DNA of 64,000 nucleotides from Lutibacter citreus (GTDB lineage Bacteria > Bacteroidota > Bacteroidia > Flavobacteriales > Flavobacteriaceae): positions 1 through 64,000 of the forward strand of contig NZ_QEIH01000003.1 of assembly GCF_003260195.1 (NCBI RefSeq), written 5' to 3'. A program made the position numbers and the translations under genes. Shown one piece after another: positions 1-64,000 of the stretch; the first letter of the stretch is position 1, and each line of letters opens with the position of its first letter. The notes beneath the pieces are model-generated. The model had not been told where the DNA came from and searched no databases. It worked only from the letters and a program-made list of their open reading frames with translations.

Positions 1-75
1 ATTATTCTTAGGAATCCGCTCACTTAATTGAAAGTTTGCAAACAATTTTTCTTGATATTCTTTCTTGCCTTGCAT
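1..75 (-). mobile_element. IS1182-family transposase, N-terminal fragment cut by window edge
   Basis: The minus strand reads 25 uninterrupted codons from an ATG at 75 to base 1, beginning MQGKKEYQEKLFANFQLSER. This matches my memory of the start of IS1182-family transposases, whose N-terminus continues towards a NFYRRL-type motif. A TTG and a TTAAATTTTG stretch just upstream on the minus strand (about 87-113) could be its promoter. The rest of the element lies outside the window, so completeness and terminal repeats cannot be judged. It borders the cassette-like array that follows. Confidence 0.6.
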
Positions 76-130
76 ACCATGAAAGTACAAAATTTAACCC
101 TTTTTTACAACTTTTTGGCTATATTTACTC

Positions 131-281
131 GTGTTTGTGCAACAGGCACATTGGGTATAAAAAATTGCTTAATTCAATAAAATAGAATGTTTCTAAAGCA
201 AAAAAACATAAATTTAAACATCGGAAAATTACGGTTTCAAACCCGCAACTTTTCTTACTCTAACCCTTTGGCAACATTAGA
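131..281 (+). repeat. attC-like palindromic intergenic repeat, copy A
   Basis: This is the first copy of a dispersed intergenic repeat. The outer ends are GTGCAACAGGCACA (138-151) and CCTTTGGCAACATT. The inner arms TATAAAAAATTGC (156-168) and GCAACTTTTCTTAC (245-258) are near-perfect reverse complements. The centre contains TTTAAACATCGGAAAAT, which recurs in copies B and E. The copy ends a few bases before the ATG at 285. Confidence 0.6.
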
Positions 282-284
282 CGA

Positions 285-1181
285 ATGACTGAAAAAGAAT
301 TAATAAAATACATTGATTTAATAGTAAAAAATATCGAGGACTTTGATTTTTTTAGTATCAACAATATCTTATTTGAACACATCAAACCGGAAACAAAACA
401 AGAAAAAGATGACTTCCTTGAATTAATTGAATCCATAAAACTTTTTGGAAAAAACAACGAACTATTTATAGTAAGAAATAAAGGTGGCTGGTTTAAATTG
501 ACAGAAAGAGGAAAAAGATTAAAACTCTCTAAAAATTCTTTTAAATCCTTTGAAAAATCCATAAACAAAAAAGAATGGTATAATGAAAATTGGATTGGAT
601 ATGTAATTGCTATTATCGTTTTTTTATTTACCATTTACCAATATGTTGACAACCGTAGTTTAAAGAATGAAATTAGCACTTTAAAAACTCAATATGAGAT
701 TTATAAAGATTCGACCTATCAATTGAATAAAAAACTGGTGAAATTTCAAACTGAAAGAGTAACTGAGGGTAATGAGGAAATTGTAGTATCTGATAAAAAA
801 CCTGACTGCGAATTAAAAACTCTTGTTACGATTAATTCTCTACTTAAAAATGGTAATGAATTGAATGACCAAAATTTTGAGAAATTCTTTACAAATATGA
901 GCACTGAATGTGCTAACAATGTTGAATATAGTCAATTTAACAATGAACTAATTTTTAAAACGTTAGAATCTAATCCTCAAAAATTTATTATATTTTTAAA
1001 TAGAGTTTCAAAGAAAAAGGAAATATTGGAGTTTGTACTCACTCAACTACGAAATCCAATACAAGATGGAATTGAATTAAATGAAATATACAGACAATTG
1101 AACAAAACGGAAACAGTAGATTATAAAACGAAAGAATTAGTTTTGAAATCCTTAAAAGAATCAATTGAAAAGAATAATTAA
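285..1181 (+). CDS. hypothetical single-pass membrane protein with winged-helix-like N-terminus and coiled coil
   Basis: This 298-residue protein has no function I can name. Residues about 1-95 are charged and helical and include a GGWFKLTERGKRL stretch typical of small winged-helix-like domains in Bacteroidota accessory proteins. One membrane segment spans about 103-121 (IGYVIAIIVFLFTIYQYV), followed by a predicted coiled coil (about 122-155) and a soluble helical C-terminal region with two lone cysteines. It stands alone between repeat copies A and B, and its TAA stop forms the first bases of copy B. I infer an accessory cassette gene, but toxin, defence or regulatory roles cannot be told apart from the sequence. 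Confidence 0.75.
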   Translation: MTEKELIKYIDLIVKNIEDFDFFSINNILFEHIKPETKQEKDDFLELIESIKLFGKNNELFIVRNKGGWFKLTERGKRLKLSKNSFKSFEKSINKKEWYNENWIGYVIAIIVFLFTIYQYVDNRSLKNEISTLKTQYEIYKDSTYQLNKKLVKFQTERVTEGNEEIVVSDKKPDCELKTLVTINSLLKNGNELNDQNFEKFFTNMSTECANNVEYSQFNNELIFKTLESNPQKFIIFLNRVSKKKEILEFVLTQLRNPIQDGIELNEIYRQLNKTETVDYKTKELVLKSLKESIEKNN

Positions 1182-1320
1182 CGTTGCACAACAATGCACA
1201 TAAAAATAGCTCCATTTAGTAAAATAGAATGTTTCTAAAACAAAAAAATATTAATTTTAAACATCGGAAAATATCGTTTTCAAAAACGCTACTTTTCATG
1301 TACTAAACCGTTGTAGTGTG
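1179..1320 (+). repeat. attC-like palindromic intergenic repeat, copy B
   Basis: This is the best preserved copy. It opens with TAACGTTGCACAAC, which supplies the stop codon of the preceding gene, and closes with AAACCGTTGTAGTGTG. The inner arms CACATAAAAATAGC (1197-1210) and GCTACTTTTCATGTA (1288-1302) are imperfect reverse complements. The outer CACAAC and GTTGTAG are complementary too, recalling the R''/R' boxes (AAC...GTT) of integron attC sites. It shares AGAATGTTTCTAAA and the TTTAAACATCGGAAAAT core with copy A. Confidence 0.65.
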
Positions 1321-1348
1321 TAAAAAAACAATATAGAAATACCTAAAC

Positions 1349-1381
1349 GAAATTTTACCATACAATTATCGGTAAAATTTC
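1349..1381. promoter_or_regulatory. 11-bp perfect inverted repeat upstream of the DUF1826 gene
   Basis: GAAATTTTACC (1349-1359) and GGTAAAATTTC (1371-1381) are perfect reverse complements separated by 11 bases, about 65 bp before the ATG at 1446. The symmetry could be an operator or an RNA hairpin. DUF1826 genes in proteobacteria are often zinc-regulated (Zur), and the arms begin and end like a Zur box (GAAAT...ATTTC), but the 33-bp span is longer than the classical 23-bp box. The Zur link is therefore only a suggestion. Confidence 0.3.
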
Positions 1382-1445
1382 AATTAAGAGATTTTGAAAA
1401 CTGGATAATACAACTTTTATTAAATAGTTTAGACTTATACTTATT

Positions 1446-2144
1446 ATGAAAAATATATCTCATACAGAGAATCAAATTCAATGCGTCTCTAATTTTCAAG
1501 ACTTTGTTTCCGCTTCTTTTCATGGGGTAATTAATACGATTTGTTGGAATCGTAAACTAGAAGGTGATTTTTCTGAGATTGTTAACCAGTTAGAGTTAAA
1601 CGAAAATATAGCCGAACTTCAACCAAATGAGCTTCTTGAACTTAAGTTGAGTGAACAGGGGCAGCTTGCTCGTGAAATTCTATTAAAGGATTTAGAGACC
1701 TTGAAAGCTCTAGGTGCATCTCCAACACTTAATCTAATTAAGTTTTATGATAGAGATGATAGCTACCCGTTTTTTCCAACAGATGTTTATTCTTTTCATG
1801 TAGATCGCTCTCCTATACCAATCGACACTTTTTTATGCACTTACTATGGCGAGTGTACTGAAATATTGCCAAATTCACAAGCCAAACAAAAAGTACTTGT
1901 TCCCGAAATACGTGAAGAACTTAAAAAAATTTATAGTGGAGCAGAGGAAGATTTTGAATCATTTTTAAGTGAAAATTTCTTTGATTTACACTATCTGGCT
2001 AAGCCTAAGGCACTGCCAATAAAATTAGGTTTAGGGCACTTGTACAGATTGGCTATTGAGCATCCTAAAAGTAAAGTCCTCCCTTGCCTTCATCGTGCAC
2101 CAATGGAAAAAAGTGGACAGAAAAGGTTGTTGTTAATCTGTTAA
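1446..2144 (+). CDS. DUF1826-like protein
   Basis: The 232-residue protein resembles the DUF1826 family, seen in proteobacteria among zinc-starvation genes and without a known reaction. The clearest match is the C-terminal half: FHVDRSPIPIDTFLCTYYG (about residues 118-136), a conserved TEIL stretch, then a late CLHRAP and a run ending in RLLLIC. The H-x-D followed by a distal histidine and arginine is the spacing seen in cupin and double-stranded beta-helix metal sites such as Fe(II)/2-oxoglutarate oxygenases, so a metal-binding fold is plausible but unproven. No signal peptide or membrane segment is present, so it is probably cytoplasmic. It is flanked by repeats B and C as a single-gene unit with a possible operator at 1349-1381. 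Confidence 0.55.
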   Translation: MKNISHTENQIQCVSNFQDFVSASFHGVINTICWNRKLEGDFSEIVNQLELNENIAELQPNELLELKLSEQGQLAREILLKDLETLKALGASPTLNLIKFYDRDDSYPFFPTDVYSFHVDRSPIPIDTFLCTYYGECTEILPNSQAKQKVLVPEIREELKKIYSGAEEDFESFLSENFFDLHYLAKPKALPIKLGLGHLYRLAIEHPKSKVLPCLHRAPMEKSGQKRLLLIC

Positions 2145-2165
2145 TGGAGATTGAAATATACTCAT

Positions 2166-2300
2166 ATTAACTATAAACAAAATTGCTTAATTCAATAAAA
2201 TGGAATAATTTTTAACTTAAAAAATATTAAATTTAACAAACAAAACTGCGTTTTCAAAAACGCAACTTTCTTTGCGCTAATCCTTTAGGTATTCATTATG
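2166..2300 (+). repeat. attC-like palindromic intergenic repeat, copy C
   Basis: The inner arms ATAAACAAAATTGC (2173-2186) and GCAACTTTCTTTGCGC (2262-2277) are imperfect reverse complements. ATTGCTTAATTCAATAAAAT is identical over 20 bases to copy A. The right end, CTAATCCTTTAGGTATTCAT, matches the CCTTTGGCAACATT end of copy A, and the outer left end is eroded. It lies between the DUF1826 gene and the thioredoxin-like lipoprotein gene. Confidence 0.55.
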
Positions 2301-2380
2301 AAACGAACGAACTATAATTTAGACAACGGAATTTGAGGAATTAAATGAAAATATTTTTAACATAAAAAAATAATTGCACT

Positions 2381-3490
2381 ATGAAAAATTTTGAAATGAA
2401 ACGAATTTATAACCTTTTAGTTTTATTTACTTTAATACTTTTTAGTTGTAATTTTACTCAAGACAAAAAATCTAATTCTAACACTGCAAATTCCTTAAAG
2501 TTAACCGGAACTATTGAGAATTTAAAAGGCAGCCTAACAGTTGTCTTAACTAAAATGGATAGTAGAAATTTTTATGGTAAAAGTATTGATTCTACTTTAT
2601 CATTAAATGGCTCATTTGAACTGAAAATTGAGATTAATGAACCAAGTGAATATATGATTATTGATTACAAGAATAAGGTTGCCAAAAGAAATTATCTGTG
2701 GCTTGAGAATGGTGATATATCAATAACTGGGAATTTTGACGATTTTGAAAATGCTAAAATCAGTGGGTCAAAACTAACAGAATTATCTGAAAAATACTTT
2801 AAGATTGTTGAGAAATATAATAGTCAAATGAAAAAAGGTGAAATTGAGTATAAAGATTTTCAAAAAGGAATGTTTAAAGAGAGATTAGATTTCCTATTTC
2901 AACATCCTAATAATATAGTTTCATTAACCAACTTATTAGGTTTCACCAATAATGTATCAAAAGACAGTCTACAATTATTTTATTCTAAACTTGATGACGA
3001 ACTTCAAAATTCAAAAAATGGGATTGCACTAAAAAATAGTTTTGAAATTCAAAAAATTAAAGAAGGAGAACAATTTATAGATATAAATGCAAAAGATTTA
3101 GAAGGGAATATAGTAAAAATTTCAGATTTTAAAGGGAAAGTTATTGTTTTAGATTTCTGGGCTATTTGGTGTCATTATTGTCACGAACAGAATAAAGAAG
3201 AATTTCCAAAACTAAAAGAAAAATACAAGGATAAAGACTTTGTAATAATTAGTTATTCTGTTGATGTAGATAAAAAAGATTGGGAAAAATCAACGAAATC
3301 TGATAACATTGATTGGATAAATATTCCAAATTTACAAGGTGTTTCAGACAAAGTTGTAACTCAATATGGAGTTCAAGGTTATCCAACTAGTTTTATAATC
3401 GGTAAAGATGGGAAAATCCTAAAAAAAATAAAAGGATATCAGTATAATGCTCTTGAAACAGAATTGGATAAAATATTTAATCTAAAGTAG
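2381..3490 (+). CDS. DUF4369/thioredoxin-like (TlpA-type) lipoprotein
   Basis: This 369-residue envelope thiol-disulfide protein carries a lipoprotein signal ending in LFSC, with Cys23 as the lipid anchor. A DUF4369 domain covers about residues 38-135, a helical linker follows, and an AhpC/TSA-TlpA thioredoxin fold covers about 225-369. The active site is WCHYC, with Cys264 and Cys267, and a cis-proline region (GYPTSFI) sits downstream. Family members are common in Bacteroidota and reduce or exchange disulfides in the periplasm. The substrate here is unknown. Met6 is an alternative start with a better-sized signal peptide. The gene stands alone between repeats C and D. Confidence 0.85.
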   Translation: MKNFEMKRIYNLLVLFTLILFSCNFTQDKKSNSNTANSLKLTGTIENLKGSLTVVLTKMDSRNFYGKSIDSTLSLNGSFELKIEINEPSEYMIIDYKNKVAKRNYLWLENGDISITGNFDDFENAKISGSKLTELSEKYFKIVEKYNSQMKKGEIEYKDFQKGMFKERLDFLFQHPNNIVSLTNLLGFTNNVSKDSLQLFYSKLDDELQNSKNGIALKNSFEIQKIKEGEQFIDINAKDLEGNIVKISDFKGKVIVLDFWAIWCHYCHEQNKEEFPKLKEKYKDKDFVIISYSVDVDKKDWEKSTKSDNIDWINIPNLQGVSDKVVTQYGVQGYPTSFIIGKDGKILKKIKGYQYNALETELDKIFNLK

Positions 3491-3504
3491 CAAGATAAAC
3501 TACT

Positions 3505-3650
3505 TACTATACATCATAAAATTTATGCTTACATTTAAACTAATTAAAACGTCAAACATTCAACAAACAATTTGCTACGCCCGAATAATCTCCGATTTTC
3601 AGGTGTCACAAATTTTATATTAGCCCTTTAGCGGCAATTAAAAAACATGC
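3505..3650 (+). repeat. attC-like intergenic repeat, copy D (degenerate)
   Basis: The position and right end agree with the other copies: TTAGCCCTTTAGCGGCAATT corresponds to the CTAACCCTTTGGCAACATT end of copy A. The rest has drifted and the arms are only weakly complementary. I include it because it falls in the expected place between two single-gene units. Confidence 0.35.
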
Positions 3651-3665
3651 TACATAATTAACCGA

Positions 3666-4370
3666 ATGAAAAAACAAAATGATTTAGAAAATTGTAAAAA
3701 TAAAATAAGTGAAAATCATTATTCTGGTTTTAGTAATCCCAAAGAGTTAAAAAGGATTGACGGAAAGTATATTATATCTGAAATTGGAAGTGTTTTAAAC
3801 TTTGAAAAAGGAATTTTATATACCATAAAAAAATTATTAATTAAACCAGGAATTACAATTAGAAAATTTATTACTGAAGATAGAACTCGTCTTGTAAAAC
3901 CAGTCTTTTTTATCATTATTTGCTCTTTAATTTATACAGTCTTTAGACAATTATTACATTTTAAAGATGATTACCTATATTTTAATAATTCAAATCCATC
4001 ATTTACAACAACTATTTCTATATGGATTAAAAATAATTATGGTTACGGAAATTTAATCATATCAGTTTTTATTGCATTTTGGACTAAATTATTATTTAAA
4101 AAGTATAAATATAATTTTTATGAATTACTAATTCTATTATGTTATGTAATGGGAATTGGGATGTTGATTTTGACTGTTTTTGGTATAATTGAAGGATTAA
4201 TAAAATTAAAAGTTGTTCAATTTGGAAGTATGATTTTTGTTATATATTATACTTGGGCTATTGGACAATTCTTTGATAAGAAAAAATACATAAATTATTT
4301 TAAAGCATTCCTTTATTTTAGGTTTATTAACATTTACAATTGGAATATTATTGACCGGAAATTTAATTGA
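3666..4370 (+). CDS. DUF3667 membrane protein, C-terminus frameshifted
   Basis: The protein matches DUF3667 well, including RIDGKYIISEI, the KGILYTIKKLLIKPG stretch and a following KPVFFIIICSLIYTV membrane segment. About four membrane segments are visible. Two things are odd. The N-terminal zinc-ribbon cysteines usual for the family are lost: Cys9 remains but the later pair reads HYSGFSN. Near 4317-4320 a run of four T appears to carry one extra base. Skipping it gives the hydrophobic ending LGLLTFTIGILLTGN and a stop at 4381-4383, whereas the frame as written ends in non-membrane residues at 4370. This is either a young frameshift or a sequencing error. The family's function is unknown. Confidence 0.75.
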   Translation: MKKQNDLENCKNKISENHYSGFSNPKELKRIDGKYIISEIGSVLNFEKGILYTIKKLLIKPGITIRKFITEDRTRLVKPVFFIIICSLIYTVFRQLLHFKDDYLYFNNSNPSFTTTISIWIKNNYGYGNLIISVFIAFWTKLLFKKYKYNFYELLILLCYVMGIGMLILTVFGIIEGLIKLKVVQFGSMIFVIYYTWAIGQFFDKKKYINYFKAFLYFRFINIYNWNIIDRKFN

Positions 4371-4383
4371 TTTAATCATATAA

Positions 4384-4521
4384 ATAACAACAGCTATCAC
4401 CTCATTTGAAAAATAGCTAAATTCAATAAATTTGATTGATTCAGAAATAAAAAAATATGAATTTTAAACATTGGAAAATTGAGATTTATACTTGCCATAT
4501 TTAAATACGTTGGTAGTATGC
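4384..4521 (+). repeat. attC-like palindromic intergenic repeat, copy E
   Basis: The copy begins AACAACAGCTATCACC and ends AAATACGTTGGTAGTATG, the latter close to the AAACCGTTGTAGTGTG end of copy B. The core TTTTAAACATTGGAAAATT (4462-4480) differs from copies A and B by one base over the shared stretch. AGCTAAATTCAATAAA matches the left interior of copy A. It separates the DUF3667 and PLP decarboxylase genes. Confidence 0.55.
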
Positions 4522-4546
4522 AAAATAGACAATTGAATTAAATAGG

Positions 4547-5950
4547 ATGAATAAACAATTAAAAACTGACTTATTAAATATTGAAGATTTATTAGAAGTA
4601 GTAAAACTTCAAGGAATTGATTTTTTAGTACAACTTTCTAATAGGTCTACTTCTACTAAACAAAATGTTAAAATAGATGAAACCCTTAATGATGTTGGAA
4701 TTGGCGGATTAAATACCTTAAAATTATTCAATGATAAATTTGAAAAATTAATTAACAGTTCAACAGGACCAAGATATTGGGGATTTGTTACGGGAGGCTC
4801 AACACCAGCATCAATTATAGGTGATTGGCTAACAACAATTTATGACCAGAACACAAAAACGGCAAAAGGACAAGGTGATTTATCTGCAACTATAGAATTA
4901 GAAACCATCAATTTGCTTTTAGATCTTTTTAATTTGCCGAACGACTTTTTAGGAGGATTTGTTACAGGAGCAACAATGTCTAACTTTACTTGTTTGGCGG
5001 TTGCAAGACAATGGTTTGGCAAACAATTAGGGAAAGATTTTGCAAAAGAAGGCATTACGGAGAAAATTAATATTTTTTCTGCAACACCACATTCTTCAAC
5101 CATAAAATCGTTGTCAATGTTAGGTGTTGGAAGCAATAATATTGAAAACCTAAAAGTAACAAAAGGGAATAGAGAAAGCATTGATATTGAATATCTGAAG
5201 CAAAAGATTAGTGCATTAAATGGGCAACCTTTTGTACTTATTACAAGTGGAGGAACGGTTAACACCGTTGATTATGATGATTTTGAAGCTATTGCAAAAC
5301 TTAAAGAAGAATATAATTTCTGGTGGCATATAGATGCTGCTTTTGGAGCATTTGCAGCCTGTTCGCCTAAATACAGGTACTTATTAAGCGGTTGGGAAAC
5401 TGCAGATAGCATAACAATTGATTGTCACAAATGGCTAAATGTTCCTTATGAAAATGCCTTTTTCTTAGTGAAAGAAAAGCATAAGATTTTGCAAACAGAA
5501 ACTTTTCAAAATTCAAATGCTCCTTATTTAGGTGATCCTTTGGGAAATTTTAGTTATCTAAATTTTTTACCCGAAAATTCAAGACGATTAAAAGCATTAC
5601 CTGTTTGGTTTTCATTAAAAGCGTATGGGAAAAAAGGCTATCAAGATATTGTTGAAAACGCTATTGAAGTTGCCAATTATTTTGGACAGTTTATAGAAAA
5701 TAATGAATATTTTGAATTGTTAGCTCCAGTAAGGCTAAATACCGTGTGTTTTACATTAAGCGGAGAAGAAAACCAACACAAAGTATTCAACTTTCTAACA
5801 AATTTGAATGATACAGGTAAAGTATTTATGTCACCAACGCTTTATAAAGGGCAAAAAGGTATAAGAGCTGCTTTTGTAAATTGGCGAACATCAAATGATG
5901 ATATTAACATTGTTACAAAAGAAATGATTAAATTAATAATGACTGAATAA
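4547..5950 (+). CDS. PLP-dependent group II amino-acid decarboxylase
   Basis: The 467-residue protein is a group II pyridoxal-phosphate decarboxylase, the family of aspartate, glutamate, tyrosine and aromatic amino-acid decarboxylases. Visible landmarks are His182 in ATPHSSTIKS (ring stacking), HIDAAFGA with Asp263 (pyridine nitrogen), and the Schiff-base lysine Lys295 in DCHKWLN. A conserved TGGST stretch lies at about 82-86. It is cytoplasmic and full length for the family. Substrate cannot be read from these motifs. It is the last gene of the five-gene cassette-like run, with copy E before and copy F after. Confidence 0.88.
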   Translation: MNKQLKTDLLNIEDLLEVVKLQGIDFLVQLSNRSTSTKQNVKIDETLNDVGIGGLNTLKLFNDKFEKLINSSTGPRYWGFVTGGSTPASIIGDWLTTIYDQNTKTAKGQGDLSATIELETINLLLDLFNLPNDFLGGFVTGATMSNFTCLAVARQWFGKQLGKDFAKEGITEKINIFSATPHSSTIKSLSMLGVGSNNIENLKVTKGNRESIDIEYLKQKISALNGQPFVLITSGGTVNTVDYDDFEAIAKLKEEYNFWWHIDAAFGAFAACSPKYRYLLSGWETADSITIDCHKWLNVPYENAFFLVKEKHKILQTETFQNSNAPYLGDPLGNFSYLNFLPENSRRLKALPVWFSLKAYGKKGYQDIVENAIEVANYFGQFIENNEYFELLAPVRLNTVCFTLSGEENQHKVFNFLTNLNDTGKVFMSPTLYKGQKGIRAAFVNWRTSNDDINIVTKEMIKLIMTE

Positions 5951-6060
5951 AATGTGTGCTGCTAACACCTTATAAAATTAATTGCTGGTAAAAGGCAATT
6001 CACGAAAGTTCGTAAGTACTTTCTACCTATAATATATTTGCTAACTTAAGTTGAAAACTC
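5951..6060 (+). repeat. related intergenic repeat, copy F (different subfamily), and the remaining gap to 6322
   Basis: Directly after the decarboxylase stop comes GTGTGCTGCTAACACC, then an AAATTAATTGCTGG stretch, a small GAAAGTTCGTAAGTACTTTC symmetry and TATTTGCTAACTTAAG. I recognise this as a type of sequence frequent after accessory genes in flavobacterial genomes. It has the same logic as copies A-E (outer end, AATTGC arm) but another interior. The right half is missing or eroded. The remaining bases up to 6322 are AT-rich, and I see nothing else in them. Confidence 0.4.
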
Positions 6061-6322
6061 GAAAGAATTAAATCAATTCTCTTCAATCAAAAAATATCTG
6101 ATTTTCCAATGATACCAATCTTATAAAACGGGTGATCTTTAATTAAATTCAAAAATTTCAGCAATTGAATTATTCCATTTAGCCCTAAAAAGTATTTTTT
6201 TACCTTTACAAAAATTGCGAAATACAGCAACAGTTAAGTATGTTAAAATAATATTACTAAATGTAAGTTTAATAATTTTATAATTAGTTGTAAGCAATTT
6301 AAAAACATTCCTCAAATAAAAT

Positions 6323-7207
6323 ATGAAAATCTACCAGCAGATTGCAGACTTACTAAAAGACTTAAACGTAAAAAGCACGTCTATAGATCCTAATTTTCAT
6401 ATTTTTAAATTTAATGAAACGGCAAACATATCTAAAGATGCTTTAAACCCACATGTTAAAACATTTTTTACCATAGATTTTTATGCTAACAACCAATCTG
6501 AAAGACAAATAGGAGCAACAAAAGTAGAAGATTTAACCAATACTATTGCTTTTAATTCCCCTTTACAATTATTTTCGGTACAGACTTTTGAGGGGAAACC
6601 AGGAACAGAGGGATATTCGCTACTTTTTAGTTCTGATTTTTTTGAACCAAATAAACATCAATACGAAATTCAACACGAGTACCCTTACTTTAAGCTAAAT
6701 TCTAGTCCGTCGTATAAATTAATACAAACAGATTTACCTTTAATTAAAAATTTATTTGATACCATTTATGAGGAATTTCATAAAAATGATACTCATAAGG
6801 TAGAATTAGTGCGGTCTTACCTTATTGTATTGTTATTACAAATAAAACGTGTTGTTGGTAATGCTAGCGGAATTATAAAATTAAAACGTTATCAAGAAAT
6901 TACAGCTGATTTTGAAGAGTTAATACTTAAAGAAACTGCCAAATTTAAAACCATTGCAGCCTATGCTGAAAAACTAAATATTACACCTATTTACTTATCT
7001 GAATGTGTAAAAAAAACTACCGGTTTAACCTCTAAAAAAGTATTGTCTAATTATATGACTTTACGCGCCAAAGCCTTATTGCAACAAACTACCAAGTCTG
7101 TAGCCGAAATAGGATACAATATGGGTTTTGATGAACCTACCAATTTTATAAAATTTTTTAAAAACAACGAAGGTATTACGCCTGCTGCTTTTAGAAAACT
7201 ACCTTAA
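6323..7207 (+). CDS. AraC-family transcriptional regulator
   Basis: The 294-residue protein has an N-terminal cupin-like sensor region (about 25-150) and a C-terminal AraC-type double helix-turn-helix (about 195-292). The first helix-turn-helix includes YAEKLNITPIYLSECVK and the second ends with GFDEPTNFIKFFKNNEGITP and FRK, the family signature. It precedes and probably activates the MFS transporter gene 85 bp downstream, whose TAnnTTTG element lacks a well-spaced upstream TTG, as expected for an activator-dependent promoter. The inducer is unknown. Confidence 0.88.
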   Translation: MKIYQQIADLLKDLNVKSTSIDPNFHIFKFNETANISKDALNPHVKTFFTIDFYANNQSERQIGATKVEDLTNTIAFNSPLQLFSVQTFEGKPGTEGYSLLFSSDFFEPNKHQYEIQHEYPYFKLNSSPSYKLIQTDLPLIKNLFDTIYEEFHKNDTHKVELVRSYLIVLLLQIKRVVGNASGIIKLKRYQEITADFEELILKETAKFKTIAAYAEKLNITPIYLSECVKKTTGLTSKKVLSNYMTLRAKALLQQTTKSVAEIGYNMGFDEPTNFIKFFKNNEGITPAAFRKLP

Positions 7208-7259
7208 AAAGTATCATTTTCTCTAAAATACTCACCTTAAATACCGTTGTGTTCTGAGC

Positions 7260-7267
7260 TAATTTTG
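7260..7267 (+). promoter_or_regulatory. putative -7 promoter element (TAATTTTG) of the MFS gene
   Basis: TAATTTTG fits the Bacteroidota -7 consensus TAnnTTTG and would start transcription about 20 bases before the ATG at 7293. The only nearby TTG (7247-7249) is about 10 bp away, too close for a normal -33 box. Control by the AraC regulator encoded upstream is a reasonable inference. Confidence 0.4.
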
Positions 7268-7292
7268 CCCCTTACTAAATTAGAAAATCACA

Positions 7293-8504
7293 ATGAAAAA
7301 TATACAAACTAAACCTTTAAGCAAAAAGCTACTATTTATTATGGCAACTGCTATAGCTGCAACGGGGGCCAATTTATATTACAATCAACCATTAATACCT
7401 TCAATGGGAAAATCGTTAGGGTTAAGGGAAGGAGTATTGGGAGTTATTCCATCTGCTTCACAAATAGGATATGCGGTGGCTATCGTTTTTATTTCACCTT
7501 TAGGCGATGTAATGAATAGAAAATTAGTGATAAGAAACTTATCTATAATCCTTGTTATTGCCTTAATGGGTGTGTATTTAGCACCAAACTTAGGCATTTT
7601 AGTAGCAGCAACATTTGTTGTGGGGTTAGGGGCAAACATAACTCAACAATTATTACCCCTAGGTACCTCATTAGCTACTCCTGAAAATAAAGGTAAAGTA
7701 GTTGCTACTTTAATGACTGGTTTAGCATCTGGTATTTTACTGTCTAGAACACTTAGTGGTTTTATTGCAGAGCATTTTGGTTGGCGTGCTGTTTTTTTAA
7801 GTGCAGCAATAATTGCCACTATTATTGGTGTGGTGTTACATATTGTATTACCATCTAACCAACCTGCAGCAAAATTAAAATATACAAAACTGCTTGTTTC
7901 TATGTTTACTTTGGTAAAAACAAAACCACTATTACGAGAAGCCGCTTTTGTTGGTGCGTTATGGTTTGCTGCTTTTAATGCCTTGTGGGCTACCATTGCC
8001 ATTCATGTTATGGGAAAACCGTTTTCTTTTTCAGTACAACAAGTTGGTTTAATAGGATTTGTAGGAGCTGCTGGTATCTTTGGAGCTAAAATAGCCGGTA
8101 AATGGGTAGATAAAATTGGAGCAAGAAAAGTAATGGCAATTTCTCTTGCGGTAGTGCTATTAAGTTTTGTTGTAATGGCTCTTGGGCAAAATAATATAGT
8201 AGTACTTTGTATTGGTATAATACTATTAGATTTAGGGGTTTTTGGATCTCAAATACCAAACCAAGTTCGTGTTTTTTCTATTGATGTAAATGCACAAAGT
8301 AGAACAAACGCAGTGTATATGCTTTTTTATTATATAGGTGCTTCTTTAGGTTCTGCGTTTGGTGTATCCGTAATTAGTAAGTTTGGTTGGCCAGGACTTA
8401 CAATTTTTGGATTTTCTTTAGCAGCTATTGCATTAATCTTTCATCTTACAAGAAAAACAAAAAAACAGACTAAAGATTTAAAGGTGTCACTTTCTTTCAA
8501 ATAA
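7293..8504 (+). CDS. MFS transporter
   Basis: The 403-residue protein has about twelve hydrophobic membrane segments and the major facilitator layout, with a cytoplasmic loop motif GDVMNRK after segment 2 (a variant of GxxxDRxGRR) and a second one, GKWVDKIGARK, between segments 8 and 9. It resembles YnfM-type drug or metabolite exporters. It lies between an AraC regulator and a peroxiredoxin-like gene on the same strand, which suggests an inducible efflux and detoxification unit. The substrate is not recognisable. Confidence 0.87.
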   Translation: MKNIQTKPLSKKLLFIMATAIAATGANLYYNQPLIPSMGKSLGLREGVLGVIPSASQIGYAVAIVFISPLGDVMNRKLVIRNLSIILVIALMGVYLAPNLGILVAATFVVGLGANITQQLLPLGTSLATPENKGKVVATLMTGLASGILLSRTLSGFIAEHFGWRAVFLSAAIIATIIGVVLHIVLPSNQPAAKLKYTKLLVSMFTLVKTKPLLREAAFVGALWFAAFNALWATIAIHVMGKPFSFSVQQVGLIGFVGAAGIFGAKIAGKWVDKIGARKVMAISLAVVLLSFVVMALGQNNIVVLCIGIILLDLGVFGSQIPNQVRVFSIDVNAQSRTNAVYMLFYYIGASLGSAFGVSVISKFGWPGLTIFGFSLAAIALIFHLTRKTKKQTKDLKVSLSFK

Positions 8505-8576
8505 CATACCATTAAGAAGTTTATTTGGTATTAGTTACAAACCCAAAATTGTAGCAAACATTTAAAACTATAAAAA

Positions 8577-9245
8577 ATGAAAAATTTAGAACATATAAAA
8601 TTACAAGATGTATTAAACGCTAAGCAAGTGGCTTGGGAAGCCAAAGCAACTGATGCTCAAAAAAAAATGTCATCTGAAAACTTAGAAGCCATAATTGAAA
8701 CTAATTTCAAGAAAAATGCCATAAAAGTTGGTGACAAGGTTCTAGATTTTACGTTAAAAAATGCTCTTGGTGAATGCACCAATTTACAAACTATTTTAAA
8801 CGAAGGTCCAGTAGTACTAACTTGGTATAGAGGAGGATGGTGTCCGTACTGTAATTTAACATTACAATATTTACAAAACAGCCTACTTGAATTTAAAAAA
8901 CAAGGAGCTAATCTTTTGGCTTTAACACCTGAATTACCAGATAAATCACTTTCTACAACAGAAAAACATGATTTAAAATTTGAAGTATTAAGTGATGTTG
9001 GAAACAAAGTTGCGAAACAATACGGCCTATCGTACAAACTTACCGATGCTTTAGCAGTAGTGTATAAAAATGGTGTTGGTTTAAAAAATTACAATGGTGA
9101 TGATAGTAGCGAATTACCTATTACAGCAACTTACGTAATTGATTCCAAAGGTATTGTTCAATATGCATTTTTAGATGCTGATTACCGCAAAAGAGCAAGT
9201 ATTTCTGTAATTTTAGAAGTATTAAAAACACTTCAATCTAAATAG
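8577..9245 (+). CDS. peroxiredoxin-like AhpC/TSA family protein
   Basis: This 222-residue cytoplasmic protein has a thioredoxin/AhpC fold starting at about residue 47. The redox motif is GGWCPYC, with Cys89 and Cys92 preceded by VVLTWYRG as in the peroxiredoxin-like group. An N-terminal helical extension of about 45 residues is normal for this group. It probably reduces peroxides or disulfides. It follows the MFS gene by 72 bp and may be co-transcribed. No signal peptide is present. Confidence 0.85.
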   Translation: MKNLEHIKLQDVLNAKQVAWEAKATDAQKKMSSENLEAIIETNFKKNAIKVGDKVLDFTLKNALGECTNLQTILNEGPVVLTWYRGGWCPYCNLTLQYLQNSLLEFKKQGANLLALTPELPDKSLSTTEKHDLKFEVLSDVGNKVAKQYGLSYKLTDALAVVYKNGVGLKNYNGDDSSELPITATYVIDSKGIVQYAFLDADYRKRASISVILEVLKTLQSK

Positions 9246-9271
9246 TAACACTTATAAAAAATTAATAATGA

Positions 9272-9358
9272 AACCAAGCAGCAGGATTAGTATCTAAATA
9301 TTTTAGAGAAATTCCTGTTCCTTTCTTAGTAAGTATTGCAATTTTATTTGCGGTTTAA
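9272..9358 (+). pseudogene. possible coding remnant (28 open codons) in a 450-bp gap
   Basis: Between a TGA at 9269-9271 and a TAA at 9356-9358 one frame reads AAGLVSKYFREIPVPFLVSI and continues with a hydrophobic tail. This looks more like the end of a membrane protein than random AT-rich DNA. No start codon precedes it. It could be the remnant of a deleted gene. The rest of the gap (9246-9694) holds only the promoter before 9695. Confidence 0.25.
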
Positions 9359-9630
9359 CAACTAATTGTTAAGTTCATATAGTGAATTTTATAATCCTAA
9401 AAATGAATATTTAGTTTGTAACATTAATTTTGTAATTTCGATTCAATCCTATCTTTATTTCTAAAGAATCTATAATAATGCAATTAATTTATACAACGAA
9501 AAAAGATAATACTTATCTTTAAGCTTTAAAACTCCGAATAAGGTATTTAATTAACATCTTAAATTAATTTTAACCTGAAGCCTATTTTAGGACTACACAT
9601 TTATCCCGAAATTTACTACAGTAGATAAGG

Positions 9631-9657
9631 TTGTTTTTTGATTTTTTTATACTTTTG
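9631..9657 (+). promoter_or_regulatory. putative promoter, TTG-N16-TACTTTTG
   Basis: TTG at 9631-9633 and TACTTTTG at 9650-9657 match the Bacteroidota -33/-7 arrangement closely. Transcription would start near 9664, which rules out the in-frame TTG at 9662 as a start and supports the ATG at 9695. Confidence 0.5.
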
Positions 9658-9694
9658 AAGGTTGTTTTCAATCTATTTTTTACGATTATATTTT

Positions 9695-10999
9695 ATGAAA
9701 AAAAATACTATTATTTTAAAGATTATTATCTTTGGAATTGGTCTATTTGTGATGGCTTTGGGTGTAGCTTTATCTGTTAAAGCTAATTTGGGTGTTTCTC
9801 CAATATCTTGTATTCCATATGTTTATTGTTTTAAATTGCCTTTTACGCTAGGAACACTAACCATTTTTTTTAACCTCATTCTTATACTCATTCAGATAGG
9901 AATACTTCGGAAAAATTATCGTTTACTTCAATTATTACAACTTCCAGTTGTTTTTGCGTTTGGTGTATTTATTGATTTAGCACTTCATTTAGTATCAGGT
10001 TTAAATGTTTCTAATTACTACTGGCAAGCGTTATGGTGTTTAATGAGTTGTGTAGTAATAGCATTTGGTGTTTTTTTAGAAGTGAAAGCGAAACTAACTT
10101 ATTTACCAGGAGAAGGATTAGCCATGGCTATTTCAGATACGTTTAACAAGGAGTTTGGGAAAGCAAAAATAGGAGTGGATAGCGCAATGGTTTTGGTGGG
10201 TTTAATAAGTTCTTTTGTATTTCTCAAGCAACTTGAAGGGATAAGAGAAGGAACAATTGTTGCGGCTATTTCGGTGGGGTTTATTGCTAAATATTTTCAT
10301 CGAAGAATACACTTTTTTGATTCATGGCTTGAACCAGTTGTTGATATCTCTCCAAATGCAAGCGAGTTAGAAAGTACTTTAAAAAGCAATCTTGTTATTA
10401 CCATTTCCAGAGAGTATGGTAGTGGTGGGTTTGAAATAGGAAAGCAATTGGCTAAAAAGCTAGGAATCTCATTTTATGATAAGGAAATTATAGAACTTAC
10501 AACTAAAGAAAGTGGATTTACATTAGATTATATTCAACAGAATGAACAAAAATTAGCACATTCTCTTTTATCTGAACTTTATGAACAAAATTATGCCTAT
10601 GTGTATGAAAAGCAACCACCTCTCGATGTTTTATTTTTAGTTCAGAGTAAAATAATAAGAGACATCTGCTCAAAGGAATCATGTGTTATTGTTGGGCGTT
10701 GCGCCAATTTTATTCTAAAACATAACCCAAATTGCTTTAGTGTATTTATTCATGCTAACAAAAATTATCGCAAAGATAAAATCACCCATGAGTATAAAAT
10801 TAAATCTGAGGTTACGGATAGCGAGTTAGAAAAAACAGATAGAGAACGAGCCAACTATTGTTTACATTATACAGGTGAAAATTGGAATAATGCAAAGAAT
10901 TATCATTTGACGATAGATAGGTCTTCGTATGATACAGACGAAGTAGTTGAGATAATTACTAATTTAATTAAAAAACAAGATGTTAAATATATAATTTAG
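9695..10999 (+). CDS. fusion of YczE-like membrane domain and cytidylate-kinase-like domain
   Basis: From the ATG at 9695 this is a 434-residue two-part protein. The N-terminal 200 residues have about five membrane segments and resemble the YczE/YitT-like integral membrane family (DUF6198 type), including the motifs ALSVKANLGVSPISCIPYV and LPGEGLAMAISDTFNKEFGK. From about residue 220 comes a cytidylate-kinase-like P-loop domain beginning ITISREYGSGGFEIGKQLAK, a P-loop variant, with FYDKEII and a later IVGRCANFIL. Kinase-like domains of this family often occur alone. Fused to a membrane domain it may regulate or energise transport, but the substrate of either half is unknown. An in-frame TTG at 9662 would add 11 residues but lies before the predicted transcript start. 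Confidence 0.8.
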   Translation: MKKNTIILKIIIFGIGLFVMALGVALSVKANLGVSPISCIPYVYCFKLPFTLGTLTIFFNLILILIQIGILRKNYRLLQLLQLPVVFAFGVFIDLALHLVSGLNVSNYYWQALWCLMSCVVIAFGVFLEVKAKLTYLPGEGLAMAISDTFNKEFGKAKIGVDSAMVLVGLISSFVFLKQLEGIREGTIVAAISVGFIAKYFHRRIHFFDSWLEPVVDISPNASELESTLKSNLVITISREYGSGGFEIGKQLAKKLGISFYDKEIIELTTKESGFTLDYIQQNEQKLAHSLLSELYEQNYAYVYEKQPPLDVLFLVQSKIIRDICSKESCVIVGRCANFILKHNPNCFSVFIHANKNYRKDKITHEYKIKSEVTDSELEKTDRERANYCLHYTGENWNNAKNYHLTIDRSSYDTDEVVEIITNLIKKQDVKYII

Positions 11000-11044
11000 C
11001 GAAACGTTTATCAAAATAAAGTTTCATAATATTTTGTATAAGTA

Positions 11045-11176
11045 ATGGCAGGGGATGTGTTAAATATCAAAATTTTTAGGCAGCTAAAACAGCGTTGTAG
11101 TTTAACAGGAAAGTATTATGCAATCTTATCTGAAACCGATTTATTAATGAAAGAAATTGATAGAATAGAAATCTAA
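11045..11176 (+). CDS. small hypothetical ORF (43 codons)
   Basis: The 345-bp gap between the kinase fusion and the transporter contains one ATG-started frame of 43 codons. Its product has a charged composition (for example a YYAILSETDLLMKEIDRIEI ending) unlike low-complexity AT translation. No family is recognised and no promoter is obvious. It may be a small protein or the remnant of a longer one. Confidence 0.25.
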   Translation: MAGDVLNIKIFRQLKQRCSLTGKYYAILSETDLLMKEIDRIEI

Positions 11177-11344
11177 TAATAGTAAATTAGTATATTTTCA
11201 TAGTCTAAACCGTAAGTTGTTGAGAGAGAACTGTGTGAACCAAATGAATAACATGAAAAACAAATTGAAATCTTCTAAACTTATTAAAAAACATAACAAT
11301 TTATTTAAAATAGAAGTTAGTAATTTGCAAAAAAAAGTTAATGC

Positions 11345-12319
11345 ATGAAAATAAAGATTGATAAGTTTGTTCTATCTATTATAGCTACCATAGCAATAGC
11401 TTATATGTTCCCGCAATTGGGAACACAAGAAAGTAAAATTCCTTTAAATACAATTAGTGCCATAGGAATTTCTCTTATGTTCTTTTTTTATGGACTTAAA
11501 TTGAGTCCGAGGAAATTAATAGAAGGACTCAAAAACTGGAAATTACACTTATTAATTCAGACGTTTACCTTTTTAATTTTTCCATTATTGGTTTTATTGG
11601 CACGTCCATTTATTCAAAATGAAGAACAAGAAACTATTTGGTTGGCATTCTTTTTTTTGGCCGCCTTGCCGTCTACGGTTTCATCTTCAGTTGTTATGGT
11701 CTCTATAGCAAAAGGGAATATTCCAGGAGCAATTTTTAATGCGAGTATCTCGGGGATTATTGGTATTGCCCTTACGCCATTATGGATGGGACTATTTGTT
11801 CATGATGTACAAACAGACTTTGATTTTACAGACATATATATTAAACTTATTGTCCAAATAATTGTACCTGTTGTAATAGGTCTTTTTTTACAACGTTTCT
11901 TTGTTAAATTTGTACAAAAACATAGCAGTAAGCTAACCATTTTCGATAAATCTATAATACTATTAATTATTTTTAAAAGCTTTGCAGAATCTTTTGAAGG
12001 AAACATATTTAGTATAGTTTCTTTTTTAGATTTAATTGTTATTTTAATTGGAGTTATTCTTTTATTTTTAACAGCTTTTTATCTCACTAGGTTTTTAGCT
12101 AAAAAACTACATCTCAATTATGAAGATCAAATTACTGCGCAGTTTTGTGGTACTAAAAAATCATTAGTACATGGCACCGTTTTTTCAAAAATATTGTTTG
12201 GTAATATGGCATCTATTGGGATTATATTATTACCGCTTATGTTGTTTCACGCAATACAAATACTAATAATTAGCATAGTAGCATTTAAAATGGCAGTTAT
12301 AAAACCAGATAGCGATTAA
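11345..12319 (+). CDS. bile acid:sodium symporter-like (SBF/BASS) transporter
   Basis: The 324-residue protein has about ten membrane segments and the features of the SBF-like branch (YfeH type): GLKLSPRKLIEGLKNWKLHL after the first segments, AALPSTVSSSVVMVSIAKGN in the crossover region, and the late CGTKKSLVHGT motif. Members are sodium-coupled organic anion transporters. Bile acids are unlikely as the natural substrate here. It stands alone, with no recognisable partner. Confidence 0.87.
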   Translation: MKIKIDKFVLSIIATIAIAYMFPQLGTQESKIPLNTISAIGISLMFFFYGLKLSPRKLIEGLKNWKLHLLIQTFTFLIFPLLVLLARPFIQNEEQETIWLAFFFLAALPSTVSSSVVMVSIAKGNIPGAIFNASISGIIGIALTPLWMGLFVHDVQTDFDFTDIYIKLIVQIIVPVVIGLFLQRFFVKFVQKHSSKLTIFDKSIILLIIFKSFAESFEGNIFSIVSFLDLIVILIGVILLFLTAFYLTRFLAKKLHLNYEDQITAQFCGTKKSLVHGTVFSKILFGNMASIGIILLPLMLFHAIQILIISIVAFKMAVIKPDSD

Positions 12320-12446
12320 AATTTCTAAATAATTGTTGGTTTATAGGATGAAATATTTACGAATTTTATATTCAGTTTTAATTTGTTAAATTGGAGCTTA
12401 AATACTTAACAATTTATATACAAGAGATTTAGAAAATAAAAGATCT

Positions 12447-13853
12447 ATGGATAAAATTAAATTATACGGAGCAGATTGGTGCCCCGACTGTCGCAGAGCG
12501 AAATCATTTTTAAATGATAATAATATTGAGTTCACTTTTATTGATGTTGATTTAAACAAAGAAGCAACATTAAGAGTGGAAAAGATAAACAACGGGAAGA
12601 GAATTATACCTACCGTAATTATCAACAAAAAATCATTCACTAACCCTGATAACATAAAATTGTCAAGTGTGTTAGGTGTAAATGAAGTTGGAAGAGTTCA
12701 ATTATTTGGTGCAGATTGGTGTCCTGATTGTAGAAGAGCTAAAAATTTTTTACAAGATAACTCCATTAATTTTGAATTTATAGATGTTGATGAAAATGAT
12801 TGGGCAACGGCTAAAGTAGAAGAAATAAATAATGGTAAAAGAATTATTCCAACTTTACTTATTAATGGAAAACCACATACCAACCCTGATAATGTTTCAT
12901 TAACAAAACTATTATCTATAAATATAGAAAAAGAACATAAAGTTTTTGATACCATAATAATTGGAGGTGGTGCTGCTGGATTAACAACTTCTATTTATGC
13001 TCAAAGAGATCGTTTTGATACATTAATTTTAGAGAAAAAGAACATTGGAGGAAATGCTTTTTTAACAGAGAAGATTGAAAATTATCCTGGCTTTACTAAC
13101 ATTTCTGGTCCTAAATTAATGGATAAAATGGAGGAACAAGCCAAGACCTATGGAGCAACGATTAAAACAGGAGAAGAGGTTGTGGATATAACCAAATTGA
13201 ATGGGGTATTTACGGTAAAAACAAAAGGAGCTAGTTATATTGGAAAATCAATTGTTTTGTCAACAGGTTCAACTTATAGATTGTTAGGAATTCCAAACGA
13301 GACAGCTTTAGTAGGTTCGGGAATTCACTTTTGTGCTACCTGTGACGGTGCATTTTACAGAGACAAAGATATTATTGTTATTGGAGGAGGAAACTCTGCA
13401 CTTGAAGAAGGAATTTTCTTAGCAGGATTTTGTAAATCTGTAAAAATTATAAACCGATCTAAAAAATTTACAGCAACAGATACTTATGTAGAAAAGCTAA
13501 AAACCATTGATAATATTACCACTTATATGAATAAAACATCTGTTGAGTTTTTAGCAGGAGAAAATGATTTATTCAAATCATTGAAGGTTAAAGATAATGA
13601 AACCAATAAAGAGGAATTAATTTCAGCAGATGGTGTATTTATTTTTATTGGACTTATACCAAACACCTCTCCATTTAAAGATTTAATATCTTTAAACGAA
13701 AGAGGTTTTATAACAACATCAGGTTTAGCTCAAACATCAGTAGAAGGTATATTTGCAGCAGGAGATTGTAGAGAAGGCGCTATAGCTCAAGTTGCAGCCG
13801 CAACAGGCGAAGGTGTTTTAGCTAGTTATGGAATTAGAAATTATCTTAAATAA
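12447..13853 (+). CDS. tandem glutaredoxin-like domains fused to thioredoxin reductase
   Basis: The 468-residue protein contains two nearly identical glutaredoxin-like domains (residues 1-80 and 81-160) and a low-molecular-weight thioredoxin reductase (about 166-468). Each small domain has WCPDC (Cys12/15 and Cys92/95), a RIIPT cis-proline motif and a TNPDN ending. The repeat period is exactly 80 residues. The reductase has the FAD motif GGGAAGL (about 173-179), the redox motif CATCD (Cys296/Cys299) and GGGNSA for NADPH. Such fusions let the flavoprotein pass electrons from NADPH directly to its own glutaredoxin arms. The client is unknown. A terminator follows at 13910. Confidence 0.92.
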   Translation: MDKIKLYGADWCPDCRRAKSFLNDNNIEFTFIDVDLNKEATLRVEKINNGKRIIPTVIINKKSFTNPDNIKLSSVLGVNEVGRVQLFGADWCPDCRRAKNFLQDNSINFEFIDVDENDWATAKVEEINNGKRIIPTLLINGKPHTNPDNVSLTKLLSINIEKEHKVFDTIIIGGGAAGLTTSIYAQRDRFDTLILEKKNIGGNAFLTEKIENYPGFTNISGPKLMDKMEEQAKTYGATIKTGEEVVDITKLNGVFTVKTKGASYIGKSIVLSTGSTYRLLGIPNETALVGSGIHFCATCDGAFYRDKDIIVIGGGNSALEEGIFLAGFCKSVKIINRSKKFTATDTYVEKLKTIDNITTYMNKTSVEFLAGENDLFKSLKVKDNETNKEELISADGVFIFIGLIPNTSPFKDLISLNERGFITTSGLAQTSVEGIFAAGDCREGAIAQVAAATGEGVLASYGIRNYLK

Positions 13854-13909
13854 CGTTCATAAAACCGTTAATAGCTGTGTAAGGTATTAAAAAACATAAA
13901 GTACAATTC

Positions 13910-13938
13910 AAAAGCTCCTTTTTAAGGGGCTTTTGTTG
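13910..13938 (+). terminator. rho-independent terminator after the Grx-Grx-TrxR gene
   Basis: AAAAGCTCC (13910-13918) pairs with GGGGCTTTT, with one wobble, across an AT loop, and the stem runs into TTTTGTTGTTT. It ends the transcript of the reductase fusion about 60 bp after its stop codon. Confidence 0.75.
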
Positions 13939-13989
13939 TTTAATGCAAAGCTATAGAGGAATTACTGTTGTTGTTCTTTATAAGTTATA

Positions 13990-14020
13990 AAGAATGTTTC
14001 TAAAACTTAAAAATATTACA
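13990..14020 (+). repeat. fragment of the attC-like repeat interior
   Basis: AGAATGTTTCTAAAAC (13991-14006) is identical to the interior of copy B (1227-1242), followed by a similar AAAAATATTA. The palindromic arms are not recognisable here. TAACGTT directly at the stop codon of the preceding gene (13851-13857) resembles the left end of copy B, so an eroded copy may have spanned this gap. Confidence 0.35.
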
Positions 14021-14098
14021 TTTATAGTGCAAAAAAAGGAACTATTAAAAGCACAATTTAGGAGTATATACATCAATAAAAAATCATAGATTAATTAA

Positions 14099-14530
14099 AT
14101 GAAAAATTTTAATAGTATAAAATATGAAATAGATAAAGAAAGGAATGAAAATCCGAAACTAAAAATATTATCTTATTGGAGTTTATTTTCATTTGTAGGA
14201 ATAATAATTATAAAAACTATTATTAGACCAAAGCAACTTCATATATCTGAATTTTTTATCTTTTTACAAGGAACATTACCTAATTATTTTGCTGGAGCGG
14301 GTTTATTTTCGTTGGCTTTTATTTTTTACAGAGCATTTTTTAGTTATGAGAATTCAATAATCAAAAGAATAGTGTTTTCTTTCCTATTTTCATTTGTTGG
14401 ATTAACAATGTGGGAATTAGTTCAATATTTTATGGGGTATCCTGTTGATTATTATGATATTATAATGACAGCGATTGGAGGTGTTTCTTCAATAATAATT
14501 GTTCTTTTAATTAGAATTAAAAATTATTAA
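14099..14530 (+). CDS. VanZ-like small membrane protein
   Basis: The 143-residue protein has four membrane segments. The third and fourth carry GLTMWELVQYFMGYPVDYYD, which resembles the VanZ-like pattern of a glutamate and glutamine in one helix and two acidic residues after the next loop. VanZ-like proteins are found in many genomes, and most have no proven function. No other gene lies within 70 bp. Confidence 0.6.
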   Translation: MKNFNSIKYEIDKERNENPKLKILSYWSLFSFVGIIIIKTIIRPKQLHISEFFIFLQGTLPNYFAGAGLFSLAFIFYRAFFSYENSIIKRIVFSFLFSFVGLTMWELVQYFMGYPVDYYDIIMTAIGGVSSIIIVLLIRIKNY

Positions 14531-14626
14531 AACAAACATACACGAAATGGTTTCCAATGTTTAAAAAATATCTAATTTTATAGATGTGTAATTCTTATAT
14601 GAAATTGTTGTAACCAATTTTAAAAA

Positions 14627-15559
14627 ATGCCTATGAATTTTTCAGAAATATTAGTAATTGGAGTCTCTTCTAGATCCTTATTTGATTTAGAGAAAGGAAA
14701 CGAAATATTTGAAAGTAAAGGAATTGAAGAATATAGGAAATTTCAACAGGAAAATGAAGATAAACCTTTAGAACCTGGAACGGCTTTTTACTTAATAAAG
14801 AGTCTTTTAGAGTTAAATAACCAAGCAGATAAAAGAATTGTGGAAGTTATAGTAATGTCAAGAAATAGTCCCGAGACTGGAGTTAGAATGCTAAACTCAA
14901 TAAAAAAACATAAATTAGATATAACAAGAGTTGCTTTATCTGGTGGAGAACCATTATCACCTTATATTGATGCTTTTGATATTGATTTGTTTCTTTCTAA
15001 AGACGAAAAAGATGTTCAAATTGTTATTGATTCAAAAGTGTGTGCGGCTGCAACTATTTATGCTCCACCTGAAAAATTTGATTCAAAAGATAGCCGAGTG
15101 AAAATTGCTTTTGATGCTGATGCAGTTTTATTCTCTGATGAATCGGAATTGAGATATAAAAAAGAAGGAATGGATGCATTCCATAAATATGAATCTGAAC
15201 ACGAAAACGATCCGTTAAAAAAAGGTCCTTTTGCTAAGTTGTTAATTAAACTTTCTAAAATTCAAGAACATTTTCCAACACGAATAGAACTATCACCTTT
15301 AAGAATTTCAATAGTTACGGCGAGAAATGCTCCTTCACATATGAGAGTTATTAGAACTATAAGAAATTGGGGAGTTTATGTTGACGAAGCGTATTTTTTA
15401 GGAGGTTTATCAAAAGATAAAGTTTTAAAAGCATTTGGGGCGCATATTTTCTTTGACGATCAAGATACACATTTAAAAAGTTCAAGTAAAGTTGTCCCTT
15501 CAGGAAAAGTACCTTACAATACTGGGTCTCAAATGAATAATTTAGATAAGAAAAAATAA
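14627..15559 (+). CDS. cytosolic 5'-nucleotidase (NT5C1-like)
   Basis: The 310-residue protein matches the 5'-nucleotidase family PF06189, which hydrolyses nucleoside monophosphates. Key stretches are the N-terminal IGVSSRSLFDLEKGNEIFE, VIVMSRNSPETGVRMLNSI, the acidic AFDADAVLFSDESE (aspartates at about 162-164, the haloacid-dehalogenase-like catalytic motif) and IVTARNAPSHMRVIRTIRNW. It is cytoplasmic and full length. ATG codons at positions 1 and 3 are both possible starts. Confidence 0.9.
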   Translation: MPMNFSEILVIGVSSRSLFDLEKGNEIFESKGIEEYRKFQQENEDKPLEPGTAFYLIKSLLELNNQADKRIVEVIVMSRNSPETGVRMLNSIKKHKLDITRVALSGGEPLSPYIDAFDIDLFLSKDEKDVQIVIDSKVCAAATIYAPPEKFDSKDSRVKIAFDADAVLFSDESELRYKKEGMDAFHKYESEHENDPLKKGPFAKLLIKLSKIQEHFPTRIELSPLRISIVTARNAPSHMRVIRTIRNWGVYVDEAYFLGGLSKDKVLKAFGAHIFFDDQDTHLKSSSKVVPSGKVPYNTGSQMNNLDKKK

Positions 15560-15701
15560 AAGGGTTACAATACTTTTTATAATTTGTAGCTTAATTTTAG
15601 TTTCCCTAAATAAATTTAATTTTTTTTTAGTAGGTATTTCGTTTATTTAATTGCTTAAAAATTGTTAAAAACCATTATAAAACATTGTATAAAAAAAACT
15701 T

Positions 15702-16292
15702 ATGATAAAATTAGATGATTACAAAAAAGAAAAACTAACAATTGATATTGTAAAAGCAAACATATATGGAATTCTGATAATGATTCCTGTTTTTTTAATT
15801 TATGGAATCCCTTTTTATCTTCTACATTTTAATGATTCAACGTTATTAAATTTTAAAGAATTGATTAAGGCGGCTGATACTAATTCTATGTTTTTGTTTC
15901 CTTTATATTTTTTTCTAATATTTTTAATTGGAATTATCTTACACGAATTAATACACGGAATAACTTGGTCAATTTTTGCCAAGAAAGGATTTAAGTCTAT
16001 TAAATTTGGAGTGCTTTGGAAAATGCTTACACCTTATTGCCATTGTAAGGAACCTCTTTTAGTGAAACATTACATTTTAGGAGCAATTATGCCTGCAATA
16101 TTTTTAGGAATTATTCCGGCTCTATATTCATTAATTTTTGGAAATATTGCTGTTTTAATATTTGGAGCTTTATTTACAGTAGCAGCTGTTGGAGACTTTT
16201 TAGTTATTAATTTAATAAGAAAAGAAGATCGTAATAGTCTTGTTCAGGATCATCCTTCAGAAGCTGGATGTTTTATTTATAGAAAAGTATAG
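15702..16292 (+). CDS. DUF3267 membrane zinc metalloprotease-like protein
   Basis: The 196-residue protein has four to five membrane segments with the zincin motif HELIH (His81, Glu82, His85) at the start of one helix, as in DUF3267 and M50-like families. A CHCKEP stretch and a late DHPSEAGC follow, the latter containing the conserved DHP of this family. It is predicted to be an integral membrane protease. Its substrate is unknown. It stands alone on +. Confidence 0.8.
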   Translation: MIKLDDYKKEKLTIDIVKANIYGILIMIPVFLIYGIPFYLLHFNDSTLLNFKELIKAADTNSMFLFPLYFFLIFLIGIILHELIHGITWSIFAKKGFKSIKFGVLWKMLTPYCHCKEPLLVKHYILGAIMPAIFLGIIPALYSLIFGNIAVLIFGALFTVAAVGDFLVINLIRKEDRNSLVQDHPSEAGCFIYRKV

Positions 16293-16298
16293 TAAGAA

Positions 16299-16340
16299 CC
16301 AGCACACAACATTTCTTAAAATTTGTGCTTAACCTAAATT
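16299..16340 (+). repeat. left-arm fragment of the attC-like repeat
   Basis: CAGCACACAACATTTC followed by TTAAAATTTGTGCTTAACC resembles the left half (outer GTGCAAC, then arm and GCTTAATTC) of copies A and B. It lies at the expected place 7 bp after a stop codon. No right half is present. Confidence 0.3.
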
Positions 16341-16383
16341 AAAAAACAAACTTTGAATAAGCGATTTAAAAATAATTGATTTA

Positions 16384-17028
16384 ATGAAAAGTATTTTAAA
16401 AATAGTACCATTTTGCTTTGTGTTATTTTTTGGCTGTAATAAGGAAGTAGAAAATGAGAACATTTCCTATGAGTTACAAGAAATCATAAATAATGGAGTA
16501 ACCGTTGATTCAGTAGTTTTAGATTATGCAACCATTTTTACAAGTAATGATTTTTTTTCAATAATTGAACCAAATGCAGTTGATAACTTTGTAAGTAAAA
16601 ATGAGGCATTACTATATTTTAAATTTATTTCTGATAGCCGAGATATGTTGGAAGAATATTTTCATGAAAAATATTTAGAGGAGCTAAAGCAAGGAATTAT
16701 TGTAGAAAGGATGTTAAAGTATTACGATTATTTGGAAAATATTTCTTTAGAGGTGAAGATAAATGATAATGATTTTCAACAAGTTAATGTTAACTCAGAT
16801 GTTGTAAAATTTATTCCAACACCAGAAATAAATAGCGGAGATACATTTGCAAAATATGAAATGACAAAAGAAGAATTTATTGATAGAAATAATAGAATAT
16901 TTCCAGACTCTTTTATCTTGTGTTTTAATAATAAAGACTTAAAACTAAATACATATGTATTTAAAATTACGTTTATACTAAACAACAAAAAGGAGTTTAT
17001 TTTACAGACTGATAAGATGGAATTTTAA
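16384..17028 (+). CDS. hypothetical lipoprotein
   Basis: This 214-residue protein has a short lipoprotein signal (MKSILKIVPFCFVLFFGC, Cys18) and then an acidic, mostly soluble domain without known motifs. It is probably anchored in the envelope. The 363 bases after it (17029-17391) hold a TACCTTTG at 17221 but no well-placed TTG, and I see no gene there. Confidence 0.7.
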   Translation: MKSILKIVPFCFVLFFGCNKEVENENISYELQEIINNGVTVDSVVLDYATIFTSNDFFSIIEPNAVDNFVSKNEALLYFKFISDSRDMLEEYFHEKYLEELKQGIIVERMLKYYDYLENISLEVKINDNDFQQVNVNSDVVKFIPTPEINSGDTFAKYEMTKEEFIDRNNRIFPDSFILCFNNKDLKLNTYVFKITFILNNKKEFILQTDKMEF

Positions 17029-17391
17029 CGTTTAACTGAATTGTTTTATAAAAAATAATAACCTAAAGGTTGCAGTTATAAATATCAATTATTGAGTAAT
17101 TAGGTAGATTAAAATAGGGTATTAGTATTTTTCCTTTTCTAAACTCAAAAAAAATAATTTTACAAAAAAATAATCACATAAAAATGAGAACCTATTTCAA
17201 AATAATACACTTTTATTAGATACCTTTGAAATAGTACATAGTTATTAAAAGGAATTAAAAATTGTGAGAATAACAAGATTCCAATTGATGTTTTCACTTC
17301 CTTTTTCCAATCTTTTGGTTAAACCTTGTGATTGAAATAATATAATTAAGTATTTCATAAAAGTAATGAGAAAATTGATTAGAAATTAAAA

Positions 17392-19470
17392 ATGAATACT
17401 AAACAACATAAAAGTATTAGTAAAGGTCAGGCTTTTCCTATTGGTGCTACCATACAATGGAATGGAGTTAATTTTAGTATTTACTCAAAGAACAGTACCG
17501 GTATTGAGTTACTATTATTTGATACACCAGATGACAAAAAACCTAGTGATATAATAGTTTTAGATAAAAAAAAGAATAAAACAGAATTTTATTGGCATAT
17601 TTTTGTAGCAGGAATTAAGGCTGAGCAAATTTATGCATTTCGGGTACACGGACCGTTTATTCCAGAACAAGGACTTCGTTTTGATCCAAAAAAAGTATTG
17701 CTCGATCCTTATAGTAAATTGGTGGTTTTGCCAAAAAAATATAAGAGAGATTTAGCCATAAAACCAGGTAATAATATTGGCAGTGCTATGAGAAGTGTTG
17801 TAGTGGATACTAACACTTATAATTGGGAAGGAGATCGCTATCCTCGCCGTCCTTTTTCTAAAACTATCATTTATGAATTACATGTTAAAGGCTTTACTAA
17901 AAATCCAAATTCTGGTATAGAAGAAAATAAAAGAGGTACCTATTTAGGCTTAATTGAAAAAATACCCTATTTAAAAGATTTGGGAATTACTGCTGTAGAA
18001 TTACTTCCTGTTTTTCAGTTTGATGAACAAGATGCTTTTGAAGGAAATATAAATTATTGGGGATATAGTCCCGTATCTTTCTTTGCACCTCATAGGGCTT
18101 ATAGCTCCTGTAAAGATATTATGGGGCCTATGGATGAATTTCGAGATATGGTGAAAGCTTTGCACAAGGCAGGCATAGAAATTATTCTTGATGTAGTTTA
18201 CAATCATACTTCTGAAGGCGGTGAAAACGGACCAACATTTGGTCTTAAAGGAGTAGAAAATAGAGCCTATTATTTATTAGAAGGAGATAGCTGTCGCTAC
18301 GGTAATTATTCAGGATGTGGTAACACCATTAATGCTAATAATTCAGTAGTACGGAGAATGATTATGGATAGTTTGCAGTTTTGGGTATCAGAAATGCATG
18401 TTGATGGATTTAGGTTTGATTTGGCTTCTATTTTATCTCGTGATGAGTTTGGAGTTCCTCAGAAAAATCCACCAATACTTTGGGAAATTGAATCAGATCC
18501 AATTCTGGCTGGAACAAAATTAATTGCAGAAGCCTGGGATGCTGCAGGTCTTTATCAAGTTGGAAGTTTTATAGGCGGTAAATGGAAAGAATGGAACGGT
18601 AAGTTTAGAGATGATGTGCGTAGTTTTATAAAAGGAGATGATGGTTCAATCTCTAATTTCGCTTCTCGAGTTTTGGCTAGTCCAGACTTATATGGGCATA
18701 AGAATAGATCGGTAGGAACAAGTATAAATTTTATTACTTGCCATGATGGGTTTACATTAAATGATTTGGTTTCTTATAACGAAAAGCATAATGAAGCTAA
18801 CAGAGAAAATAATAGAGATGGAAATAATGATAATTTAAGTTGGAACTGTGGGGTTGAAGGATTAACAACAGACCCTTCCATTATAAAATTAAGGGAACAG
18901 CAGATAAAAAATTTCATGGTGGTTACACTACTGTCATATGGTACTCCAATGCTAATGATGGGAGATGAAGTTGGGAGAACACAATTAGGAAATAACAATG
19001 CATATTGTCAGGACAATGAAATAAGTTGGTTTAATTGGGAACTTTTAGAAAAAAATGCATTTCTATTTAGGTTTTTGAGAATGTTGAATATGTTTAGGAT
19101 AAATAGAGATTCAAGCAAAGACGATATTGAACCGCCGTTATTAGAATTTCTTCAAAAAAGACGACAAATAGAATGGCATGGTGTTAAATTGGGACAACCA
19201 GATTGGAGTTCAACATCACACAGTTTGGCCGGTACCGTAAGAACTAAAAAGAAAGATCCAGCATTATATATTGCATGCAATGCATATTCAAAGGATTTAA
19301 ATTTTGAAATTCCAGACCCTCTAAATTTTAAAAAAAAGAATTGGTATCGAATAATTGATACTTCTTTGCCTTCTCCAGAAGATATTGTTATTCCTAATAA
19401 CACCAAAATTGTGAAAGAAAATTTTTATAATGTAAAAGCAAGATCTGTAGTTCTTCTTATAGCTCCTTAA
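17392..19470 (+). CDS. glgX: glycogen debranching enzyme GlgX (isoamylase type)
   Basis: This 692-residue cytoplasmic enzyme cleaves alpha-1,6 branches of limit dextrins during glycogen breakdown. An N-terminal CBM48 domain (about 12-130) is followed by the GH13 barrel. Catalytic residues are Asp343 (DGFRFDLAS), Glu380 (IAEAWDAAG) and Asp452 (FITCHDGF). VYNHTSEGG and the MLMMGDEVGRTQ stretch are typical of the GlgX subfamily. A C-terminal beta domain completes it. Length is normal. No other glycogen genes are in the window. Confidence 0.95.
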   Translation: MNTKQHKSISKGQAFPIGATIQWNGVNFSIYSKNSTGIELLLFDTPDDKKPSDIIVLDKKKNKTEFYWHIFVAGIKAEQIYAFRVHGPFIPEQGLRFDPKKVLLDPYSKLVVLPKKYKRDLAIKPGNNIGSAMRSVVVDTNTYNWEGDRYPRRPFSKTIIYELHVKGFTKNPNSGIEENKRGTYLGLIEKIPYLKDLGITAVELLPVFQFDEQDAFEGNINYWGYSPVSFFAPHRAYSSCKDIMGPMDEFRDMVKALHKAGIEIILDVVYNHTSEGGENGPTFGLKGVENRAYYLLEGDSCRYGNYSGCGNTINANNSVVRRMIMDSLQFWVSEMHVDGFRFDLASILSRDEFGVPQKNPPILWEIESDPILAGTKLIAEAWDAAGLYQVGSFIGGKWKEWNGKFRDDVRSFIKGDDGSISNFASRVLASPDLYGHKNRSVGTSINFITCHDGFTLNDLVSYNEKHNEANRENNRDGNNDNLSWNCGVEGLTTDPSIIKLREQQIKNFMVVTLLSYGTPMLMMGDEVGRTQLGNNNAYCQDNEISWFNWELLEKNAFLFRFLRMLNMFRINRDSSKDDIEPPLLEFLQKRRQIEWHGVKLGQPDWSSTSHSLAGTVRTKKKDPALYIACNAYSKDLNFEIPDPLNFKKKNWYRIIDTSLPSPEDIVIPNNTKIVKENFYNVKARSVVLLIAP

Positions 19471-19642
19471 AATTTTTAGATTTCTTATTTTAGCTATGGT
19501 ATACTTTTTTAAATAGCTGATGATAATTAAAGTAGAGAATTTTAAAGAACTATAAAATGGGTTTTAAAACTGTAAATATAGAATATAACTAATATTGTAA
19601 ATTAAATCCTTTTTATTAAGGTTAAATCTGAAATAACCATTT

Positions 19643-20857
19643 ATGAAAAACATACTTTTTTTATTCATTTTATTTATTTTTGCTAGTTGTATAACTCAAA
19701 AAAAACAATTTATTTTAAATGCAACTTCCAAGACTGTTAGCATAAAAGAAGGTGATAAATTATATAAAGATATTTGGACAATATCACCAGAAGTTGAATT
19801 AGATGAATTTGTACCTCACAAATTTAATGGAAATAAAAAAGTGAGTTTTATTTCTAATATTGATACACTTACATTTAATGTAAATCCAAACAATACTTAT
19901 GATTTTACAATTTTGTATAATGATGTAAAAGCATTTACACGGATAAATACAGATACTTTGAAAGAAGCATCTATACCTTCAAAAAATATATTAGAGTATT
20001 ATTATAACAACAAAAACAGAATATTTTTAATTGATACAATACCTTTTGAATTAGGAACTGATAATCAAATTCATATAACAGGTAAAATTAATAAATCAGA
20101 TTCACTAAATGTAATATTTGATACTGGTGCAAATGCAATAGTTATTGTATCTAAATTAATAGGAGATAAAGTAAATTTAAAGTTAGATGGTAACACTTTA
20201 AATAATGGTTCAGATGGAACTAAAACAGTAGAAACAAGTTCTTCGAACAAATTAGAAATCGGAAATTTAAACTGGGATAATGTAGAACTTCTTTCAATAG
20301 ATTTTCAAAATCCAAATTTTGATGGAGTTTTAGGTTGGATAGCTTTTGAAAATAAAATTGTAGAGATTGATTATGAAAATAAATTATTAATAATCCATAA
20401 ATCAATGCAAACAGTTCCAAAAGGTTTTTCCAAAATAGACACAAAAATGATTGGAGGTATTCCATATATAAAAGGTACTATTACAATTGAAAACAAAATA
20501 AGTTCGGGTTGGTTTGAGTATGATACAGGATATGATTCAAGTTTTTCGCTGAGTCAAAAATTTGCTTCAGAAAATGGTTTAAATGGAGTGTTGAAAAAAA
20601 TAGGGTCTTCTACTTCATTAGGAAGTACGGGGATTAAATGGAAGGCAACCGATTATATTTTACCAAAATTACAAATTGGAGAATTTAAACTTTTTAATGT
20701 TCCATTATCTATTGATGAAAAAGACCCAAAAGGAATTGAAAACAATAATATTTTAGGAAATAATTTACTTAAACGATTTAATGCGATTATAGATTTAAAA
20801 AATTTTGAAATATATTTAAAACCTAATAATTTATATAATTTAAATTATAAAAAATAA
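19643..20857 (+). CDS. retropepsin-like aspartyl protease family lipoprotein
   Basis: The 404-residue protein has a lipoprotein signal ending in FASC (Cys16) and two aspartic-protease-like lobes. The first contains NVIFDTGANAIVIVS with Asp160, and the second FEYDTGYDSSFSL with Asp294. This arrangement matches the aspartyl protease (gag-polyprotein-putative) family of Bacteroidota, which has a pepsin-like twin lobe rather than a dimer. It is probably anchored in the envelope. The substrate is unknown. A VOC gene starts 7 bp downstream and is likely co-transcribed. Confidence 0.82.
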   Translation: MKNILFLFILFIFASCITQKKQFILNATSKTVSIKEGDKLYKDIWTISPEVELDEFVPHKFNGNKKVSFISNIDTLTFNVNPNNTYDFTILYNDVKAFTRINTDTLKEASIPSKNILEYYYNNKNRIFLIDTIPFELGTDNQIHITGKINKSDSLNVIFDTGANAIVIVSKLIGDKVNLKLDGNTLNNGSDGTKTVETSSSNKLEIGNLNWDNVELLSIDFQNPNFDGVLGWIAFENKIVEIDYENKLLIIHKSMQTVPKGFSKIDTKMIGGIPYIKGTITIENKISSGWFEYDTGYDSSFSLSQKFASENGLNGVLKKIGSSTSLGSTGIKWKATDYILPKLQIGEFKLFNVPLSIDEKDPKGIENNNILGNNLLKRFNAIIDLKNFEIYLKPNNLYNLNYKK

Positions 20858-20864
20858 AATACAG

Positions 20865-21326
20865 ATGATAAAAGGACTTTTTGAAACTCATTTATTTGTA
20901 GAAAATCTAGAGCGTTCTGTTGATTTTTATTCTAATAAACTAGAATTAGAACAGTGCTATTATGAAGATGAAAGACGTGCTGCTTTTTTTTGGATTGGAA
21001 AACCTAAACAGTTTATGTTGGGATTATGGGAGAAACCAAAAGAGCAAATAGATATTAGACATTTTGCTTTTGAATGTGAATCTGAATGGGTTTTAAATAA
21101 CTCTGTTGAATATTTGAAGAAAAGAAATATAAAGTGTAGAAATTTTCTAAAAGACGGAACTGAAAGACCGATGGTATTTGCTTGGATGCCTGCAATATCT
21201 ATATATTTTGAAGACCCAGACGGACATTCTCTCGAATTTATTGGAATTTTAAAAGGTAAATCTAAACCTGAAAATGGAATAATTTCTTATGAAAAATGGA
21301 AGGAACTTGAGAACGATGAAAAATAA
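20865..21326 (+). CDS. VOC (glyoxalase/dioxygenase superfamily) protein
   Basis: The 153-residue protein has two beta-alpha-beta-beta-beta modules. The N-terminus GLFETHLFVENLERSVDFYS offers the first metal-ligand histidine, RHFAFECE a second, and the C-terminal YFEDPDGHSLEFIG is the most characteristic VOC stretch with a late glutamate ligand. It could be a fosfomycin-resistance-like, glyoxalase-like or binding protein. The sequence does not decide. It follows the protease-like lipoprotein at 7 bp. Confidence 0.85.
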   Translation: MIKGLFETHLFVENLERSVDFYSNKLELEQCYYEDERRAAFFWIGKPKQFMLGLWEKPKEQIDIRHFAFECESEWVLNNSVEYLKKRNIKCRNFLKDGTERPMVFAWMPAISIYFEDPDGHSLEFIGILKGKSKPENGIISYEKWKELENDEK

Positions 21327-21460
21327 AATAATTACTCAATAAATAACTGAGCTAAAAAAATGATTTTTATAATTAAGACACCTGATGTCACTTTTGTTTA
21401 TGCTTGTTATGCCCTTTTCTCCAAAATAGCTTTCTAAAAGGCAAATAATCCTTATTTGTC

Positions 21461-21511
21461 ATAGTTTTATTAAGATTAATTTTAGAATAGAACTTTAAAT
21501 AATAAAACTAT
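21461..21511. repeat. 12-bp perfect inverted repeat in a 467-bp gap
   Basis: ATAGTTTTATTA (21461-21472) and TAATAAAACTAT (21500-21511) are perfect reverse complements 27 bases apart. The gap 21327-21793 has no gene. The AT-only stem makes a weak hairpin, so an operator is as likely as a transcript end. Confidence 0.3.
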
Positions 21512-21793
21512 ATTTCCACCTCTAATTTATCAAGGGGATAAAAGTGTATAATGCTATTGTTTAGCGTTTATTCTTCAAATTCATACAAAAATATAGAAAT
21601 GTAAACGTTTAAATAATATTGTAAAATCAGATTGTTTAATATTAAATATTGCCTCCTAAAAGCTTAGTTTACAAAACATTTACATTTTTAGTTTATTTAG
21701 GAAATTATATTTTTTTAAAAATTTCATGCTTATTTTTAGTATATTAGGAACAAAGATTAAGATTTTTTGTGGAAATAAAAACTAAAAAAAACT

Positions 21794-24685
21794 ATGTTAA
21801 AGAGTCAACCTACATATGAGGAATTATTAATAGAAAATGAAAGACTTAGGCAGCTAGTTTTAGCAAAAACAGAAAATGATTTTTCATTAATAAATTCTTC
21901 AATAACTTTAGAAAATGAAGTTATTTTAAAAGAACTTAAACTTGAGGAGGTTTTAGAAAATATGAATAAAGCATTTTTTATTACTGACTTAGAGGGTAAT
22001 TTAATCAATTTTAATGCTGCTTTTTCTGAATTTCATCGTTTTAAGAATAAAAATGAATGTTCTAAAAGCATTCATGATTTTTTTAACCTTTTTGAAGGTT
22101 TTTTGCCTAACGGAAAAGCTTTAACTTTAGAAGAATGGCCGGTTATTAGAGCTCTTAGAGGTGAAACAGTGAAAAATGCCGAATACGTTATTAAACGAAT
22201 TGATACAGGCGAAAGTTGGCCATGTACCTGTAGTTTTGCTCCCATTATAGATAAACAAGATATTATAGTAGGTTCAGTTGTTTCGTGCGATGATATAAGT
22301 GAGCAAAAAAGAAGAGAGTTAGAAATACTTTCGGCCAAGGAAAAGGCAGAAGAAAATGAGAAAAACCTTAAACGCGCAGAAGAAATTGCTTGTATGGGGT
22401 ATTGGAAGCTTGATGTGAAAACAATGAAAGTTTCAGCATCAGATGAACTGCTTAAAATATTTGAGATTGATTTAGAGGAATTAACATTCGATTCTTTTGC
22501 AGCCTTTGTACATCCAGAAGATCAGGTCTTTAACCAAAAACATGTTAAAGCGGCTTTAGATCACGGAACAGCTTGGAAGTTTGAAATACGTTTACTTTTA
22601 AAAAACGGAAGTATAAAATGGGTTTCATCTATTGGTGAACCTCAATTAAATAAAAAAAATAAAGTGTCTACAATTATTGGTATTGTACAAGATATTACTG
22701 AACGAAAACAGGTAGATGAAAAATTAATAATAAGCGAACTTAAATACAGAAATCAAGCCAATTTTCTAAATGTAGTTATAGAAAATAGTCCTTTTGCAAT
22801 GTGGGTTTCAGATGCAGGAGGTACAATAATAAGAGCAAATCAGGCATTGCGAAATATACTGAATATTAGTAATGAAATCATTATTGGAAAATATAATGTA
22901 CTTGAAGATCAGAATTTATATACTCAAAATTTTATATCTGATGTTAAAGCTGTATTTAATGATTTGAAAAGAGCTCGTTTCTCTATGTTTTGGGCAGGAA
23001 CAAAGTCTGGAAAAGTAGATTTCTTTATGGCAAATGAACGTTGGATAGATGTTTCGATGTTTCCAATAATTGATGAAGACGGAAAATTATTGAATGTTGT
23101 ATGTCAATATTTAGATGTCACAGACCGAAATCAGACTGAAGAATTAGTTCTAAAAAACAAAAACAGGCTAGATTATGCCCTTAAAAGTATTAAAACAGGT
23201 GCGTGGGAACTAGATTTAAAAACTATGGGATCATGGCGAACGGTTAAGCACGACCAAATTTTTGGTTATGAAAAACCTCTTAATGAATGGACTTATGATA
23301 TGTTTCTTGAACATGTAGTGATTGAAGACAAGGAAATGGTAGACAATAAATTTCAATATGCTATCACAACTAAAACAGATTGGAATTTTGAATGCCGTAT
23401 TATACGAAATAATGATGGTGAAGTTCGCTGGATATTTGCCGGCGGTAATTTAGAATTAAATGAACAGGGTAAACCTATAAAGATGTTTGGTGTTGTTAGA
23501 GATGTTACTGAACAAAAAAATATTGAACAGAAGTTAATAAATTCTAAAGAAAAAGCAGAAGAATCCGACCGATTAAAATCAGCATTTCTGGCTAATATGA
23601 GTCACGAAATACGCACTCCTATGAATGGTATTTTGGGTTTTATTAACCTTCTGAATGAACCTAACTTAAACAAATATGAAATAGAAGCCTATTCAAAAAT
23701 TATAAATAAAAGTGGAAATAGGTTACTTAATACCATAAATGATATAATTGATATATCTAAAGTTGAATCAGGAGAAATAGATATAATTACATCTAAAATT
23801 TATTTAAATAATGAATTGGAGGAACTTTATTCTTTTCATATACCTGAGGCAAATACCAAGGGAATCTCATTAATTATTGAACCTTCTCTTTTAACTGAGC
23901 AATTAGTAGTATTTACTGATGGGCATAAACTACACGGTATATTAACCAACCTAATTAAAAATGCCATTAAATATACAGAAACAGGCTCAATAACTTTTGG
24001 TTATTCGCTAAAAAATAATTTTATTGAGTTTTTTGTAAAGGACACAGGAATTGGTATACCTAAAAAGAGAATAGATGCAATTTTTAATCGTTTCGAACAG
24101 GCAGATATCGAAGATACACGAGTGTTTGAAGGTTCAGGGCTAGGACTGGCAATATCAAAAGCTTATAGTGAAATGCTGGGAGGTGAGATTTTTGTAGAAT
24201 CTGAAGAAGGCAAAGGATCAAAATTTTCATTCACCATCCCTTTTATAATAGAGGAAAAAGAAAGAGTTGTAGAAATTACTAAACCTATTGATAATAATTT
24301 GTCAAGATTTGAAGATTTAAATTTACTTATTGTAGATGATGACGAAATTAGTTCAAAACTATTAGAGGTTATTCTTGAAGGAATATTTAAAAAAATAATA
24401 TTTGCAAAGAATGGGGTAGAAGCAGTACAGTTTTGTAAAAACAGCTCCGAGGTTGATCTTGTCTTGATGGATATTAAAATGCCTGAAATGGATGGTTATA
24501 TGGCTACACAAGAGATTAGAAAATTCAACAAAGATTTAATAATTATAGCACAAACAGCTTATGTACTTCCCGGAGATAAGGAAAAAACTATTGAAGTTGG
24601 GTGTAATGATTATATTTCTAAACCTATTAATAAAGAATTGCTCTTGGAGATAATTAGTAGTCACATAAATAAAAAAAGCATTTAA
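21794..24685 (+). CDS. hybrid sensor histidine kinase with four PAS domains and receiver
   Basis: The 963-residue protein has no membrane segment and should be cytoplasmic. After a short coiled coil come four PAS/PAC units (about 55-170, 195-310, 315-450 and 455-585), a HisKA domain with SHEIRTPMNG (phosphorylated His604), a HATPase domain with DTGIGIP and GSGLGLAIS, and a C-terminal receiver (about 840-960) with Asp893 in MDIKMPEMDG. No DNA-binding output is present, so it must signal through another HPt or regulator, perhaps encoded elsewhere. The stimulus is unknown. An AT-rich inverted repeat follows at 24761. Confidence 0.93.
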   Translation: MLKSQPTYEELLIENERLRQLVLAKTENDFSLINSSITLENEVILKELKLEEVLENMNKAFFITDLEGNLINFNAAFSEFHRFKNKNECSKSIHDFFNLFEGFLPNGKALTLEEWPVIRALRGETVKNAEYVIKRIDTGESWPCTCSFAPIIDKQDIIVGSVVSCDDISEQKRRELEILSAKEKAEENEKNLKRAEEIACMGYWKLDVKTMKVSASDELLKIFEIDLEELTFDSFAAFVHPEDQVFNQKHVKAALDHGTAWKFEIRLLLKNGSIKWVSSIGEPQLNKKNKVSTIIGIVQDITERKQVDEKLIISELKYRNQANFLNVVIENSPFAMWVSDAGGTIIRANQALRNILNISNEIIIGKYNVLEDQNLYTQNFISDVKAVFNDLKRARFSMFWAGTKSGKVDFFMANERWIDVSMFPIIDEDGKLLNVVCQYLDVTDRNQTEELVLKNKNRLDYALKSIKTGAWELDLKTMGSWRTVKHDQIFGYEKPLNEWTYDMFLEHVVIEDKEMVDNKFQYAITTKTDWNFECRIIRNNDGEVRWIFAGGNLELNEQGKPIKMFGVVRDVTEQKNIEQKLINSKEKAEESDRLKSAFLANMSHEIRTPMNGILGFINLLNEPNLNKYEIEAYSKIINKSGNRLLNTINDIIDISKVESGEIDIITSKIYLNNELEELYSFHIPEANTKGISLIIEPSLLTEQLVVFTDGHKLHGILTNLIKNAIKYTETGSITFGYSLKNNFIEFFVKDTGIGIPKKRIDAIFNRFEQADIEDTRVFEGSGLGLAISKAYSEMLGGEIFVESEEGKGSKFSFTIPFIIEEKERVVEITKPIDNNLSRFEDLNLLIVDDDEISSKLLEVILEGIFKKIIFAKNGVEAVQFCKNSSEVDLVLMDIKMPEMDGYMATQEIRKFNKDLIIIAQTAYVLPGDKEKTIEVGCNDYISKPINKELLLEIISSHINKKSI

Positions 24686-24760
24686 TACTTTTTAAAATTG
24701 TTCTTACTTATAATTAAAGAATATGTATTTAAAGAAATCGGTTTTTATGTAAATTGCTAA

Positions 24761-24808
24761 AATAAATTGTATTTACCATTGTTTTAAAAATGACAAATAC
24801 AATTTATT
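24761..24808. repeat. 14-bp perfect inverted repeat after the hybrid kinase
   Basis: AATAAATTGTATTT (24761-24774) and AAATACAATTTATT (24795-24808) are perfect reverse complements with a 20-base loop. No T-run follows, so it is not a textbook terminator. It may stabilise the mRNA end or bind a regulator. The rest of the gap to 25103 is AT-rich and shows no gene. Confidence 0.4.
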
Positions 24809-25103
24809 ATATTCTTAAATAAATTGAAAATAAATACGATTAAGAAAATATTTTTAAACAACTCTGTATTACTTTTTTGAGTTTTGCTTTATTTTTATGA
24901 ACGATATTCATTATTTAAATGTTGATAATGTGTTTTTTTTAGAATTGAAATTATAATTGTTTTATTAAATTATTGTTTTAAATTAGTACCCATAATTAAC
25001 CGAAAATAGGTCATAATTAACAATGTTATCTATAAATAATATCGAATTATAGATTCTTTATAATTTAAGTTTTCCAAATAATAGTGTAAACATTAAGTAA
25101 TTA

Positions 25104-25706
25104 ATGAGGGGGAAAAATAAAATAAATAGTGAAGCGCATATTCTGTGGCCCAAAATAAAACAAGGAGATCTTAAAGCTCTTGGAAACCTCTATGATTTAT
25201 ATATTGATTCATTAATATCTTTTGGTATTAAAATTTGTGGTGATAAAAGTTATACCATGGATTGTGTTCACGATCTCTTTCTTGATTTATATAAGTATAA
25301 AAGTAAATTAGGAGAACCAGAGAGTATTCAATTTTATTTATGTCTTGCCTTAAAAAGAAAAATTAATAAGAAATATAAAGTTAAAGAAGTTTGTTTAAAT
25401 GATAATGACTTTAATTCTGCTCTTAATTCAACTATGAATTATGAAAAGTCTTTTGAAGATGAACTGGTTGAAAAAGAACATTATAAAGAAAAGGTGATTA
25501 AACTAAATTCTTCTATTAGTCAATTAACTGAAAAACAACAAGAAGGATTAAAACTAAGATTTGTAGAAGAAAGATCTTATGATGATATTGCTTTGGTATT
25601 AAATATTTCAGTTTCTTCAGCTAGAACAAGCGTTTACAGAGCCTTGAAGACACTTCGTAAAGGCTCAATTTTATTAATTATTTCCTTCATATCATATTTT
25701 TTTTAA
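25104..25706 (+). CDS. ECF-type RNA polymerase sigma-70 factor of a SusCD locus
   Basis: The 200-residue sigma factor has region 2 (about 25-95, with CGDKSYTMDCVHDLFLDLYKY as the core-binding helix) and region 4 (about 135-190, LTEKQQEGLKLRFVEERSYDDIA then a recognition helix). A short hydrophobic tail (about 187-200) ends the protein. It is expected to be held inactive by the FecR-type anti-sigma encoded 108 bp downstream and freed when SusC imports its ligand, then to drive the susCD genes. A decayed second copy lies at 32184-32350. Confidence 0.92.
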   Translation: MRGKNKINSEAHILWPKIKQGDLKALGNLYDLYIDSLISFGIKICGDKSYTMDCVHDLFLDLYKYKSKLGEPESIQFYLCLALKRKINKKYKVKEVCLNDNDFNSALNSTMNYEKSFEDELVEKEHYKEKVIKLNSSISQLTEKQQEGLKLRFVEERSYDDIALVLNISVSSARTSVYRALKTLRKGSILLIISFISYFF

Positions 25707-25814
25707 AATAAAGAAAAAAAATTGTCTATATATTAATTAATTGGTGCTTTATATAATAAGAAGCATTAACCAAACGTATTTTTATTGTTAAATAATTTAA
25801 TGTGTAAATAAAAA

Positions 25815-26903
25815 ATGAGTGAAGATTCAAATAGGAAATCTGATACTAGTTCTATAACTAAAATAGAAAAAAAATTATTGAAAGAATCAATTTTTAATTC
25901 AATTAGTAAGTTTAATAGAAAAAGACAATTGAAAATCGCAATTATAAGTGCTGCGGCTTCAATAATTGTATTATTAGGAATTGGTGCCTTTTTAAAATTA
26001 CAGATGAAATCTTCTGAAATCTCTGAATTTGTTAAAACTTCAGATATTAAAGATTTAGAGCATTCTGATAAAGTGAAAATTATTATAGATGAAGGTGAGG
26101 ATATTAAAATTGATGGTGAGAATACCTCAATTTCATATTCAACTTCAGGTTCAAAAGTAAATGTTGGAAATTCTAAAACTTTAACTCAAAAGACTAAAGT
26201 TGATAATAAAGTTAAGTATAATACATTGGTTGTTCCTTATGGAAAAAGATCCTTTTTAACCCTATCTGACGGAAGTAAAGTTTGGTTAAATTCAGGTTCA
26301 AAATTTGTATACCCAGTAAACTTTTCTGATGAAGATAAAAGAGTTGTTTATTTAGTTGAAGGAGAAGCTGTTTTTGATGTTGCTCATAACGCTAAAAAAC
26401 CTTTTGTTATGATGACAGATAATCAAGAAATTGAGGTGTTAGGAACCGTATTTAATGTAAGTAATTATTCAGACGATACAACTAATTTTGTTGTATTAAA
26501 AAGTGGAAGCGTTCAAGTTTCATATCCAGAAAAAGGTACAAATCTTTTAAAGAAAAAGAAAAAGCTAGTTATTTCTCCTGGCCGAATTGCTAGTATTAAT
26601 AAAGAAACAAGAATTGTTACTTCTAAAAAAGTTAATATAGATCATTATTTTTCTTGGAAAGATGGGATTTTAATTTTAGAAAATAATGAGCTTAGTGATA
26701 TTGTAAGAAAACTTTCAAGATATTACAATATTCCTATTCATATTGAAGATGAAGAACTGAAGCACCAAACATTTTCAGGCTCATTAGATTTAAAAGATAG
26801 TGTAGAAAAAGTAATTGAAATAATTATTGAGGCAGGAACCACAACAAAATTGAATTATAAAATAACTAATGATAACTTAATTTTAATTAACAAAACAAGC
26901 TAA
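25815..26903 (+). CDS. FecR-type anti-sigma factor
   Basis: The 362-residue protein has a cytoplasmic N-terminus that should bind the sigma factor, one membrane segment (about 41-60), a periplasmic FecR domain (about 137-240, with FLTLSDGSKVWLNSGS and EGEAVFDVAH) and a C-terminal DUF4974/STN-like domain (about 280-355). It relays the state of the TonB-dependent transporter to the sigma factor. The genes immediately downstream encode SusC1, whose STN domain would contact it. Parts of a second fecR remain at 32427-32735, so this intact copy may serve both transporters. Confidence 0.92.
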   Translation: MSEDSNRKSDTSSITKIEKKLLKESIFNSISKFNRKRQLKIAIISAAASIIVLLGIGAFLKLQMKSSEISEFVKTSDIKDLEHSDKVKIIIDEGEDIKIDGENTSISYSTSGSKVNVGNSKTLTQKTKVDNKVKYNTLVVPYGKRSFLTLSDGSKVWLNSGSKFVYPVNFSDEDKRVVYLVEGEAVFDVAHNAKKPFVMMTDNQEIEVLGTVFNVSNYSDDTTNFVVLKSGSVQVSYPEKGTNLLKKKKKLVISPGRIASINKETRIVTSKKVNIDHYFSWKDGILILENNELSDIVRKLSRYYNIPIHIEDEELKHQTFSGSLDLKDSVEKVIEIIIEAGTTTKLNYKITNDNLILINKTS

Positions 26904-26936
26904 ACTATATGATGAAACTTTTTTTTTAAAAAGAAA

Positions 26937-26962
26937 CCAGAAGATGCGCCAACATCTTCCGG
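26937..26962 (+). promoter_or_regulatory. leader hairpin before SusC1
   Basis: CCAGAAGATG (26937-26946) pairs with CATCTTCCGG (26953-26962) with one mismatch and a CGCCAA loop. The same hairpin precedes SusC2 (32765-32790), where one C to T change is absorbed as a G-U pair. It overlaps the start codon of the short upstream ORF at 26944, so the hairpin would hide that start. Confidence 0.5.
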
Positions 26963-26997
26963 TGGATAGATTGCAAAATTATTGCAAAAAACAATAA
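26944..26997 (+). CDS. conserved 17-codon upstream ORF (leader peptide) of SusC1
   Basis: The leader of susC1 contains ATG to TAA encoding MRQHLPVDRLQNYCKKQ, ending 28 bp before the SusC start. The paralogous leader at 32772-32825 encodes MRQHLSVVSLQNYCKKQ. There are several substitutions but no indel or stop between the two, which is compatible with a translated peptide. A role as a translational attenuator or small regulatory peptide is inference. Confidence 0.4.
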   Translation: MRQHLPVDRLQNYCKKQ

Positions 26998-27025
26998 AAT
27001 TACAAACCAAATAAAAAACCAAATT

Positions 27026-30000
27026 ATGAATAAAATCTTTATTCGCCTTCAAAAAGGGCGAGAAAAGCCGTTAATTAACGTCGTTTTAACTATTATGAGA
27101 GTTTTTATATTTTTTATAATATTCGGATTAGGCTCAGTTTATGCCAATTCCTCATATTCTCAAGTGAAAATTAATATTAATGTTCAAAATGTTAGTATTG
27201 AAGATCTTTTTAAAGAAATTCAGAATAAAAGTGAATATATCTTTTTCTATGAAGATAATGTTATAAATAAAGATATTAGGGTGTCATTAAAATTAAATGA
27301 TGCCATGCTAACTGAAATTTTGAATGCATCTTTTAATAATATTGGATTAGATTATACAATATCAGACAGACAGGTTGTAATTAAAACAAAAAAAACAGTA
27401 GTTAATCTTCAATCAACATCAGTTGTAGAACAACAAAAAATTGCAATTTCAGGTGTTATTAAAGATTTTGGTGGAATTCCATTACCTGGAGCATCAGTAT
27501 TAGAAAAAGGAACTACAAATGGAACACAAACAGATTTTGATGGGAATTTTAATTTTGAGGTTAGTTCTTCAAATGCAACATTAGTAGTATCATATATAGG
27601 GTTTTTAACACAAGAGGTTGCCTTAAATGGAAAAACTAATATTACTATTAAATTAGATGAAGATGCTGCTAAATTAGATGAAATTGTTGTGATAGGTTAT
27701 GGGGCACAGAAAAAGGAAAACTTAACTGGTGCCGTATCAGTAGTTTCCAATGAAACCATTGAAAACCGACCTGTACAGAATGCAACACAAGCTTTACAAG
27801 GGCAAATTCCAGGTTTGGTAATTTCACAATCAAACGGTATTCCGGGTTCTGAAAGTCTTAACATGACAATTCGTGGTCTTAACTCGTTTGGTAGTAATAA
27901 TTCTCCACTTGTTTTAATTGATGGAGTTCAAGGAAATATTGGAGATTTAGATCCAAGTGTAATTAAATCGGTGAACGTTTTAAAAGATGCATCATCTGCA
28001 GCTATCTATGGTTTAAAAGCAGCAAATGGAGTTATTTTAATTCAGACAAAAGCAGGAGGGAAAGAAGGAATGAATATTACATATAATGGTAGTTACCAAA
28101 TGAGTAATCCAACCATGCTTCCTAAAATGATCACCAATTCAGTTGATTTCATGAATTTGTATAATCAATCACTAATTAACTCAGCTGGTTCACCTTCTGG
28201 CGGATATCCACAAAATGTAATAGATGCTTATGGCAATGCGAATAATGATCCTTTATTTCCAAATACTGATTGGACTGATCTTGTTTTGAGAACTGGTGCT
28301 GTAAAGAAAAACACAATAGGAATTAACGGAACATCTGGAAAAACTTCATACAATCTGTCACTTAGTAGTTGGAATCAGGATGGTATGATTGAAAATTCAA
28401 ATTATAATAAATATAACTTCTTCTTAAATTTTAAAACTGAAGTAACTGATAATGTTGAAATTGGTGGAACTTTTACAGGTTTAACATCTGATAGAAAAGG
28501 ACCTAATGATGACTATGGTAGTGCATTGCTTCAAACATGGTGGGTACGCCCAACTTGGGGGCCTTACACTGTTGATGGAACAGGGCATTTTGCAGGGAAA
28601 GCATTTTCAGGATCAGTAAATGATCCGAGTGGACTTATTTTTGATGAAGGATTTACCCGTGAAAATCCAATGGTTAAATTGTATGGTCAAAATGGAACTA
28701 GTGATGAAAAATACAATTTTAATGGTAATATGTTTACCCGTATTAAGCTGCTAGAAGGTCTTGTTTTTAATGCTAAAGGAGCATATAAATTTGATTATTT
28801 AAGGTCAAAAAACCAAATCTTGATGCAAGACGAGTACAACTACAGAACAGGGGAATATAACCGTTCAACTCGTGAAGAATCAAAAATTGAAGTTGGTAAT
28901 GTTTTTTCAAAGGTAACTACCTTCTTTTCAACATTAACTTATGATAAAAATATAGAAGAACATGGCTTTAAGTTAATGGTTGGTTATAGTCAGGAAGCTA
29001 AAAAAAGAGAATGGACCAATTCTACAAGATTTGGCATTACAAGTAGAGCTCTTACTGAATTAGATGGAGCTGGAACTGCAAACCAACTTACATCTGGGTC
29101 AACTACTGAAAGTAGTGTGCGAAGTGGATTCTCTCGTTTTAATTATTCATTTAATGATAAGTACCTTTTTGAGGCAAATGTTCGTACAGATGAAAGTAGT
29201 AGGTTTGCTGATGGTAACCGTGTTGGAGTTTTCCCTTCCTTTTCAGCAGGATGGAGATTAGATCAGGAACCTTTTTTAAAGGATGTTGATTTTGTTAGAC
29301 AATTAAAGTTACGTGCTTCCTGGGGTAAACTAGGGAATGATGGAAGTAATGATTACCCATACCAATCGCGTTATGCATTTGGAGACTATAATGCTGGTAA
29401 CTTTGTAACAACACATACTTCTGGTTCACATGCTTATCCATTTGGTGCAGCTATTTCACCGGGTGTTGTTCTAGAAAATTTCACCAATGCTGATATTACT
29501 TGGGAAACGACTACTATTTCTGATTTAGGGCTTGATTTTACTTCAAAAGATGGTTTATTTTTCGCTAATGTAGATTATTACCAAAAAGTTACTTCTGATA
29601 TTTTACGTCAGTTGCAGGTTTCAATTGAGTCAGGAGCTGGTGGTCCACAAGTGAACCAAGGTGAAATGAAAAATACTGGTTGGGATATTGTAATTGGACA
29701 TCGTAAAAGAATAGAAGATTTTAGCTACAAGGTAAGTACTAATTTCTCGTGGTATAAAAATGAGTTAGTGAAATATGGAGCAACTGAAATTAGTGAAAGA
29801 ACTATTAATGAGGAAGGTTATGCTTTAAATGATTTTTATATGTGGGAATCTGATGGATTATTTAATACAACTGAAGAAATAACTAATGCACCTGAACAAC
29901 CTTTAACTCCATATTTAGGAGGAATCAGATTAAAAGATCAGAATAATGATAATGTAGTTGATCAGAATGATCGTGTACATATTGACGGACAACATCCTGA

Positions 30001-30478
30001 CTTATTGTATGGAGCTAATATTACAGCAAAATATAAAAATATTGAAGTTAGTACATTCTGGCAAGGTGTTGCAGGTCAGAAATCATATCGTTCAGCTCAT
30101 GGTGTTGAACCTTTTAATCAGGATGGGAATGCTTCTAAAGTTTGGTTAACTGATTCTTGGACATCTGAAAATACCAATGCAAAATTGCCAGCAGTTTATA
30201 ATCAGTCATTTAGTGATTATGGTGCAGGGAAATACACTAACTCATTTTGGTTAATGAATACTTCTTATTTTAGGATGAAAAACATAACTGTAAGTTATAC
30301 AATTCCAAGTCAATTTACAGATAGATTGAAACTTAAAAATGCTAAGATTTATTTCTCAGGTGACAATATTTTAACATTCTCTGGAGAAAACTTGTTTGAT
30401 ATTGATCCTGAAATTATTACGTCATATACGTATCCAATTTCTAAGTCATATACTTTTGGTATTAACATTACTTTATAA
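27026..30478 (+). CDS. SusC/RagA-like TonB-dependent transporter with STN domain (SusC1)
   Basis: This 1150-residue outer-membrane transporter has a signal sequence (about 20-45), an STN signalling domain (about 48-120), a carboxypeptidase-like beta-sandwich (about 140-215, LPGASVLEKGTTNGTQTDFDG), a TonB plug (about 230-345) and a 22-strand barrel to the end. It should take up an oligosaccharide or peptide with SusD1 and report binding to FecR through the STN. The first 120 residues are about 94 percent identical to those of SusC2, while the barrels differ strongly. No CAZyme lies nearby, so the ligand cannot be guessed. Confidence 0.95.
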   Translation: MNKIFIRLQKGREKPLINVVLTIMRVFIFFIIFGLGSVYANSSYSQVKININVQNVSIEDLFKEIQNKSEYIFFYEDNVINKDIRVSLKLNDAMLTEILNASFNNIGLDYTISDRQVVIKTKKTVVNLQSTSVVEQQKIAISGVIKDFGGIPLPGASVLEKGTTNGTQTDFDGNFNFEVSSSNATLVVSYIGFLTQEVALNGKTNITIKLDEDAAKLDEIVVIGYGAQKKENLTGAVSVVSNETIENRPVQNATQALQGQIPGLVISQSNGIPGSESLNMTIRGLNSFGSNNSPLVLIDGVQGNIGDLDPSVIKSVNVLKDASSAAIYGLKAANGVILIQTKAGGKEGMNITYNGSYQMSNPTMLPKMITNSVDFMNLYNQSLINSAGSPSGGYPQNVIDAYGNANNDPLFPNTDWTDLVLRTGAVKKNTIGINGTSGKTSYNLSLSSWNQDGMIENSNYNKYNFFLNFKTEVTDNVEIGGTFTGLTSDRKGPNDDYGSALLQTWWVRPTWGPYTVDGTGHFAGKAFSGSVNDPSGLIFDEGFTRENPMVKLYGQNGTSDEKYNFNGNMFTRIKLLEGLVFNAKGAYKFDYLRSKNQILMQDEYNYRTGEYNRSTREESKIEVGNVFSKVTTFFSTLTYDKNIEEHGFKLMVGYSQEAKKREWTNSTRFGITSRALTELDGAGTANQLTSGSTTESSVRSGFSRFNYSFNDKYLFEANVRTDESSRFADGNRVGVFPSFSAGWRLDQEPFLKDVDFVRQLKLRASWGKLGNDGSNDYPYQSRYAFGDYNAGNFVTTHTSGSHAYPFGAAISPGVVLENFTNADITWETTTISDLGLDFTSKDGLFFANVDYYQKVTSDILRQLQVSIESGAGGPQVNQGEMKNTGWDIVIGHRKRIEDFSYKVSTNFSWYKNELVKYGATEISERTINEEGYALNDFYMWESDGLFNTTEEITNAPEQPLTPYLGGIRLKDQNNDNVVDQNDRVHIDGQHPDLLYGANITAKYKNIEVSTFWQGVAGQKSYRSAHGVEPFNQDGNASKVWLTDSWTSENTNAKLPAVYNQSFSDYGAGKYTNSFWLMNTSYFRMKNITVSYTIPSQFTDRLKLKNAKIYFSGDNILTFSGENLFDIDPEIITSYTYPISKSYTFGINITL

Positions 30479-30498
30479 TCCATTTAAATTTTAAAAAA

Positions 30499-32037
30499 AT
30501 GAATACAAAATATATTTATAAAGTCCTATTCTTTACTTTTTTAATAGCATTAACAGGCTGCAGTGAAGAATTTTTAGATAAACAACCCGGAGATGCCATA
30601 TCTAGTGAAACTTTCTGGAAAACTGAAGGTGATGCGCAAATGGCTCTTACTGGAGTATATAGTAATTTACAAACAAATTTTTATTCTACACTAACACTTA
30701 GTAAATGGAACAAAGGACCAAGTATACAACAAGGTTGGGAAGAATTAACAGACAATGCATATGGTGCTCGTGATAATGGTTATCGTGATATTTTAACGGG
30801 TGTTTGTAATCCTAATGGGCAAGATCAACGCGCCATAAAAGGATTGTATGCAGTTAGTTATGTTGGAATAAATGGTTGTAATGAATTTTTGGATAAGGTT
30901 GGTAATGTAACTGTTAGTGAGAGTTTATTAAACCAATGGAAAGGTGAGGCACTCTTTATACGTTCTTACTTTTACTATTATCTTGCAGCTACTTACGGAG
31001 ATGTTCCATTACGTTTAGAAGCAAGTACTGTAGAGAACCAGTATACAGCTAAAAGCACTCAAAGTGAGGTTTTTGCTCAAATTTTAAAAGATTTGGATGT
31101 TGCTATAGACTATCTTCCTTCAGCAGGATATGATGGACATGTTAAAAAAGAAGCAGCTCTTGCTTTAAAAGCTAAGGTTTTACTTTACACTAAAGATTAC
31201 ACTAATGCAGCCATTGCAGCAAAAGCTGTAATAGATGGAGGTAATTATAGCTTATCAGCTAAATATGACGATTTATTTTTAGATGAAGGTCAAAATAATA
31301 ATCCAGAAATCATATTTTCAATAAAAATGGAAGGAACTCCAGGAGAAAGTGCATTATGGTCATCTCAGATAATGATTGGGTTTTGGGGTAACATGCATCC
31401 AACTATTGATTTAGTAAATGCTTTTGAATGTACTGATGGACTTCCTATCACATCATCAACCCTATATGATGCTGCTCATCCAATGGAAAATAGAGATCCA
31501 CGTTTAAGTGCAACCGTATATGAGGGTAGTTGGAATCCATTAGTTGAAGTAAAATCAAAGACCGGTTATACTTTTGTTAAAGGTATAAGTCCAAGTGTTA
31601 TAAGTACATTAACGCAACCGTTAAATGACGGAACTGACTTTGTTCATCTTAGATATGCAGATGTTTTGTTAATGTATGCAGAAGCTAAAATTGAGGCCAA
31701 CCAAATTGATCAGACTGTTTTAGATGCAATGAACAAGGTAAGAGCAAGAGCTTATGGTGTAGATTATTCCGATGTAGCAAATTATCCTGCAGTAACATCT
31801 ATGGATGTGACAACCTTGCGAGCAAAAGTACGTAATGAGCGCCGAGTAGAATTTACTTTGGAAAACTCTCGTTATTTTGATTTAAAACGCTGGGAAACCG
31901 CTGAAGATGTATTAAATGGTTTTACTGGTGATCCAGTTTCTCAACGTGTATTTCTTCCAGAACATTATAAATGGCCACTACCACAAGATGCTTTAGATAA
32001 AAATCCGGAATTGGTTCAAAACCCAGATTATAAATAA
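30499..32037 (+). CDS. SusD/RagB-like surface lipoprotein (SusD1)
   Basis: The 512-residue protein has a lipoprotein signal (ALTGC) followed by SEEFLDKQPGDAISSETFW, the usual start of SusD proteins. The N-terminal SusD-like region with TPR helices and the C-terminal RagB/SusD region ending in NERRVEFTLENSRYFDLKRW and LPQDALDKNPELVQNPDY are complete. It forms the lid of the SusC1 channel and binds the ligand. It starts 20 bp after susC1, and a terminator follows. Confidence 0.95.
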   Translation: MNTKYIYKVLFFTFLIALTGCSEEFLDKQPGDAISSETFWKTEGDAQMALTGVYSNLQTNFYSTLTLSKWNKGPSIQQGWEELTDNAYGARDNGYRDILTGVCNPNGQDQRAIKGLYAVSYVGINGCNEFLDKVGNVTVSESLLNQWKGEALFIRSYFYYYLAATYGDVPLRLEASTVENQYTAKSTQSEVFAQILKDLDVAIDYLPSAGYDGHVKKEAALALKAKVLLYTKDYTNAAIAAKAVIDGGNYSLSAKYDDLFLDEGQNNNPEIIFSIKMEGTPGESALWSSQIMIGFWGNMHPTIDLVNAFECTDGLPITSSTLYDAAHPMENRDPRLSATVYEGSWNPLVEVKSKTGYTFVKGISPSVISTLTQPLNDGTDFVHLRYADVLLMYAEAKIEANQIDQTVLDAMNKVRARAYGVDYSDVANYPAVTSMDVTTLRAKVRNERRVEFTLENSRYFDLKRWETAEDVLNGFTGDPVSQRVFLPEHYKWPLPQDALDKNPELVQNPDYK

Positions 32038-32071
32038 TTAGCATATTAAAATTTTAAGTTTGGTTAGTTTT

Positions 32072-32106
32072 TAAAACCCATCTAATAATAATTAGGTGGG
32101 TTTTTT
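32072..32106 (+). terminator. terminator after SusD1
   Basis: AAACCCATCTAAT pairs with ATTAGGTGGGTTT (one wobble) around an AATA loop, followed by a run of T. A closely related terminator follows SusD2 at 37762. Both are preceded by the same GTTTGGTTAGTTTTTAAAAC, evidence that the duplication includes the gene end. Confidence 0.85.
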
Positions 32107-32183
32107 GTTGTCTTAATTTTAAACATAAATTCAATCAATAAAAATATAAGTCTTCTAAAAAGTTAGTAAAACCATAAGTAATA

Positions 32184-32350
32184 TAACAAGAAGGATTAAA
32201 ACTAAGATTTAAAGAAGAAAGATCTTATTACTATATTTCTTTGGTATAAAAAGTTTCAGTTTCTTCAGCAAGAACTGGTTTAACAGAATCTAAAAGATAC
32301 TTGGTAAATGCCCAATTTTATTGGTTTTTTCCTTCAAATAATATTTTATT
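32184..32350 (+). pseudogene. decayed 3' end of a second ECF sigma gene
   Basis: AACAAGAAGGATTAAAACTA and the following bases match 25546-25690, the region-4 coding end of the intact sigma gene. Stop codons and indels interrupt the frame (for example the ATTTAAAGAAG and TGGTATAAAAAG stretches). The match continues into the intergenic ATTGTCTATATATTAATTAA at 32370, which also follows the intact sigma gene (25721). The first two thirds of the gene are deleted. Confidence 0.8.
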
Positions 32351-32426
32351 CAAAAAAAAAGTAAAAAAAATTGTCTATATATTAATTAATTGGTGCTTTC
32401 TATAATAAGAAGCATAATTTTTTGTG

Positions 32427-32735
32427 TAAATAAAAAATAAATCAAGATTTAAATAAAAAGTCTGATAATGGTTCTAACACTTAATTGGAAAGAAAAGCTA
32501 TTAAAATTAGAAAAGAATAAGCTTAGTAATATTGTAAGAAGACTTTCTTGATATTGCAATTTTCCAATTTGTATTGAAAAAGAACAACTTAAATGTCAAA
32601 TGTTTTCGGTGTCTTTGAACTTGAAAGATAATATCGAAAAAGTGAATGAAAAACAATATAGAAGTTGGAACTATAACAAAATTGTATTATAAAATTGCGA
32701 ACGATAACTTAATTTTAATTAACAAAAAAACGAAA
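32427..32735 (+). pseudogene. decayed second FecR gene (5' end joined to 3' end)
   Basis: GTGTAAATAAAAAATAAATC corresponds to the start of the intact fecR (25802-25821) with the ATG changed to ATA. After about 60 bases the copy jumps to sequence matching 26680-26895, including AATAAGCTTAGTAATATTGT and GATAACTTAATTTTAATTAA. The middle, about 800 bp, is missing and the rest carries stops and shifts. It cannot make a functional anti-sigma. Confidence 0.8.
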
Positions 32736-32764
32736 TATGAGGACAAAATATCTTTAAAAAGAAA

Positions 32765-32790
32765 CCAGAAGATGCGCCAACATCTTTCGG
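32765..32790 (+). promoter_or_regulatory. leader hairpin before SusC2
   Basis: This is the paralogue of the hairpin at 26937-26962: CCAGAAGATG, CGCCAA loop, CATCTTTCGG. The single difference in the stem keeps pairing as G-U. Confidence 0.5.
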
Positions 32791-32825
32791 TGGTTAGCTT
32801 ACAAAATTATTGCAAAAAACAATAA
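32772..32825 (+). CDS. conserved 17-codon upstream ORF (leader peptide) of SusC2
   Basis: ATG to TAA encodes MRQHLSVVSLQNYCKKQ, 28 bp before the SusC2 start. Compared with the SusC1 leader ORF it keeps length, start, stop and the ends MRQHL and LQNYCKKQ, with changes only in the middle. The decayed sigma and FecR copies just upstream did not keep their frames, which makes the preserved frame here stand out. Confidence 0.4.
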   Translation: MRQHLSVVSLQNYCKKQ

Positions 32826-32853
32826 AATTTCAAACCAAATAAAAAATCAAATT

Positions 32854-35800
32854 ATGAATAAAATCTTTATTCGCCTTCAAAAAGGGCGTGAAAAGGCGTT
32901 AATTAACGTTGTTTTAACTATTATGAGAGTTTTTATATTTTTTATAATATTCGGATTAGGCTCAGTTTATGCCAATTCCTCATATTCTCAAGTGAAAATT
33001 AATATTAATGTTCAAAATGTTAGTATTGAAGAGCTTTTTAAAGAAATTCAGAATAAAAGTGAATATATCTTTTTCTATGAAGACAATGTTATAGATAAAG
33101 ATGTTAGGGTATCAATAAAATTAAATGATGCCATGCTATCTGAAATTTTGAATGCGTCTTTTAATAATATTGGATTAGATTATACAATATCAGACAGACA
33201 GGTTGTAGTTAAAACAAAGAAAACGGTTGCCATTCTTCAACCGGCTTCAGTTGCAGAACAACAAAAATTTTCGATTTCAGGTGTTATAAATGATAATAAT
33301 GGATTTCCATTACCTGGAGCTTCTGTATTGGAAAAAGGAACTACAAATGGAACACAAACGGATTTTAATGGGAATTTTAAATTTGAAGTTAGTTCTTCAA
33401 AGGCAACTTTAGAAATATCATATATGGGATTTAAAACTAAAGATATTCCTTTAAATGGTAAATCTACTATAACTATTAATTTAGAGGAAGATGCTGCTAG
33501 TTTAGATGAGGTAGTTGTAATTGGTTATGGAACCGTTAAAAAATCAGATCTAACGGGGTCTGTTTCATCTGTAGATACAAAAGGATTAACTAAAACTCAG
33601 AATACCTCAATAGCGCAAGCAATACAAGGTAGAGCTGCGGGTGTTGTTGTAACAAAATCTTCAGGAAGACCAGGAGCAACACCAACTGTTAGAATTAGAG
33701 GAACAGGAACGGTTAATAATGCGGATCCGCTATATATTGTTGATGGAATTCCCATAAATGATATTTCTAGTATTAATATGGAAGATGCTAAATCTATTGA
33801 AGTATTAAAGGATGCTTCTGCAACAGCAATTTATGGTTCGAGAGCTGCAAATGGTGTTGTGTTAATTACAACTAAAACAGGTAATAAAGGAGAGACTGTT
33901 ATTTCGTATAAAACATTTATAGGCTCACAAAGTAGAGTAGACAACTTAAATGTCTTAAATGCGGAACAGTGGGCAACTTTACATAATGAGGCAAATATGA
34001 ATGATGGAACTCCAGGCGATCCTTACCTTAGTAATCCTTCTGATTTACAATCTTATAATTGGAAAGATTTGATTTATCAAAGTGCCATTATGCAAAATCA
34101 CCAACTATCTATTTCTGGTGGGTCAGATTTGTCTACGTTCTATATCTCTGCTGGTTTTGTTAAGCAAGATGGGATAATAAAGAGTTCTTCATACGAACGA
34201 ACTAACTTTAGAGTGAATAACACATACCAAATAAAACCTAAAATTAAAGTAGGACATAATATACAATATGCCAAATCTAAAGATAACAGCTTACCTGAGT
34301 ATGGAAACTCAGAATCAAGAACATCTTTTATAGGATATGTAGCGGATCCAGTTTCTCCTATATACAATAGTGATGGATCATTTAGTCCTTCAAAATATAA
34401 CTCTTTTATAGGTAATCCTTTAGGTGTTGTAAAGTACCGAACTCAAGAAACTATTAAAGAGAGTTTTTTAGCAAACTTATTTTTAGAGGCAGACCTTATG
34501 AAAGGGTTAAAATTTAGATCTAGTTATGGTTTAGAAATAAATAATTCAAAATCGGATAACTTTACTCCAATACATAATGTGTCTCCTGCTTTTAGTTCAG
34601 ATGTTACTACTTATTCTTTAGGAAGAAGTGAAAATAGGGTAATGATTTTATCAAATACTTTAAATTACAATACAATTATTGCTGAAAAACATAGTGTAAA
34701 TGCTATGCTAGGACAAGAAATACAGGATTTAAATTCAAATAATGTAAGTGCTAGTAGAAATGAAATTCCTGAAAGCGTAGAAAGTCCTACTTTAGGCGCT
34801 GGAGCAATATATACAGCTTCAAACGATGGAACTATTTCAAACTCAAAGTTATCTTCATTTTTTGGGCGTTTAAATTACAATTTTGATGAAAGGTATTTGA
34901 TTACTGGTACTTATAGAGTAGATGGTTCATCTCGTTTTGGGGATAATAATAGATGGGCAAAGTTTCCTTCGCTAGCATTAGGTTGGAATATTCATAATGA
35001 AAGTTTTTATAATTTAAAAGAGATTAATCAAGTGAAATTTCGTTTAGGTTGGGGAGAAACTGGTAATCAGAATATACCAGGTACTGCAACATATAACATA
35101 TTAAATATTGGAACTAATGCTGTATTTGCAAACGATGAAACTTCATTAGGAGTTGCTCCTTTACGATTTGGTAACCCAGATTTAAAGTGGGAAACGACTA
35201 TAACAAAAAATATAGGTGCCGACTTTGCTTTATTAAGTAATGCTTTAACATTTTCTGTTGATTATTTTATAAAGAGCACTAAAGATATGCTTCTAGAAAC
35301 TCCTGTAGCTACAAGTTCAGGTTACGAACAGAATCCATATACTAATGTAGGAGACATTGAAAACAAAGGATTTGAGCTAACAGCAAATTATAAGAAACAA
35401 ATTAAGGACTTCTATTTTAATATTGGAGGAAATATAGCTACTCTAAAAAATAAAGTAATTAAATTGGCTTCAGGAGATGGTGTTATTCAAGCCGGTCAGG
35501 CTTCTGGTGGATTATCAAATATGAGCCGCACACAAGCAGGACATCCTTTAGCTTCTTTTTATGGGTATGAAATGATTGGAATTTTTCAGAATCAAGAAGA
35601 AATTGATAACTACCCACATATTGCAGGTACTAAACCTGGAGATGTAAAGTATAAAGACATCAATGGGGCAGAAGGAGATCCTGATGGTATAATTGATAAT
35701 AAAGATATGACTTACATAGGTTCTCCATTTCCGGATTTTACCTACGGTCTTAATATTGATATGAAATATAAGCAATTTGATTTTACAGCTTTTTTCCAAG

Positions 35801-36228
35801 GCAGCCAAGGGAATGATATTTTTGATGCAACAGATGCAAATTTAATGACGAGTACAATTACTAATTTTCGTGACAAGATGCTAAATAGATGGACTGGAGA
35901 TGGAACTTCTAATAGTATACCACGTGTTACACATAAAAATCAGACAATTAATAGTCTTCAATCAAGCAGATATATAAAAGATGGTTCTTATTTGAGGTTG
36001 AAGAATGTTCAGTTAGGTTATACTTTTCCAGAAGGGATTGTTAAGAATGTTAATGATATTCATATTTATATAGCTGCTCAAAATTTATTCACAATTACGA
36101 ATTACGATGGATTAGATCCTGAACTTGGGATTGATGCAAGTAGAAACCAATTATTAGCTATAGGTATTGATGAAGGAAGATATCCGTCTGTGAGAACTTT
36201 CTCTCTAGGGTTAAATATTAATTTTTAA
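32854..36228 (+). CDS. SusC/RagA-like TonB-dependent transporter with STN domain (SusC2)
   Basis: The 1124-residue paralogue of SusC1 has the same domain order: signal, STN (about 48-120), carboxypeptidase-like sandwich (about 140-215), plug with DEVVVIGYGTVKK, and barrel. DNA and protein are nearly identical to SusC1 through about residue 120, moderately similar to about 235, then diverge to the level of different ligand families. Its own sigma/FecR genes upstream are dead, so its STN probably talks to the intact FecR at 25815. It forms a pair with SusD2, which starts 10 bp downstream. Confidence 0.95.
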   Translation: MNKIFIRLQKGREKALINVVLTIMRVFIFFIIFGLGSVYANSSYSQVKININVQNVSIEELFKEIQNKSEYIFFYEDNVIDKDVRVSIKLNDAMLSEILNASFNNIGLDYTISDRQVVVKTKKTVAILQPASVAEQQKFSISGVINDNNGFPLPGASVLEKGTTNGTQTDFNGNFKFEVSSSKATLEISYMGFKTKDIPLNGKSTITINLEEDAASLDEVVVIGYGTVKKSDLTGSVSSVDTKGLTKTQNTSIAQAIQGRAAGVVVTKSSGRPGATPTVRIRGTGTVNNADPLYIVDGIPINDISSINMEDAKSIEVLKDASATAIYGSRAANGVVLITTKTGNKGETVISYKTFIGSQSRVDNLNVLNAEQWATLHNEANMNDGTPGDPYLSNPSDLQSYNWKDLIYQSAIMQNHQLSISGGSDLSTFYISAGFVKQDGIIKSSSYERTNFRVNNTYQIKPKIKVGHNIQYAKSKDNSLPEYGNSESRTSFIGYVADPVSPIYNSDGSFSPSKYNSFIGNPLGVVKYRTQETIKESFLANLFLEADLMKGLKFRSSYGLEINNSKSDNFTPIHNVSPAFSSDVTTYSLGRSENRVMILSNTLNYNTIIAEKHSVNAMLGQEIQDLNSNNVSASRNEIPESVESPTLGAGAIYTASNDGTISNSKLSSFFGRLNYNFDERYLITGTYRVDGSSRFGDNNRWAKFPSLALGWNIHNESFYNLKEINQVKFRLGWGETGNQNIPGTATYNILNIGTNAVFANDETSLGVAPLRFGNPDLKWETTITKNIGADFALLSNALTFSVDYFIKSTKDMLLETPVATSSGYEQNPYTNVGDIENKGFELTANYKKQIKDFYFNIGGNIATLKNKVIKLASGDGVIQAGQASGGLSNMSRTQAGHPLASFYGYEMIGIFQNQEEIDNYPHIAGTKPGDVKYKDINGAEGDPDGIIDNKDMTYIGSPFPDFTYGLNIDMKYKQFDFTAFFQGSQGNDIFDATDANLMTSTITNFRDKMLNRWTGDGTSNSIPRVTHKNQTINSLQSSRYIKDGSYLRLKNVQLGYTFPEGIVKNVNDIHIYIAAQNLFTITNYDGLDPELGIDASRNQLLAIGIDEGRYPSVRTFSLGLNINF

Positions 36229-36238
36229 ATTAAAAACA

Positions 36239-37723
36239 ATGAAGTCACATAAAATATTTAAAATAAATAGTAAATACTGTATTTTAATTCTTTTAGTATC
36301 CTTTCTTTCTTGTGAGGATTATTTAGAAGTTGAAACCTATGGGTTTCCTGTAGTGGAAGGTTTTTATAAAACAGCTGAAGATGGAGAACAAGCTTTAACA
36401 GCTGCATATGCACCAATGAGAGAAGCTTATACAAAATATATTGAGATTTGGTCTACAGATATGTTTATTGGAGATACTGGAACAGATGATATTTTAAAAG
36501 GTGGTTTAGGTCTGTTTGATCAAGAACCGTTGGTTCAAAAAGAATCATACAATTTAACATCATCAAATAAATATTGGGATAAAAGATGGCTGTTAAATTA
36601 TAAAGGAATCTTGTATGCAAATTTGGTTTTAGAGAAAATTCCGTCTATTACTTTTGAGAATGAAGATAGAAAAAAGGAAATTTTAGGAGAGGCTCATTTT
36701 CTTAGAGGCTACTATTATCTTTATTTAGTTAATATGTTTGGAGGAGTGCCATTATATGATAAACCCGTTAATCCTTCAGATGCTAATATACCAAGAGCTA
36801 CGAAAGAGGAAACTTATGCTTTTATTGAAAACGACTTAAAAGAAGCTATAAATATCTTGCCTTCAAGATTTGAAAAAAACAGTATACTTGGGCATGCAGA
36901 TAAGGGAGCTGCATTAGGTTTAATGATGCGAGTTATGTTGTACCAAAATAAAATGGAAGAGGTTAAAACATATGGAGAAGAATTATTTAAACTTCCTTAT
37001 ACGTTACCAAAATTAGAAAATGTTTTTCAGCCTGAAGGTGAATGGGGTACAGGATCTATTTTTGAAATTAATTACTCAACTAACACGAGTAAATTAGGTA
37101 CTAGCGCTCCAAGGATGATGATGCCAAGAACGTCGAAAATAGATAATGGATTTGGGTTCTCACAAATAAAAATGGATGTAATAGATGCTTATGAAGCTAA
37201 CGATCCTCGCTTAAATGCATATTTCTATACAGCAATAAAAGGTCCTGATGATAATTTATATGAAACAGGATTCTACAATAGAAAATATGTTTGGTACCCA
37301 TATAGTAATTATAATAAGCCAACTGTTGGAGGTTTAATGAATAGTGATATAAATATTCGTATAGTAAGACTTGCAGATGCTTATTTAATGTATGCTGAAT
37401 CTATATATTTAACGAATCCAGCAAGTGCCATAGAGTATGTAAATAAAGTTAGACAACGAGCAAGAGGAATGGAAGCGGATACAGTTGTACCTGATTTATC
37501 TTTATCTCTTAGTGGTGATGCTTTGCGCGATGCAATTTATCTAGAACGCCGTTTAGAAATGATTGGTGAAGGTCTTAGATATCAAGATTTAATTAGAACT
37601 GGAAGAGCAGCAGAAGTATTAGGACCTCTAGGTTTCAAATCTGGTGTGCATGAAGTAATGCCACTACCAAAAACTCAGGTTGACATCTCAAATGGTGTAT
37701 TGGAACAGAATTCGGGTTACTAG
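36239..37723 (+). CDS. SusD/RagB-like surface lipoprotein (SusD2)
   Basis: The 494-residue protein begins with a long basic N-terminus and a lipoprotein signal ending LSCEDYLEVETYG. It has the SusD N-terminal helices and the RagB/SusD C-terminal region ending ALRDAIYLERRLEMIGEGLR and VMPLPKTQVDISNG. It is clearly different from SusD1, so the two pairs likely bind different ligands. A terminator follows 38 bp later. Confidence 0.94.
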   Translation: MKSHKIFKINSKYCILILLVSFLSCEDYLEVETYGFPVVEGFYKTAEDGEQALTAAYAPMREAYTKYIEIWSTDMFIGDTGTDDILKGGLGLFDQEPLVQKESYNLTSSNKYWDKRWLLNYKGILYANLVLEKIPSITFENEDRKKEILGEAHFLRGYYYLYLVNMFGGVPLYDKPVNPSDANIPRATKEETYAFIENDLKEAINILPSRFEKNSILGHADKGAALGLMMRVMLYQNKMEEVKTYGEELFKLPYTLPKLENVFQPEGEWGTGSIFEINYSTNTSKLGTSAPRMMMPRTSKIDNGFGFSQIKMDVIDAYEANDPRLNAYFYTAIKGPDDNLYETGFYNRKYVWYPYSNYNKPTVGGLMNSDINIRIVRLADAYLMYAESIYLTNPASAIEYVNKVRQRARGMEADTVVPDLSLSLSGDALRDAIYLERRLEMIGEGLRYQDLIRTGRAAEVLGPLGFKSGVHEVMPLPKTQVDISNGVLEQNSGY

Positions 37724-37761
37724 ATTATAAATAATTAAAATATTGAGTTTGGTTAGTTTTT

Positions 37762-37796
37762 AAAACCCATCTAATAATTATTAGGTGGGTTTTTTT
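37762..37796 (+). terminator. terminator after SusD2
   Basis: AAAACCCATCTAATAA and TTATTAGGTGGGTTTT form a long stem with almost no loop, followed by T. It is the sister of the terminator at 32072. The remaining bases to 38191 are AT-rich, and I see no gene there. Confidence 0.85.
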
Positions 37797-38191
37797 ATTA
37801 TGTGGTTTTTTAAAGTTGGATAATGAGTTAGTTTCTGTAGTTAAATTAGGCTCTTAAACTTATAATTTATAGATTTCTATAAAATGTTTAAGGGTAGTTT
37901 GAGGAATTAAGCTTTGGATTTATAACATTAAAATTAGGTTAACTTAATATTATTTTATTAAATTTAAACTTAACTAAAATGGAAGATATTTAATTGCTAT
38001 AATTAATAAAAAAAACTTAAGATTATCTTGTATGCCTATATTGGTTTTACATTATTAAATAAATTTTAAAGGTGATTTATAATTATATAAATTAGATGTA
38101 ATATCAAATATTATGAAATCTATATTTTAGGGGATTTTGGTTGGAAAAAATATTTTAGTTGTGGCTAAATAGCTAAAAAATAAAAAAAAAT

Positions 38192-38734
38192 ATGAAAGGA
38201 ATAGTTTTTACTGAGTTTTTAGAAATGGTTGAAGAAAGTTTTGGACTAGAAACTTTAGATTATATTATTTATAAATCGGATTTAAAGTCTAAAGGAGTTT
38301 ATACATCTGTTGGAACTTATGACTTTATTGAAATGTTAACTTTAATAAATAATTTAAGTGAAAAAGTAAAAATTCCTGTGCAGGATTTAGTTTACACTTA
38401 TGGGGTATACTTTTTTAAAGTTTTAAGTGATAATCATGGAAATATTATGGATTTGTATAAATCTCCTATAGATATGCTTTCATCTGTTGAAAGCCATATA
38501 CACGTTGAGGTTAGGAAAATATATCCAGGGGCAGAATTACCAACGTTTAAAATAGTTAAAAAAGAGGATGATTTTATTGAAATGATTTACTATTCATCAA
38601 GAAGCTTATATATGTTTGCAAAGGCATTAATTGAAGGAACTTTTGCGCATTACAATAAAAAAGCAAAAATTAATTATGAATTGTTAAAAGCAGATGGTTC
38701 AGAAGTACGATTTTTAATAACTGAAATAAATTAA
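38192..38734 (+). CDS. H-NOX (heme NO-binding, HNOB) sensor protein
   Basis: The 180-residue protein is a stand-alone H-NOX haem sensor, homologous to the haem domain of soluble guanylate cyclase. The proximal haem ligand is His104 (IHVEVRKIYPGAELPTF, seven residues before the conserved YPG). The YxSxR motif that grips the haem propionates is Tyr133-Ser135-Arg137. The N-terminus MKGIVFTEFLEMVEESFG is typical. Bacterial members bind nitric oxide and inhibit a partner histidine kinase. A kinase gene starts one base after this stop codon, so the pair is translationally linked. Confidence 0.93.
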   Translation: MKGIVFTEFLEMVEESFGLETLDYIIYKSDLKSKGVYTSVGTYDFIEMLTLINNLSEKVKIPVQDLVYTYGVYFFKVLSDNHGNIMDLYKSPIDMLSSVESHIHVEVRKIYPGAELPTFKIVKKEDDFIEMIYYSSRSLYMFAKALIEGTFAHYNKKAKINYELLKADGSEVRFLITEIN

Positions 38735-38735
38735 T

Positions 38736-40331
38736 GTGCATAATAAAATAGAAATCTTAGAAAGAGCACTCCAAAGACAAAAGGCAGCAAGGAAGGAGGC
38801 TGAAAAAATCCTTGAAAGTAAATCGTATGAATTATTTAATGTTTCTGAAGAATTAAAAAAATCCTATAAAAAATTAGAGGACCTTTTACAAGAAAAAACA
38901 TCTGAATTAGAAGGGGTATTTTTAAACATAATTGATGCTTATGTTGTTATGGATTTACAGGGTAATGTTCTTAGAATGAATGACTCTGCTGAAGATATGT
39001 TAGGGTATGATTTAAAGAAAGATGAACTTAATTTAATGTCCATTGTTCACGAAGATTATTTTGAATACACCAAACAATCTTTCAAAGAACTTTATGAAAA
39101 AGGATCCTATACAGATTTTCAGGTTATTATTAGAACTAAAAATAACACAGAAAAATTAGTTCAGGTAAATTCTAGTATTATTTATAATAAAGAAGGCGCA
39201 CCAATAGCTGCGCAAGGTATTTTAAGAGATATAACTTTAGAAAATTCAATAAAAGAACTTGTAGAGCAACAAAAAAAACAACTTAATATAGTAGTTGATC
39301 ACTCTCCTATAGGAATTGCATTGTCAAATAAAGATGATAAAGGTTTAATTATGGCAAATAATGCTTTATGCAAATTGCTAGGGTATTCAATGGAAGAATT
39401 TAAGAATATAAAATTACAAGAAGTTACGCATAAAGAAGATAAAGAAGACTCAAATAAATTAAGAGACAAATTATACAATAACAAGGTTGATTCTTATTTT
39501 TTAGAAAAAAGATATTTAAAAAAAGACAATGATATTGTTTGGGCAAGAACATCTGTGACAGCTGTAAAAGATTCAAATAATAGAGTTAAGTACCACGTAA
39601 CAACAATTGAAGATATAACTACGCAAAAAAAACTTGAAAAACAAAAGGAAGAATTACTAAATAGTTTAGAAAAACAAAATGAGCAATTAAATGATTATGC
39701 TCATATAGTATCACATGATTTAAAATCTCCATTAAGGGCTATTTCAGCATTATTATCTTGGACCAAAGAAGATTTTGAAGATAAATTAGGGACAGAAAGT
39801 TTGTTTAATCTAAACCTAATGGAAGATAAAGTTTACAAAATGGATAAGTTAATAGGAGATATATTAAGTTATTCAAGTATTGGACAAGAAGGAGATACAT
39901 CTGATACCGTAAATGTAAATAATGTTGTAAAAGATATAATAGATATTATATATATACCTAGCCATATAAAAGTTATAATTAAAAATGAACTTCCTACAAT
40001 AGTAGCTGATGCTACTAGATTACAGCAACTTTTTCAAAATATAATGAGTAATGCAATAAATTATATTGATAAAGAAGAAGGTTTAGTTGAAGTTGGTTAT
40101 AAGGATTCTAAAGATTTTTATGTATTCTCAGTAAAAGATAATGGTTGTGGAATACCAAAAGAAAATCATGAGAAAATTTTTAAAATGTTTAAAACTTATG
40201 GGGATTATGAAAAATCTACAGGAATAGGGTTAAGTATTGTAAAAAAAGTAGTGGAACTTTATGAAGGCGAAATTTGGCTAGAAAGTGAAGAAGGAAAAGG
40301 GACTACTTTCTTTTTTAGCATAAAAAAATAA
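38736..40331 (+). CDS. PAS histidine kinase, partner of H-NOX
   Basis: The 531-residue cytoplasmic kinase starts with GTG one base after the H-NOX stop. It has an N-terminal coiled coil (about 1-55), two PAS domains (about 58-175 and 182-300), a HisKA domain with IVSHDLKSPL (His327) and a HATPase domain with DNGCGIP and STGIGLSIVKK. There is no receiver or transmembrane segment. H-NOX partner kinases are usually inhibited by NO-bound H-NOX. Its HisKA sequence is very like that of the kinase at 42300, so both may feed the same HPt or regulator. Confidence 0.93.
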   Translation: MHNKIEILERALQRQKAARKEAEKILESKSYELFNVSEELKKSYKKLEDLLQEKTSELEGVFLNIIDAYVVMDLQGNVLRMNDSAEDMLGYDLKKDELNLMSIVHEDYFEYTKQSFKELYEKGSYTDFQVIIRTKNNTEKLVQVNSSIIYNKEGAPIAAQGILRDITLENSIKELVEQQKKQLNIVVDHSPIGIALSNKDDKGLIMANNALCKLLGYSMEEFKNIKLQEVTHKEDKEDSNKLRDKLYNNKVDSYFLEKRYLKKDNDIVWARTSVTAVKDSNNRVKYHVTTIEDITTQKKLEKQKEELLNSLEKQNEQLNDYAHIVSHDLKSPLRAISALLSWTKEDFEDKLGTESLFNLNLMEDKVYKMDKLIGDILSYSSIGQEGDTSDTVNVNNVVKDIIDIIYIPSHIKVIIKNELPTIVADATRLQQLFQNIMSNAINYIDKEEGLVEVGYKDSKDFYVFSVKDNGCGIPKENHEKIFKMFKTYGDYEKSTGIGLSIVKKVVELYEGEIWLESEEGKGTTFFFSIKK

Positions 40332-40430
40332 TAATTAATAAAAGGGTTTATTTTCTTAATAAGTTTTTGCCTACCTTTTATTTACTTCAATTTTATGTTT
40401 AATTTATTTTCAAGATAGTTAAATGTAAAA

Positions 40431-40485
40431 TTACCATTCAACGACATTAAATTACCATTCAACGTTATTCAACTTTTAATTATCG
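40431..40485 (+). promoter_or_regulatory. LytTR-type direct repeats, array 1 (upstream of CheY-like gene)
   Basis: TTACCATTCAACG occurs twice, at 40431-40443 and 40452-40464, exactly 21 bp apart. A weaker third half-site in register (ATTATCG) ends at 40485. ACCATTCA(A/T) fits the known LytTR half-site consensus [TA][AC][CA]GTTN[AG][TG] in all but the fourth position and sometimes the last, and the 21-bp period is that of LytTR sites. I could not see a clear TAnnTTTG element before the gene. Confidence 0.6.
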
Positions 40486-40553
40486 AAATATTTATAAAAC
40501 ATTGATTTATATAATGACATTTACAATGTAAATAGTTTAAAATATTAAAATTA

Positions 40554-40967
40554 ATGAATAAAAATTTGAAAATTCTTCTTATAGAAGACGATATGATTGA
40601 GGTAATGAAGTTTAACAGAACAGTTACTAAACTTAATTTATCACATGAAATTATAGAAGCTAACAATGGAGAAGATGCCTTACAATTTTTATCAAAAAAA
40701 GTAGGACTACCTGATATTATTTTGTTGGATTTAAATATGCCAAAATTAAATGGTATTGAATTTTTAAATATTTTAAAAAATGATGAAACTTTAAAATATA
40801 TTCCTACAATTATTTTAACAACATCAAATAACAGAAGAGATATTTTAGAATGTTACAAAGCAGGAATAGCAGGATACATTATTAAACCCTTGAAATTTAA
40901 GGATTATGTTGATTTAATAGGGAGTTTACTAGATTACTGGAGTAAAAATGAACTAATAAAAGGGTAA
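40554..40967 (+). CDS. stand-alone CheY/Rcp1-like response regulator
   Basis: The 137-residue protein is a single receiver domain. Asp59 (LLDLNMPKLNG) is the phosphorylation site, with acidic residues EDD at 11-13, Thr in LTTSN and Lys in IIKPLKF completing the active site. It resembles the Rcp1 branch that pairs with PAS or phytochrome kinases. It has no output domain. It lies between the H-NOX kinase and the FIST operon, preceded by LytTR-type repeats, so it may be a phosphate sink or a shuttle in this relay. Confidence 0.92.
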   Translation: MNKNLKILLIEDDMIEVMKFNRTVTKLNLSHEIIEANNGEDALQFLSKKVGLPDIILLDLNMPKLNGIEFLNILKNDETLKYIPTIILTTSNNRRDILECYKAGIAGYIIKPLKFKDYVDLIGSLLDYWSKNELIKG

Positions 40968-41169
40968 ATAATATAAAGTTAAAGGAACTATTATATGTTC
41001 TTAAAAACTTCATGTTTATATTTAATATTTGAACTTATAAAAACTAAAAAAATAGCTTTCTGTTTAAAACTAATTTAAACTTTATTTAGCTTAACGAGCT
41101 TACATATTTAATAATTCTATTTTATTTATTGAGTAAAGTATTAATTTTAAATCACTAACAAAATATACT

Positions 41170-42300
41170 ATGAAAGTTGTACAAGCAAAAAAAGTAAATA
41201 ATAAAAAATGGGAATATGTATCTGAAAATATTCAGTTAAGTAACCCATTAGTATTAGTTTTTGGGAGTCGATTTTTACTTGAGAAATCAGAAGTTATAGA
41301 TGATTTAAGAGTTCAATTTCCATATGAACATATAGTTTTTGGATCAACTGCAGGAGAAATTCTAGGAGAGTCTGTTTATGAGGACTCTATTGTTGTTACT
41401 GCAATTGAATTTGAAAAAAGTAATTTTGAAGTTAGAACGGCTAGTGTTTTTGATTATGATAAAGACGCTAAATTGTTAGGAGAGAGTTTAATAAAACAAA
41501 TGCCTTCAAAAAACTTAAAACATTTATTTACGTTGTCAGAAGGTAGTTTTGTTAACGGAAGTGCTTTAATAGAAGGGATAGAATCTTCAATAAATAATAT
41601 ATCTTTAACTGGAGGTATGTGTGGAGATGGAATTTTATTTAATAAAACATTAGCTTCTTACAAAACAAATCCAAAAGAAGGAGAAGTTGTTTTAATTGGT
41701 TTTTATGGAGATACATTAGAATTTTCATTTGCAAGTATTGGTGGTTGGAATAACTTTGGGCCAGAAAGAATAATAACAAAATCAGAAGGTAATATTTTGT
41801 ATGAAATTGATAATTTACCCGCTCTAGATTTATATTCAAAATATTTAGGAGATAAAGCTTCTGAATTGCCACAAGCATCATTATTTTATCCTTTAAATGT
41901 TACTCACCCGGGGAAAAAAAAGCCTGTGGTTAGAACTATTTTATCTATAAATAAAGAAGATAATTCTATGGTTTTGGCAGGAGATGCACCTGAAAATTCT
42001 AAAGTACAATTAATGATGTCTTCGGTAGATGATATTGTAAGTGGTGCTTATGAAGCCGCTGAATTAGCAATGAAAAACAGAAAAAATAAACCGGAGTTAG
42101 CATTGTTAGTAAGTTGTGTTGGAAGAAAATTAGTAATGGATCAAAGGGTAGAAGAAGAAATTGAAGAGGTAATGAGTATTGTTGGCGACCAAACTAATAT
42201 TATAGGTTTTTATTCCTATGGGGAAATGGCTCCTTTTTATGGTCAAAAACAATGTGAATTGCATAACCAAACTATGACGTTAACTTTAATAAGTGAATAG
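41170..42300 (+). CDS. FIST-domain sensor (NosP-like)
   Basis: The 376-residue protein has FIST_N (about 25-225) and FIST_C (about 225-370) domains. Recognisable stretches are FGSTAGEILGE, LTGGMCGDG, PLNVTHPG and the end LLVSCVGRKLVMDQ then IGFYSYGEMAPF. Some FIST proteins (NosP) bind haem and sense nitric oxide, working with NahK-type kinases. The gene directly downstream encodes just such a kinase, overlapping by one base. Haem binding by this member is inference. A histidine ligand cannot be assigned from the sequence alone. Confidence 0.88.
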   Translation: MKVVQAKKVNNKKWEYVSENIQLSNPLVLVFGSRFLLEKSEVIDDLRVQFPYEHIVFGSTAGEILGESVYEDSIVVTAIEFEKSNFEVRTASVFDYDKDAKLLGESLIKQMPSKNLKHLFTLSEGSFVNGSALIEGIESSINNISLTGGMCGDGILFNKTLASYKTNPKEGEVVLIGFYGDTLEFSFASIGGWNNFGPERIITKSEGNILYEIDNLPALDLYSKYLGDKASELPQASLFYPLNVTHPGKKKPVVRTILSINKEDNSMVLAGDAPENSKVQLMMSSVDDIVSGAYEAAELAMKNRKNKPELALLVSCVGRKLVMDQRVEEEIEEVMSIVGDQTNIIGFYSYGEMAPFYGQKQCELHNQTMTLTLISE

Positions 42301-43340
42301 TGAAAAGATTATTAGAAAGACAAATTAAAAAATACCTTTCAGAAGACATTCTGAAATCTAAAGATGTGCAAAATTTTATCAATGCCATAGATATGTCTTA
42401 TAGTAATTTTGATGATAAATTAGAGATGTCTCAGCGTGCAATGAAAATTAGTTCAGATGAACTTTCACAAGCCAATGCAAAGTTAAGAGAAGACGCTGAT
42501 AGTCAAAAAATAATAATAAATAAGTTAAAGTATGTTGTAAAGGTACTTAAACTAGAATCTGTTGATAATAAAGATGATATTAAAGAATCTGTAGATCTTG
42601 TAAAATACATAGAAAAACAATCCAATGAAATTATAGCAGCAAATAAATTAAAGGAAGATTTACTTAAAAATTTAGAGCTTAAAAATGAAGACTTAAATAA
42701 TTATGCACATATTGTTTCACATGATTTAAAAACACCGCTTAGAAGTATTGATACATTGATTAATTGGATTTTAGAAGAAGAAAATCAATTAAGTAAAGAT
42801 AGTGCAAAGTATTTTGATCTTATTTTAAAAAATTTAGAGAAAATGGATGCGTTGATCAGTGGAATTCTAAATTATTCTGCCATTGATCAAATGGATTTGT
42901 TTGGAGATGAAGTTAAAATTTTAGATTTGGTAAAAGGAATTAAACAATCACTATTAATTCCAGACAATATAACTTTAAAAATTAATAATAATCTGCCTTC
43001 TTTAAAAGGAGATAAAATTAGATTAGAGCAAGTTTTTAGAAATTTAATTGAAAATGCAATTGATAGTTTTAATGGTGAAAAGGGTTTTATTGAAGTAGGA
43101 GTGAGTTGTAAAAGTAAAAACTGGGAATTTTATATTAAAGATACCGGTAAAGGAATTGAAAAAATTTATCATGATAGGATATTTAAAATTTTTGAAAGTT
43201 TAGAAAATAATATTAGCAACCCAGGAATAGGGCTTTCAATTGTAAAAAAAATAATAAATTTTTATGGAGGTGAAATTTGGGTAGAAAGTCAAGTTTCAAA
43301 AGGGAGTACATTTTATTTTACCATACCAAAAACACAGTAA
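42300..43340 (+). CDS. histidine kinase of the NahK/NosP-associated type
   Basis: The 346-residue kinase starts at a GTG that overlaps the FIST stop codon (TAGTG). Its N-terminus (MKRLLERQIKKYL, then a stretch ending with MSQRAMKISSDEL) matches the extension seen on FIST-associated kinases. A coiled coil leads to HisKA with IVSHDLKTPL (His141) and a HATPase with DTGKGIE and PGIGLSIVKK. No PAS or receiver is present, so its input is probably the FIST protein itself. The HPt gene overlaps its stop. Confidence 0.93.
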   Translation: MKRLLERQIKKYLSEDILKSKDVQNFINAIDMSYSNFDDKLEMSQRAMKISSDELSQANAKLREDADSQKIIINKLKYVVKVLKLESVDNKDDIKESVDLVKYIEKQSNEIIAANKLKEDLLKNLELKNEDLNNYAHIVSHDLKTPLRSIDTLINWILEEENQLSKDSAKYFDLILKNLEKMDALISGILNYSAIDQMDLFGDEVKILDLVKGIKQSLLIPDNITLKINNNLPSLKGDKIRLEQVFRNLIENAIDSFNGEKGFIEVGVSCKSKNWEFYIKDTGKGIEKIYHDRIFKIFESLENNISNPGIGLSIVKKIINFYGGEIWVESQVSKGSTFYFTIPKTQ

Positions 43341-43660
43341 TGACAGAAAAACCAAATTTAGAATATTTAAAAGAATTATCAGGAGGAGATATTGAATTTG
43401 AGCAAAAAATGCTTGAAGTAGTAAAAAAAGAATTACCTGTAGAAATAGAAAATTATAAAAAACATTTAGTTAATAAGCAATTTAATGAAGCCGCAGAATT
43501 AGTTCATAAAATTAAACATAAAATAAGTGTTTTAGGTTTAGAAGAAAGCTATCAAGTTGCAATTGATTATGAAGAGGAATTAAAAAAAGGACAAATAAAA
43601 CAACAAAAAAGTTTTGAAGATATTTTAGATTCAATGACTATATTTGTAGAAAATGTTTAA
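43340..43660 (+). CDS. HPt phosphotransfer protein
   Basis: Counting from the ATG that overlaps the kinase stop codon (TAATG), this is a 106-residue helical-bundle protein. AAELVHKIKHKIS places the phosphorylated histidine at His56, in the H-x-x-K setting of HPt domains. A longer frame starting at 43277 lies inside the kinase gene and is not needed. It should carry phosphate from one or both kinases to the LytTR regulator, whose gene overlaps its end by 8 bp. Confidence 0.88.
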   Translation: MTEKPNLEYLKELSGGDIEFEQKMLEVVKKELPVEIENYKKHLVNKQFNEAAELVHKIKHKISVLGLEESYQVAIDYEEELKKGQIKQQKSFEDILDSMTIFVENV

Positions 43661-44375
43661 TAAAAGAACTATGAATTGTATTATTATTGACGATGATGAG
43701 ATGGCTAGAGTCATTATCGAAAAATTAAGTAACAATAATGAAAAAATAAATATAATAGGAAATTTCGCAAATGCAATTGACGGGATTAAATACCTAAATC
43801 AAAATGAAGTAGATCTAATATTTTTAGACATTCATATGCCAGCTTTTACGGGGTTTGACCTTCTACAAACTATTGCAACTCCCCCAAAAGTAATACTTAT
43901 TACCTCTGATAATGGATTGGCTATTGAAGCTTTTGAATATGATTGTATTGTAGATTATTTGTTAAAACCAATAACTCAAGAACGGTTTGATAAGGCTGTT
44001 AATAAAGCACTAATGTTTTCAAAACCATTAGCTGCTAATGTTAAAACAGAAGAGGTTGATAATGTTAAAGACCTATATGTAAATATAGATAGACGTTTAG
44101 TGAAAATTAATTTTGAAACAATTAATTTTATTGAAGCTAGAGGCGATTATATTTTAATAAAAACCGAAAATAAAAATTATACAGTACATTCAACATTAAA
44201 AAAAATAGTTGAAAAATTACCTGATGATTTGTTTTTAAAAGTACACAGATCATTTGTAATTAACACTAAAAAAATTATTGATATAGAAGATAATAGTGTT
44301 CTAATTGGCAAAGACGTTATTCCGGTTAGTAGGTCTAATAAACCCGAATTAATAAAACGCCTTAATTTACTTTAA
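43653..44375 (+). CDS. LytTR-family response regulator
   Basis: The 240-residue protein has an N-terminal receiver (about 7-125; Asp59 in FLDIHMPAFTG, acidic DDD at 13-15, Lys in LLKPITQ) and a C-terminal LytTR DNA-binding domain (about 138-240) with FIEARGDYILIKT, LPDDLFLKVHRSFVIN and the final PVSRSNKPEL. It ends the FIST-kinase-HPt operon. Direct repeats fitting the LytTR consensus precede five genes in the window, so it is a natural candidate to bind them. Met7 is an alternative start. The 3' end overlaps the convergent gene by 14 bp. Confidence 0.94.
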   Translation: MFNKRTMNCIIIDDDEMARVIIEKLSNNNEKINIIGNFANAIDGIKYLNQNEVDLIFLDIHMPAFTGFDLLQTIATPPKVILITSDNGLAIEAFEYDCIVDYLLKPITQERFDKAVNKALMFSKPLAANVKTEEVDNVKDLYVNIDRRLVKINFETINFIEARGDYILIKTENKNYTVHSTLKKIVEKLPDDLFLKVHRSFVINTKKIIDIEDNSVLIGKDVIPVSRSNKPELIKRLNLL

Positions 44376-46413
44376 ACACAGGCTTTTTAGTTAAATACCA
44401 TTTTAAAACAAAACCAACTTCAGTAAAAGTAAACCCAGAGGCGGTTGCAGAAGCTATATTACTTCTGTTTCCATAAATATTAGCCAACAGTCTTTCAGAA
44501 ATATTATAACCTAATTTAGCTTGTATTCTATAAGTTGATTGTTTAGGTTGTTCTTCAATATATTGATATCCTGTGGCAGCATTTAATCCGTAAAATAATT
44601 TTTTATCATTTTTTGAAATATCAATAAATACTTCTACAGCATTAAATTTTTCGGGACTAAAATAAACAGTTGGAACTTGGTTTTTAAAAGTTATATGTTG
44701 AAAGTTTAAACCACCTTTAAAAGCTGGTTTTGATAAAAAATTATAATACAATGAAGTAAATAATAAATTTCTTTCATTTTTATCAGTTTGAGTTGTATAT
44801 AAATATTGAGTAAACCAACCAAGCTTAAAATTTGTACTTAAATTATAATTAAGAATATAATTATTTGAAGCAATTTCCTTATCAACTAAATCAGCGTTAA
44901 AATTTTGAACTTCTCTTTTATATCCAATTTCTAAATCTTGAAGTTTAATAGGTTTTGTTTTAAAAAATATTTCAGCTAATAGTTGAGAATAATCATTATT
45001 AAAAGAATTAGCTTTAGAAATTCCTGTTTTTGCATTTAAAGTTATTTTTGGATGTAGTTGATATTGTAAATCCAAACTAATATTATTAGATTTTGCTTTA
45101 TGTTTTGAAATTGTATTTTCAGTTTTTCTATATTCATAATTTGCAGAAAAACTTAAATTTGTACTAACAGGAAAAGTAATTTTTGTGTTACTTGAATAGG
45201 CTACGTTATCACCATTATCAAAAGTATAGCTAACTTTTTCTTCAATATAAGGAGTGTAATTTGTATTTAGTTTTTTTAAAAAACTTGTAGCATCTTTTTG
45301 ATTTTTGAATATTGATAGCGTTTTAAATACTCCTTTATAGGCTTTTTTAATTTCTCCATTTGCAAAATAAGCGTTGGTACTTCCTAAATTTCCATCAAAA
45401 GAAAGAGAATCTTTTTCTAAAATTTGTTTGTAATCTGCAATTGTTTTTTTAAAATCACTTCGGTATATTCCTAAAGTTGCACGTAAAGAAAGGATCCAGT
45501 TTTCTTCACCGTATTCAGTTATTAAGTTTTTTATTTTAAATTCAGCATCCTTAAATTTTCTATTCCAAATTAATGCTTGCGTATAACGTTCTAATGTTTT
45601 TTTTGTTAAAGTTGAATCTTTAACTATTTTCGATTTAGCTAATGCTGCTTTTGAAATTTCTAATGCTGTTTTATCTTTTTCTGAAATATGAGAAACTAAA
45701 GCTAAACCATTTAAAGCTAGTAAACTATCTTTAGGGTTAGTTGCTATTTGTTTATATAATTTAGTAGCGTTTTCGGTTTCTTTAGTCTGTAAATATATAT
45801 TTATCTTATTTAGTAAAGTCTCTTTATCATTAGGGAAATCAACTAAATTTTCATCTAATAAAGAAATAGCAACCTTATAATTTTGGTTTTGCACATATTC
45901 ATTGGCATATCCTAAACGAATGTATTTTTTTGAAATCATAGCGTTTGGGTTTTTTGGAGATACTTCTAGAGTTTTATTTACATAAGTAAGAGCATCTTTA
46001 TATTCTTTTAAATTTGAAAAAGTATTTGCAAAACCTAAAAGCGCTGCAAAATTAGTAGGATTTTTAGCTACTAAAGTTGTATAATATATTTTAGCTTTTT
46101 TAAATTGCTTTGCCCATAAAAGTGATTCCGAATAATTTAATTCAATTTCAAGATCATTAGGATATTCTTTTAATAATTTTGTAAAAATTACTATTGCTTT
46201 AGGAGCATTACCATTTAAACCTACCGCTCTTCCATAACATAAATTTGCAGTTTTATTGTTGGGGTAATCTTTTAAAGTATTTTTAAAAAAGATTTCAGCT
46301 TTATCAAACTTTCCAGTTTCAAGCAATTGAAATCCATCCTTCATATTTTGACTTATTATAAAATTACTATATATAAAAAGTATAAAAAAGGATGTGTTTT
46401 TAAGTAAATTCAT
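44362..46413 (-). CDS. TPR protein with C-terminal outer-membrane barrel (YaiO/PgaA-like)
   Basis: The 683-residue protein has a signal peptide ending IISQ, about nine TPR-like helical repeats (about 25-385) and a C-terminal beta-rich region (about 390-683) of alternating aromatic strands ending in LKWYLTKKPVFKVN. This layout, periplasmic TPRs plus an outer-membrane barrel, resembles YaiO-type proteins and exporters of exopolysaccharide such as PgaA or the AlgK/AlgE pair. Its place beside flippase and glycosyltransferase genes supports a role in polysaccharide export. Divergent from the STAS gene, it shares the intergenic region that holds LytTR-type repeats. Confidence 0.75.
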   Translation of the reverse strand: MNLLKNTSFFILFIYSNFIISQNMKDGFQLLETGKFDKAEIFFKNTLKDYPNNKTANLCYGRAVGLNGNAPKAIVIFTKLLKEYPNDLEIELNYSESLLWAKQFKKAKIYYTTLVAKNPTNFAALLGFANTFSNLKEYKDALTYVNKTLEVSPKNPNAMISKKYIRLGYANEYVQNQNYKVAISLLDENLVDFPNDKETLLNKINIYLQTKETENATKLYKQIATNPKDSLLALNGLALVSHISEKDKTALEISKAALAKSKIVKDSTLTKKTLERYTQALIWNRKFKDAEFKIKNLITEYGEENWILSLRATLGIYRSDFKKTIADYKQILEKDSLSFDGNLGSTNAYFANGEIKKAYKGVFKTLSIFKNQKDATSFLKKLNTNYTPYIEEKVSYTFDNGDNVAYSSNTKITFPVSTNLSFSANYEYRKTENTISKHKAKSNNISLDLQYQLHPKITLNAKTGISKANSFNNDYSQLLAEIFFKTKPIKLQDLEIGYKREVQNFNADLVDKEIASNNYILNYNLSTNFKLGWFTQYLYTTQTDKNERNLLFTSLYYNFLSKPAFKGGLNFQHITFKNQVPTVYFSPEKFNAVEVFIDISKNDKKLFYGLNAATGYQYIEEQPKQSTYRIQAKLGYNISERLLANIYGNRSNIASATASGFTFTEVGFVLKWYLTKKPVFKVN

Positions 46414-46460
46414 TTTATTTTTTTGTTGTTATTTACAATTGCAATTTAAGTATAAAGCAG

Positions 46461-46515
46461 CAATAATTCATCTACAGAAAGCTGCACTTTATCGAAAAAA
46501 CCTAACCTTTCAACT
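46461..46515 (+). promoter_or_regulatory. LytTR-type direct repeats, array 2 (between TPR-barrel and STAS genes)
   Basis: Three half-sites lie in strict 21-bp register: CAATAATTCATCT (46461), CTGCACTTTATCG (46482) and TAACCTTTCAACT (46503). A near -7 element TAATATTTG starts at 46525, 37 bp from the reference base of the middle site. The array could serve both divergent genes. Confidence 0.5.
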
Positions 46516-46562
46516 TGTTATTTATAATATTTGCATCACAATTAATGATTAAAAAAAATATT

Positions 46563-46847
46563 ATGGCTCTAAAAATAGTGAAGCAATTTGGTGTTTATGA
46601 ATTAGAAGGAGTTTTAAATACTCAAAATAAAGAAGCTTTTAAAAACTATTTTAGTTTAGTTTTAGAAAATTCAACATTTATTAAAATGTCTATTAATAAA
46701 ATTAAAGATATTGATGTTTCTGTAATTAAATTTATTTCATCATTTCATAAAGAAGTTAAAAATAAAAAGAAAGTATTATTTATTGTAGGTTTAAAAAACA
46801 AGCAATTAGTTCAACTTTTTAAAAAAGAAATGATAACAACATATTAA
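46563..46847 (+). CDS. STAS-domain (anti-anti-sigma-like) protein
   Basis: Started at the ATG at 46563, the protein has 94 residues with the STAS pattern: an initial beta strand (KIVKQFGVYELEG), a central helix, KMSINKIKDIDVSVIKFISS with an aspartate in place of the usual serine before the switch helix, and a KKVLFIVGL strand. A longer frame from 46515 would start upstream of the likely transcript start. STAS proteins act as switchable partners of kinases. In exopolysaccharide loci they sometimes gate synthesis. The flippase gene follows after 5 bp. Confidence 0.75.
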   Translation: MALKIVKQFGVYELEGVLNTQNKEAFKNYFSLVLENSTFIKMSINKIKDIDVSVIKFISSFHKEVKNKKKVLFIVGLKNKQLVQLFKKEMITTY

Positions 46848-46852
46848 TATTT

Positions 46853-48118
46853 ATGAATATAGGAGCGCTTAAAACATTAATTTTTTCAAGAAAATTAACT
46901 TCAGAACAATTTTTCATGTTATCCATATTGTTGGTTAATGGAGGTAATTACATCTATAATTTATTGTTGGGTAGAATATTAGGACCAGCAGAGTTTTCGG
47001 ATGCTGCAATTTTAATTACTTTTTTATTAGTATTATCATTTGTTGGGATGACATTTCAAATTGTAGCTGCAAAATATGCGGTTTTATATGAAAATGAAAA
47101 ACTACAGGCTTTTTTGAAATTTATTACAAAGTACGCAACGTATTTTGGAATTGGGTTTGCTGTTTTAATTGTAATTTTTAATAAACAATTACAAAATGTA
47201 TTTCATACTGAAACATCATCAATGTTTTGGATATTTGCAATAGGATTGCCATTATATTTTTTAATGAGTGTTAATAGAGGTCTATACCAAGGTAAAAACT
47301 CCTTAAAAATGCTTGCATATACATATAAGACCGAAATGGCAAGTAGGCTTATAATTACAGTTGCAGCTATTTTATTATTTCCTCTTTTTCCTTCATCAAT
47401 AATAATTGCTATAGGTATTGTTATTTCTTTTGTTTTTGGGTTGTTTCCTTTTCAAAAAACAATTGTTAAAGCGATAAAAACTACGCATGTAAAGTTACCA
47501 GAATCTAAAAGTATTATGATATTTTTTGGTTTAACGGCTTTTTATGAGCTAACTCAAATAATAATAAATAATAGCGATATTATTTTAGTAAAACATTATT
47601 TTGATAACGAACAAGCTGGTTTATATGCATCTTTAGCTTTAATAGGTAGAGTTGTATATTTTGTAGCCTGGATGTTTGTAATGTTGTTATTGCCTAAAGT
47701 AATTCAACTAAAAAAGGATGGTGAAAACACATTGCCAATACTAATGAAATATGTTGGTTATATATTTATTCTATCTACTGTAATTGTAATATTTACTTGG
47801 TTGTTTCCTGAGTTTGTAGTTAGGTTAATGTTCGGATCACAGTATTTGTCAATTTCATTTTTATTATGGAAATATGCTTTGGCAACATCTATATTTGCTA
47901 TAGCTAATATATTTTCATATTACTTTTTGTCTATAGATAGATATATACCAGTAATAGTATCTGCAATATTAGGCTCAACACAAATAGTGTTGATTGTATT
48001 TTTTCATGAAACATTAGAACAAGTTGTTTTAATGCAAATATGTGCAATGGTAGCATTGTTGTTTTTTCAATTATGTTATTTCTTTTATTACCATTTTCAA
48101 ACCACTCGTCGAAACTAA
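46853..48118 (+). CDS. polysaccharide flippase (Wzx/MATE-like oligosaccharide transporter)
   Basis: The 421-residue protein has about twelve membrane segments of the oligosaccharidyl-lipid flippase type, starting FMLSILLVNGGNYIYNLLLG and LGPAEFSDAAIL, with a central NNSDIILVKHYF motif common in Wzx proteins. It should move lipid-linked sugars across the inner membrane. It directly follows the STAS gene and precedes a glycosyltransferase. The end of this gene carries LytTR half-site 5. Confidence 0.86.
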   Translation: MNIGALKTLIFSRKLTSEQFFMLSILLVNGGNYIYNLLLGRILGPAEFSDAAILITFLLVLSFVGMTFQIVAAKYAVLYENEKLQAFLKFITKYATYFGIGFAVLIVIFNKQLQNVFHTETSSMFWIFAIGLPLYFLMSVNRGLYQGKNSLKMLAYTYKTEMASRLIITVAAILLFPLFPSSIIIAIGIVISFVFGLFPFQKTIVKAIKTTHVKLPESKSIMIFFGLTAFYELTQIIINNSDIILVKHYFDNEQAGLYASLALIGRVVYFVAWMFVMLLLPKVIQLKKDGENTLPILMKYVGYIFILSTVIVIFTWLFPEFVVRLMFGSQYLSISFLLWKYALATSIFAIANIFSYYFLSIDRYIPVIVSAILGSTQIVLIVFFHETLEQVVLMQICAMVALLFFQLCYFFYYHFQTTRRN

Positions 48119-48132
48119 ATTGTTTTTTATCG
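48099..48132 (+). promoter_or_regulatory. LytTR-type direct repeats, array 3 (upstream of glycosyltransferase)
   Basis: AAACCACTCGTCG (48099-48111) and TTGTTTTTTATCG (48120-48132) are spaced 21 bp. The reference base of the second (48126) lies exactly 37 bp before a good -7 element TAAATTTG (48163-48170), which would start transcription about 20 bases before the ATG at 48199. The first half-site overlaps the end of the flippase gene. Confidence 0.6.
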
Positions 48133-48162
48133 AAGATTATTTAAAACGTATTTATTCATTAT

Positions 48163-48170
48163 TAAATTTG
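48163..48170 (+). promoter_or_regulatory. putative -7 promoter element of the glycosyltransferase gene
   Basis: TAAATTTG fits TAnnTTTG. The position relative to the LytTR-type repeats (37 bp) is the same as for the genes at 55422 and 56855. Confidence 0.5.
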
Positions 48171-48198
48171 AAATATAAGTAATCAAAAAAAAATAAAA

Positions 48199-49407
48199 AT
48201 GAAAATAGCAATTGTAACAGCATTTCCACCTAGCAAAGTAACATTAACAGAATATGGTTACCATTTAGTAAAGCATTTTGCAATAAAAGAAGAAGTAACT
48301 GAAATTGTTTTAATTACGGACCATACTTTGGAAGAAAAGCAATTAGATTTCCCTACAAACAATTGTAAAATAACTGTAAAAGACTGCTGGGAATTTAATA
48401 GTTATAAAAATGTGTTTAGTATTTATAAAACCATTAATAAAGAAAAGCCTGATGCTGTTTTATTTAATCTTCAATTTATGAAATTTGGAGATAAAAAAAT
48501 ACCAGCTGCTTTAGGGTTATTGTTACCAATGTTATTAAAATTAAAAGGAATACCTAATATAGTTTTATTACATAATATACTAGAGCAGGTAGATTTGGAT
48601 AGTGCTGGATTTACTAGTAGTAAATTAATGCAAAAAATATATAATTTTATTGGTACTACACTAACAAAATTTGTTCTTCAGGCAGATTATGTTGCGGTAA
48701 CTATTAGTAAATATGTTGATATTTTAAAGAGTAAATATAATCATGATAATGTTGTGCTTATTCCTCACGGAGCTTTTGAAACTCCGCCAGAACCTAGTTA
48801 TGTTTTGCCTAAAGGACCAAAACAAATTATGACATTTGGGAAGTTTGGTACTTATAAAAAGGTTGAAATTATGATTGAAGCTGTTAAAGAAATTAGAAAA
48901 AGAACAAATGAAGATTTAGAAATTGTAATTGCAGGTACCGATAGTCCAAATACGCCAGGTTATTTAAATGCTGTTAAAGAAAAATATAAAGATGTTCCAA
49001 ATATTAGATTTACGGGTTATGTAGAAGAAGAAGATGTGCCAGTAATATTTAACGATAGTGCGGTTGTAGTATTTCCATACACATCAACAACGGGAAGTTC
49101 TGGAGTCTTACACCAAGCAGGTAGTTACGGTAAAGCTGTTGTTTTACCAAATTTAGGAGATTTAGCTATTCTAGTGAAAGAAGAAGGTTACAGAGGTGAA
49201 TTTTTTGAACCAACAGATCATATGTCATTAGCTAATGCAATAGAAAGTATTGTTGTAAATGAAGAGCATAGAATTAATTTAGGTAAACTAAATTATAAGG
49301 CAGCTTGTTCATTACCTATGGGGAAAATTGTAGATATGTATTTATCTCATTTTAATACAATTATTGATTGTAAAAAATCTAAAAAACAATTAATAGGTAA
49401 TATATGA
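48199..49407 (+). CDS. glycosyltransferase family 1/4 (GT-B)
   Basis: The 402-residue protein starts MKIAIVTAFPPSKVTLTEYGY and has a Rossmann-like GT-B layout. The C-terminal half carries the nucleotide-sugar site: IMTFGKFGTYKKVEIMIEA, RFTGYVEEEDVPVIFNDSAV and VFPYTSTTGSSGVLHQAGSY. Donor and acceptor sugars are unknown. It lies in the polysaccharide locus and has its own promoter with LytTR-type repeats. Its last 18 bp overlap the convergent hydrolase gene. Confidence 0.87.
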   Translation: MKIAIVTAFPPSKVTLTEYGYHLVKHFAIKEEVTEIVLITDHTLEEKQLDFPTNNCKITVKDCWEFNSYKNVFSIYKTINKEKPDAVLFNLQFMKFGDKKIPAALGLLLPMLLKLKGIPNIVLLHNILEQVDLDSAGFTSSKLMQKIYNFIGTTLTKFVLQADYVAVTISKYVDILKSKYNHDNVVLIPHGAFETPPEPSYVLPKGPKQIMTFGKFGTYKKVEIMIEAVKEIRKRTNEDLEIVIAGTDSPNTPGYLNAVKEKYKDVPNIRFTGYVEEEDVPVIFNDSAVVVFPYTSTTGSSGVLHQAGSYGKAVVLPNLGDLAILVKEEGYRGEFFEPTDHMSLANAIESIVVNEEHRINLGKLNYKAACSLPMGKIVDMYLSHFNTIIDCKKSKKQLIGNI

Positions 49408-50943
49408 AAACGAAGGTTTTTCATCCCCATTTTCATTAATAAAGCCAAAATATTTTTGTTTGGTTTTTCTCCAAGGTAGAATCCCAGCAACTGATGTAGG
49501 AATAGATTTAAAATCATACAAACTCCAAGACATAAATGCAAGGGAATCTTTTTTTAAGTTTTCTTGCATTTTTTTATGGTAATTGGCTTGCTGCGTTTCA
49601 CCGCCTCTAAAAGCATTCCAAACTCCATTGTATGATGAAAGTCCAAATTCTTGTAAAACAAGAGGTTTACCAAATGTGTTTTGCTTTAGTAGTTTTATAT
49701 CAGAGCTAAAGTTTTCAATTTGTTTATAGTAATGATACGATACAAAATCTACTTTGGTTGCTAAATTTACCGCAACTTCAGGAGAAGACCATCCAATGGT
49801 AATTAAATGGTTAGGATCAAACTTTTTTACTTCAACAATCATTTGATTTAACCAACTACATACAACTTCCTTATTTCTACTTTCAAAATCTAAATCTGGT
49901 TCATTTTTAATATCCCATGCTAAAATTGCTTTATGGTTTTTAAAGAATGATACAATTTGCTCAGCATGTCTATGGGTTAAAGTCCAATTCATTAATGAGT
50001 AATCACCATAAAAATCAAATAAAGTTACAACTACTTTTAGATCTAGTTTTTCAGCAGTGTCTAATACCATTTTTAATTTTTCAATTTTGTTGTACGGTAC
50101 ATGGGCTTTTCCAAAATCTTCATATTGAAGAAAAATTCGAATGCTATTTAATTTTGAATCTTTAATGATCTTTAAATCCTTTTCAATAACATGAATATCA
50201 AAATTTTCACCAAACATATTCCAGGGTGTATTTTGTGGATAGTAATTAATACCTTTTGTAATAAAAGGTATGTTATTAACTATAATGTTTGAACCTTGGA
50301 TATAAGCAAAAGGAGTCGTTTTTTCTGAAGCTATATTTGATGGATTTGGTTTTTTTATTTTGTGTCTAATTCTCCAAAAACCATCTTCTAGTAATAGTAA
50401 TAATTGGTAAGAGCTTGTATCTGTCTCCGTAAATATTAACTCTTTATTTTTATATGTTTTTTGATGCTCTATAACATTATCATCGCTTATTACGGCTAAG
50501 GTTCCATCTTCACTATAAAAATCTAATTTAGGCTCATGATTTAATGTTGTAGATTCAATAGTTATATGTTCTTTTTTATTAAGTTTTATAGTTTCATAAA
50601 TATGAACTCGAGCACTATCTGTATAAAAATCTTCAATACCATAAGGATCATTGGTGGCATAGGCTATGTTTGTTATATACCAAGATTTTAAATAATTATC
50701 TTCAATTGAATTTAATGCTTCATCAGATATTGGTCTACCCGGATTATCTAAACTAGACCAAGTAGTTTTAGGTAAATAAATATCAACACTTTTAATCTCA
50801 GTATGCAACATGGTACTTCTATCAGCACCAGTTTTTAAATAACCTAAAACTGAGCTAGCTCCATATAATATAAATGCATTAACAGCTACAAAGGTTAATA
50901 TTAAAATACCTCTGTATATATTTTTATTTATTGAGTTTCGCAT
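49390..50943 (-). CDS. GH5-like glycoside hydrolase with N-terminal NTF2-like domain
   Basis: The 517-residue protein has one N-terminal membrane anchor (about 11-35), a region resembling NTF2-like folds (about 75-198) and a TIM-barrel hydrolase domain (about 210-517) like family GH5. Glu348 in WDIKNEPD is the likely acid/base and Glu432 in VLQEFGLSS the nucleophile, with YHYY between them. It should act on a beta-glycan in the periplasm. In exopolysaccharide loci such hydrolases edit or release the polymer. It is the last gene of a three-gene minus-strand operon and overlaps the gene before it by 20 bp. Confidence 0.85.
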   Translation of the reverse strand: MRNSINKNIYRGILILTFVAVNAFILYGASSVLGYLKTGADRSTMLHTEIKSVDIYLPKTTWSSLDNPGRPISDEALNSIEDNYLKSWYITNIAYATNDPYGIEDFYTDSARVHIYETIKLNKKEHITIESTTLNHEPKLDFYSEDGTLAVISDDNVIEHQKTYKNKELIFTETDTSSYQLLLLLEDGFWRIRHKIKKPNPSNIASEKTTPFAYIQGSNIIVNNIPFITKGINYYPQNTPWNMFGENFDIHVIEKDLKIIKDSKLNSIRIFLQYEDFGKAHVPYNKIEKLKMVLDTAEKLDLKVVVTLFDFYGDYSLMNWTLTHRHAEQIVSFFKNHKAILAWDIKNEPDLDFESRNKEVVCSWLNQMIVEVKKFDPNHLITIGWSSPEVAVNLATKVDFVSYHYYKQIENFSSDIKLLKQNTFGKPLVLQEFGLSSYNGVWNAFRGGETQQANYHKKMQENLKKDSLAFMSWSLYDFKSIPTSVAGILPWRKTKQKYFGFINENGDEKPSFSYITY

Positions 50944-52159
50944 AATTTATTTGATCAATATTTTTTGAAACACCTAAAGCTTTTATTTTAAAAGAATAAC
51001 TATCTTCTTTATAAAACTCTGATGAAATATAGAATTTTACAAAGCCTTTAAAAGATGTTGACGATTTTGTTTCTACGAGTTTATTTTTTGAATAAATATG
51101 CAGTTTTACCAAGGCGCCATCCGGTATTAGTTGATCCATAAAACTTAGTAATGGACCAACGGTGATTTTTCTGTTTTCTTCTGAAAACGTGACATCAAAA
51201 TCATCAATAATTGCTTTAAATGCTAATTGTATGGTATTACTTTCTGCCAAACCATTAACATATCCTTTTATTCTCCATAAATCTTTATGATCTGGGTGTA
51301 GAATTTTTGCTTTTGCGATACCATTTAAAGTGCTAGATCTAGTTTTTAAAACTATATTTTTGCTGTTTCTTATATTGAATTCAACCAAAGTACCATCACT
51401 TATAATATTGCCAAATTCATCTTTTATTTCAGAAGTAATTAATTCGGTTAATTCATTTCCATCAGCAAAGTTATGGCTGCTATTTGCATGAATTAAAAAA
51501 TTGATAGGGTTAGAAGGGAAAATAACGGTTGTTAATTCGTTAGTTGTTGTGTTGTTTGAAGAGGAGGAAATATGTAAAGCTCCCGATTTTTCTCGACTCG
51601 TAATATTTTGCCAAGCAATTAAATTATTAGTTTTAAGTTCTGTGTATTCAATATTATCTAAAAATTGGACATGACTTTTAACTGCTGAATTTTGTGGTAA
51701 AGGATTGTCAAATTTATCAGTAGGTATAATTACAAGCATTGTATAATCTCTATTTCCTGCCTGAATACTTCTTGGACCTAAATAAGTTTCAACTAAGTTT
51801 TTTGTTGGTACATTTGGAATAATTTCAATATAGTTTTTTGCAATTATTTCTCCATTCAATATTAAACTCCAATTAATTATTCCTGCTTTCTTTGAAAATA
51901 CGTCAGGAATGTTAAAAGTTATATTGTTTTTAATAATAGGGGATAAAAGAGTTCTGCTATAAGCACTTTTAATATATAATGAAGGGCTATTTAAAGTATT
52001 GTTACTTGTAAATGAAATTGAAACATTAGTGCCAGCAATAAAATTTTTAGTGGTTGTAATTAACTTATAATTGTTTTCAGCCTGCGCAATTTGAGCGTAG
52101 CTAGAGGTAAGCACTAAAAAAAGTACTACAATAAATAATATGTTTTTAGTTTTTTTCAT
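50924..52159 (-). CDS. periplasmic protein with Ig-like/invasin-type domains
   Basis: The 411-residue protein has a signal peptide (to about residue 22, SSYA) and is beta-rich throughout. The central part (about 120-320) reads like bacterial Ig-like repeats (DKFDNPLPQNSAV and DEFGNIISDGTLVEF, each followed by a TRS/SG alternating pattern). It probably scaffolds or guides the polymer or an enzyme. It lies between the membrane GT-C-like protein (1-bp overlap) and the GH5-like hydrolase (20-bp overlap), which ties the three products into one job. Confidence 0.72.
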   Translation of the reverse strand: MKKTKNILFIVVLFLVLTSSYAQIAQAENNYKLITTTKNFIAGTNVSISFTSNNTLNSPSLYIKSAYSRTLLSPIIKNNITFNIPDVFSKKAGIINWSLILNGEIIAKNYIEIIPNVPTKNLVETYLGPRSIQAGNRDYTMLVIIPTDKFDNPLPQNSAVKSHVQFLDNIEYTELKTNNLIAWQNITSREKSGALHISSSSNNTTTNELTTVIFPSNPINFLIHANSSHNFADGNELTELITSEIKDEFGNIISDGTLVEFNIRNSKNIVLKTRSSTLNGIAKAKILHPDHKDLWRIKGYVNGLAESNTIQLAFKAIIDDFDVTFSEENRKITVGPLLSFMDQLIPDGALVKLHIYSKNKLVETKSSTSFKGFVKFYISSEFYKEDSYSFKIKALGVSKNIDQINYAKLNK

Positions 52160-55100
52160 TAATTAGGATTACCAACATAACTATTAAGTTCAATTTTAAT
52201 AAATTGAAATTCATTTGAACTTTTAAGCTCCTGTAATTGTTCTTTTAAATGATTTAGATTTCTATTTGGTACAACTTTTTCTGAAATAGATTTATTAGGT
52301 AAGCCATTTACAAAACAATTTTTTAGACTACTATTTATAACCTCAATACTATCATTTTTTTGCAACGGATAATCAAAATATTGTTTACGTTGCACTCTAA
52401 CACCTTCTCGTAAAAATTGATGTTCTACCCAAATAATTTCTTTATCTTTATTGTAATATGAAACTATTAATTGCGGAATTGTAACTTCTTGTATTCCATA
52501 ATTAAACAAAGTTCCTTCAATATGTTCATCATCAATCTCTAAATTGGTAATGGCTATTTTTTTGTATAAATCTGTGATGGCTACATTACCTGCGCATTGC
52601 AAGTTGAATTTTGTTGGTTGATGCTCTAAAGTAATTGGGGAAAACTCGTGAGGGTTAAAAGTTTCGGGAACTTTCTCATTAGGATTCAACCAGGCAATAC
52701 CTTCAAAATCTAATCTAAAACTAGTTACTTCCTTAGGTAAAAGCTTATGTTTTATAACGTATTTGGCATTAAAAGTTGAAACTTCAATATTTTCATCGGT
52801 ATATAATGTTCCTTTTAAAACAACATCAGCAGGAACATTATCAATATTTTGTATTTCACCAACTATTGAGTATTGATCTTTGTATTTTATTAAAGAAGCA
52901 TTCAATATTTCTAAAACAGGTTGTTTTAAAATATCTTCGTGATGAGTTTGTTGCGTTGTAATTCGCCTTCTACCATGATTATAATATTCAGGTATATTGT
53001 CTGAAAATAATTGATCAGGTGGTATATCTAAATCATACGAACTAGGTTTTACATACCATTTGTTTTTTACTTTTATAAGTTCATGTTTATAGGTTTTATC
53101 TATAACCTCTAATGGAGTAACCCATTGAGTATTCGCAATAATTTTAGCAGTGTTTTCTGTTTGTTCAACAATATTTACATTTATAGAATCTAGTTTTGCA
53201 TATGAGCTTAAAATTCCATCGGTTACTGAAACTTCCAGCATATACTGTGAAATAGTAATATCACTATCAGGATCTAAATAAGAATGTGCTCTTTCAAATT
53301 CTTTAAAATCTAATGCATCATAATACGCATTAACAACATTTTCGGGACTTAATTGAGTTGTATTTTTAACATAGAATAAATACATTCCAAAAAAGAAAAT
53401 AGCTATTAAAAATAAGGCCCAAACATGTAATATGATAATTAGGTATTTAGAAAAATTACTATAATCGGTTTTAAATCTTAAAAAAGGAGGTGATTCTTTA
53501 ATTTTTATTTTTAAAGTTTGATACCAAACCATTTGAATATTTAAAATAAACGCAATTACAACAGTAAGCAGAGGTATTATTCCCCACATTAATTTTAAAA
53601 ATTTAGGTACATCATCTTTCGGTAAAATTTTGGAGAGTGGCGGTACATTTAATTTTTCCCATACCATAATTCCATTTTCAAGTTGCCGCAATCTTTGCCA
53701 ACCACAGAAGTAGAGTATGGGGTCGTAAAATTTATCGTTTGAAAAGACATACTTTAAATTGTATTTTTCTGGAACAGTTAAAAATTGTTGTAAACTTCCA
53801 ATTCCTTCAATTCCTCTAAACTTAGAATTTTCTAGTCTTTCAACAGCTCTAGTTGTTAATTCAGGAAGTCTTCTTGCCGAGTGGTAATTTCCATCTACGG
53901 TCATAGCATTTGTTTGTGCAGATAGCCAAGCAATTTGATCTCCAAACCCCAAAGGTAAAAAACGCCAATGGTCATGTTGATCTTGACTTAGGAAATTTAA
54001 AATGGGTAGCATTTTAATTTCTTGCGGTTGAGAAGGTCTAAAATATCCTAAAGTAATTGTAAATGCAGTAATAATTATAAATAAACCGGCAAGTGAAGCT
54101 CCTAATATACGATGATATACAGCGCCAAATTTTGATTGAAGTTTATCTTTTAAATCACCTTCAATAAATCTATAGGTAAACTCACCAAACATTGGTATTG
54201 CCATTATTGAGGCCCACAATGTAAACCTATCTAATGTTAAAATATTAAAAGCGGTTTCACCTAACATTTTTAAAGGAATAGGAGTTGTACCTCCAGTACC
54301 TAAAACAGAAAGTAATGTAAATGATAAACCAAAAAACAAGTATCTTTTTGAATAATATCTATAGTAAATATAAGGAAGTATAAAAAGTAAAATTCCCCAA
54401 GGAATTATAAAAAATACTAACCCTGATGAGGTTACTTCTAAAAAATTATCTCTACTTCCGTGCGGAATAGGAACTTGTGTAATTGGGTTTGCTTTGGAAT
54501 TTACCCAGTAGGGTAGAATACAAAAAATTATAACTAATAATGAAAGTCCTCCAAAACCAATAATTCGTTTAAATAGTTGAAAAAAGGACCTTAAAAATAT
54601 TTTAAAGGTAACTTCTTTCATTGAGTTTACTTGATCTCTTGAATGGTCCATAATTACCATACCAATTAATGGGAAAATAAAAAAGATCATTCCAAAAATA
54701 GGAGTAACATGATGAGATGTAACGGTTACCGCTAATAATGAAATAGAAGTAAACAGGTATTTGTATTTACCTGTTTTTATCCATAAATAAATTTCGGGTA
54801 AACAGTGCATTAGTATTGAAACTCCAATAATACTGGGAAGTTGACCAAAAATATGTAAGGTTTCAACAAAGGAAGAGGATAATGTAGCTAATATGGCAGC
54901 ATAACCAGCTGCTTTTCTATTTGCAGTAATAAGTAATGAAAATCTATAGGAGCCAGTTATAAACAGTATAATAGCTATTAAGGCAACCGTAAACATTCCA
55001 AATTTTAATCCTCCAATGTATGACAGAATTGCAATTGATTGGTGTACCAAAGGTGGGTATCCCATAACAGTAAAACCGGTATACCATTTATAACTCCAAG

Positions 55101-55251
55101 GTTCAAACCAACTATTTGAGTAATGTTCAGCAAAAAATAAATGTATTAGCGCATCATAAGTACCTTCTAACGTAAAAAAAATTGTTGTACCATGAAAAAT
55201 AACACCAATAAGAAGCGCTACTATTAAGTATTTATTTGTTTTTTCCTGCAT
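52159..55251 (-). CDS. large membrane protein, GT-C-like, with C-terminal NTF2-like region
   Basis: The 1030-residue protein has about twelve N-terminal membrane segments with EGTYDALIHLFFAEHY in the first long loop (an Asp and His in the position of GT-C catalytic residues), a WYTGFTVMGYPPLVHQ stretch and a periplasmic region (about 430-550). A second membrane pair follows at about 560-640. The C-terminus (about 650-760) looks NTF2-like (NAYYDALDFKEFERAHSYLD), then a beta-rich region. I infer a polyprenyl-linked glycosyltransferase or polymerase, but the family assignment is tentative. It heads the three-gene operon, and the start lies 170 bp from the REC-GT2 gene, divergent. Confidence 0.65.
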   Translation of the reverse strand: MQEKTNKYLIVALLIGVIFHGTTIFFTLEGTYDALIHLFFAEHYSNSWFEPWSYKWYTGFTVMGYPPLVHQSIAILSYIGGLKFGMFTVALIAIILFITGSYRFSLLITANRKAAGYAAILATLSSSFVETLHIFGQLPSIIGVSILMHCLPEIYLWIKTGKYKYLFTSISLLAVTVTSHHVTPIFGMIFFIFPLIGMVIMDHSRDQVNSMKEVTFKIFLRSFFQLFKRIIGFGGLSLLVIIFCILPYWVNSKANPITQVPIPHGSRDNFLEVTSSGLVFFIIPWGILLFILPYIYYRYYSKRYLFFGLSFTLLSVLGTGGTTPIPLKMLGETAFNILTLDRFTLWASIMAIPMFGEFTYRFIEGDLKDKLQSKFGAVYHRILGASLAGLFIIITAFTITLGYFRPSQPQEIKMLPILNFLSQDQHDHWRFLPLGFGDQIAWLSAQTNAMTVDGNYHSARRLPELTTRAVERLENSKFRGIEGIGSLQQFLTVPEKYNLKYVFSNDKFYDPILYFCGWQRLRQLENGIMVWEKLNVPPLSKILPKDDVPKFLKLMWGIIPLLTVVIAFILNIQMVWYQTLKIKIKESPPFLRFKTDYSNFSKYLIIILHVWALFLIAIFFFGMYLFYVKNTTQLSPENVVNAYYDALDFKEFERAHSYLDPDSDITISQYMLEVSVTDGILSSYAKLDSINVNIVEQTENTAKIIANTQWVTPLEVIDKTYKHELIKVKNKWYVKPSSYDLDIPPDQLFSDNIPEYYNHGRRRITTQQTHHEDILKQPVLEILNASLIKYKDQYSIVGEIQNIDNVPADVVLKGTLYTDENIEVSTFNAKYVIKHKLLPKEVTSFRLDFEGIAWLNPNEKVPETFNPHEFSPITLEHQPTKFNLQCAGNVAITDLYKKIAITNLEIDDEHIEGTLFNYGIQEVTIPQLIVSYYNKDKEIIWVEHQFLREGVRVQRKQYFDYPLQKNDSIEVINSSLKNCFVNGLPNKSISEKVVPNRNLNHLKEQLQELKSSNEFQFIKIELNSYVGNPN

Positions 55252-55305
55252 TTAAAAAGTAAATATTTTTTAATTGTAAATATAAATAAATTGTATAGTT
55301 GTTCA

Positions 55306-55360
55306 ATTTTATTTATCGTTATAAAACAACCATTCATCTGAATAAAAGCTTTTTTCAACT
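55306..55360 (+). promoter_or_regulatory. LytTR-type direct repeats, array 4 (upstream of REC-GT2)
   Basis: Three half-sites lie in 21-bp register: ATTTTATTTATCG (55306), CAACCATTCATCT (55327) and GCTTTTTTCAACT (55348). The -7-like element TACTTTTA begins at 55391, 37 bp after the reference base of the third site. This places the transcript start after 55400 and supports the ATG at 55422. Confidence 0.6.
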
Positions 55361-55421
55361 AAAAAATAATTTAATTAAAGCTTTAGTGAATACTTTTATA
55401 ACAGAAATTAAAATAATAATT

Positions 55422-56558
55422 ATGAAGATATTAGCTATTGATGACCAGCAATTAATTTTATTACCACTTCAAAAGAGATTAGAAGAACTAGGATATGAAG
55501 TTAAGACAGAAATAAATGTAAAAGATGGTATTGCAACATTTAATTCATTTAAACCTGATTTGGTAATAGTTGATATGAATATGCCTGATGAATCTGGATT
55601 GGAAGTTGTTAAATTTATTAGAATTGAAAAAGAATTAACAACTCCTATTATGGTACTTTCAGGAAATACCAATGATGACTTAATTACTGAAAATTATGAG
55701 CTTGGTATAGATGATTATATGAAAAAGCCACTAAGCTTAAATGAAATTTGTGCTCGTATTAAGCGAATGATAGGTGTTCCTAAAAATAGTAATAAAATTA
55801 ATAAACCCGATAATGTAATTATACAACAAAGATGTGTTGGTGTTGTTATTCCTTGTTATAATGAAGAAGAAAGATTATTAAGTGATGATTTTTTAAGTTT
55901 TGTAGATAAACATTCTGGATATCACTTATGTTTTGTAAATGATGGAAGTAAAGATAAAACATTAGATGTTTTAAATAAATTGAAAAAAGGACGTGAAAGT
56001 TATATTACTGTTTATGATTGTGAACAGAATGGAGGTAAAGCTGAGGCGGTAAGACTTGGGATGTTGCATATGGCAGAAAAAGAAGATTTAGATTATATTG
56101 GCTTTTTAGATGCTGATTTATCAACTGATTTGTCTGATTTTGATGATTTAGTTTCAACTATTGAAAAATCTAAATTTAAAATAGTAAGTGGATCTAGAAT
56201 GAGTAGGATGGGGGCAAACATTACTAAAGAGTCTGCTAGAAAAATAATTAGTTTAACTATAAACTTTATAATCAGAAAAATTTTAAAAATGGATTTTAAC
56301 GATACGCAATGTGGCGCTAAAATATTCCATAAAGATGTTATTAAAATAGCTTTCGATAAAAAATTTTTAACGAAATGGTTATTTGATGTTGAAATTTTTA
56401 TAAGAATTAGAAAACATTTTGGATTGGATAAAGCAAAAGAAATATTATGTGAACAACCTCTTAAAAGATGGATTCACGCAGATGGATCTAAACTATCTAT
56501 GAAAGATTCTATTAAAATTATTGGGCAATTGGGGCAAATAGCTTGGGTGCTTAGATAG
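55422..56558 (+). CDS. response-regulator receiver fused to GT2 glycosyltransferase
   Basis: Started at 55422, the protein has 378 residues. Residues 1-120 form a receiver domain with Asp51 (VIVDMNMPDES) as phosphate acceptor and Lys in MKKPLSL. From about 138 comes a family 2 glycosyltransferase like dolichyl-phosphate mannosyltransferase: VVIPCYNEEERL, CFVNDGSKDKTLD, FLDADLSTD (DxD motif), GSRMSR and NDTQCGAKIFHKDV. No membrane segment is present. The fusion suggests that phosphorylation switches sugar transfer on or off directly. The upstream in-frame ATG at 55299 lies inside the regulatory repeats and is rejected. Confidence 0.9.
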   Translation: MKILAIDDQQLILLPLQKRLEELGYEVKTEINVKDGIATFNSFKPDLVIVDMNMPDESGLEVVKFIRIEKELTTPIMVLSGNTNDDLITENYELGIDDYMKKPLSLNEICARIKRMIGVPKNSNKINKPDNVIIQQRCVGVVIPCYNEEERLLSDDFLSFVDKHSGYHLCFVNDGSKDKTLDVLNKLKKGRESYITVYDCEQNGGKAEAVRLGMLHMAEKEDLDYIGFLDADLSTDLSDFDDLVSTIEKSKFKIVSGSRMSRMGANITKESARKIISLTINFIIRKILKMDFNDTQCGAKIFHKDVIKIAFDKKFLTKWLFDVEIFIRIRKHFGLDKAKEILCEQPLKRWIHADGSKLSMKDSIKIIGQLGQIAWVLR

Positions 56559-56585
56559 TGATTTTATAATTTACATTTATGATAT

Positions 56586-56615
56586 AAAAAAACAGCTATT
56601 TAGCTGTTTTTTTTT
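56586..56615 (+). terminator. terminator after REC-GT2
   Basis: AAAACAGCTA and TAGCTGTTTT form a perfect stem with a tiny TT loop, followed by a long T run. Confidence 0.85.
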
Positions 56616-56741
56616 GTTTTAACTGAATAACTAAGCTCATTCTAATTAAATAATTTTGAAGAAAAGTATAATCTTTTTTGTTGTTTAATTACTTTATATA
56701 CATTAATTAAGTCGTGTTTTTAGAGTTATAAAATTTATCAT

Positions 56742-56796
56742 TTTTTATTTATCTAAACAAATTTACCATTCATCGACATAGAAGATCTTACCAACT
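56742..56796 (+). promoter_or_regulatory. LytTR-type direct repeats, array 5 (upstream of CAP lipoprotein)
   Basis: Three half-sites lie in 21-bp register: TTTTTATTTATCT (56742), TTACCATTCATCG (56763) and GATCTTACCAACT (56784). The middle one is the clearest in the window. The -7 element TATTTTTG (56827-56834) lies 37 bp from the reference base of the last site, followed by the ATG at 56855. Confidence 0.65.
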
Positions 56797-56826
56797 AAAA
56801 TAATATAATTGAGTCATTTGTAATCA

Positions 56827-56834
56827 TATTTTTG
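56827..56834 (+). promoter_or_regulatory. putative -7 promoter element of the CAP gene
   Basis: TATTTTTG fits TAnnTTTG, with a TTG at 56809-56811 upstream. Transcription would begin about 14 bases before the start codon. Confidence 0.5.
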
Positions 56835-56854
56835 AGGTGTAATTAACTAAATAT

Positions 56855-57349
56855 ATGAAAAAAATGAATTTTTATAAACAATTATTAATTGTAGGTTTTT
56901 TAGCTTTAATGTTGTCATGTTCTCAAGAGGGTGAAGAGATATTTAAACCTATATTAGAATCAAAAGTATCTTATACTAAACTTGAGAATGAAATTCTTAA
57001 ACGAGTAAATATTCATAGAGATAGTATTGGTTTAAACAAATTGGAAAAATTAGATTTAGTATCAGCGATAGCTTTATCTCATTCAAAATATATGGTTGAA
57101 AAAGGAAAAGTAAGTCACGATAATTTTTCAAATCGATATGAGAATTTAATTGTTAATGCAGATGCTAAATTTGTAGGTGAGAATGTTGCTTTTGGTTTTG
57201 ATTCTGCTAAAGGTGTTGTTTATTCTTGGTTGAAAAGTAATGTTCACAGAGCCGTAATTGAAAATCCTAATTTTACGCATTTTGGGATATCCACAGAAAA
57301 AAATATTAAAGAGAGAAATTATTTTACTCAAATTTTCATTGAAAAATAA
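56855..57349 (+). CDS. CAP (SCP/PR1-like) domain lipoprotein
   Basis: The 164-residue protein has a lipoprotein signal (ALMLSC) and a CAP domain. SAIALSHSKYMVEKGKVSHD, GENVAFG and WLKSNVHRAVIENPNFTHFG are the diagnostic stretches, with the two cavity histidines and glutamate in place. Bacterial CAP proteins of the YkwD type are found in envelopes, and their activity is unknown. It has a promoter with LytTR-type repeats and lies within the polysaccharide locus, so a role at the cell surface under the same control is likely. Confidence 0.88.
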   Translation: MKKMNFYKQLLIVGFLALMLSCSQEGEEIFKPILESKVSYTKLENEILKRVNIHRDSIGLNKLEKLDLVSAIALSHSKYMVEKGKVSHDNFSNRYENLIVNADAKFVGENVAFGFDSAKGVVYSWLKSNVHRAVIENPNFTHFGISTEKNIKERNYFTQIFIEK

Positions 57350-57368
57350 TTAAATAAACAAAAAAATA

Positions 57369-57716
57369 ATGAGTATAGGAATTGTAATAGCTTTGAGTAA
57401 TATAGAAAAATCTGTAGACATTGATCTAATTGAAGAGTTTTTTAAGACAAATAAAAATATTTATATTTGTTTTGTAAATAATGGTAGTACAGACAATACT
57501 TTAGATGTTTTAAAATTATGCGAAAAAAAATTTGCAGGTAGATTAAGCATTGTTTCAATTAAAAATAATAAAGGAAATGAAGCTGCTTTAAAAATAGGTT
57601 TTAGATTTTTATCTAATAAATTGAAATTTTCAAGTATAAGTTTTTCTACCCAGTTCAATTTTAATGAATTAAATTCTACCGCTCAGTTTCAAAGAGATAT
57701 CTTAGCCTTAAATTAG
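57369..57716 (+). CDS. half-length GT2-like protein lacking the catalytic DxD
   Basis: The 115-residue protein matches the first half of GT2 enzymes. CFVNNGSTDNTLDVLKLCEK is strikingly like CFVNDGSKDKTLDVLNKLKK of the REC-GT2 at 55422, and KNNKGNEAALKIGF fits the following helix. Where the DxD should be, the sequence reads ISFSTQFNFNEL with no aspartates, and the protein ends shortly after. It cannot be a complete transferase. It is either a decayed paralogue or a regulatory partner of REC-GT2. The frame is clean to the stop and the gene sits tightly between the CAP and manC genes. Confidence 0.7.
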   Translation: MSIGIVIALSNIEKSVDIDLIEEFFKTNKNIYICFVNNGSTDNTLDVLKLCEKKFAGRLSIVSIKNNKGNEAALKIGFRFLSNKLKFSSISFSTQFNFNELNSTAQFQRDILALN

Positions 57717-57792
57717 TTAAAATAATTGTTTTTGTTATACTCATTGTTTTAAGTAAAATTATATATAAAAATAATAAATTATAAAAATAAAT

Positions 57793-58791
57793 ATGAATTT
57801 AGTTACACATGTTGTTTTAACAGGAGGAGTTGGAAGCAGGTTATGGCCACTGTCTAGAAAAAGTAGGCCAAAGCAGTATTTAGAAATGTTTAATGAAACA
57901 TCTTTGTTTGAAATGGTTATTGAAAGAAATGCTACCATAGCAGATAAATTAATGGTTGTTGGTAATAATGCCAATTGCCATTTAAGCAGAGAGGTTATAG
58001 AAAAGACTAATACAAAATATATTGATATTATAGAATCAGTACCCAGAAATACAGCTGCGGCTATTGCTTTTGCCTCTTTTGCTTCAAACCCAGATGACAT
58101 TCTTTTAGTTACTCCTTCAGATCATGTAATAAAAGGCTCTATAACTTATAAAGATGCGGTTTTAGATGCTATTGTAAAAGCTCAACAAGGTTTTATAGTA
58201 ACTTTTGGAATTGTGCCTACAAAGCCAGAAACAGGTTATGGTTACATAGAACATAAAGATGATAATGTACTTTCTTTTAGAGAAAAACCAACTCAAAATG
58301 TGGCACAAGATTTTATTGAAAAGGGAAATTTTTTATGGAATAGTGGTATGTTTTGTTTTAAGGCAAGTGTTATGCTTGAAGAAATTAAACGTTTTACACC
58401 AGAAATATATGAAAGTGCTAAAATAGCTTGGGAGAAAAATAAAAATGGATTATTAGATTTAGATTTATCAATGGCTATTCCTTCCATTAGTATTGATTAT
58501 GCTGTGATGGAAAAAAGCACTAAAATGAAAGTGGTAGCGGCTAATTTTGATTGGTCAGATTTGGGTTCATTTGAAGCTGTGTACGATTATTTAATATCGC
58601 AAAATCATCCTGTAGATGAGAATGGAAACATGGTAATTGGTTCTGATTTATATACTGCATTTGTAGGAGTTAAAGATTCTATATTTGTTCATACACCAAC
58701 GGCAAATTTAATTTTACAAAAAGAAGCATCGCAAAATATTAAACAATTATATAATAGGTTAGAAGAAGAAGGTTCGGATTTGTTAAATTAA
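57793..58791 (+). CDS. manC: mannose-1-phosphate guanylyltransferase
   Basis: The 332-residue enzyme makes GDP-mannose from mannose 1-phosphate and GTP. The N-terminal GGVGSRLWPLSRKSRPKQYL is the pyrophosphorylase signature, with later LVTPSDHVI, GYGYIEHK, SFREKP and WNSGMFCF. It lacks the C-terminal isomerase domain of bifunctional ManC/AlgA proteins, as is usual in Bacteroidota. It provides GDP-mannose to the locus, in agreement with the dolichyl-phosphate-mannose-synthase-like GT2 nearby. Confidence 0.93.
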   Translation: MNLVTHVVLTGGVGSRLWPLSRKSRPKQYLEMFNETSLFEMVIERNATIADKLMVVGNNANCHLSREVIEKTNTKYIDIIESVPRNTAAAIAFASFASNPDDILLVTPSDHVIKGSITYKDAVLDAIVKAQQGFIVTFGIVPTKPETGYGYIEHKDDNVLSFREKPTQNVAQDFIEKGNFLWNSGMFCFKASVMLEEIKRFTPEIYESAKIAWEKNKNGLLDLDLSMAIPSISIDYAVMEKSTKMKVVAANFDWSDLGSFEAVYDYLISQNHPVDENGNMVIGSDLYTAFVGVKDSIFVHTPTANLILQKEASQNIKQLYNRLEEEGSDLLN

Positions 58792-58910
58792 AATATGATA
58801 AAAAGGATAATTGAAAGTAACAACTTTATATATTAATGAAAGAATATTAAAAACTTTTTTGTTTGTAATGAAGTTATTAAATATTTGATATTCCAAAAAC
58901 TGTTGTTTAA

Positions 58911-58955
58911 AAAAATTGCCTCACTTTAATTTACTAATAAAATGAGGCAATTTTT
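58911..58955. terminator. bidirectional terminator between manC and the PorP/SprF gene
   Basis: AAAAATTGCCTCA (58911-58923) and TGAGGCAATTTTT (58943-58955) are perfect reverse complements, with A and T runs on both sides, as expected between convergent genes. Confidence 0.85.
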
Positions 58956-58982
58956 ATATATTGATTTTATATTTTTTTTTGA

Positions 58983-59996
58983 TTAATAAAAACTATAAAA
59001 TCTACTATTATTTCTTCTTCTTGAAAATCTTAAATCATAAAAATCAAATAGTATAAATATTTCAAAATAATTATAACTTACACCTGTGAGTTGTTTACTA
59101 GCAACTTCAAACGAGTAATTAGCACCTATTTCTAATTGGTTTAAAAATATACTAGCGGATGTACCTAATGTTGTAAGACTAGCACTTTCATAATTATTAA
59201 CATGTTGATTAAAACCAATTGAAAAATCATCTAAAATAGCTTCTTGGTATAAATCTACTCTAGATTTATTGCCTTGCTTGTTTACAGAACCGTATAAAAA
59301 CAGAAAAGAGTCTGTTGGTAAAAAACCTCTTCTAAAAGGATTTAAATCTATTTCGTAACCAGCTTGTAAGCCAATTAGGATATCTGTATTTTCATCGTAG
59401 TCATCATTTAAAGAAGTGTTGGGTTTATTTAAATGTTTTAAGTTAAATCCAAAAAACATATTACGGCTATTGTGTATATGAGCACCAACACCCAAATCAA
59501 AATAACTTATTCCACTATTAGCATTTACAGGATCAATTGATAAACCAGAAATATTTCCTGTTAACACATTAATTTGATCTTCAAATACAAGAGCTGAAAA
59601 GTCTAATCTATTATTTCCATACCCTGCAGAAATTGAAGAATTTAATACCCAATCATATGATAAATTAGTTTTATAGATGTAATGTAAATTAGCTTGAGTT
59701 GATGTATATCCTAAAGTTGAAATTTTAAAAAGATTAACATCAAAGGCAAGGGAGAAACCATAGTCTTCCAAATATGTTGAACCAAAGGCTAAACTATTTT
59801 CAATATTACTATCACTATTAAAAACTTTTTGAGTTGCATAAGCAACACCAGTGTGAGATATCTCATCAAAACCATAAAAACTAGGGTTTACAGTTCCAAA
59901 TAATTTATTTTGATTTGAGTATATATATTCTTGTCCGTACACTGTAATGCTCAGGAAACAGATAGTTAAAATACTGATTATATGTTTTTTTACCAT
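58983..59996 (-). CDS. PorP/SprF family type IX secretion-associated outer-membrane protein
   Basis: The 337-residue protein has a signal peptide (ending TVYGQ), then the NKLFGTVNPSFYGF opening that is typical of PorP/SprF proteins (normally NPAxxG), and a beta barrel with alternating strands and a ...FYDLRFSRRRNNSRF ending. Members work with the giant adhesin encoded directly upstream in the same operon (39 bp gap) and help it to the surface, as SprF does for SprB. Confidence 0.88.
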   Translation of the reverse strand: MVKKHIISILTICFLSITVYGQEYIYSNQNKLFGTVNPSFYGFDEISHTGVAYATQKVFNSDSNIENSLAFGSTYLEDYGFSLAFDVNLFKISTLGYTSTQANLHYIYKTNLSYDWVLNSSISAGYGNNRLDFSALVFEDQINVLTGNISGLSIDPVNANSGISYFDLGVGAHIHNSRNMFFGFNLKHLNKPNTSLNDDYDENTDILIGLQAGYEIDLNPFRRGFLPTDSFLFLYGSVNKQGNKSRVDLYQEAILDDFSIGFNQHVNNYESASLTTLGTSASIFLNQLEIGANYSFEVASKQLTGVSYNYFEIFILFDFYDLRFSRRRNNSRFYSFY

Positions 59997-60035
59997 TATA
60001 TTCTTTATTTTTTAATGACTAAATTGAATTGATAA

Positions 60036-63000
60036 TTATTGTATGATTAAGAATCTAACATTTTTTTCAATCACTTTATTATTCAAAGTTTTTGCAACAA
60101 TATAACACCTATAATTACCATTTCTAGGTTCTGAGTTTAGAGGCTCAATACCATTCCAACCCCATTCTTTATCATTCTCTAGTGTTTGTGCATCATTAGA
60201 GGTATAGTCATAAACTAAGTTACCCCAATTATCATAGATATACATTGATATCTCAGTAACACCTCTAAATAAAGGTCTAAAGACATCATTTATACCATCA
60301 CTATTTGGTGAGAATACTGTAGGTAATAATACCGAAGCTCCTTTACCTATTATAATAGTTTTAGTTATTGATGTTGAACAACCAGCAGAATTATATAGTG
60401 TTAGTGTTACATCATATATTCCATCATTAGTATACTTATGGAAAACAGTTTTAATGTTTTCACTATTATCATCAGGAACTAAATCATCTGGATAATTGAA
60501 AGTTTTAAACGGTGTTTTATCACCAAAGTCCCATTCTATATAAGAATATACATTAGGGTCATAGATATTAGAACCTGTAAAGTTTAAGTTTGTAAATTCA
60601 ATATCTGATTTTACTTCATAGAAACCATAAGTTATAAATTCGAAAGATGTAAATTCAAAATCAGGATCTAAAGTTTTTAGGATAATATCTCTTGTAAGAG
60701 TACACCCTTCAATATTTGTTACTGATAAAACTCCATTTGTTACAGCACTTGCATCAATTTGAACTTCATAAAAATTATTTCCTAAAGAAGTTGAAGTTAC
60801 CGGTTTCCCGTTGTATTGGAAAATAAGATTTGTATCAATTGAATTTACTTCAACCATAATTATTCCTGTTTCTCCATTACATAAACTTTCTTCTAAAACT
60901 AAATTTTCAATTGCAAAGTCACTTCCATTTTCAACAGTAAATAAGAAAGGATCAGTTATACAACCTTCGCTATCTTCAACTGTTATTCTATATAAACCTG
61001 GTTCTAAATCACAAATATTATAATAGTTGTTATTTAAAGGTGTTGTTACTTCCCAAGTTTTACTTTGTGGGTTAGAATACTCTAATAAGAAAGAAGTATA
61101 TATACCAGAACCTCCAATGTAATCAAAGTTTGCACAACCTAAAGATCCATCACAACCAGTGGCAACAGTAGTATCTATTAAATCGATATATAAAGGACTT
61201 AATGGTTCAATTGTGTAAGTAGCTGAAGGTATACTACAACCTATTGCATCTGTTCCACTAATTGTATAATCACCAGGAAGCAACCCTTTAATAGTGCTTT
61301 GATTTTGTCTAAATCCATTTGGTCCTTCCCATTTAATTGCATATAAAGGGTTACCATTCTTATCTATAAATGGAACACCACCAAATATTTCAACGGAAAT
61401 TTCTGCATCACCTCCATTACAAGATATTTGAGTTACATTACTATTTATAGACATTGGAGATGAAATCTCAATAACACCTTTTTTAAGTGTTCCACAAGTA
61501 TCATAGATTAATTCATATTCAAAAACACCTGATTCTGTAGACTGTCCACTAATAGTAAGTAACATACCAGTAGCAGTAGTAGTTGTAGCAAAAGATACGC
61601 CATTAGGCAAACCAGTTACATTTACAATACTTGGATCTGGAATATTTCCTGTTATGTTGTAAACAATATCTCCAATAGGAGTGTTAAATGAACAAAGAGT
61701 TTGATTATCAGATCCAGAATTTAATACAACACTAACTGCTGCGTATAAATTTTGAATTTCAATAGGCAAGCTAGCAGAACAATTAGAGTTTCCTAATGTT
61801 TGAATTTCAAAACTAAAAGTACCAGTACTTTTTGGTTTTCCTGTTAATTCCCATAATCCAGTAGTAGGATTAATTTCTGTGGCAGTAATAAAGCTAGGTA
61901 ATAAGCTTGTATCAATTGATGTACCTGCTGGACTTACAGTAAACTGAATAGGAGTTATATCACCATTCTGACAAACAGACTGTGTTGTTGTACCTGAACT
62001 AGTTTCTAAAGTAATTACAGGGATATCTTCAACATTCAATGTAAAATCAGTTGAAGCACTTCCGCATGTTCCAACAACATTTATATTAAAAGTAGTTTTA
62101 GGTAAAATTGCTGTTGGTGTTCCAGTAATAATCAATTCATCATCTACAACCACATAATTAATTCCTGCAGGTAATGTAGGTGTAATTGATAAGTTTGAAA
62201 CACTTAATGGAATTCTATATTTTAAAGTTTCAATTGCAGTGCCAATACAAGCAACTTGATTGATACTTTCACTATCTGTATTTAAATCAATAAATGCATC
62301 CGGTTCTACAATAATACTTCCTTCAAGAACATCACTACATCCAGTTTCAGATGTAATACTATAATTATAGGTTCCTGTAAGATAAGGAGTACCACTTATA
62401 ATACCACTACCTGTTGCTTGATCTGTAGTAAATAAAACACCTGGAGGTAAAACACCATATAGTTTTAATAATTGACCAGCAGTACCTTGGTATTGAATGT
62501 TGTTTGGTAAGTTGTTACTTATACAAACAATTTCATTAGCATTACCATTTATTAATGATAAACCAGCCGGAGTTGTTATTTCAATTTCACCAGTTGTGGT
62601 TGTACTATCACAAGTACCTACAGTAGTTATTGTGTAAGTGTATTTATTAGCTGTATCACAACTATTTCCAGAAATTGTTAAAATATCATCTTCAATATTC
62701 CAAATAATTCCTGAAGGTAAACCAGTTACTTTAGCACCAGTTGCACTACCACCTAATCTATATAGTATAGGAGATATATCATTACATTGACAAATTAGCT
62801 GTGATGATAATTTTGTGTCAATAGGTGTTATAGTATCATTTTCATTAATTGTTAAATTACCACTAAATGAAGAATTACAAGTTGGTAAAGGTCCTGATGT
62901 AACTACTGTATAATCAAAACTACCTACTACTGTTGGTACACCTGATATAGTAAGTACATTTCCGGCTAAACTAGCTGTAACTCCTGAAGGTAAACCTTCA

Positions 63001-64000
63001 GCCGTTGCATCTGTAGCATCTCCTGTAATATCAAAATTAATATTTACTATAGGATTGTTTTCACAAACTGTTTGATAAATTTCAGAATCAGCTTGCGGAC
63101 TTATACCCGAATCAAATACTACTACGTTAGCAGTTTTAGGTTCTAAAAGGGTAGGAGTATTACAATAAGAACTATAAGTACTTGAGTCTTCAACATTAAT
63201 TAGTTCAATCTTATAATCTCCAGCAAAAGTTGTAGGTATATTTATTATTGCACTTTCACTAGTTCCTATACTTGAGTTTGTATATTCTATACCATTTATT
63301 GTATAAGTAAACGTGTAAGGAGCAATACCATTTGAACCAGTAAATGTAATTGTTGGTTCTGTATCATTTTTACAAACTTCATATGTATTAAGTCCTGTTA
63401 TAGAGGCATTAATAGTTGGTTTAAGAATTACATTTATTTGAGCTGTATTATCACATCCATCAGCTAAAGAACCAGTTACAAAATATGTTTGGTTTGTTGT
63501 AGGAGTGAAAGTATAGGCATCTGTATTTATTAGTAGAACTGGAATACCAGAAGCATCTAGTTTATACCATTCGTAAGTATCAGCTCCTGTCGCTGTTAAT
63601 GTAATTTCATTTCCTTCACATACTTCAATTTCACTTAAACCATTTTCTATAAGAACTGTAGCTATATTGGTATTTACATTTATTTCACCAGTAATTGGTG
63701 CAGCGCAACCGGTTGAAGATTCTATACTATATGTAAAAGTACCACCTTGAGTTGGCGATCCTGCAATGATACCTGTAATAGGGTCAAAAGTTACACCTTC
63801 AGGTAATGTTCCAGAAAGCGTTAATGCTGCTGCTGGAGCTGTTGAAGGAGTTGTTGAGATACTATAAACAATGTTTTCTATAGCATTATTAATACAGGTT
63901 GATTGAACTGAAGTTCCAGAGGCTAAAAGAATTTCACTTTCAGTTATGTTTATTGTTCCAGTTTCTGTTGTTTGATTACAATCATTTTCAGTTGAAAATG
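60036..64000 (-). CDS. giant repeat surface adhesin with type B C-terminal sorting domain (5' end beyond window)
   Basis: The reading frame appears open from the window edge to the stop at 60036, at least 1321 codons. Spot checks at 62150-62280, 63120-63180 and 63900-63998 are all in frame. It consists of Ig-like repeats of about 80-100 residues with the pattern C-near-start, Y-x-I and LPxG. Near the end comes a PKD-like domain (WDFGDKTPF, then YDVTLTLYNSAGC) and a gliding-motility C-terminal domain of type B (LPTVFSPNSDGINDVFRP and MYIYDNWGNLVYDY). This tail targets the protein to type IX secretion. The PorP/SprF gene follows in the same direction. The N-terminus is not visible. Confidence 0.93.
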   Translation of the reverse strand, partial: FSTENDCNQTTETGTINITESEILLASGTSVQSTCINNAIENIVYSISTTPSTAPAAALTLSGTLPEGVTFDPITGIIAGSPTQGGTFTYSIESSTGCAAPITGEINVNTNIATVLIENGLSEIEVCEGNEITLTATGADTYEWYKLDASGIPVLLINTDAYTFTPTTNQTYFVTGSLADGCDNTAQINVILKPTINASITGLNTYEVCKNDTEPTITFTGSNGIAPYTFTYTINGIEYTNSSIGTSESAIINIPTTFAGDYKIELINVEDSSTYSSYCNTPTLLEPKTANVVVFDSGISPQADSEIYQTVCENNPIVNINFDITGDATDATAEGLPSGVTASLAGNVLTISGVPTVVGSFDYTVVTSGPLPTCNSSFSGNLTINENDTITPIDTKLSSQLICQCNDISPILYRLGGSATGAKVTGLPSGIIWNIEDDILTISGNSCDTANKYTYTITTVGTCDSTTTTGEIEITTPAGLSLINGNANEIVCISNNLPNNIQYQGTAGQLLKLYGVLPPGVLFTTDQATGSGIISGTPYLTGTYNYSITSETGCSDVLEGSIIVEPDAFIDLNTDSESINQVACIGTAIETLKYRIPLSVSNLSITPTLPAGINYVVVDDELIITGTPTAILPKTTFNINVVGTCGSASTDFTLNVEDIPVITLETSSGTTTQSVCQNGDITPIQFTVSPAGTSIDTSLLPSFITATEINPTTGLWELTGKPKSTGTFSFEIQTLGNSNCSASLPIEIQNLYAAVSVVLNSGSDNQTLCSFNTPIGDIVYNITGNIPDPSIVNVTGLPNGVSFATTTTATGMLLTISGQSTESGVFEYELIYDTCGTLKKGVIEISSPMSINSNVTQISCNGGDAEISVEIFGGVPFIDKNGNPLYAIKWEGPNGFRQNQSTIKGLLPGDYTISGTDAIGCSIPSATYTIEPLSPLYIDLIDTTVATGCDGSLGCANFDYIGGSGIYTSFLLEYSNPQSKTWEVTTPLNNNYYNICDLEPGLYRITVEDSEGCITDPFLFTVENGSDFAIENLVLEESLCNGETGIIMVEVNSIDTNLIFQYNGKPVTSTSLGNNFYEVQIDASAVTNGVLSVTNIEGCTLTRDIILKTLDPDFEFTSFEFITYGFYEVKSDIEFTNLNFTGSNIYDPNVYSYIEWDFGDKTPFKTFNYPDDLVPDDNSENIKTVFHKYTNDGIYDVTLTLYNSAGCSTSITKTIIIGKGASVLLPTVFSPNSDGINDVFRPLFRGVTEISMYIYDNWGNLVYDYTSNDAQTLENDKEWGWNGIEPLNSEPRNGNYRCYIVAKTLNNKVIEKNVRFLIIQ

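Follow-up and report, generated by a model that had tools for sequence, protein, structure and literature searches.

AgrA, VirR and AlgR are LytTR regulators with direct repeats, and in Pseudomonas the REC-LytTR regulator AlgR controls an exopolysaccharide, alginate, much as we propose here, although the sensors differ; we know of no 21-bp multi-box promoter grammar in that system. In the syp system, SypG is sigma-54 dependent and the locus starts with a STAS gene, sypA.

According to the available portion of one account, LytTR proteins that bind three direct repeats 18–21 bp apart are known, and the operator criterion is two helical turns, with 10–13 bp between 9-bp repeats (PMC11347149). The Vibrio fischeri HnoX-HahK-SypF/SypG-syp pathway, as described in the accessible parts of its literature, leads from an H-NOX-controlled kinase through a response regulator to a polysaccharide locus (PMC12369376, PMC8738867). 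NO signaling through NosP and H-NOX likewise pairs H-NOX and FIST/NosP proteins with histidine kinases; in the available text the outputs of these pathways are c-di-GMP enzymes, quorum-sensing relays or syp, and no LytTR operator regulon is mentioned (PMC8738867). Among the literature matches listed, titles and opening lines of abstracts describe no circuit joining NO sensing to surface sugars in Flavobacteria or Bacteroidetes, subscription papers being mostly outside this scope.

Here we analyze a window of 64,000 nucleotides from Lutibacter citreus, in which five arrays of direct repeats precede genes of an H-NOX-containing relay block and of an adjoining polysaccharide locus. As in other LytTR systems (PMC11347149, with the triple repeats of RcoM/CoxC, and PMC6193735, both in their accessible parts), direct repeats spaced by roughly two turns of the helix lie upstream of promoters in company with a LytTR protein, and the autoregulatory placement recalls the autoregulation reported for LytTR regulatory systems in the available text of PMC6193735. 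Unlike in these LytTR systems, the promoters are of the Bacteroidetes TAnnTTTG type and the proposed input comprises H-NOX/FIST kinases and an Hpt protein; in contrast to V. fischeri, where the available accounts have the kinase act via SypF with SypG as output, the proposed output regulator here is a REC-LytTR protein from the sensor block itself. The Bacteroides repeats described in the accessible part of PMC6193735 differ in sequence and have a 22-bp period, each repeat of 11 bp being separated by 11 bp from the next. Comparative genomics makes it likely that the arrays are the operators of an autoregulated REC-LytTR phosphorelay, probably NO-responsive, that would govern exchangeable polysaccharide loci.

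Genes of the relay block and the polysaccharide locus

The genes were assigned as follows, from Pfam scans unless noted.

38192..38734, +, H-NOX (haem NO-binding) protein, Pfam HNOB 6.1e-37
38736..40331, +, PAS-histidine kinase
40554..40967, +, CheY-like single receiver
41170..42300, +, FIST protein, NosP-like, Pfam FIST 3.2e-44
42300..43340, +, second histidine kinase
43337..43660, +, Hpt phosphotransfer protein (the scan used an upstream start, 43277)
43653..44375, +, REC-LytTR response regulator, proposed binder, Pfam LytTR (PF04397) 1.5e-19 and Response_reg (PF00072) 3.3e-17
44362..46413, −, TPR protein, C-terminus weakly BCSC_C-like, below cut-off
46563..46847, +, STAS-domain protein (the scan used an upstream start, 46515)
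46853..48118, +, polysaccharide flippase
48199..49407, +, glycosyltransferase GT1
52159..55251, −, 1030-aa membrane protein, locus marker, no Pfam family; found in 80 relatives
55422..56558, +, receiver-glycosyltransferase fusion REC-GT2 (the scan used an upstream start, 55299)
56855..57349, +, CAP-domain lipoprotein

The original prediction had placed a LytTR regulator at 43653, and both of its Pfam domains score above cut-off, while no DNA-binding Pfam domain was found in the other 19 proteins scanned between 38 and 62 kb. The H-NOX protein, which adjoins the PAS-histidine kinase, aligns to solved haem-NO-binding chains; the region of the histidine that we take to be the haem ligand is identical in the best alignment with these chains. 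Against the NosP model NF041558 the FIST protein scored 73.4 bits, the cut-off being 450, and judged by its sequence we call it NosP-like at most. The TPR protein may possibly be an outer-membrane part of an export system.

Five arrays with a 21-bp period

The arrays and the promoter elements that accompany them are as follows.

40428..40490, +, array 1, boxes at 40428/40449/40470, upstream of the CheY gene, proposed autoregulatory operator
46458..46520, +, array 2, boxes at 46458/46479/46500, upstream of STAS-flippase, with the TPR gene divergent
46525..46533, +, TAnnTTTG-like element of the STAS promoter, TAATATTTG, degenerate, 37 bp from the middle box
48096..48137, +, array 3, boxes at 48096/48117, before GT1, overlapping the flippase gene at its 3' end
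48163..48170, +, TAnnTTTG-like element of the GT1 promoter, TAAATTTG, 37 bp from box 2
55303..55365, +, array 4, boxes at 55303/55324/55345, upstream of REC-GT2, with the gene for the 1030-aa membrane protein divergent
55391..55398, +, TAnnTTTG element of the REC-GT2 promoter, TACTTTTA, degenerate, 37 bp from box 3
56739..56801, +, array 5, boxes at 56739/56760/56781, before the CAP-domain lipoprotein
56827..56834, +, TAnnTTTG-like element of the CAP promoter, TATTTTTG, 37 bp from box 3

All five arrays that had been claimed thus stand on the plus strand before their genes, with two or three boxes each and a 21-bp period. The claimed 37-bp distance to a promoter element proved exact for GT1, REC-GT2 and CAP and for the middle STAS box, with a degenerate element at REC-GT2 and STAS; the CheY array, read from the sequence, has no TAnnTTTG 37 bp away. 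Array 1 precedes the first gene of the CheY-FIST-HK-Hpt-LytTR stretch, which places this operator 3.2 kb upstream of the lytTR gene.

Box strength is uneven, most arrays having one strong box with weaker neighbors and GT1 having two; the highest-scoring single site in the window belongs to array 5 (23.2 by the matrix trained on relatives). When triplets of TTYAWCK were counted (at most one mismatch per box and two in total), three were found at period 21, in the CheY, STAS and REC-GT2 arrays, versus four in total at the 21 other periods between 12 and 33; the GT1 and CAP arrays fall below this setting. ACCATTCAT matches eight of nine positions of what we take to be the 9-bp LytTR consensus (ACCGTTNAT-like), the weak boxes matching poorly, and the box, ACCATTC(A/G)TC(T/G)A, has a longer 3' side than this presumed consensus.

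Conservation in related Flavobacteriaceae

For comparison we used 80 named flavobacterial loci, fetched via the 1030-aa marker gene, in which gene order is strongly conserved across the whole block. The site type of these relatives is ACCATTC(A/G)TC(T/G)A(C/A)A. Without the period being imposed, 96 same-strand site pairs in the 80 loci were spaced at 21 bp and only four at the next spacing, 19 bp, in agreement with the repeat spacing of LytTR operators. The first matrix was trained on the gaps of these same relatives, and the pair counts, the sites counted at the REC-GT2 promoters and the promoter offsets rest on it. In a held-out test, a matrix built from REC-GT2 promoters only (threshold 12) was applied to other promoters of the same genomes. 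It matched 45 of 69 gaps between GT1 and flippase and 38 of 59 between STAS/flippase and TPR, in every case gene-forward, as well as the CheY promoters of 19 of the 20 relatives examined; none of 85 control gaps (39+21+25) was matched, and there were 27 matches inside genes per 914 kb scanned. The REC-GT2 gap itself carries sites in 71 relatives (76 such gaps), and five Flavobacterium loci (of 77) have a REC-GT2 promoter without a site.

The promoter geometry recurs in part. Outside genes there are 239 strong sites; a TAnnTTTG lies 67–69 bp from the site start in 69 of them, and 11 other TAnnTTTG occur within 140 bp downstream, so that 69 of 80 lie at the fixed distance; the element is absent at this distance from the remaining 170. 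Where present, it mostly has the strong box and its partner upstream at fixed distances of 68 and 47 bp. At the CheY promoters, TAnnTT[TG]G was found 67–68 bp from the best site in just two of 20. In Zobellia, arrays between TPR and LytTR (also in L100) were at one point read as the lytTR promoter; this was wrong, since LytTR and TPR are convergent there and the arrays face away from lytTR; their probable target is a gene lying between LytTR and TPR.

Scans of the L. citreus genome

In the form in which it was first written, as a loose two-box pattern, the motif occurs at chance level genome-wide (51 matches versus 49 for the reversed control, six of the 51 within the five arrays), and the pattern thus fails the genome scan by which the original prediction was to be judged. 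The loose half-site is not diagnostic alone and, being at background, was left out of the evidence; it is the matrix learned from relatives that passes, in the relatives' loci, with the control gaps unmatched. A one-box scan with two mismatches was too noisy (1209 versus 1017 in the control), and only some of its best matches were followed. A scan for site plus promoter with three mismatches was nearly at chance (35 versus 31); three perfect matches and one with two mismatches were kept and the remainder treated as chance.

Additional sites were found on contigs C3, C12, C33 and C35 of this genome, the C35 site, ACCGTTTAT, agreeing at nine of nine positions with the LytTR consensus as we assume it. 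Despite the original term local regulon, these further sites mean that the regulon is not purely local. Eleven stretches of the genome were examined: in three the sites lay inside genes (L157, L160, L161) and were dropped, as was one in a stretch called intergenic by the ORF caller that is probably within a gene (L162), and four had no site (L158, L159, L163, L164).

The sites track with the LytTR regulator

An orthologue of the LytTR regulator, 55–75% identical, was found in all 50 of the 80 relatives that were searched. The other LytTR proteins listed in these genomes are at most 42% identical, except for a second copy (61–65%) in four, for which the near copy was used in measuring the distance to the marker gene. 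In 49 of 50 the orthologue is at most 24 kb away from the marker gene and always to the same side of it, and in 19 of the 20 examined genomes among these a site precedes the relay-LytTR operon.

In a set of 296 genomes, site doublets were found in 22 of the 24 that carry the orthologue (own genome included) versus 11 of the 272 that lack it; as these genomes are mutually related, Fisher values for this tracking overstate independence, and the set may partly coincide with the training relatives (the LytTR coordinates of G183 equal those of G031, Zobellia uliginosa). Ten genomes have the regulator and no close copy of the marker gene, and cannot be training loci because those were fetched by the marker; doublets occur in eight of the ten, six within 30 kb of the regulator. 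Two regulator-bearing genomes, G169 and G251, show no doublet at the setting used, and 14 of the 45 doublets in regulator-bearing genomes are either more than 30 kb away from it or on another contig; among them are the eight that G122 and G256 have in all, the two of G053 and the single one of G075. In G114, the same operon and operators stand on a different Wzx/Wzy-type locus. Eight doublet stretches from orthologue-less genomes were examined: in three (G161, G092, G073) the doublet has a diverged LytTR gene no more than about 150 bp away, and in the other five the search found none.

Alternative explanations

That these are chance repeats in AT-rich promoters would fit the background-level result of the loose pattern; it is contradicted in the relatives by conservation, strand, period and distance to the promoter, and by the held-out matrix, and its probability is negligible. 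Strong synteny of the whole block, together with the 11 of 272 orthologue-less genomes that have doublets, would suit operators of an unrelated regulator encoded outside the locus, the LytTR gene being a bystander. We hold this to be very unlikely, as doublets follow LytTR in genomes that have no close copy of the marker gene (8 of 10 versus 11 of 272), three of the eight orthologue-less stretches adjoin a diverged LytTR gene, and box length and period match LytTR precedents.

The main rival concerns which LytTR protein binds. A paralogous REC-LytTR on C12 (L224:10014-10742), whose LytTR domain is 48% identical to that of the window regulator over 101 residues, lies between two strong sites at the exact promoter distance, both preceding genes for secreted proteins of ~190–200 aa; among 13 LytTR loci in the genome, it alone has a strong site within 1.5 kb. 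Since it adjoins the same motif, some sites may be its own, and it might be the main binder here or share one regulon with the window regulator. Against this, 49 of 50 relatives have the window-type orthologue close to the locus, and a site precedes that orthologue's operon in 19 of 20; we consider it rather improbable. Repression, in which LytTR would block the promoters until the relay relieved the block, has a precedent in CoxC, whose three direct repeats overlap the −35 box (PMC11347149, available portion), and the third STAS box (46500) is close to the core promoter. However, the TAnnTTTG element is mostly preceded by the strong box and its partner, at the fixed 68 and 47 bp, a placement that the same portion of PMC11347149 gives as usual for activators and most LytTR regulators; we judge repression unlikely.

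Proposed regulation and its significance

We infer that arrays 1–5 are bound by the REC-LytTR protein encoded at 43653. Its phosphorylated dimers would probably occupy two direct-repeat boxes, in some cases three, at a spacing of two helical turns immediately upstream of the promoter, and would thereby switch on TAnnTTTG promoters. The H-NOX/NosP-like two-kinase Hpt relay of the same gene block would feed this regulator and, through its own copy of the operator, be autoregulated. The main output would be the cell-surface polysaccharide locus, presumably making an exopolysaccharide, along with the CAP lipoprotein and some secreted proteins encoded at other places in the genome. Analogy with known systems suggests that NO would lower expression by inhibiting the kinases. 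The original proposal that the NO-type relay and the polysaccharide locus form one regulated system gains support from comparative genomics: the marked promoters, the linked LytTR gene and the tracking of doublets all point to it.

More tentatively, the block may be a portable, autoregulated, gas-responsive module with two outputs, acting on polysaccharide genes via REC-LytTR and on enzymes via phosphorylated receiver-glycosyltransferase fusions, so that NO would gate both the making and the running of the machinery. Receiver-enzyme fusions occur as REC-GT2 here and as a REC-bacterial sugar transferase in G114. If this reading, which we find possible but do not favor, were true, the operator grammar would permit attachment to unrelated polysaccharide loci. 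The analysis provides a concrete operator, a promoter geometry and a likely cognate regulator for a regulon common to many Flavobacteriaceae; the operator pattern could be used for reading regulons in other genomes, and it becomes possible to test whether NO-type sensing is linked to the surface sugar coat.

Arrays and genes of the window

The five arrays of boxes at a 21-bp period that the original prediction had placed before five genes are present, and the 37-bp spacing to elements resembling TAnnTTTG, the Bacteroidetes-type promoter element, is exact at all four places named for it. The relevant features are:

40428, array 1, before CheY
43653..44375 (+), REC-LytTR regulator gene
46458, array 2, before STAS
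48096, array 3, before GT1
52159..55251 (-), 1030-aa membrane protein (marker gene)
55303, array 4, before REC-GT2
56739, array 5, before CAP

Triplets of the box TTYAWCK occur three times at period 21 (CheY, STAS and REC-GT2 arrays) versus four times summed over 21 other periods (12–33); the GT1 and CAP arrays fall short of this triplet criterion. The proposed genome scan, run with a loose two-box half-site, did not discriminate (51 matches versus 49 for the reversed pattern in the 5.1-Mb genome), and the window by itself would not decide the operator question.

Pfam assigns H-NOX, PAS-kinase, CheY, FIST, kinase, Hpt and REC-LytTR to the relay block and, after it, TPR, STAS, flippase, GT1, glycoside hydrolase, an Ig-like protein (below cut-off), the family-less 1030-aa protein, REC-GT2 and CAP. 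In the window CheY is preceded by the genes for H-NOX and PAS-kinase, so array 1 is internal to the block. The H-NOX protein can be aligned to solved haem-NO-binding chains, while the FIST protein is NosP-like with a score far under the cut-off of the NosP model. LytTR was the sole DNA-binding domain detected among 20 proteins scanned. The 1030-aa protein matched no family in Pfam or NCBIfam; its mean column identity across 23 flavobacterial sequences is 77%. Receiver-glycosyltransferase fusions occur in two unrelated loci with the same operators, as REC-GT2 (window 55422–56558) and as a REC-bacterial sugar transferase (L271, a fetched stretch, 7571–8758).

Predicted operator sites in relatives

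Using the 1030-aa protein, we retrieved 80 named loci of other flavobacteria, in which the order REC-GT2, 1030-aa protein, BIG, GH, GT1, flippase, STAS, TPR is mostly conserved; the small STAS gene is frequently undetected, and Zobellia loci are rearranged. With a matrix derived from the relatives' gaps and spacing left free, 96 same-strand site pairs lie at 21 bp, the next most frequent distance being 19 bp (four pairs). At the low threshold of 8.5, sites were found between REC-GT2 and the 1030-aa gene in 71 loci (76 gaps of this kind), in 51 of 69 GT1/flippase gaps, and between TPR and STAS or flippase in 55 loci (31 + 24; 59 such gaps). Because this matrix had been trained on the very gaps that it scored, it was retrained on 77 REC-GT2 promoters alone and applied at threshold 12. 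The held-out matrix matched the GT1 gap in 45 of 69 cases and the STAS/flippase gap in 38 of 59, always gene-forward, versus 0/39, 0/21 and 0/25 control gaps and 27 matches in 914 kb of genes. Thus the matrix scan, which the original prediction had called for in two-box form, concentrates its matches before the GT1 and STAS/flippase genes of the relatives' loci, with none in control gaps. The REC-GT2 site is absent in five of the 77 loci, all Flavobacterium. In the gaps of the 80 relatives, sites on opposite strands also pair, at 27 bp (11 pairs) and 48 bp (six pairs), perhaps forming an operator for the divergently transcribed 1030-aa gene of Aquimarina-like loci.

The LytTR orthologue was found, at 55–75% identity, in all 50 genomes searched from among the 80 relatives, and in 49 it lies within 24 kb of the marker gene on the same side. 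Four of the 50 carry a second copy at 61–65%; among the matches listed, other LytTR proteins reach at most 42%. In 20 relatives' genomes, whose CheY promoters lie outside both matrix training sets, CheY heads the series CheY, H-NOX, kinase, FIST, kinase, Hpt, LytTR, with H-NOX matches in 18 (three at merely 24–25%) and FIST matches in 16. A site lies roughly 100–150 bp upstream of CheY in 19 of the 20, accompanied in 18 by a second box at 21 or 42 bp; TAnnTT[TG]G keeps its usual spacing to the best-scoring site in just two.

Distribution of doublets and promoter geometry

Across 296 genomes of the order we recorded doublets, i.e., two boxes 21 bp apart (at most three mismatches), the orthologue (E ≤ 1e-60) and the marker gene (E ≤ 1e-100). 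Doublets occur in 33 genomes, while a control pattern gave five matches, all in one genome; the orthologue occurs in 24 genomes and the marker gene in 14, every one with the regulator. Doublets were found in 22 of 24 genomes with the orthologue versus 11 of 272 without it (Fisher, 5e-23, a value that overstates independence because the genomes are related). The same holds inside the own family (20/22 versus 2/28) and inside one genus (8/9 versus 1/16). Eight of the ten genomes that have the regulator and lack the marker gene contain doublets (Fisher, 3.5e-9, again among related genomes), with the regulator within 30 kb in six; the arrays therefore go with the regulator, not with this polysaccharide locus. 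Against such tracking, the regulator genomes contain 45 doublets, of which 14 have no regulator gene within 30 kb on their contig, and two of the 24 regulator genomes have no doublet at up to three mismatches.

TAnnTTTG lies 67–69 bp from the site start at 69 of 239 strong sites outside genes; within 140 bp downstream there are 80 such elements in all, clustered at 67–69 bp, versus 18 scattered ones upstream. A strong site with TAnnTTTG at the exact distance (at most one mismatch) was matched 37 times in the 296 genomes versus eight for the control; by hand count, 16 of the 24 regulator genomes account for 29 matches, and 8 of the 272 others for the remaining eight.

Among genomes without the orthologue, a diverged LytTR gene adjoins the doublet in three of eight stretches examined. 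As similar 21-bp doublets stand beside diverged LytTR genes in other families (L263:8680–9424, L265:9345–10080, L269:534–1069), the operator grammar may predate the system described here.

Predicted operators before other genes

One genome of the same family, G114, lacks a close marker gene; the operon recurs there together with its array, and so do STAS-like genes, two in number. Arrays in G114 precede a different polysaccharide locus, encoding an AAA-domain protein, probably of the chain-length type, a flippase, a Wzy_C protein, a UDP-sugar dehydrogenase and a receiver-sugar transferase fusion. TAnnTTTG lies 68 bp from the first site in three of this genome's five doublets and 67 bp from the second in the remaining two (CheY; the array after lytTR).

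The own genome (G000) has 13 LytTR genes and further sites on contigs C33 (189.4k), C3 (0.1k, extending past the contig end), C12 (720k and 730k) and C35 (138.5k). The C12 and C35 sites lie before genes for secreted proteins of a single type, about 190–200 aa long and without a Pfam family. Between the C12 sites lies a REC-LytTR paralogue, which has a strong site within 1.5 kb, unlike the other 12 LytTR loci. This supports the link between LytTR and the motif, the assignment of binding sites between paralogues staying putative.

The secreted proteins of about 190 aa (IPEVALLDIE type) lie around the paralogue at L224:8574–9239, 9417–9992, 11918–12457 and 18105–18674, and at L156:4391–4963; the four scanned (all but L224:9417–9992) have no Pfam family. 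Upstream of three of their genes is an operator whose TAnnTTTG element is exactly spaced. Near-identical operator-promoter sequences occupy two contig ends (G000:C3:1–172 and G000:C12:729.7–730.0k), possibly a single repeat at which the assembly was interrupted. On C33, a two-box operator (L154:4920–4961) lies upstream of genes for secreted or surface-like proteins, the first of which had no Pfam family on scanning.

Proposed mechanism and known systems

Published LytTR proteins bind triple repeats 18–21 bp apart and are mostly activators acting upstream of -35 (PMC11347149), and LytTR regulatory systems autoregulate via such repeats (PMC6193735). In Vibrio fischeri, an H-NOX-controlled kinase governs a polysaccharide locus, HnoX acting negatively on the kinase (PMC12369376, PMC8738867); in the window, too, an H-NOX and a kinase are encoded near a polysaccharide locus. 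Precedents thus exist separately for LytTR operators and for NO-to-polysaccharide circuits; among the papers listed by a literature search that leaves out most subscription journals, none showed the two united with this operator grammar in Flavobacteriaceae. Most likely, phosphorylated LytTR would bind a strong box together with the neighbour 21 bp closer to the promoter and, once bound, would activate transcription; by analogy with V. fischeri, NO may lower output here. The original prediction, that LytTR operators unite the NO-type relay and the polysaccharide locus in one system, is, as judged from sequence, right in substance, and the predicted regulon is wider than first stated.
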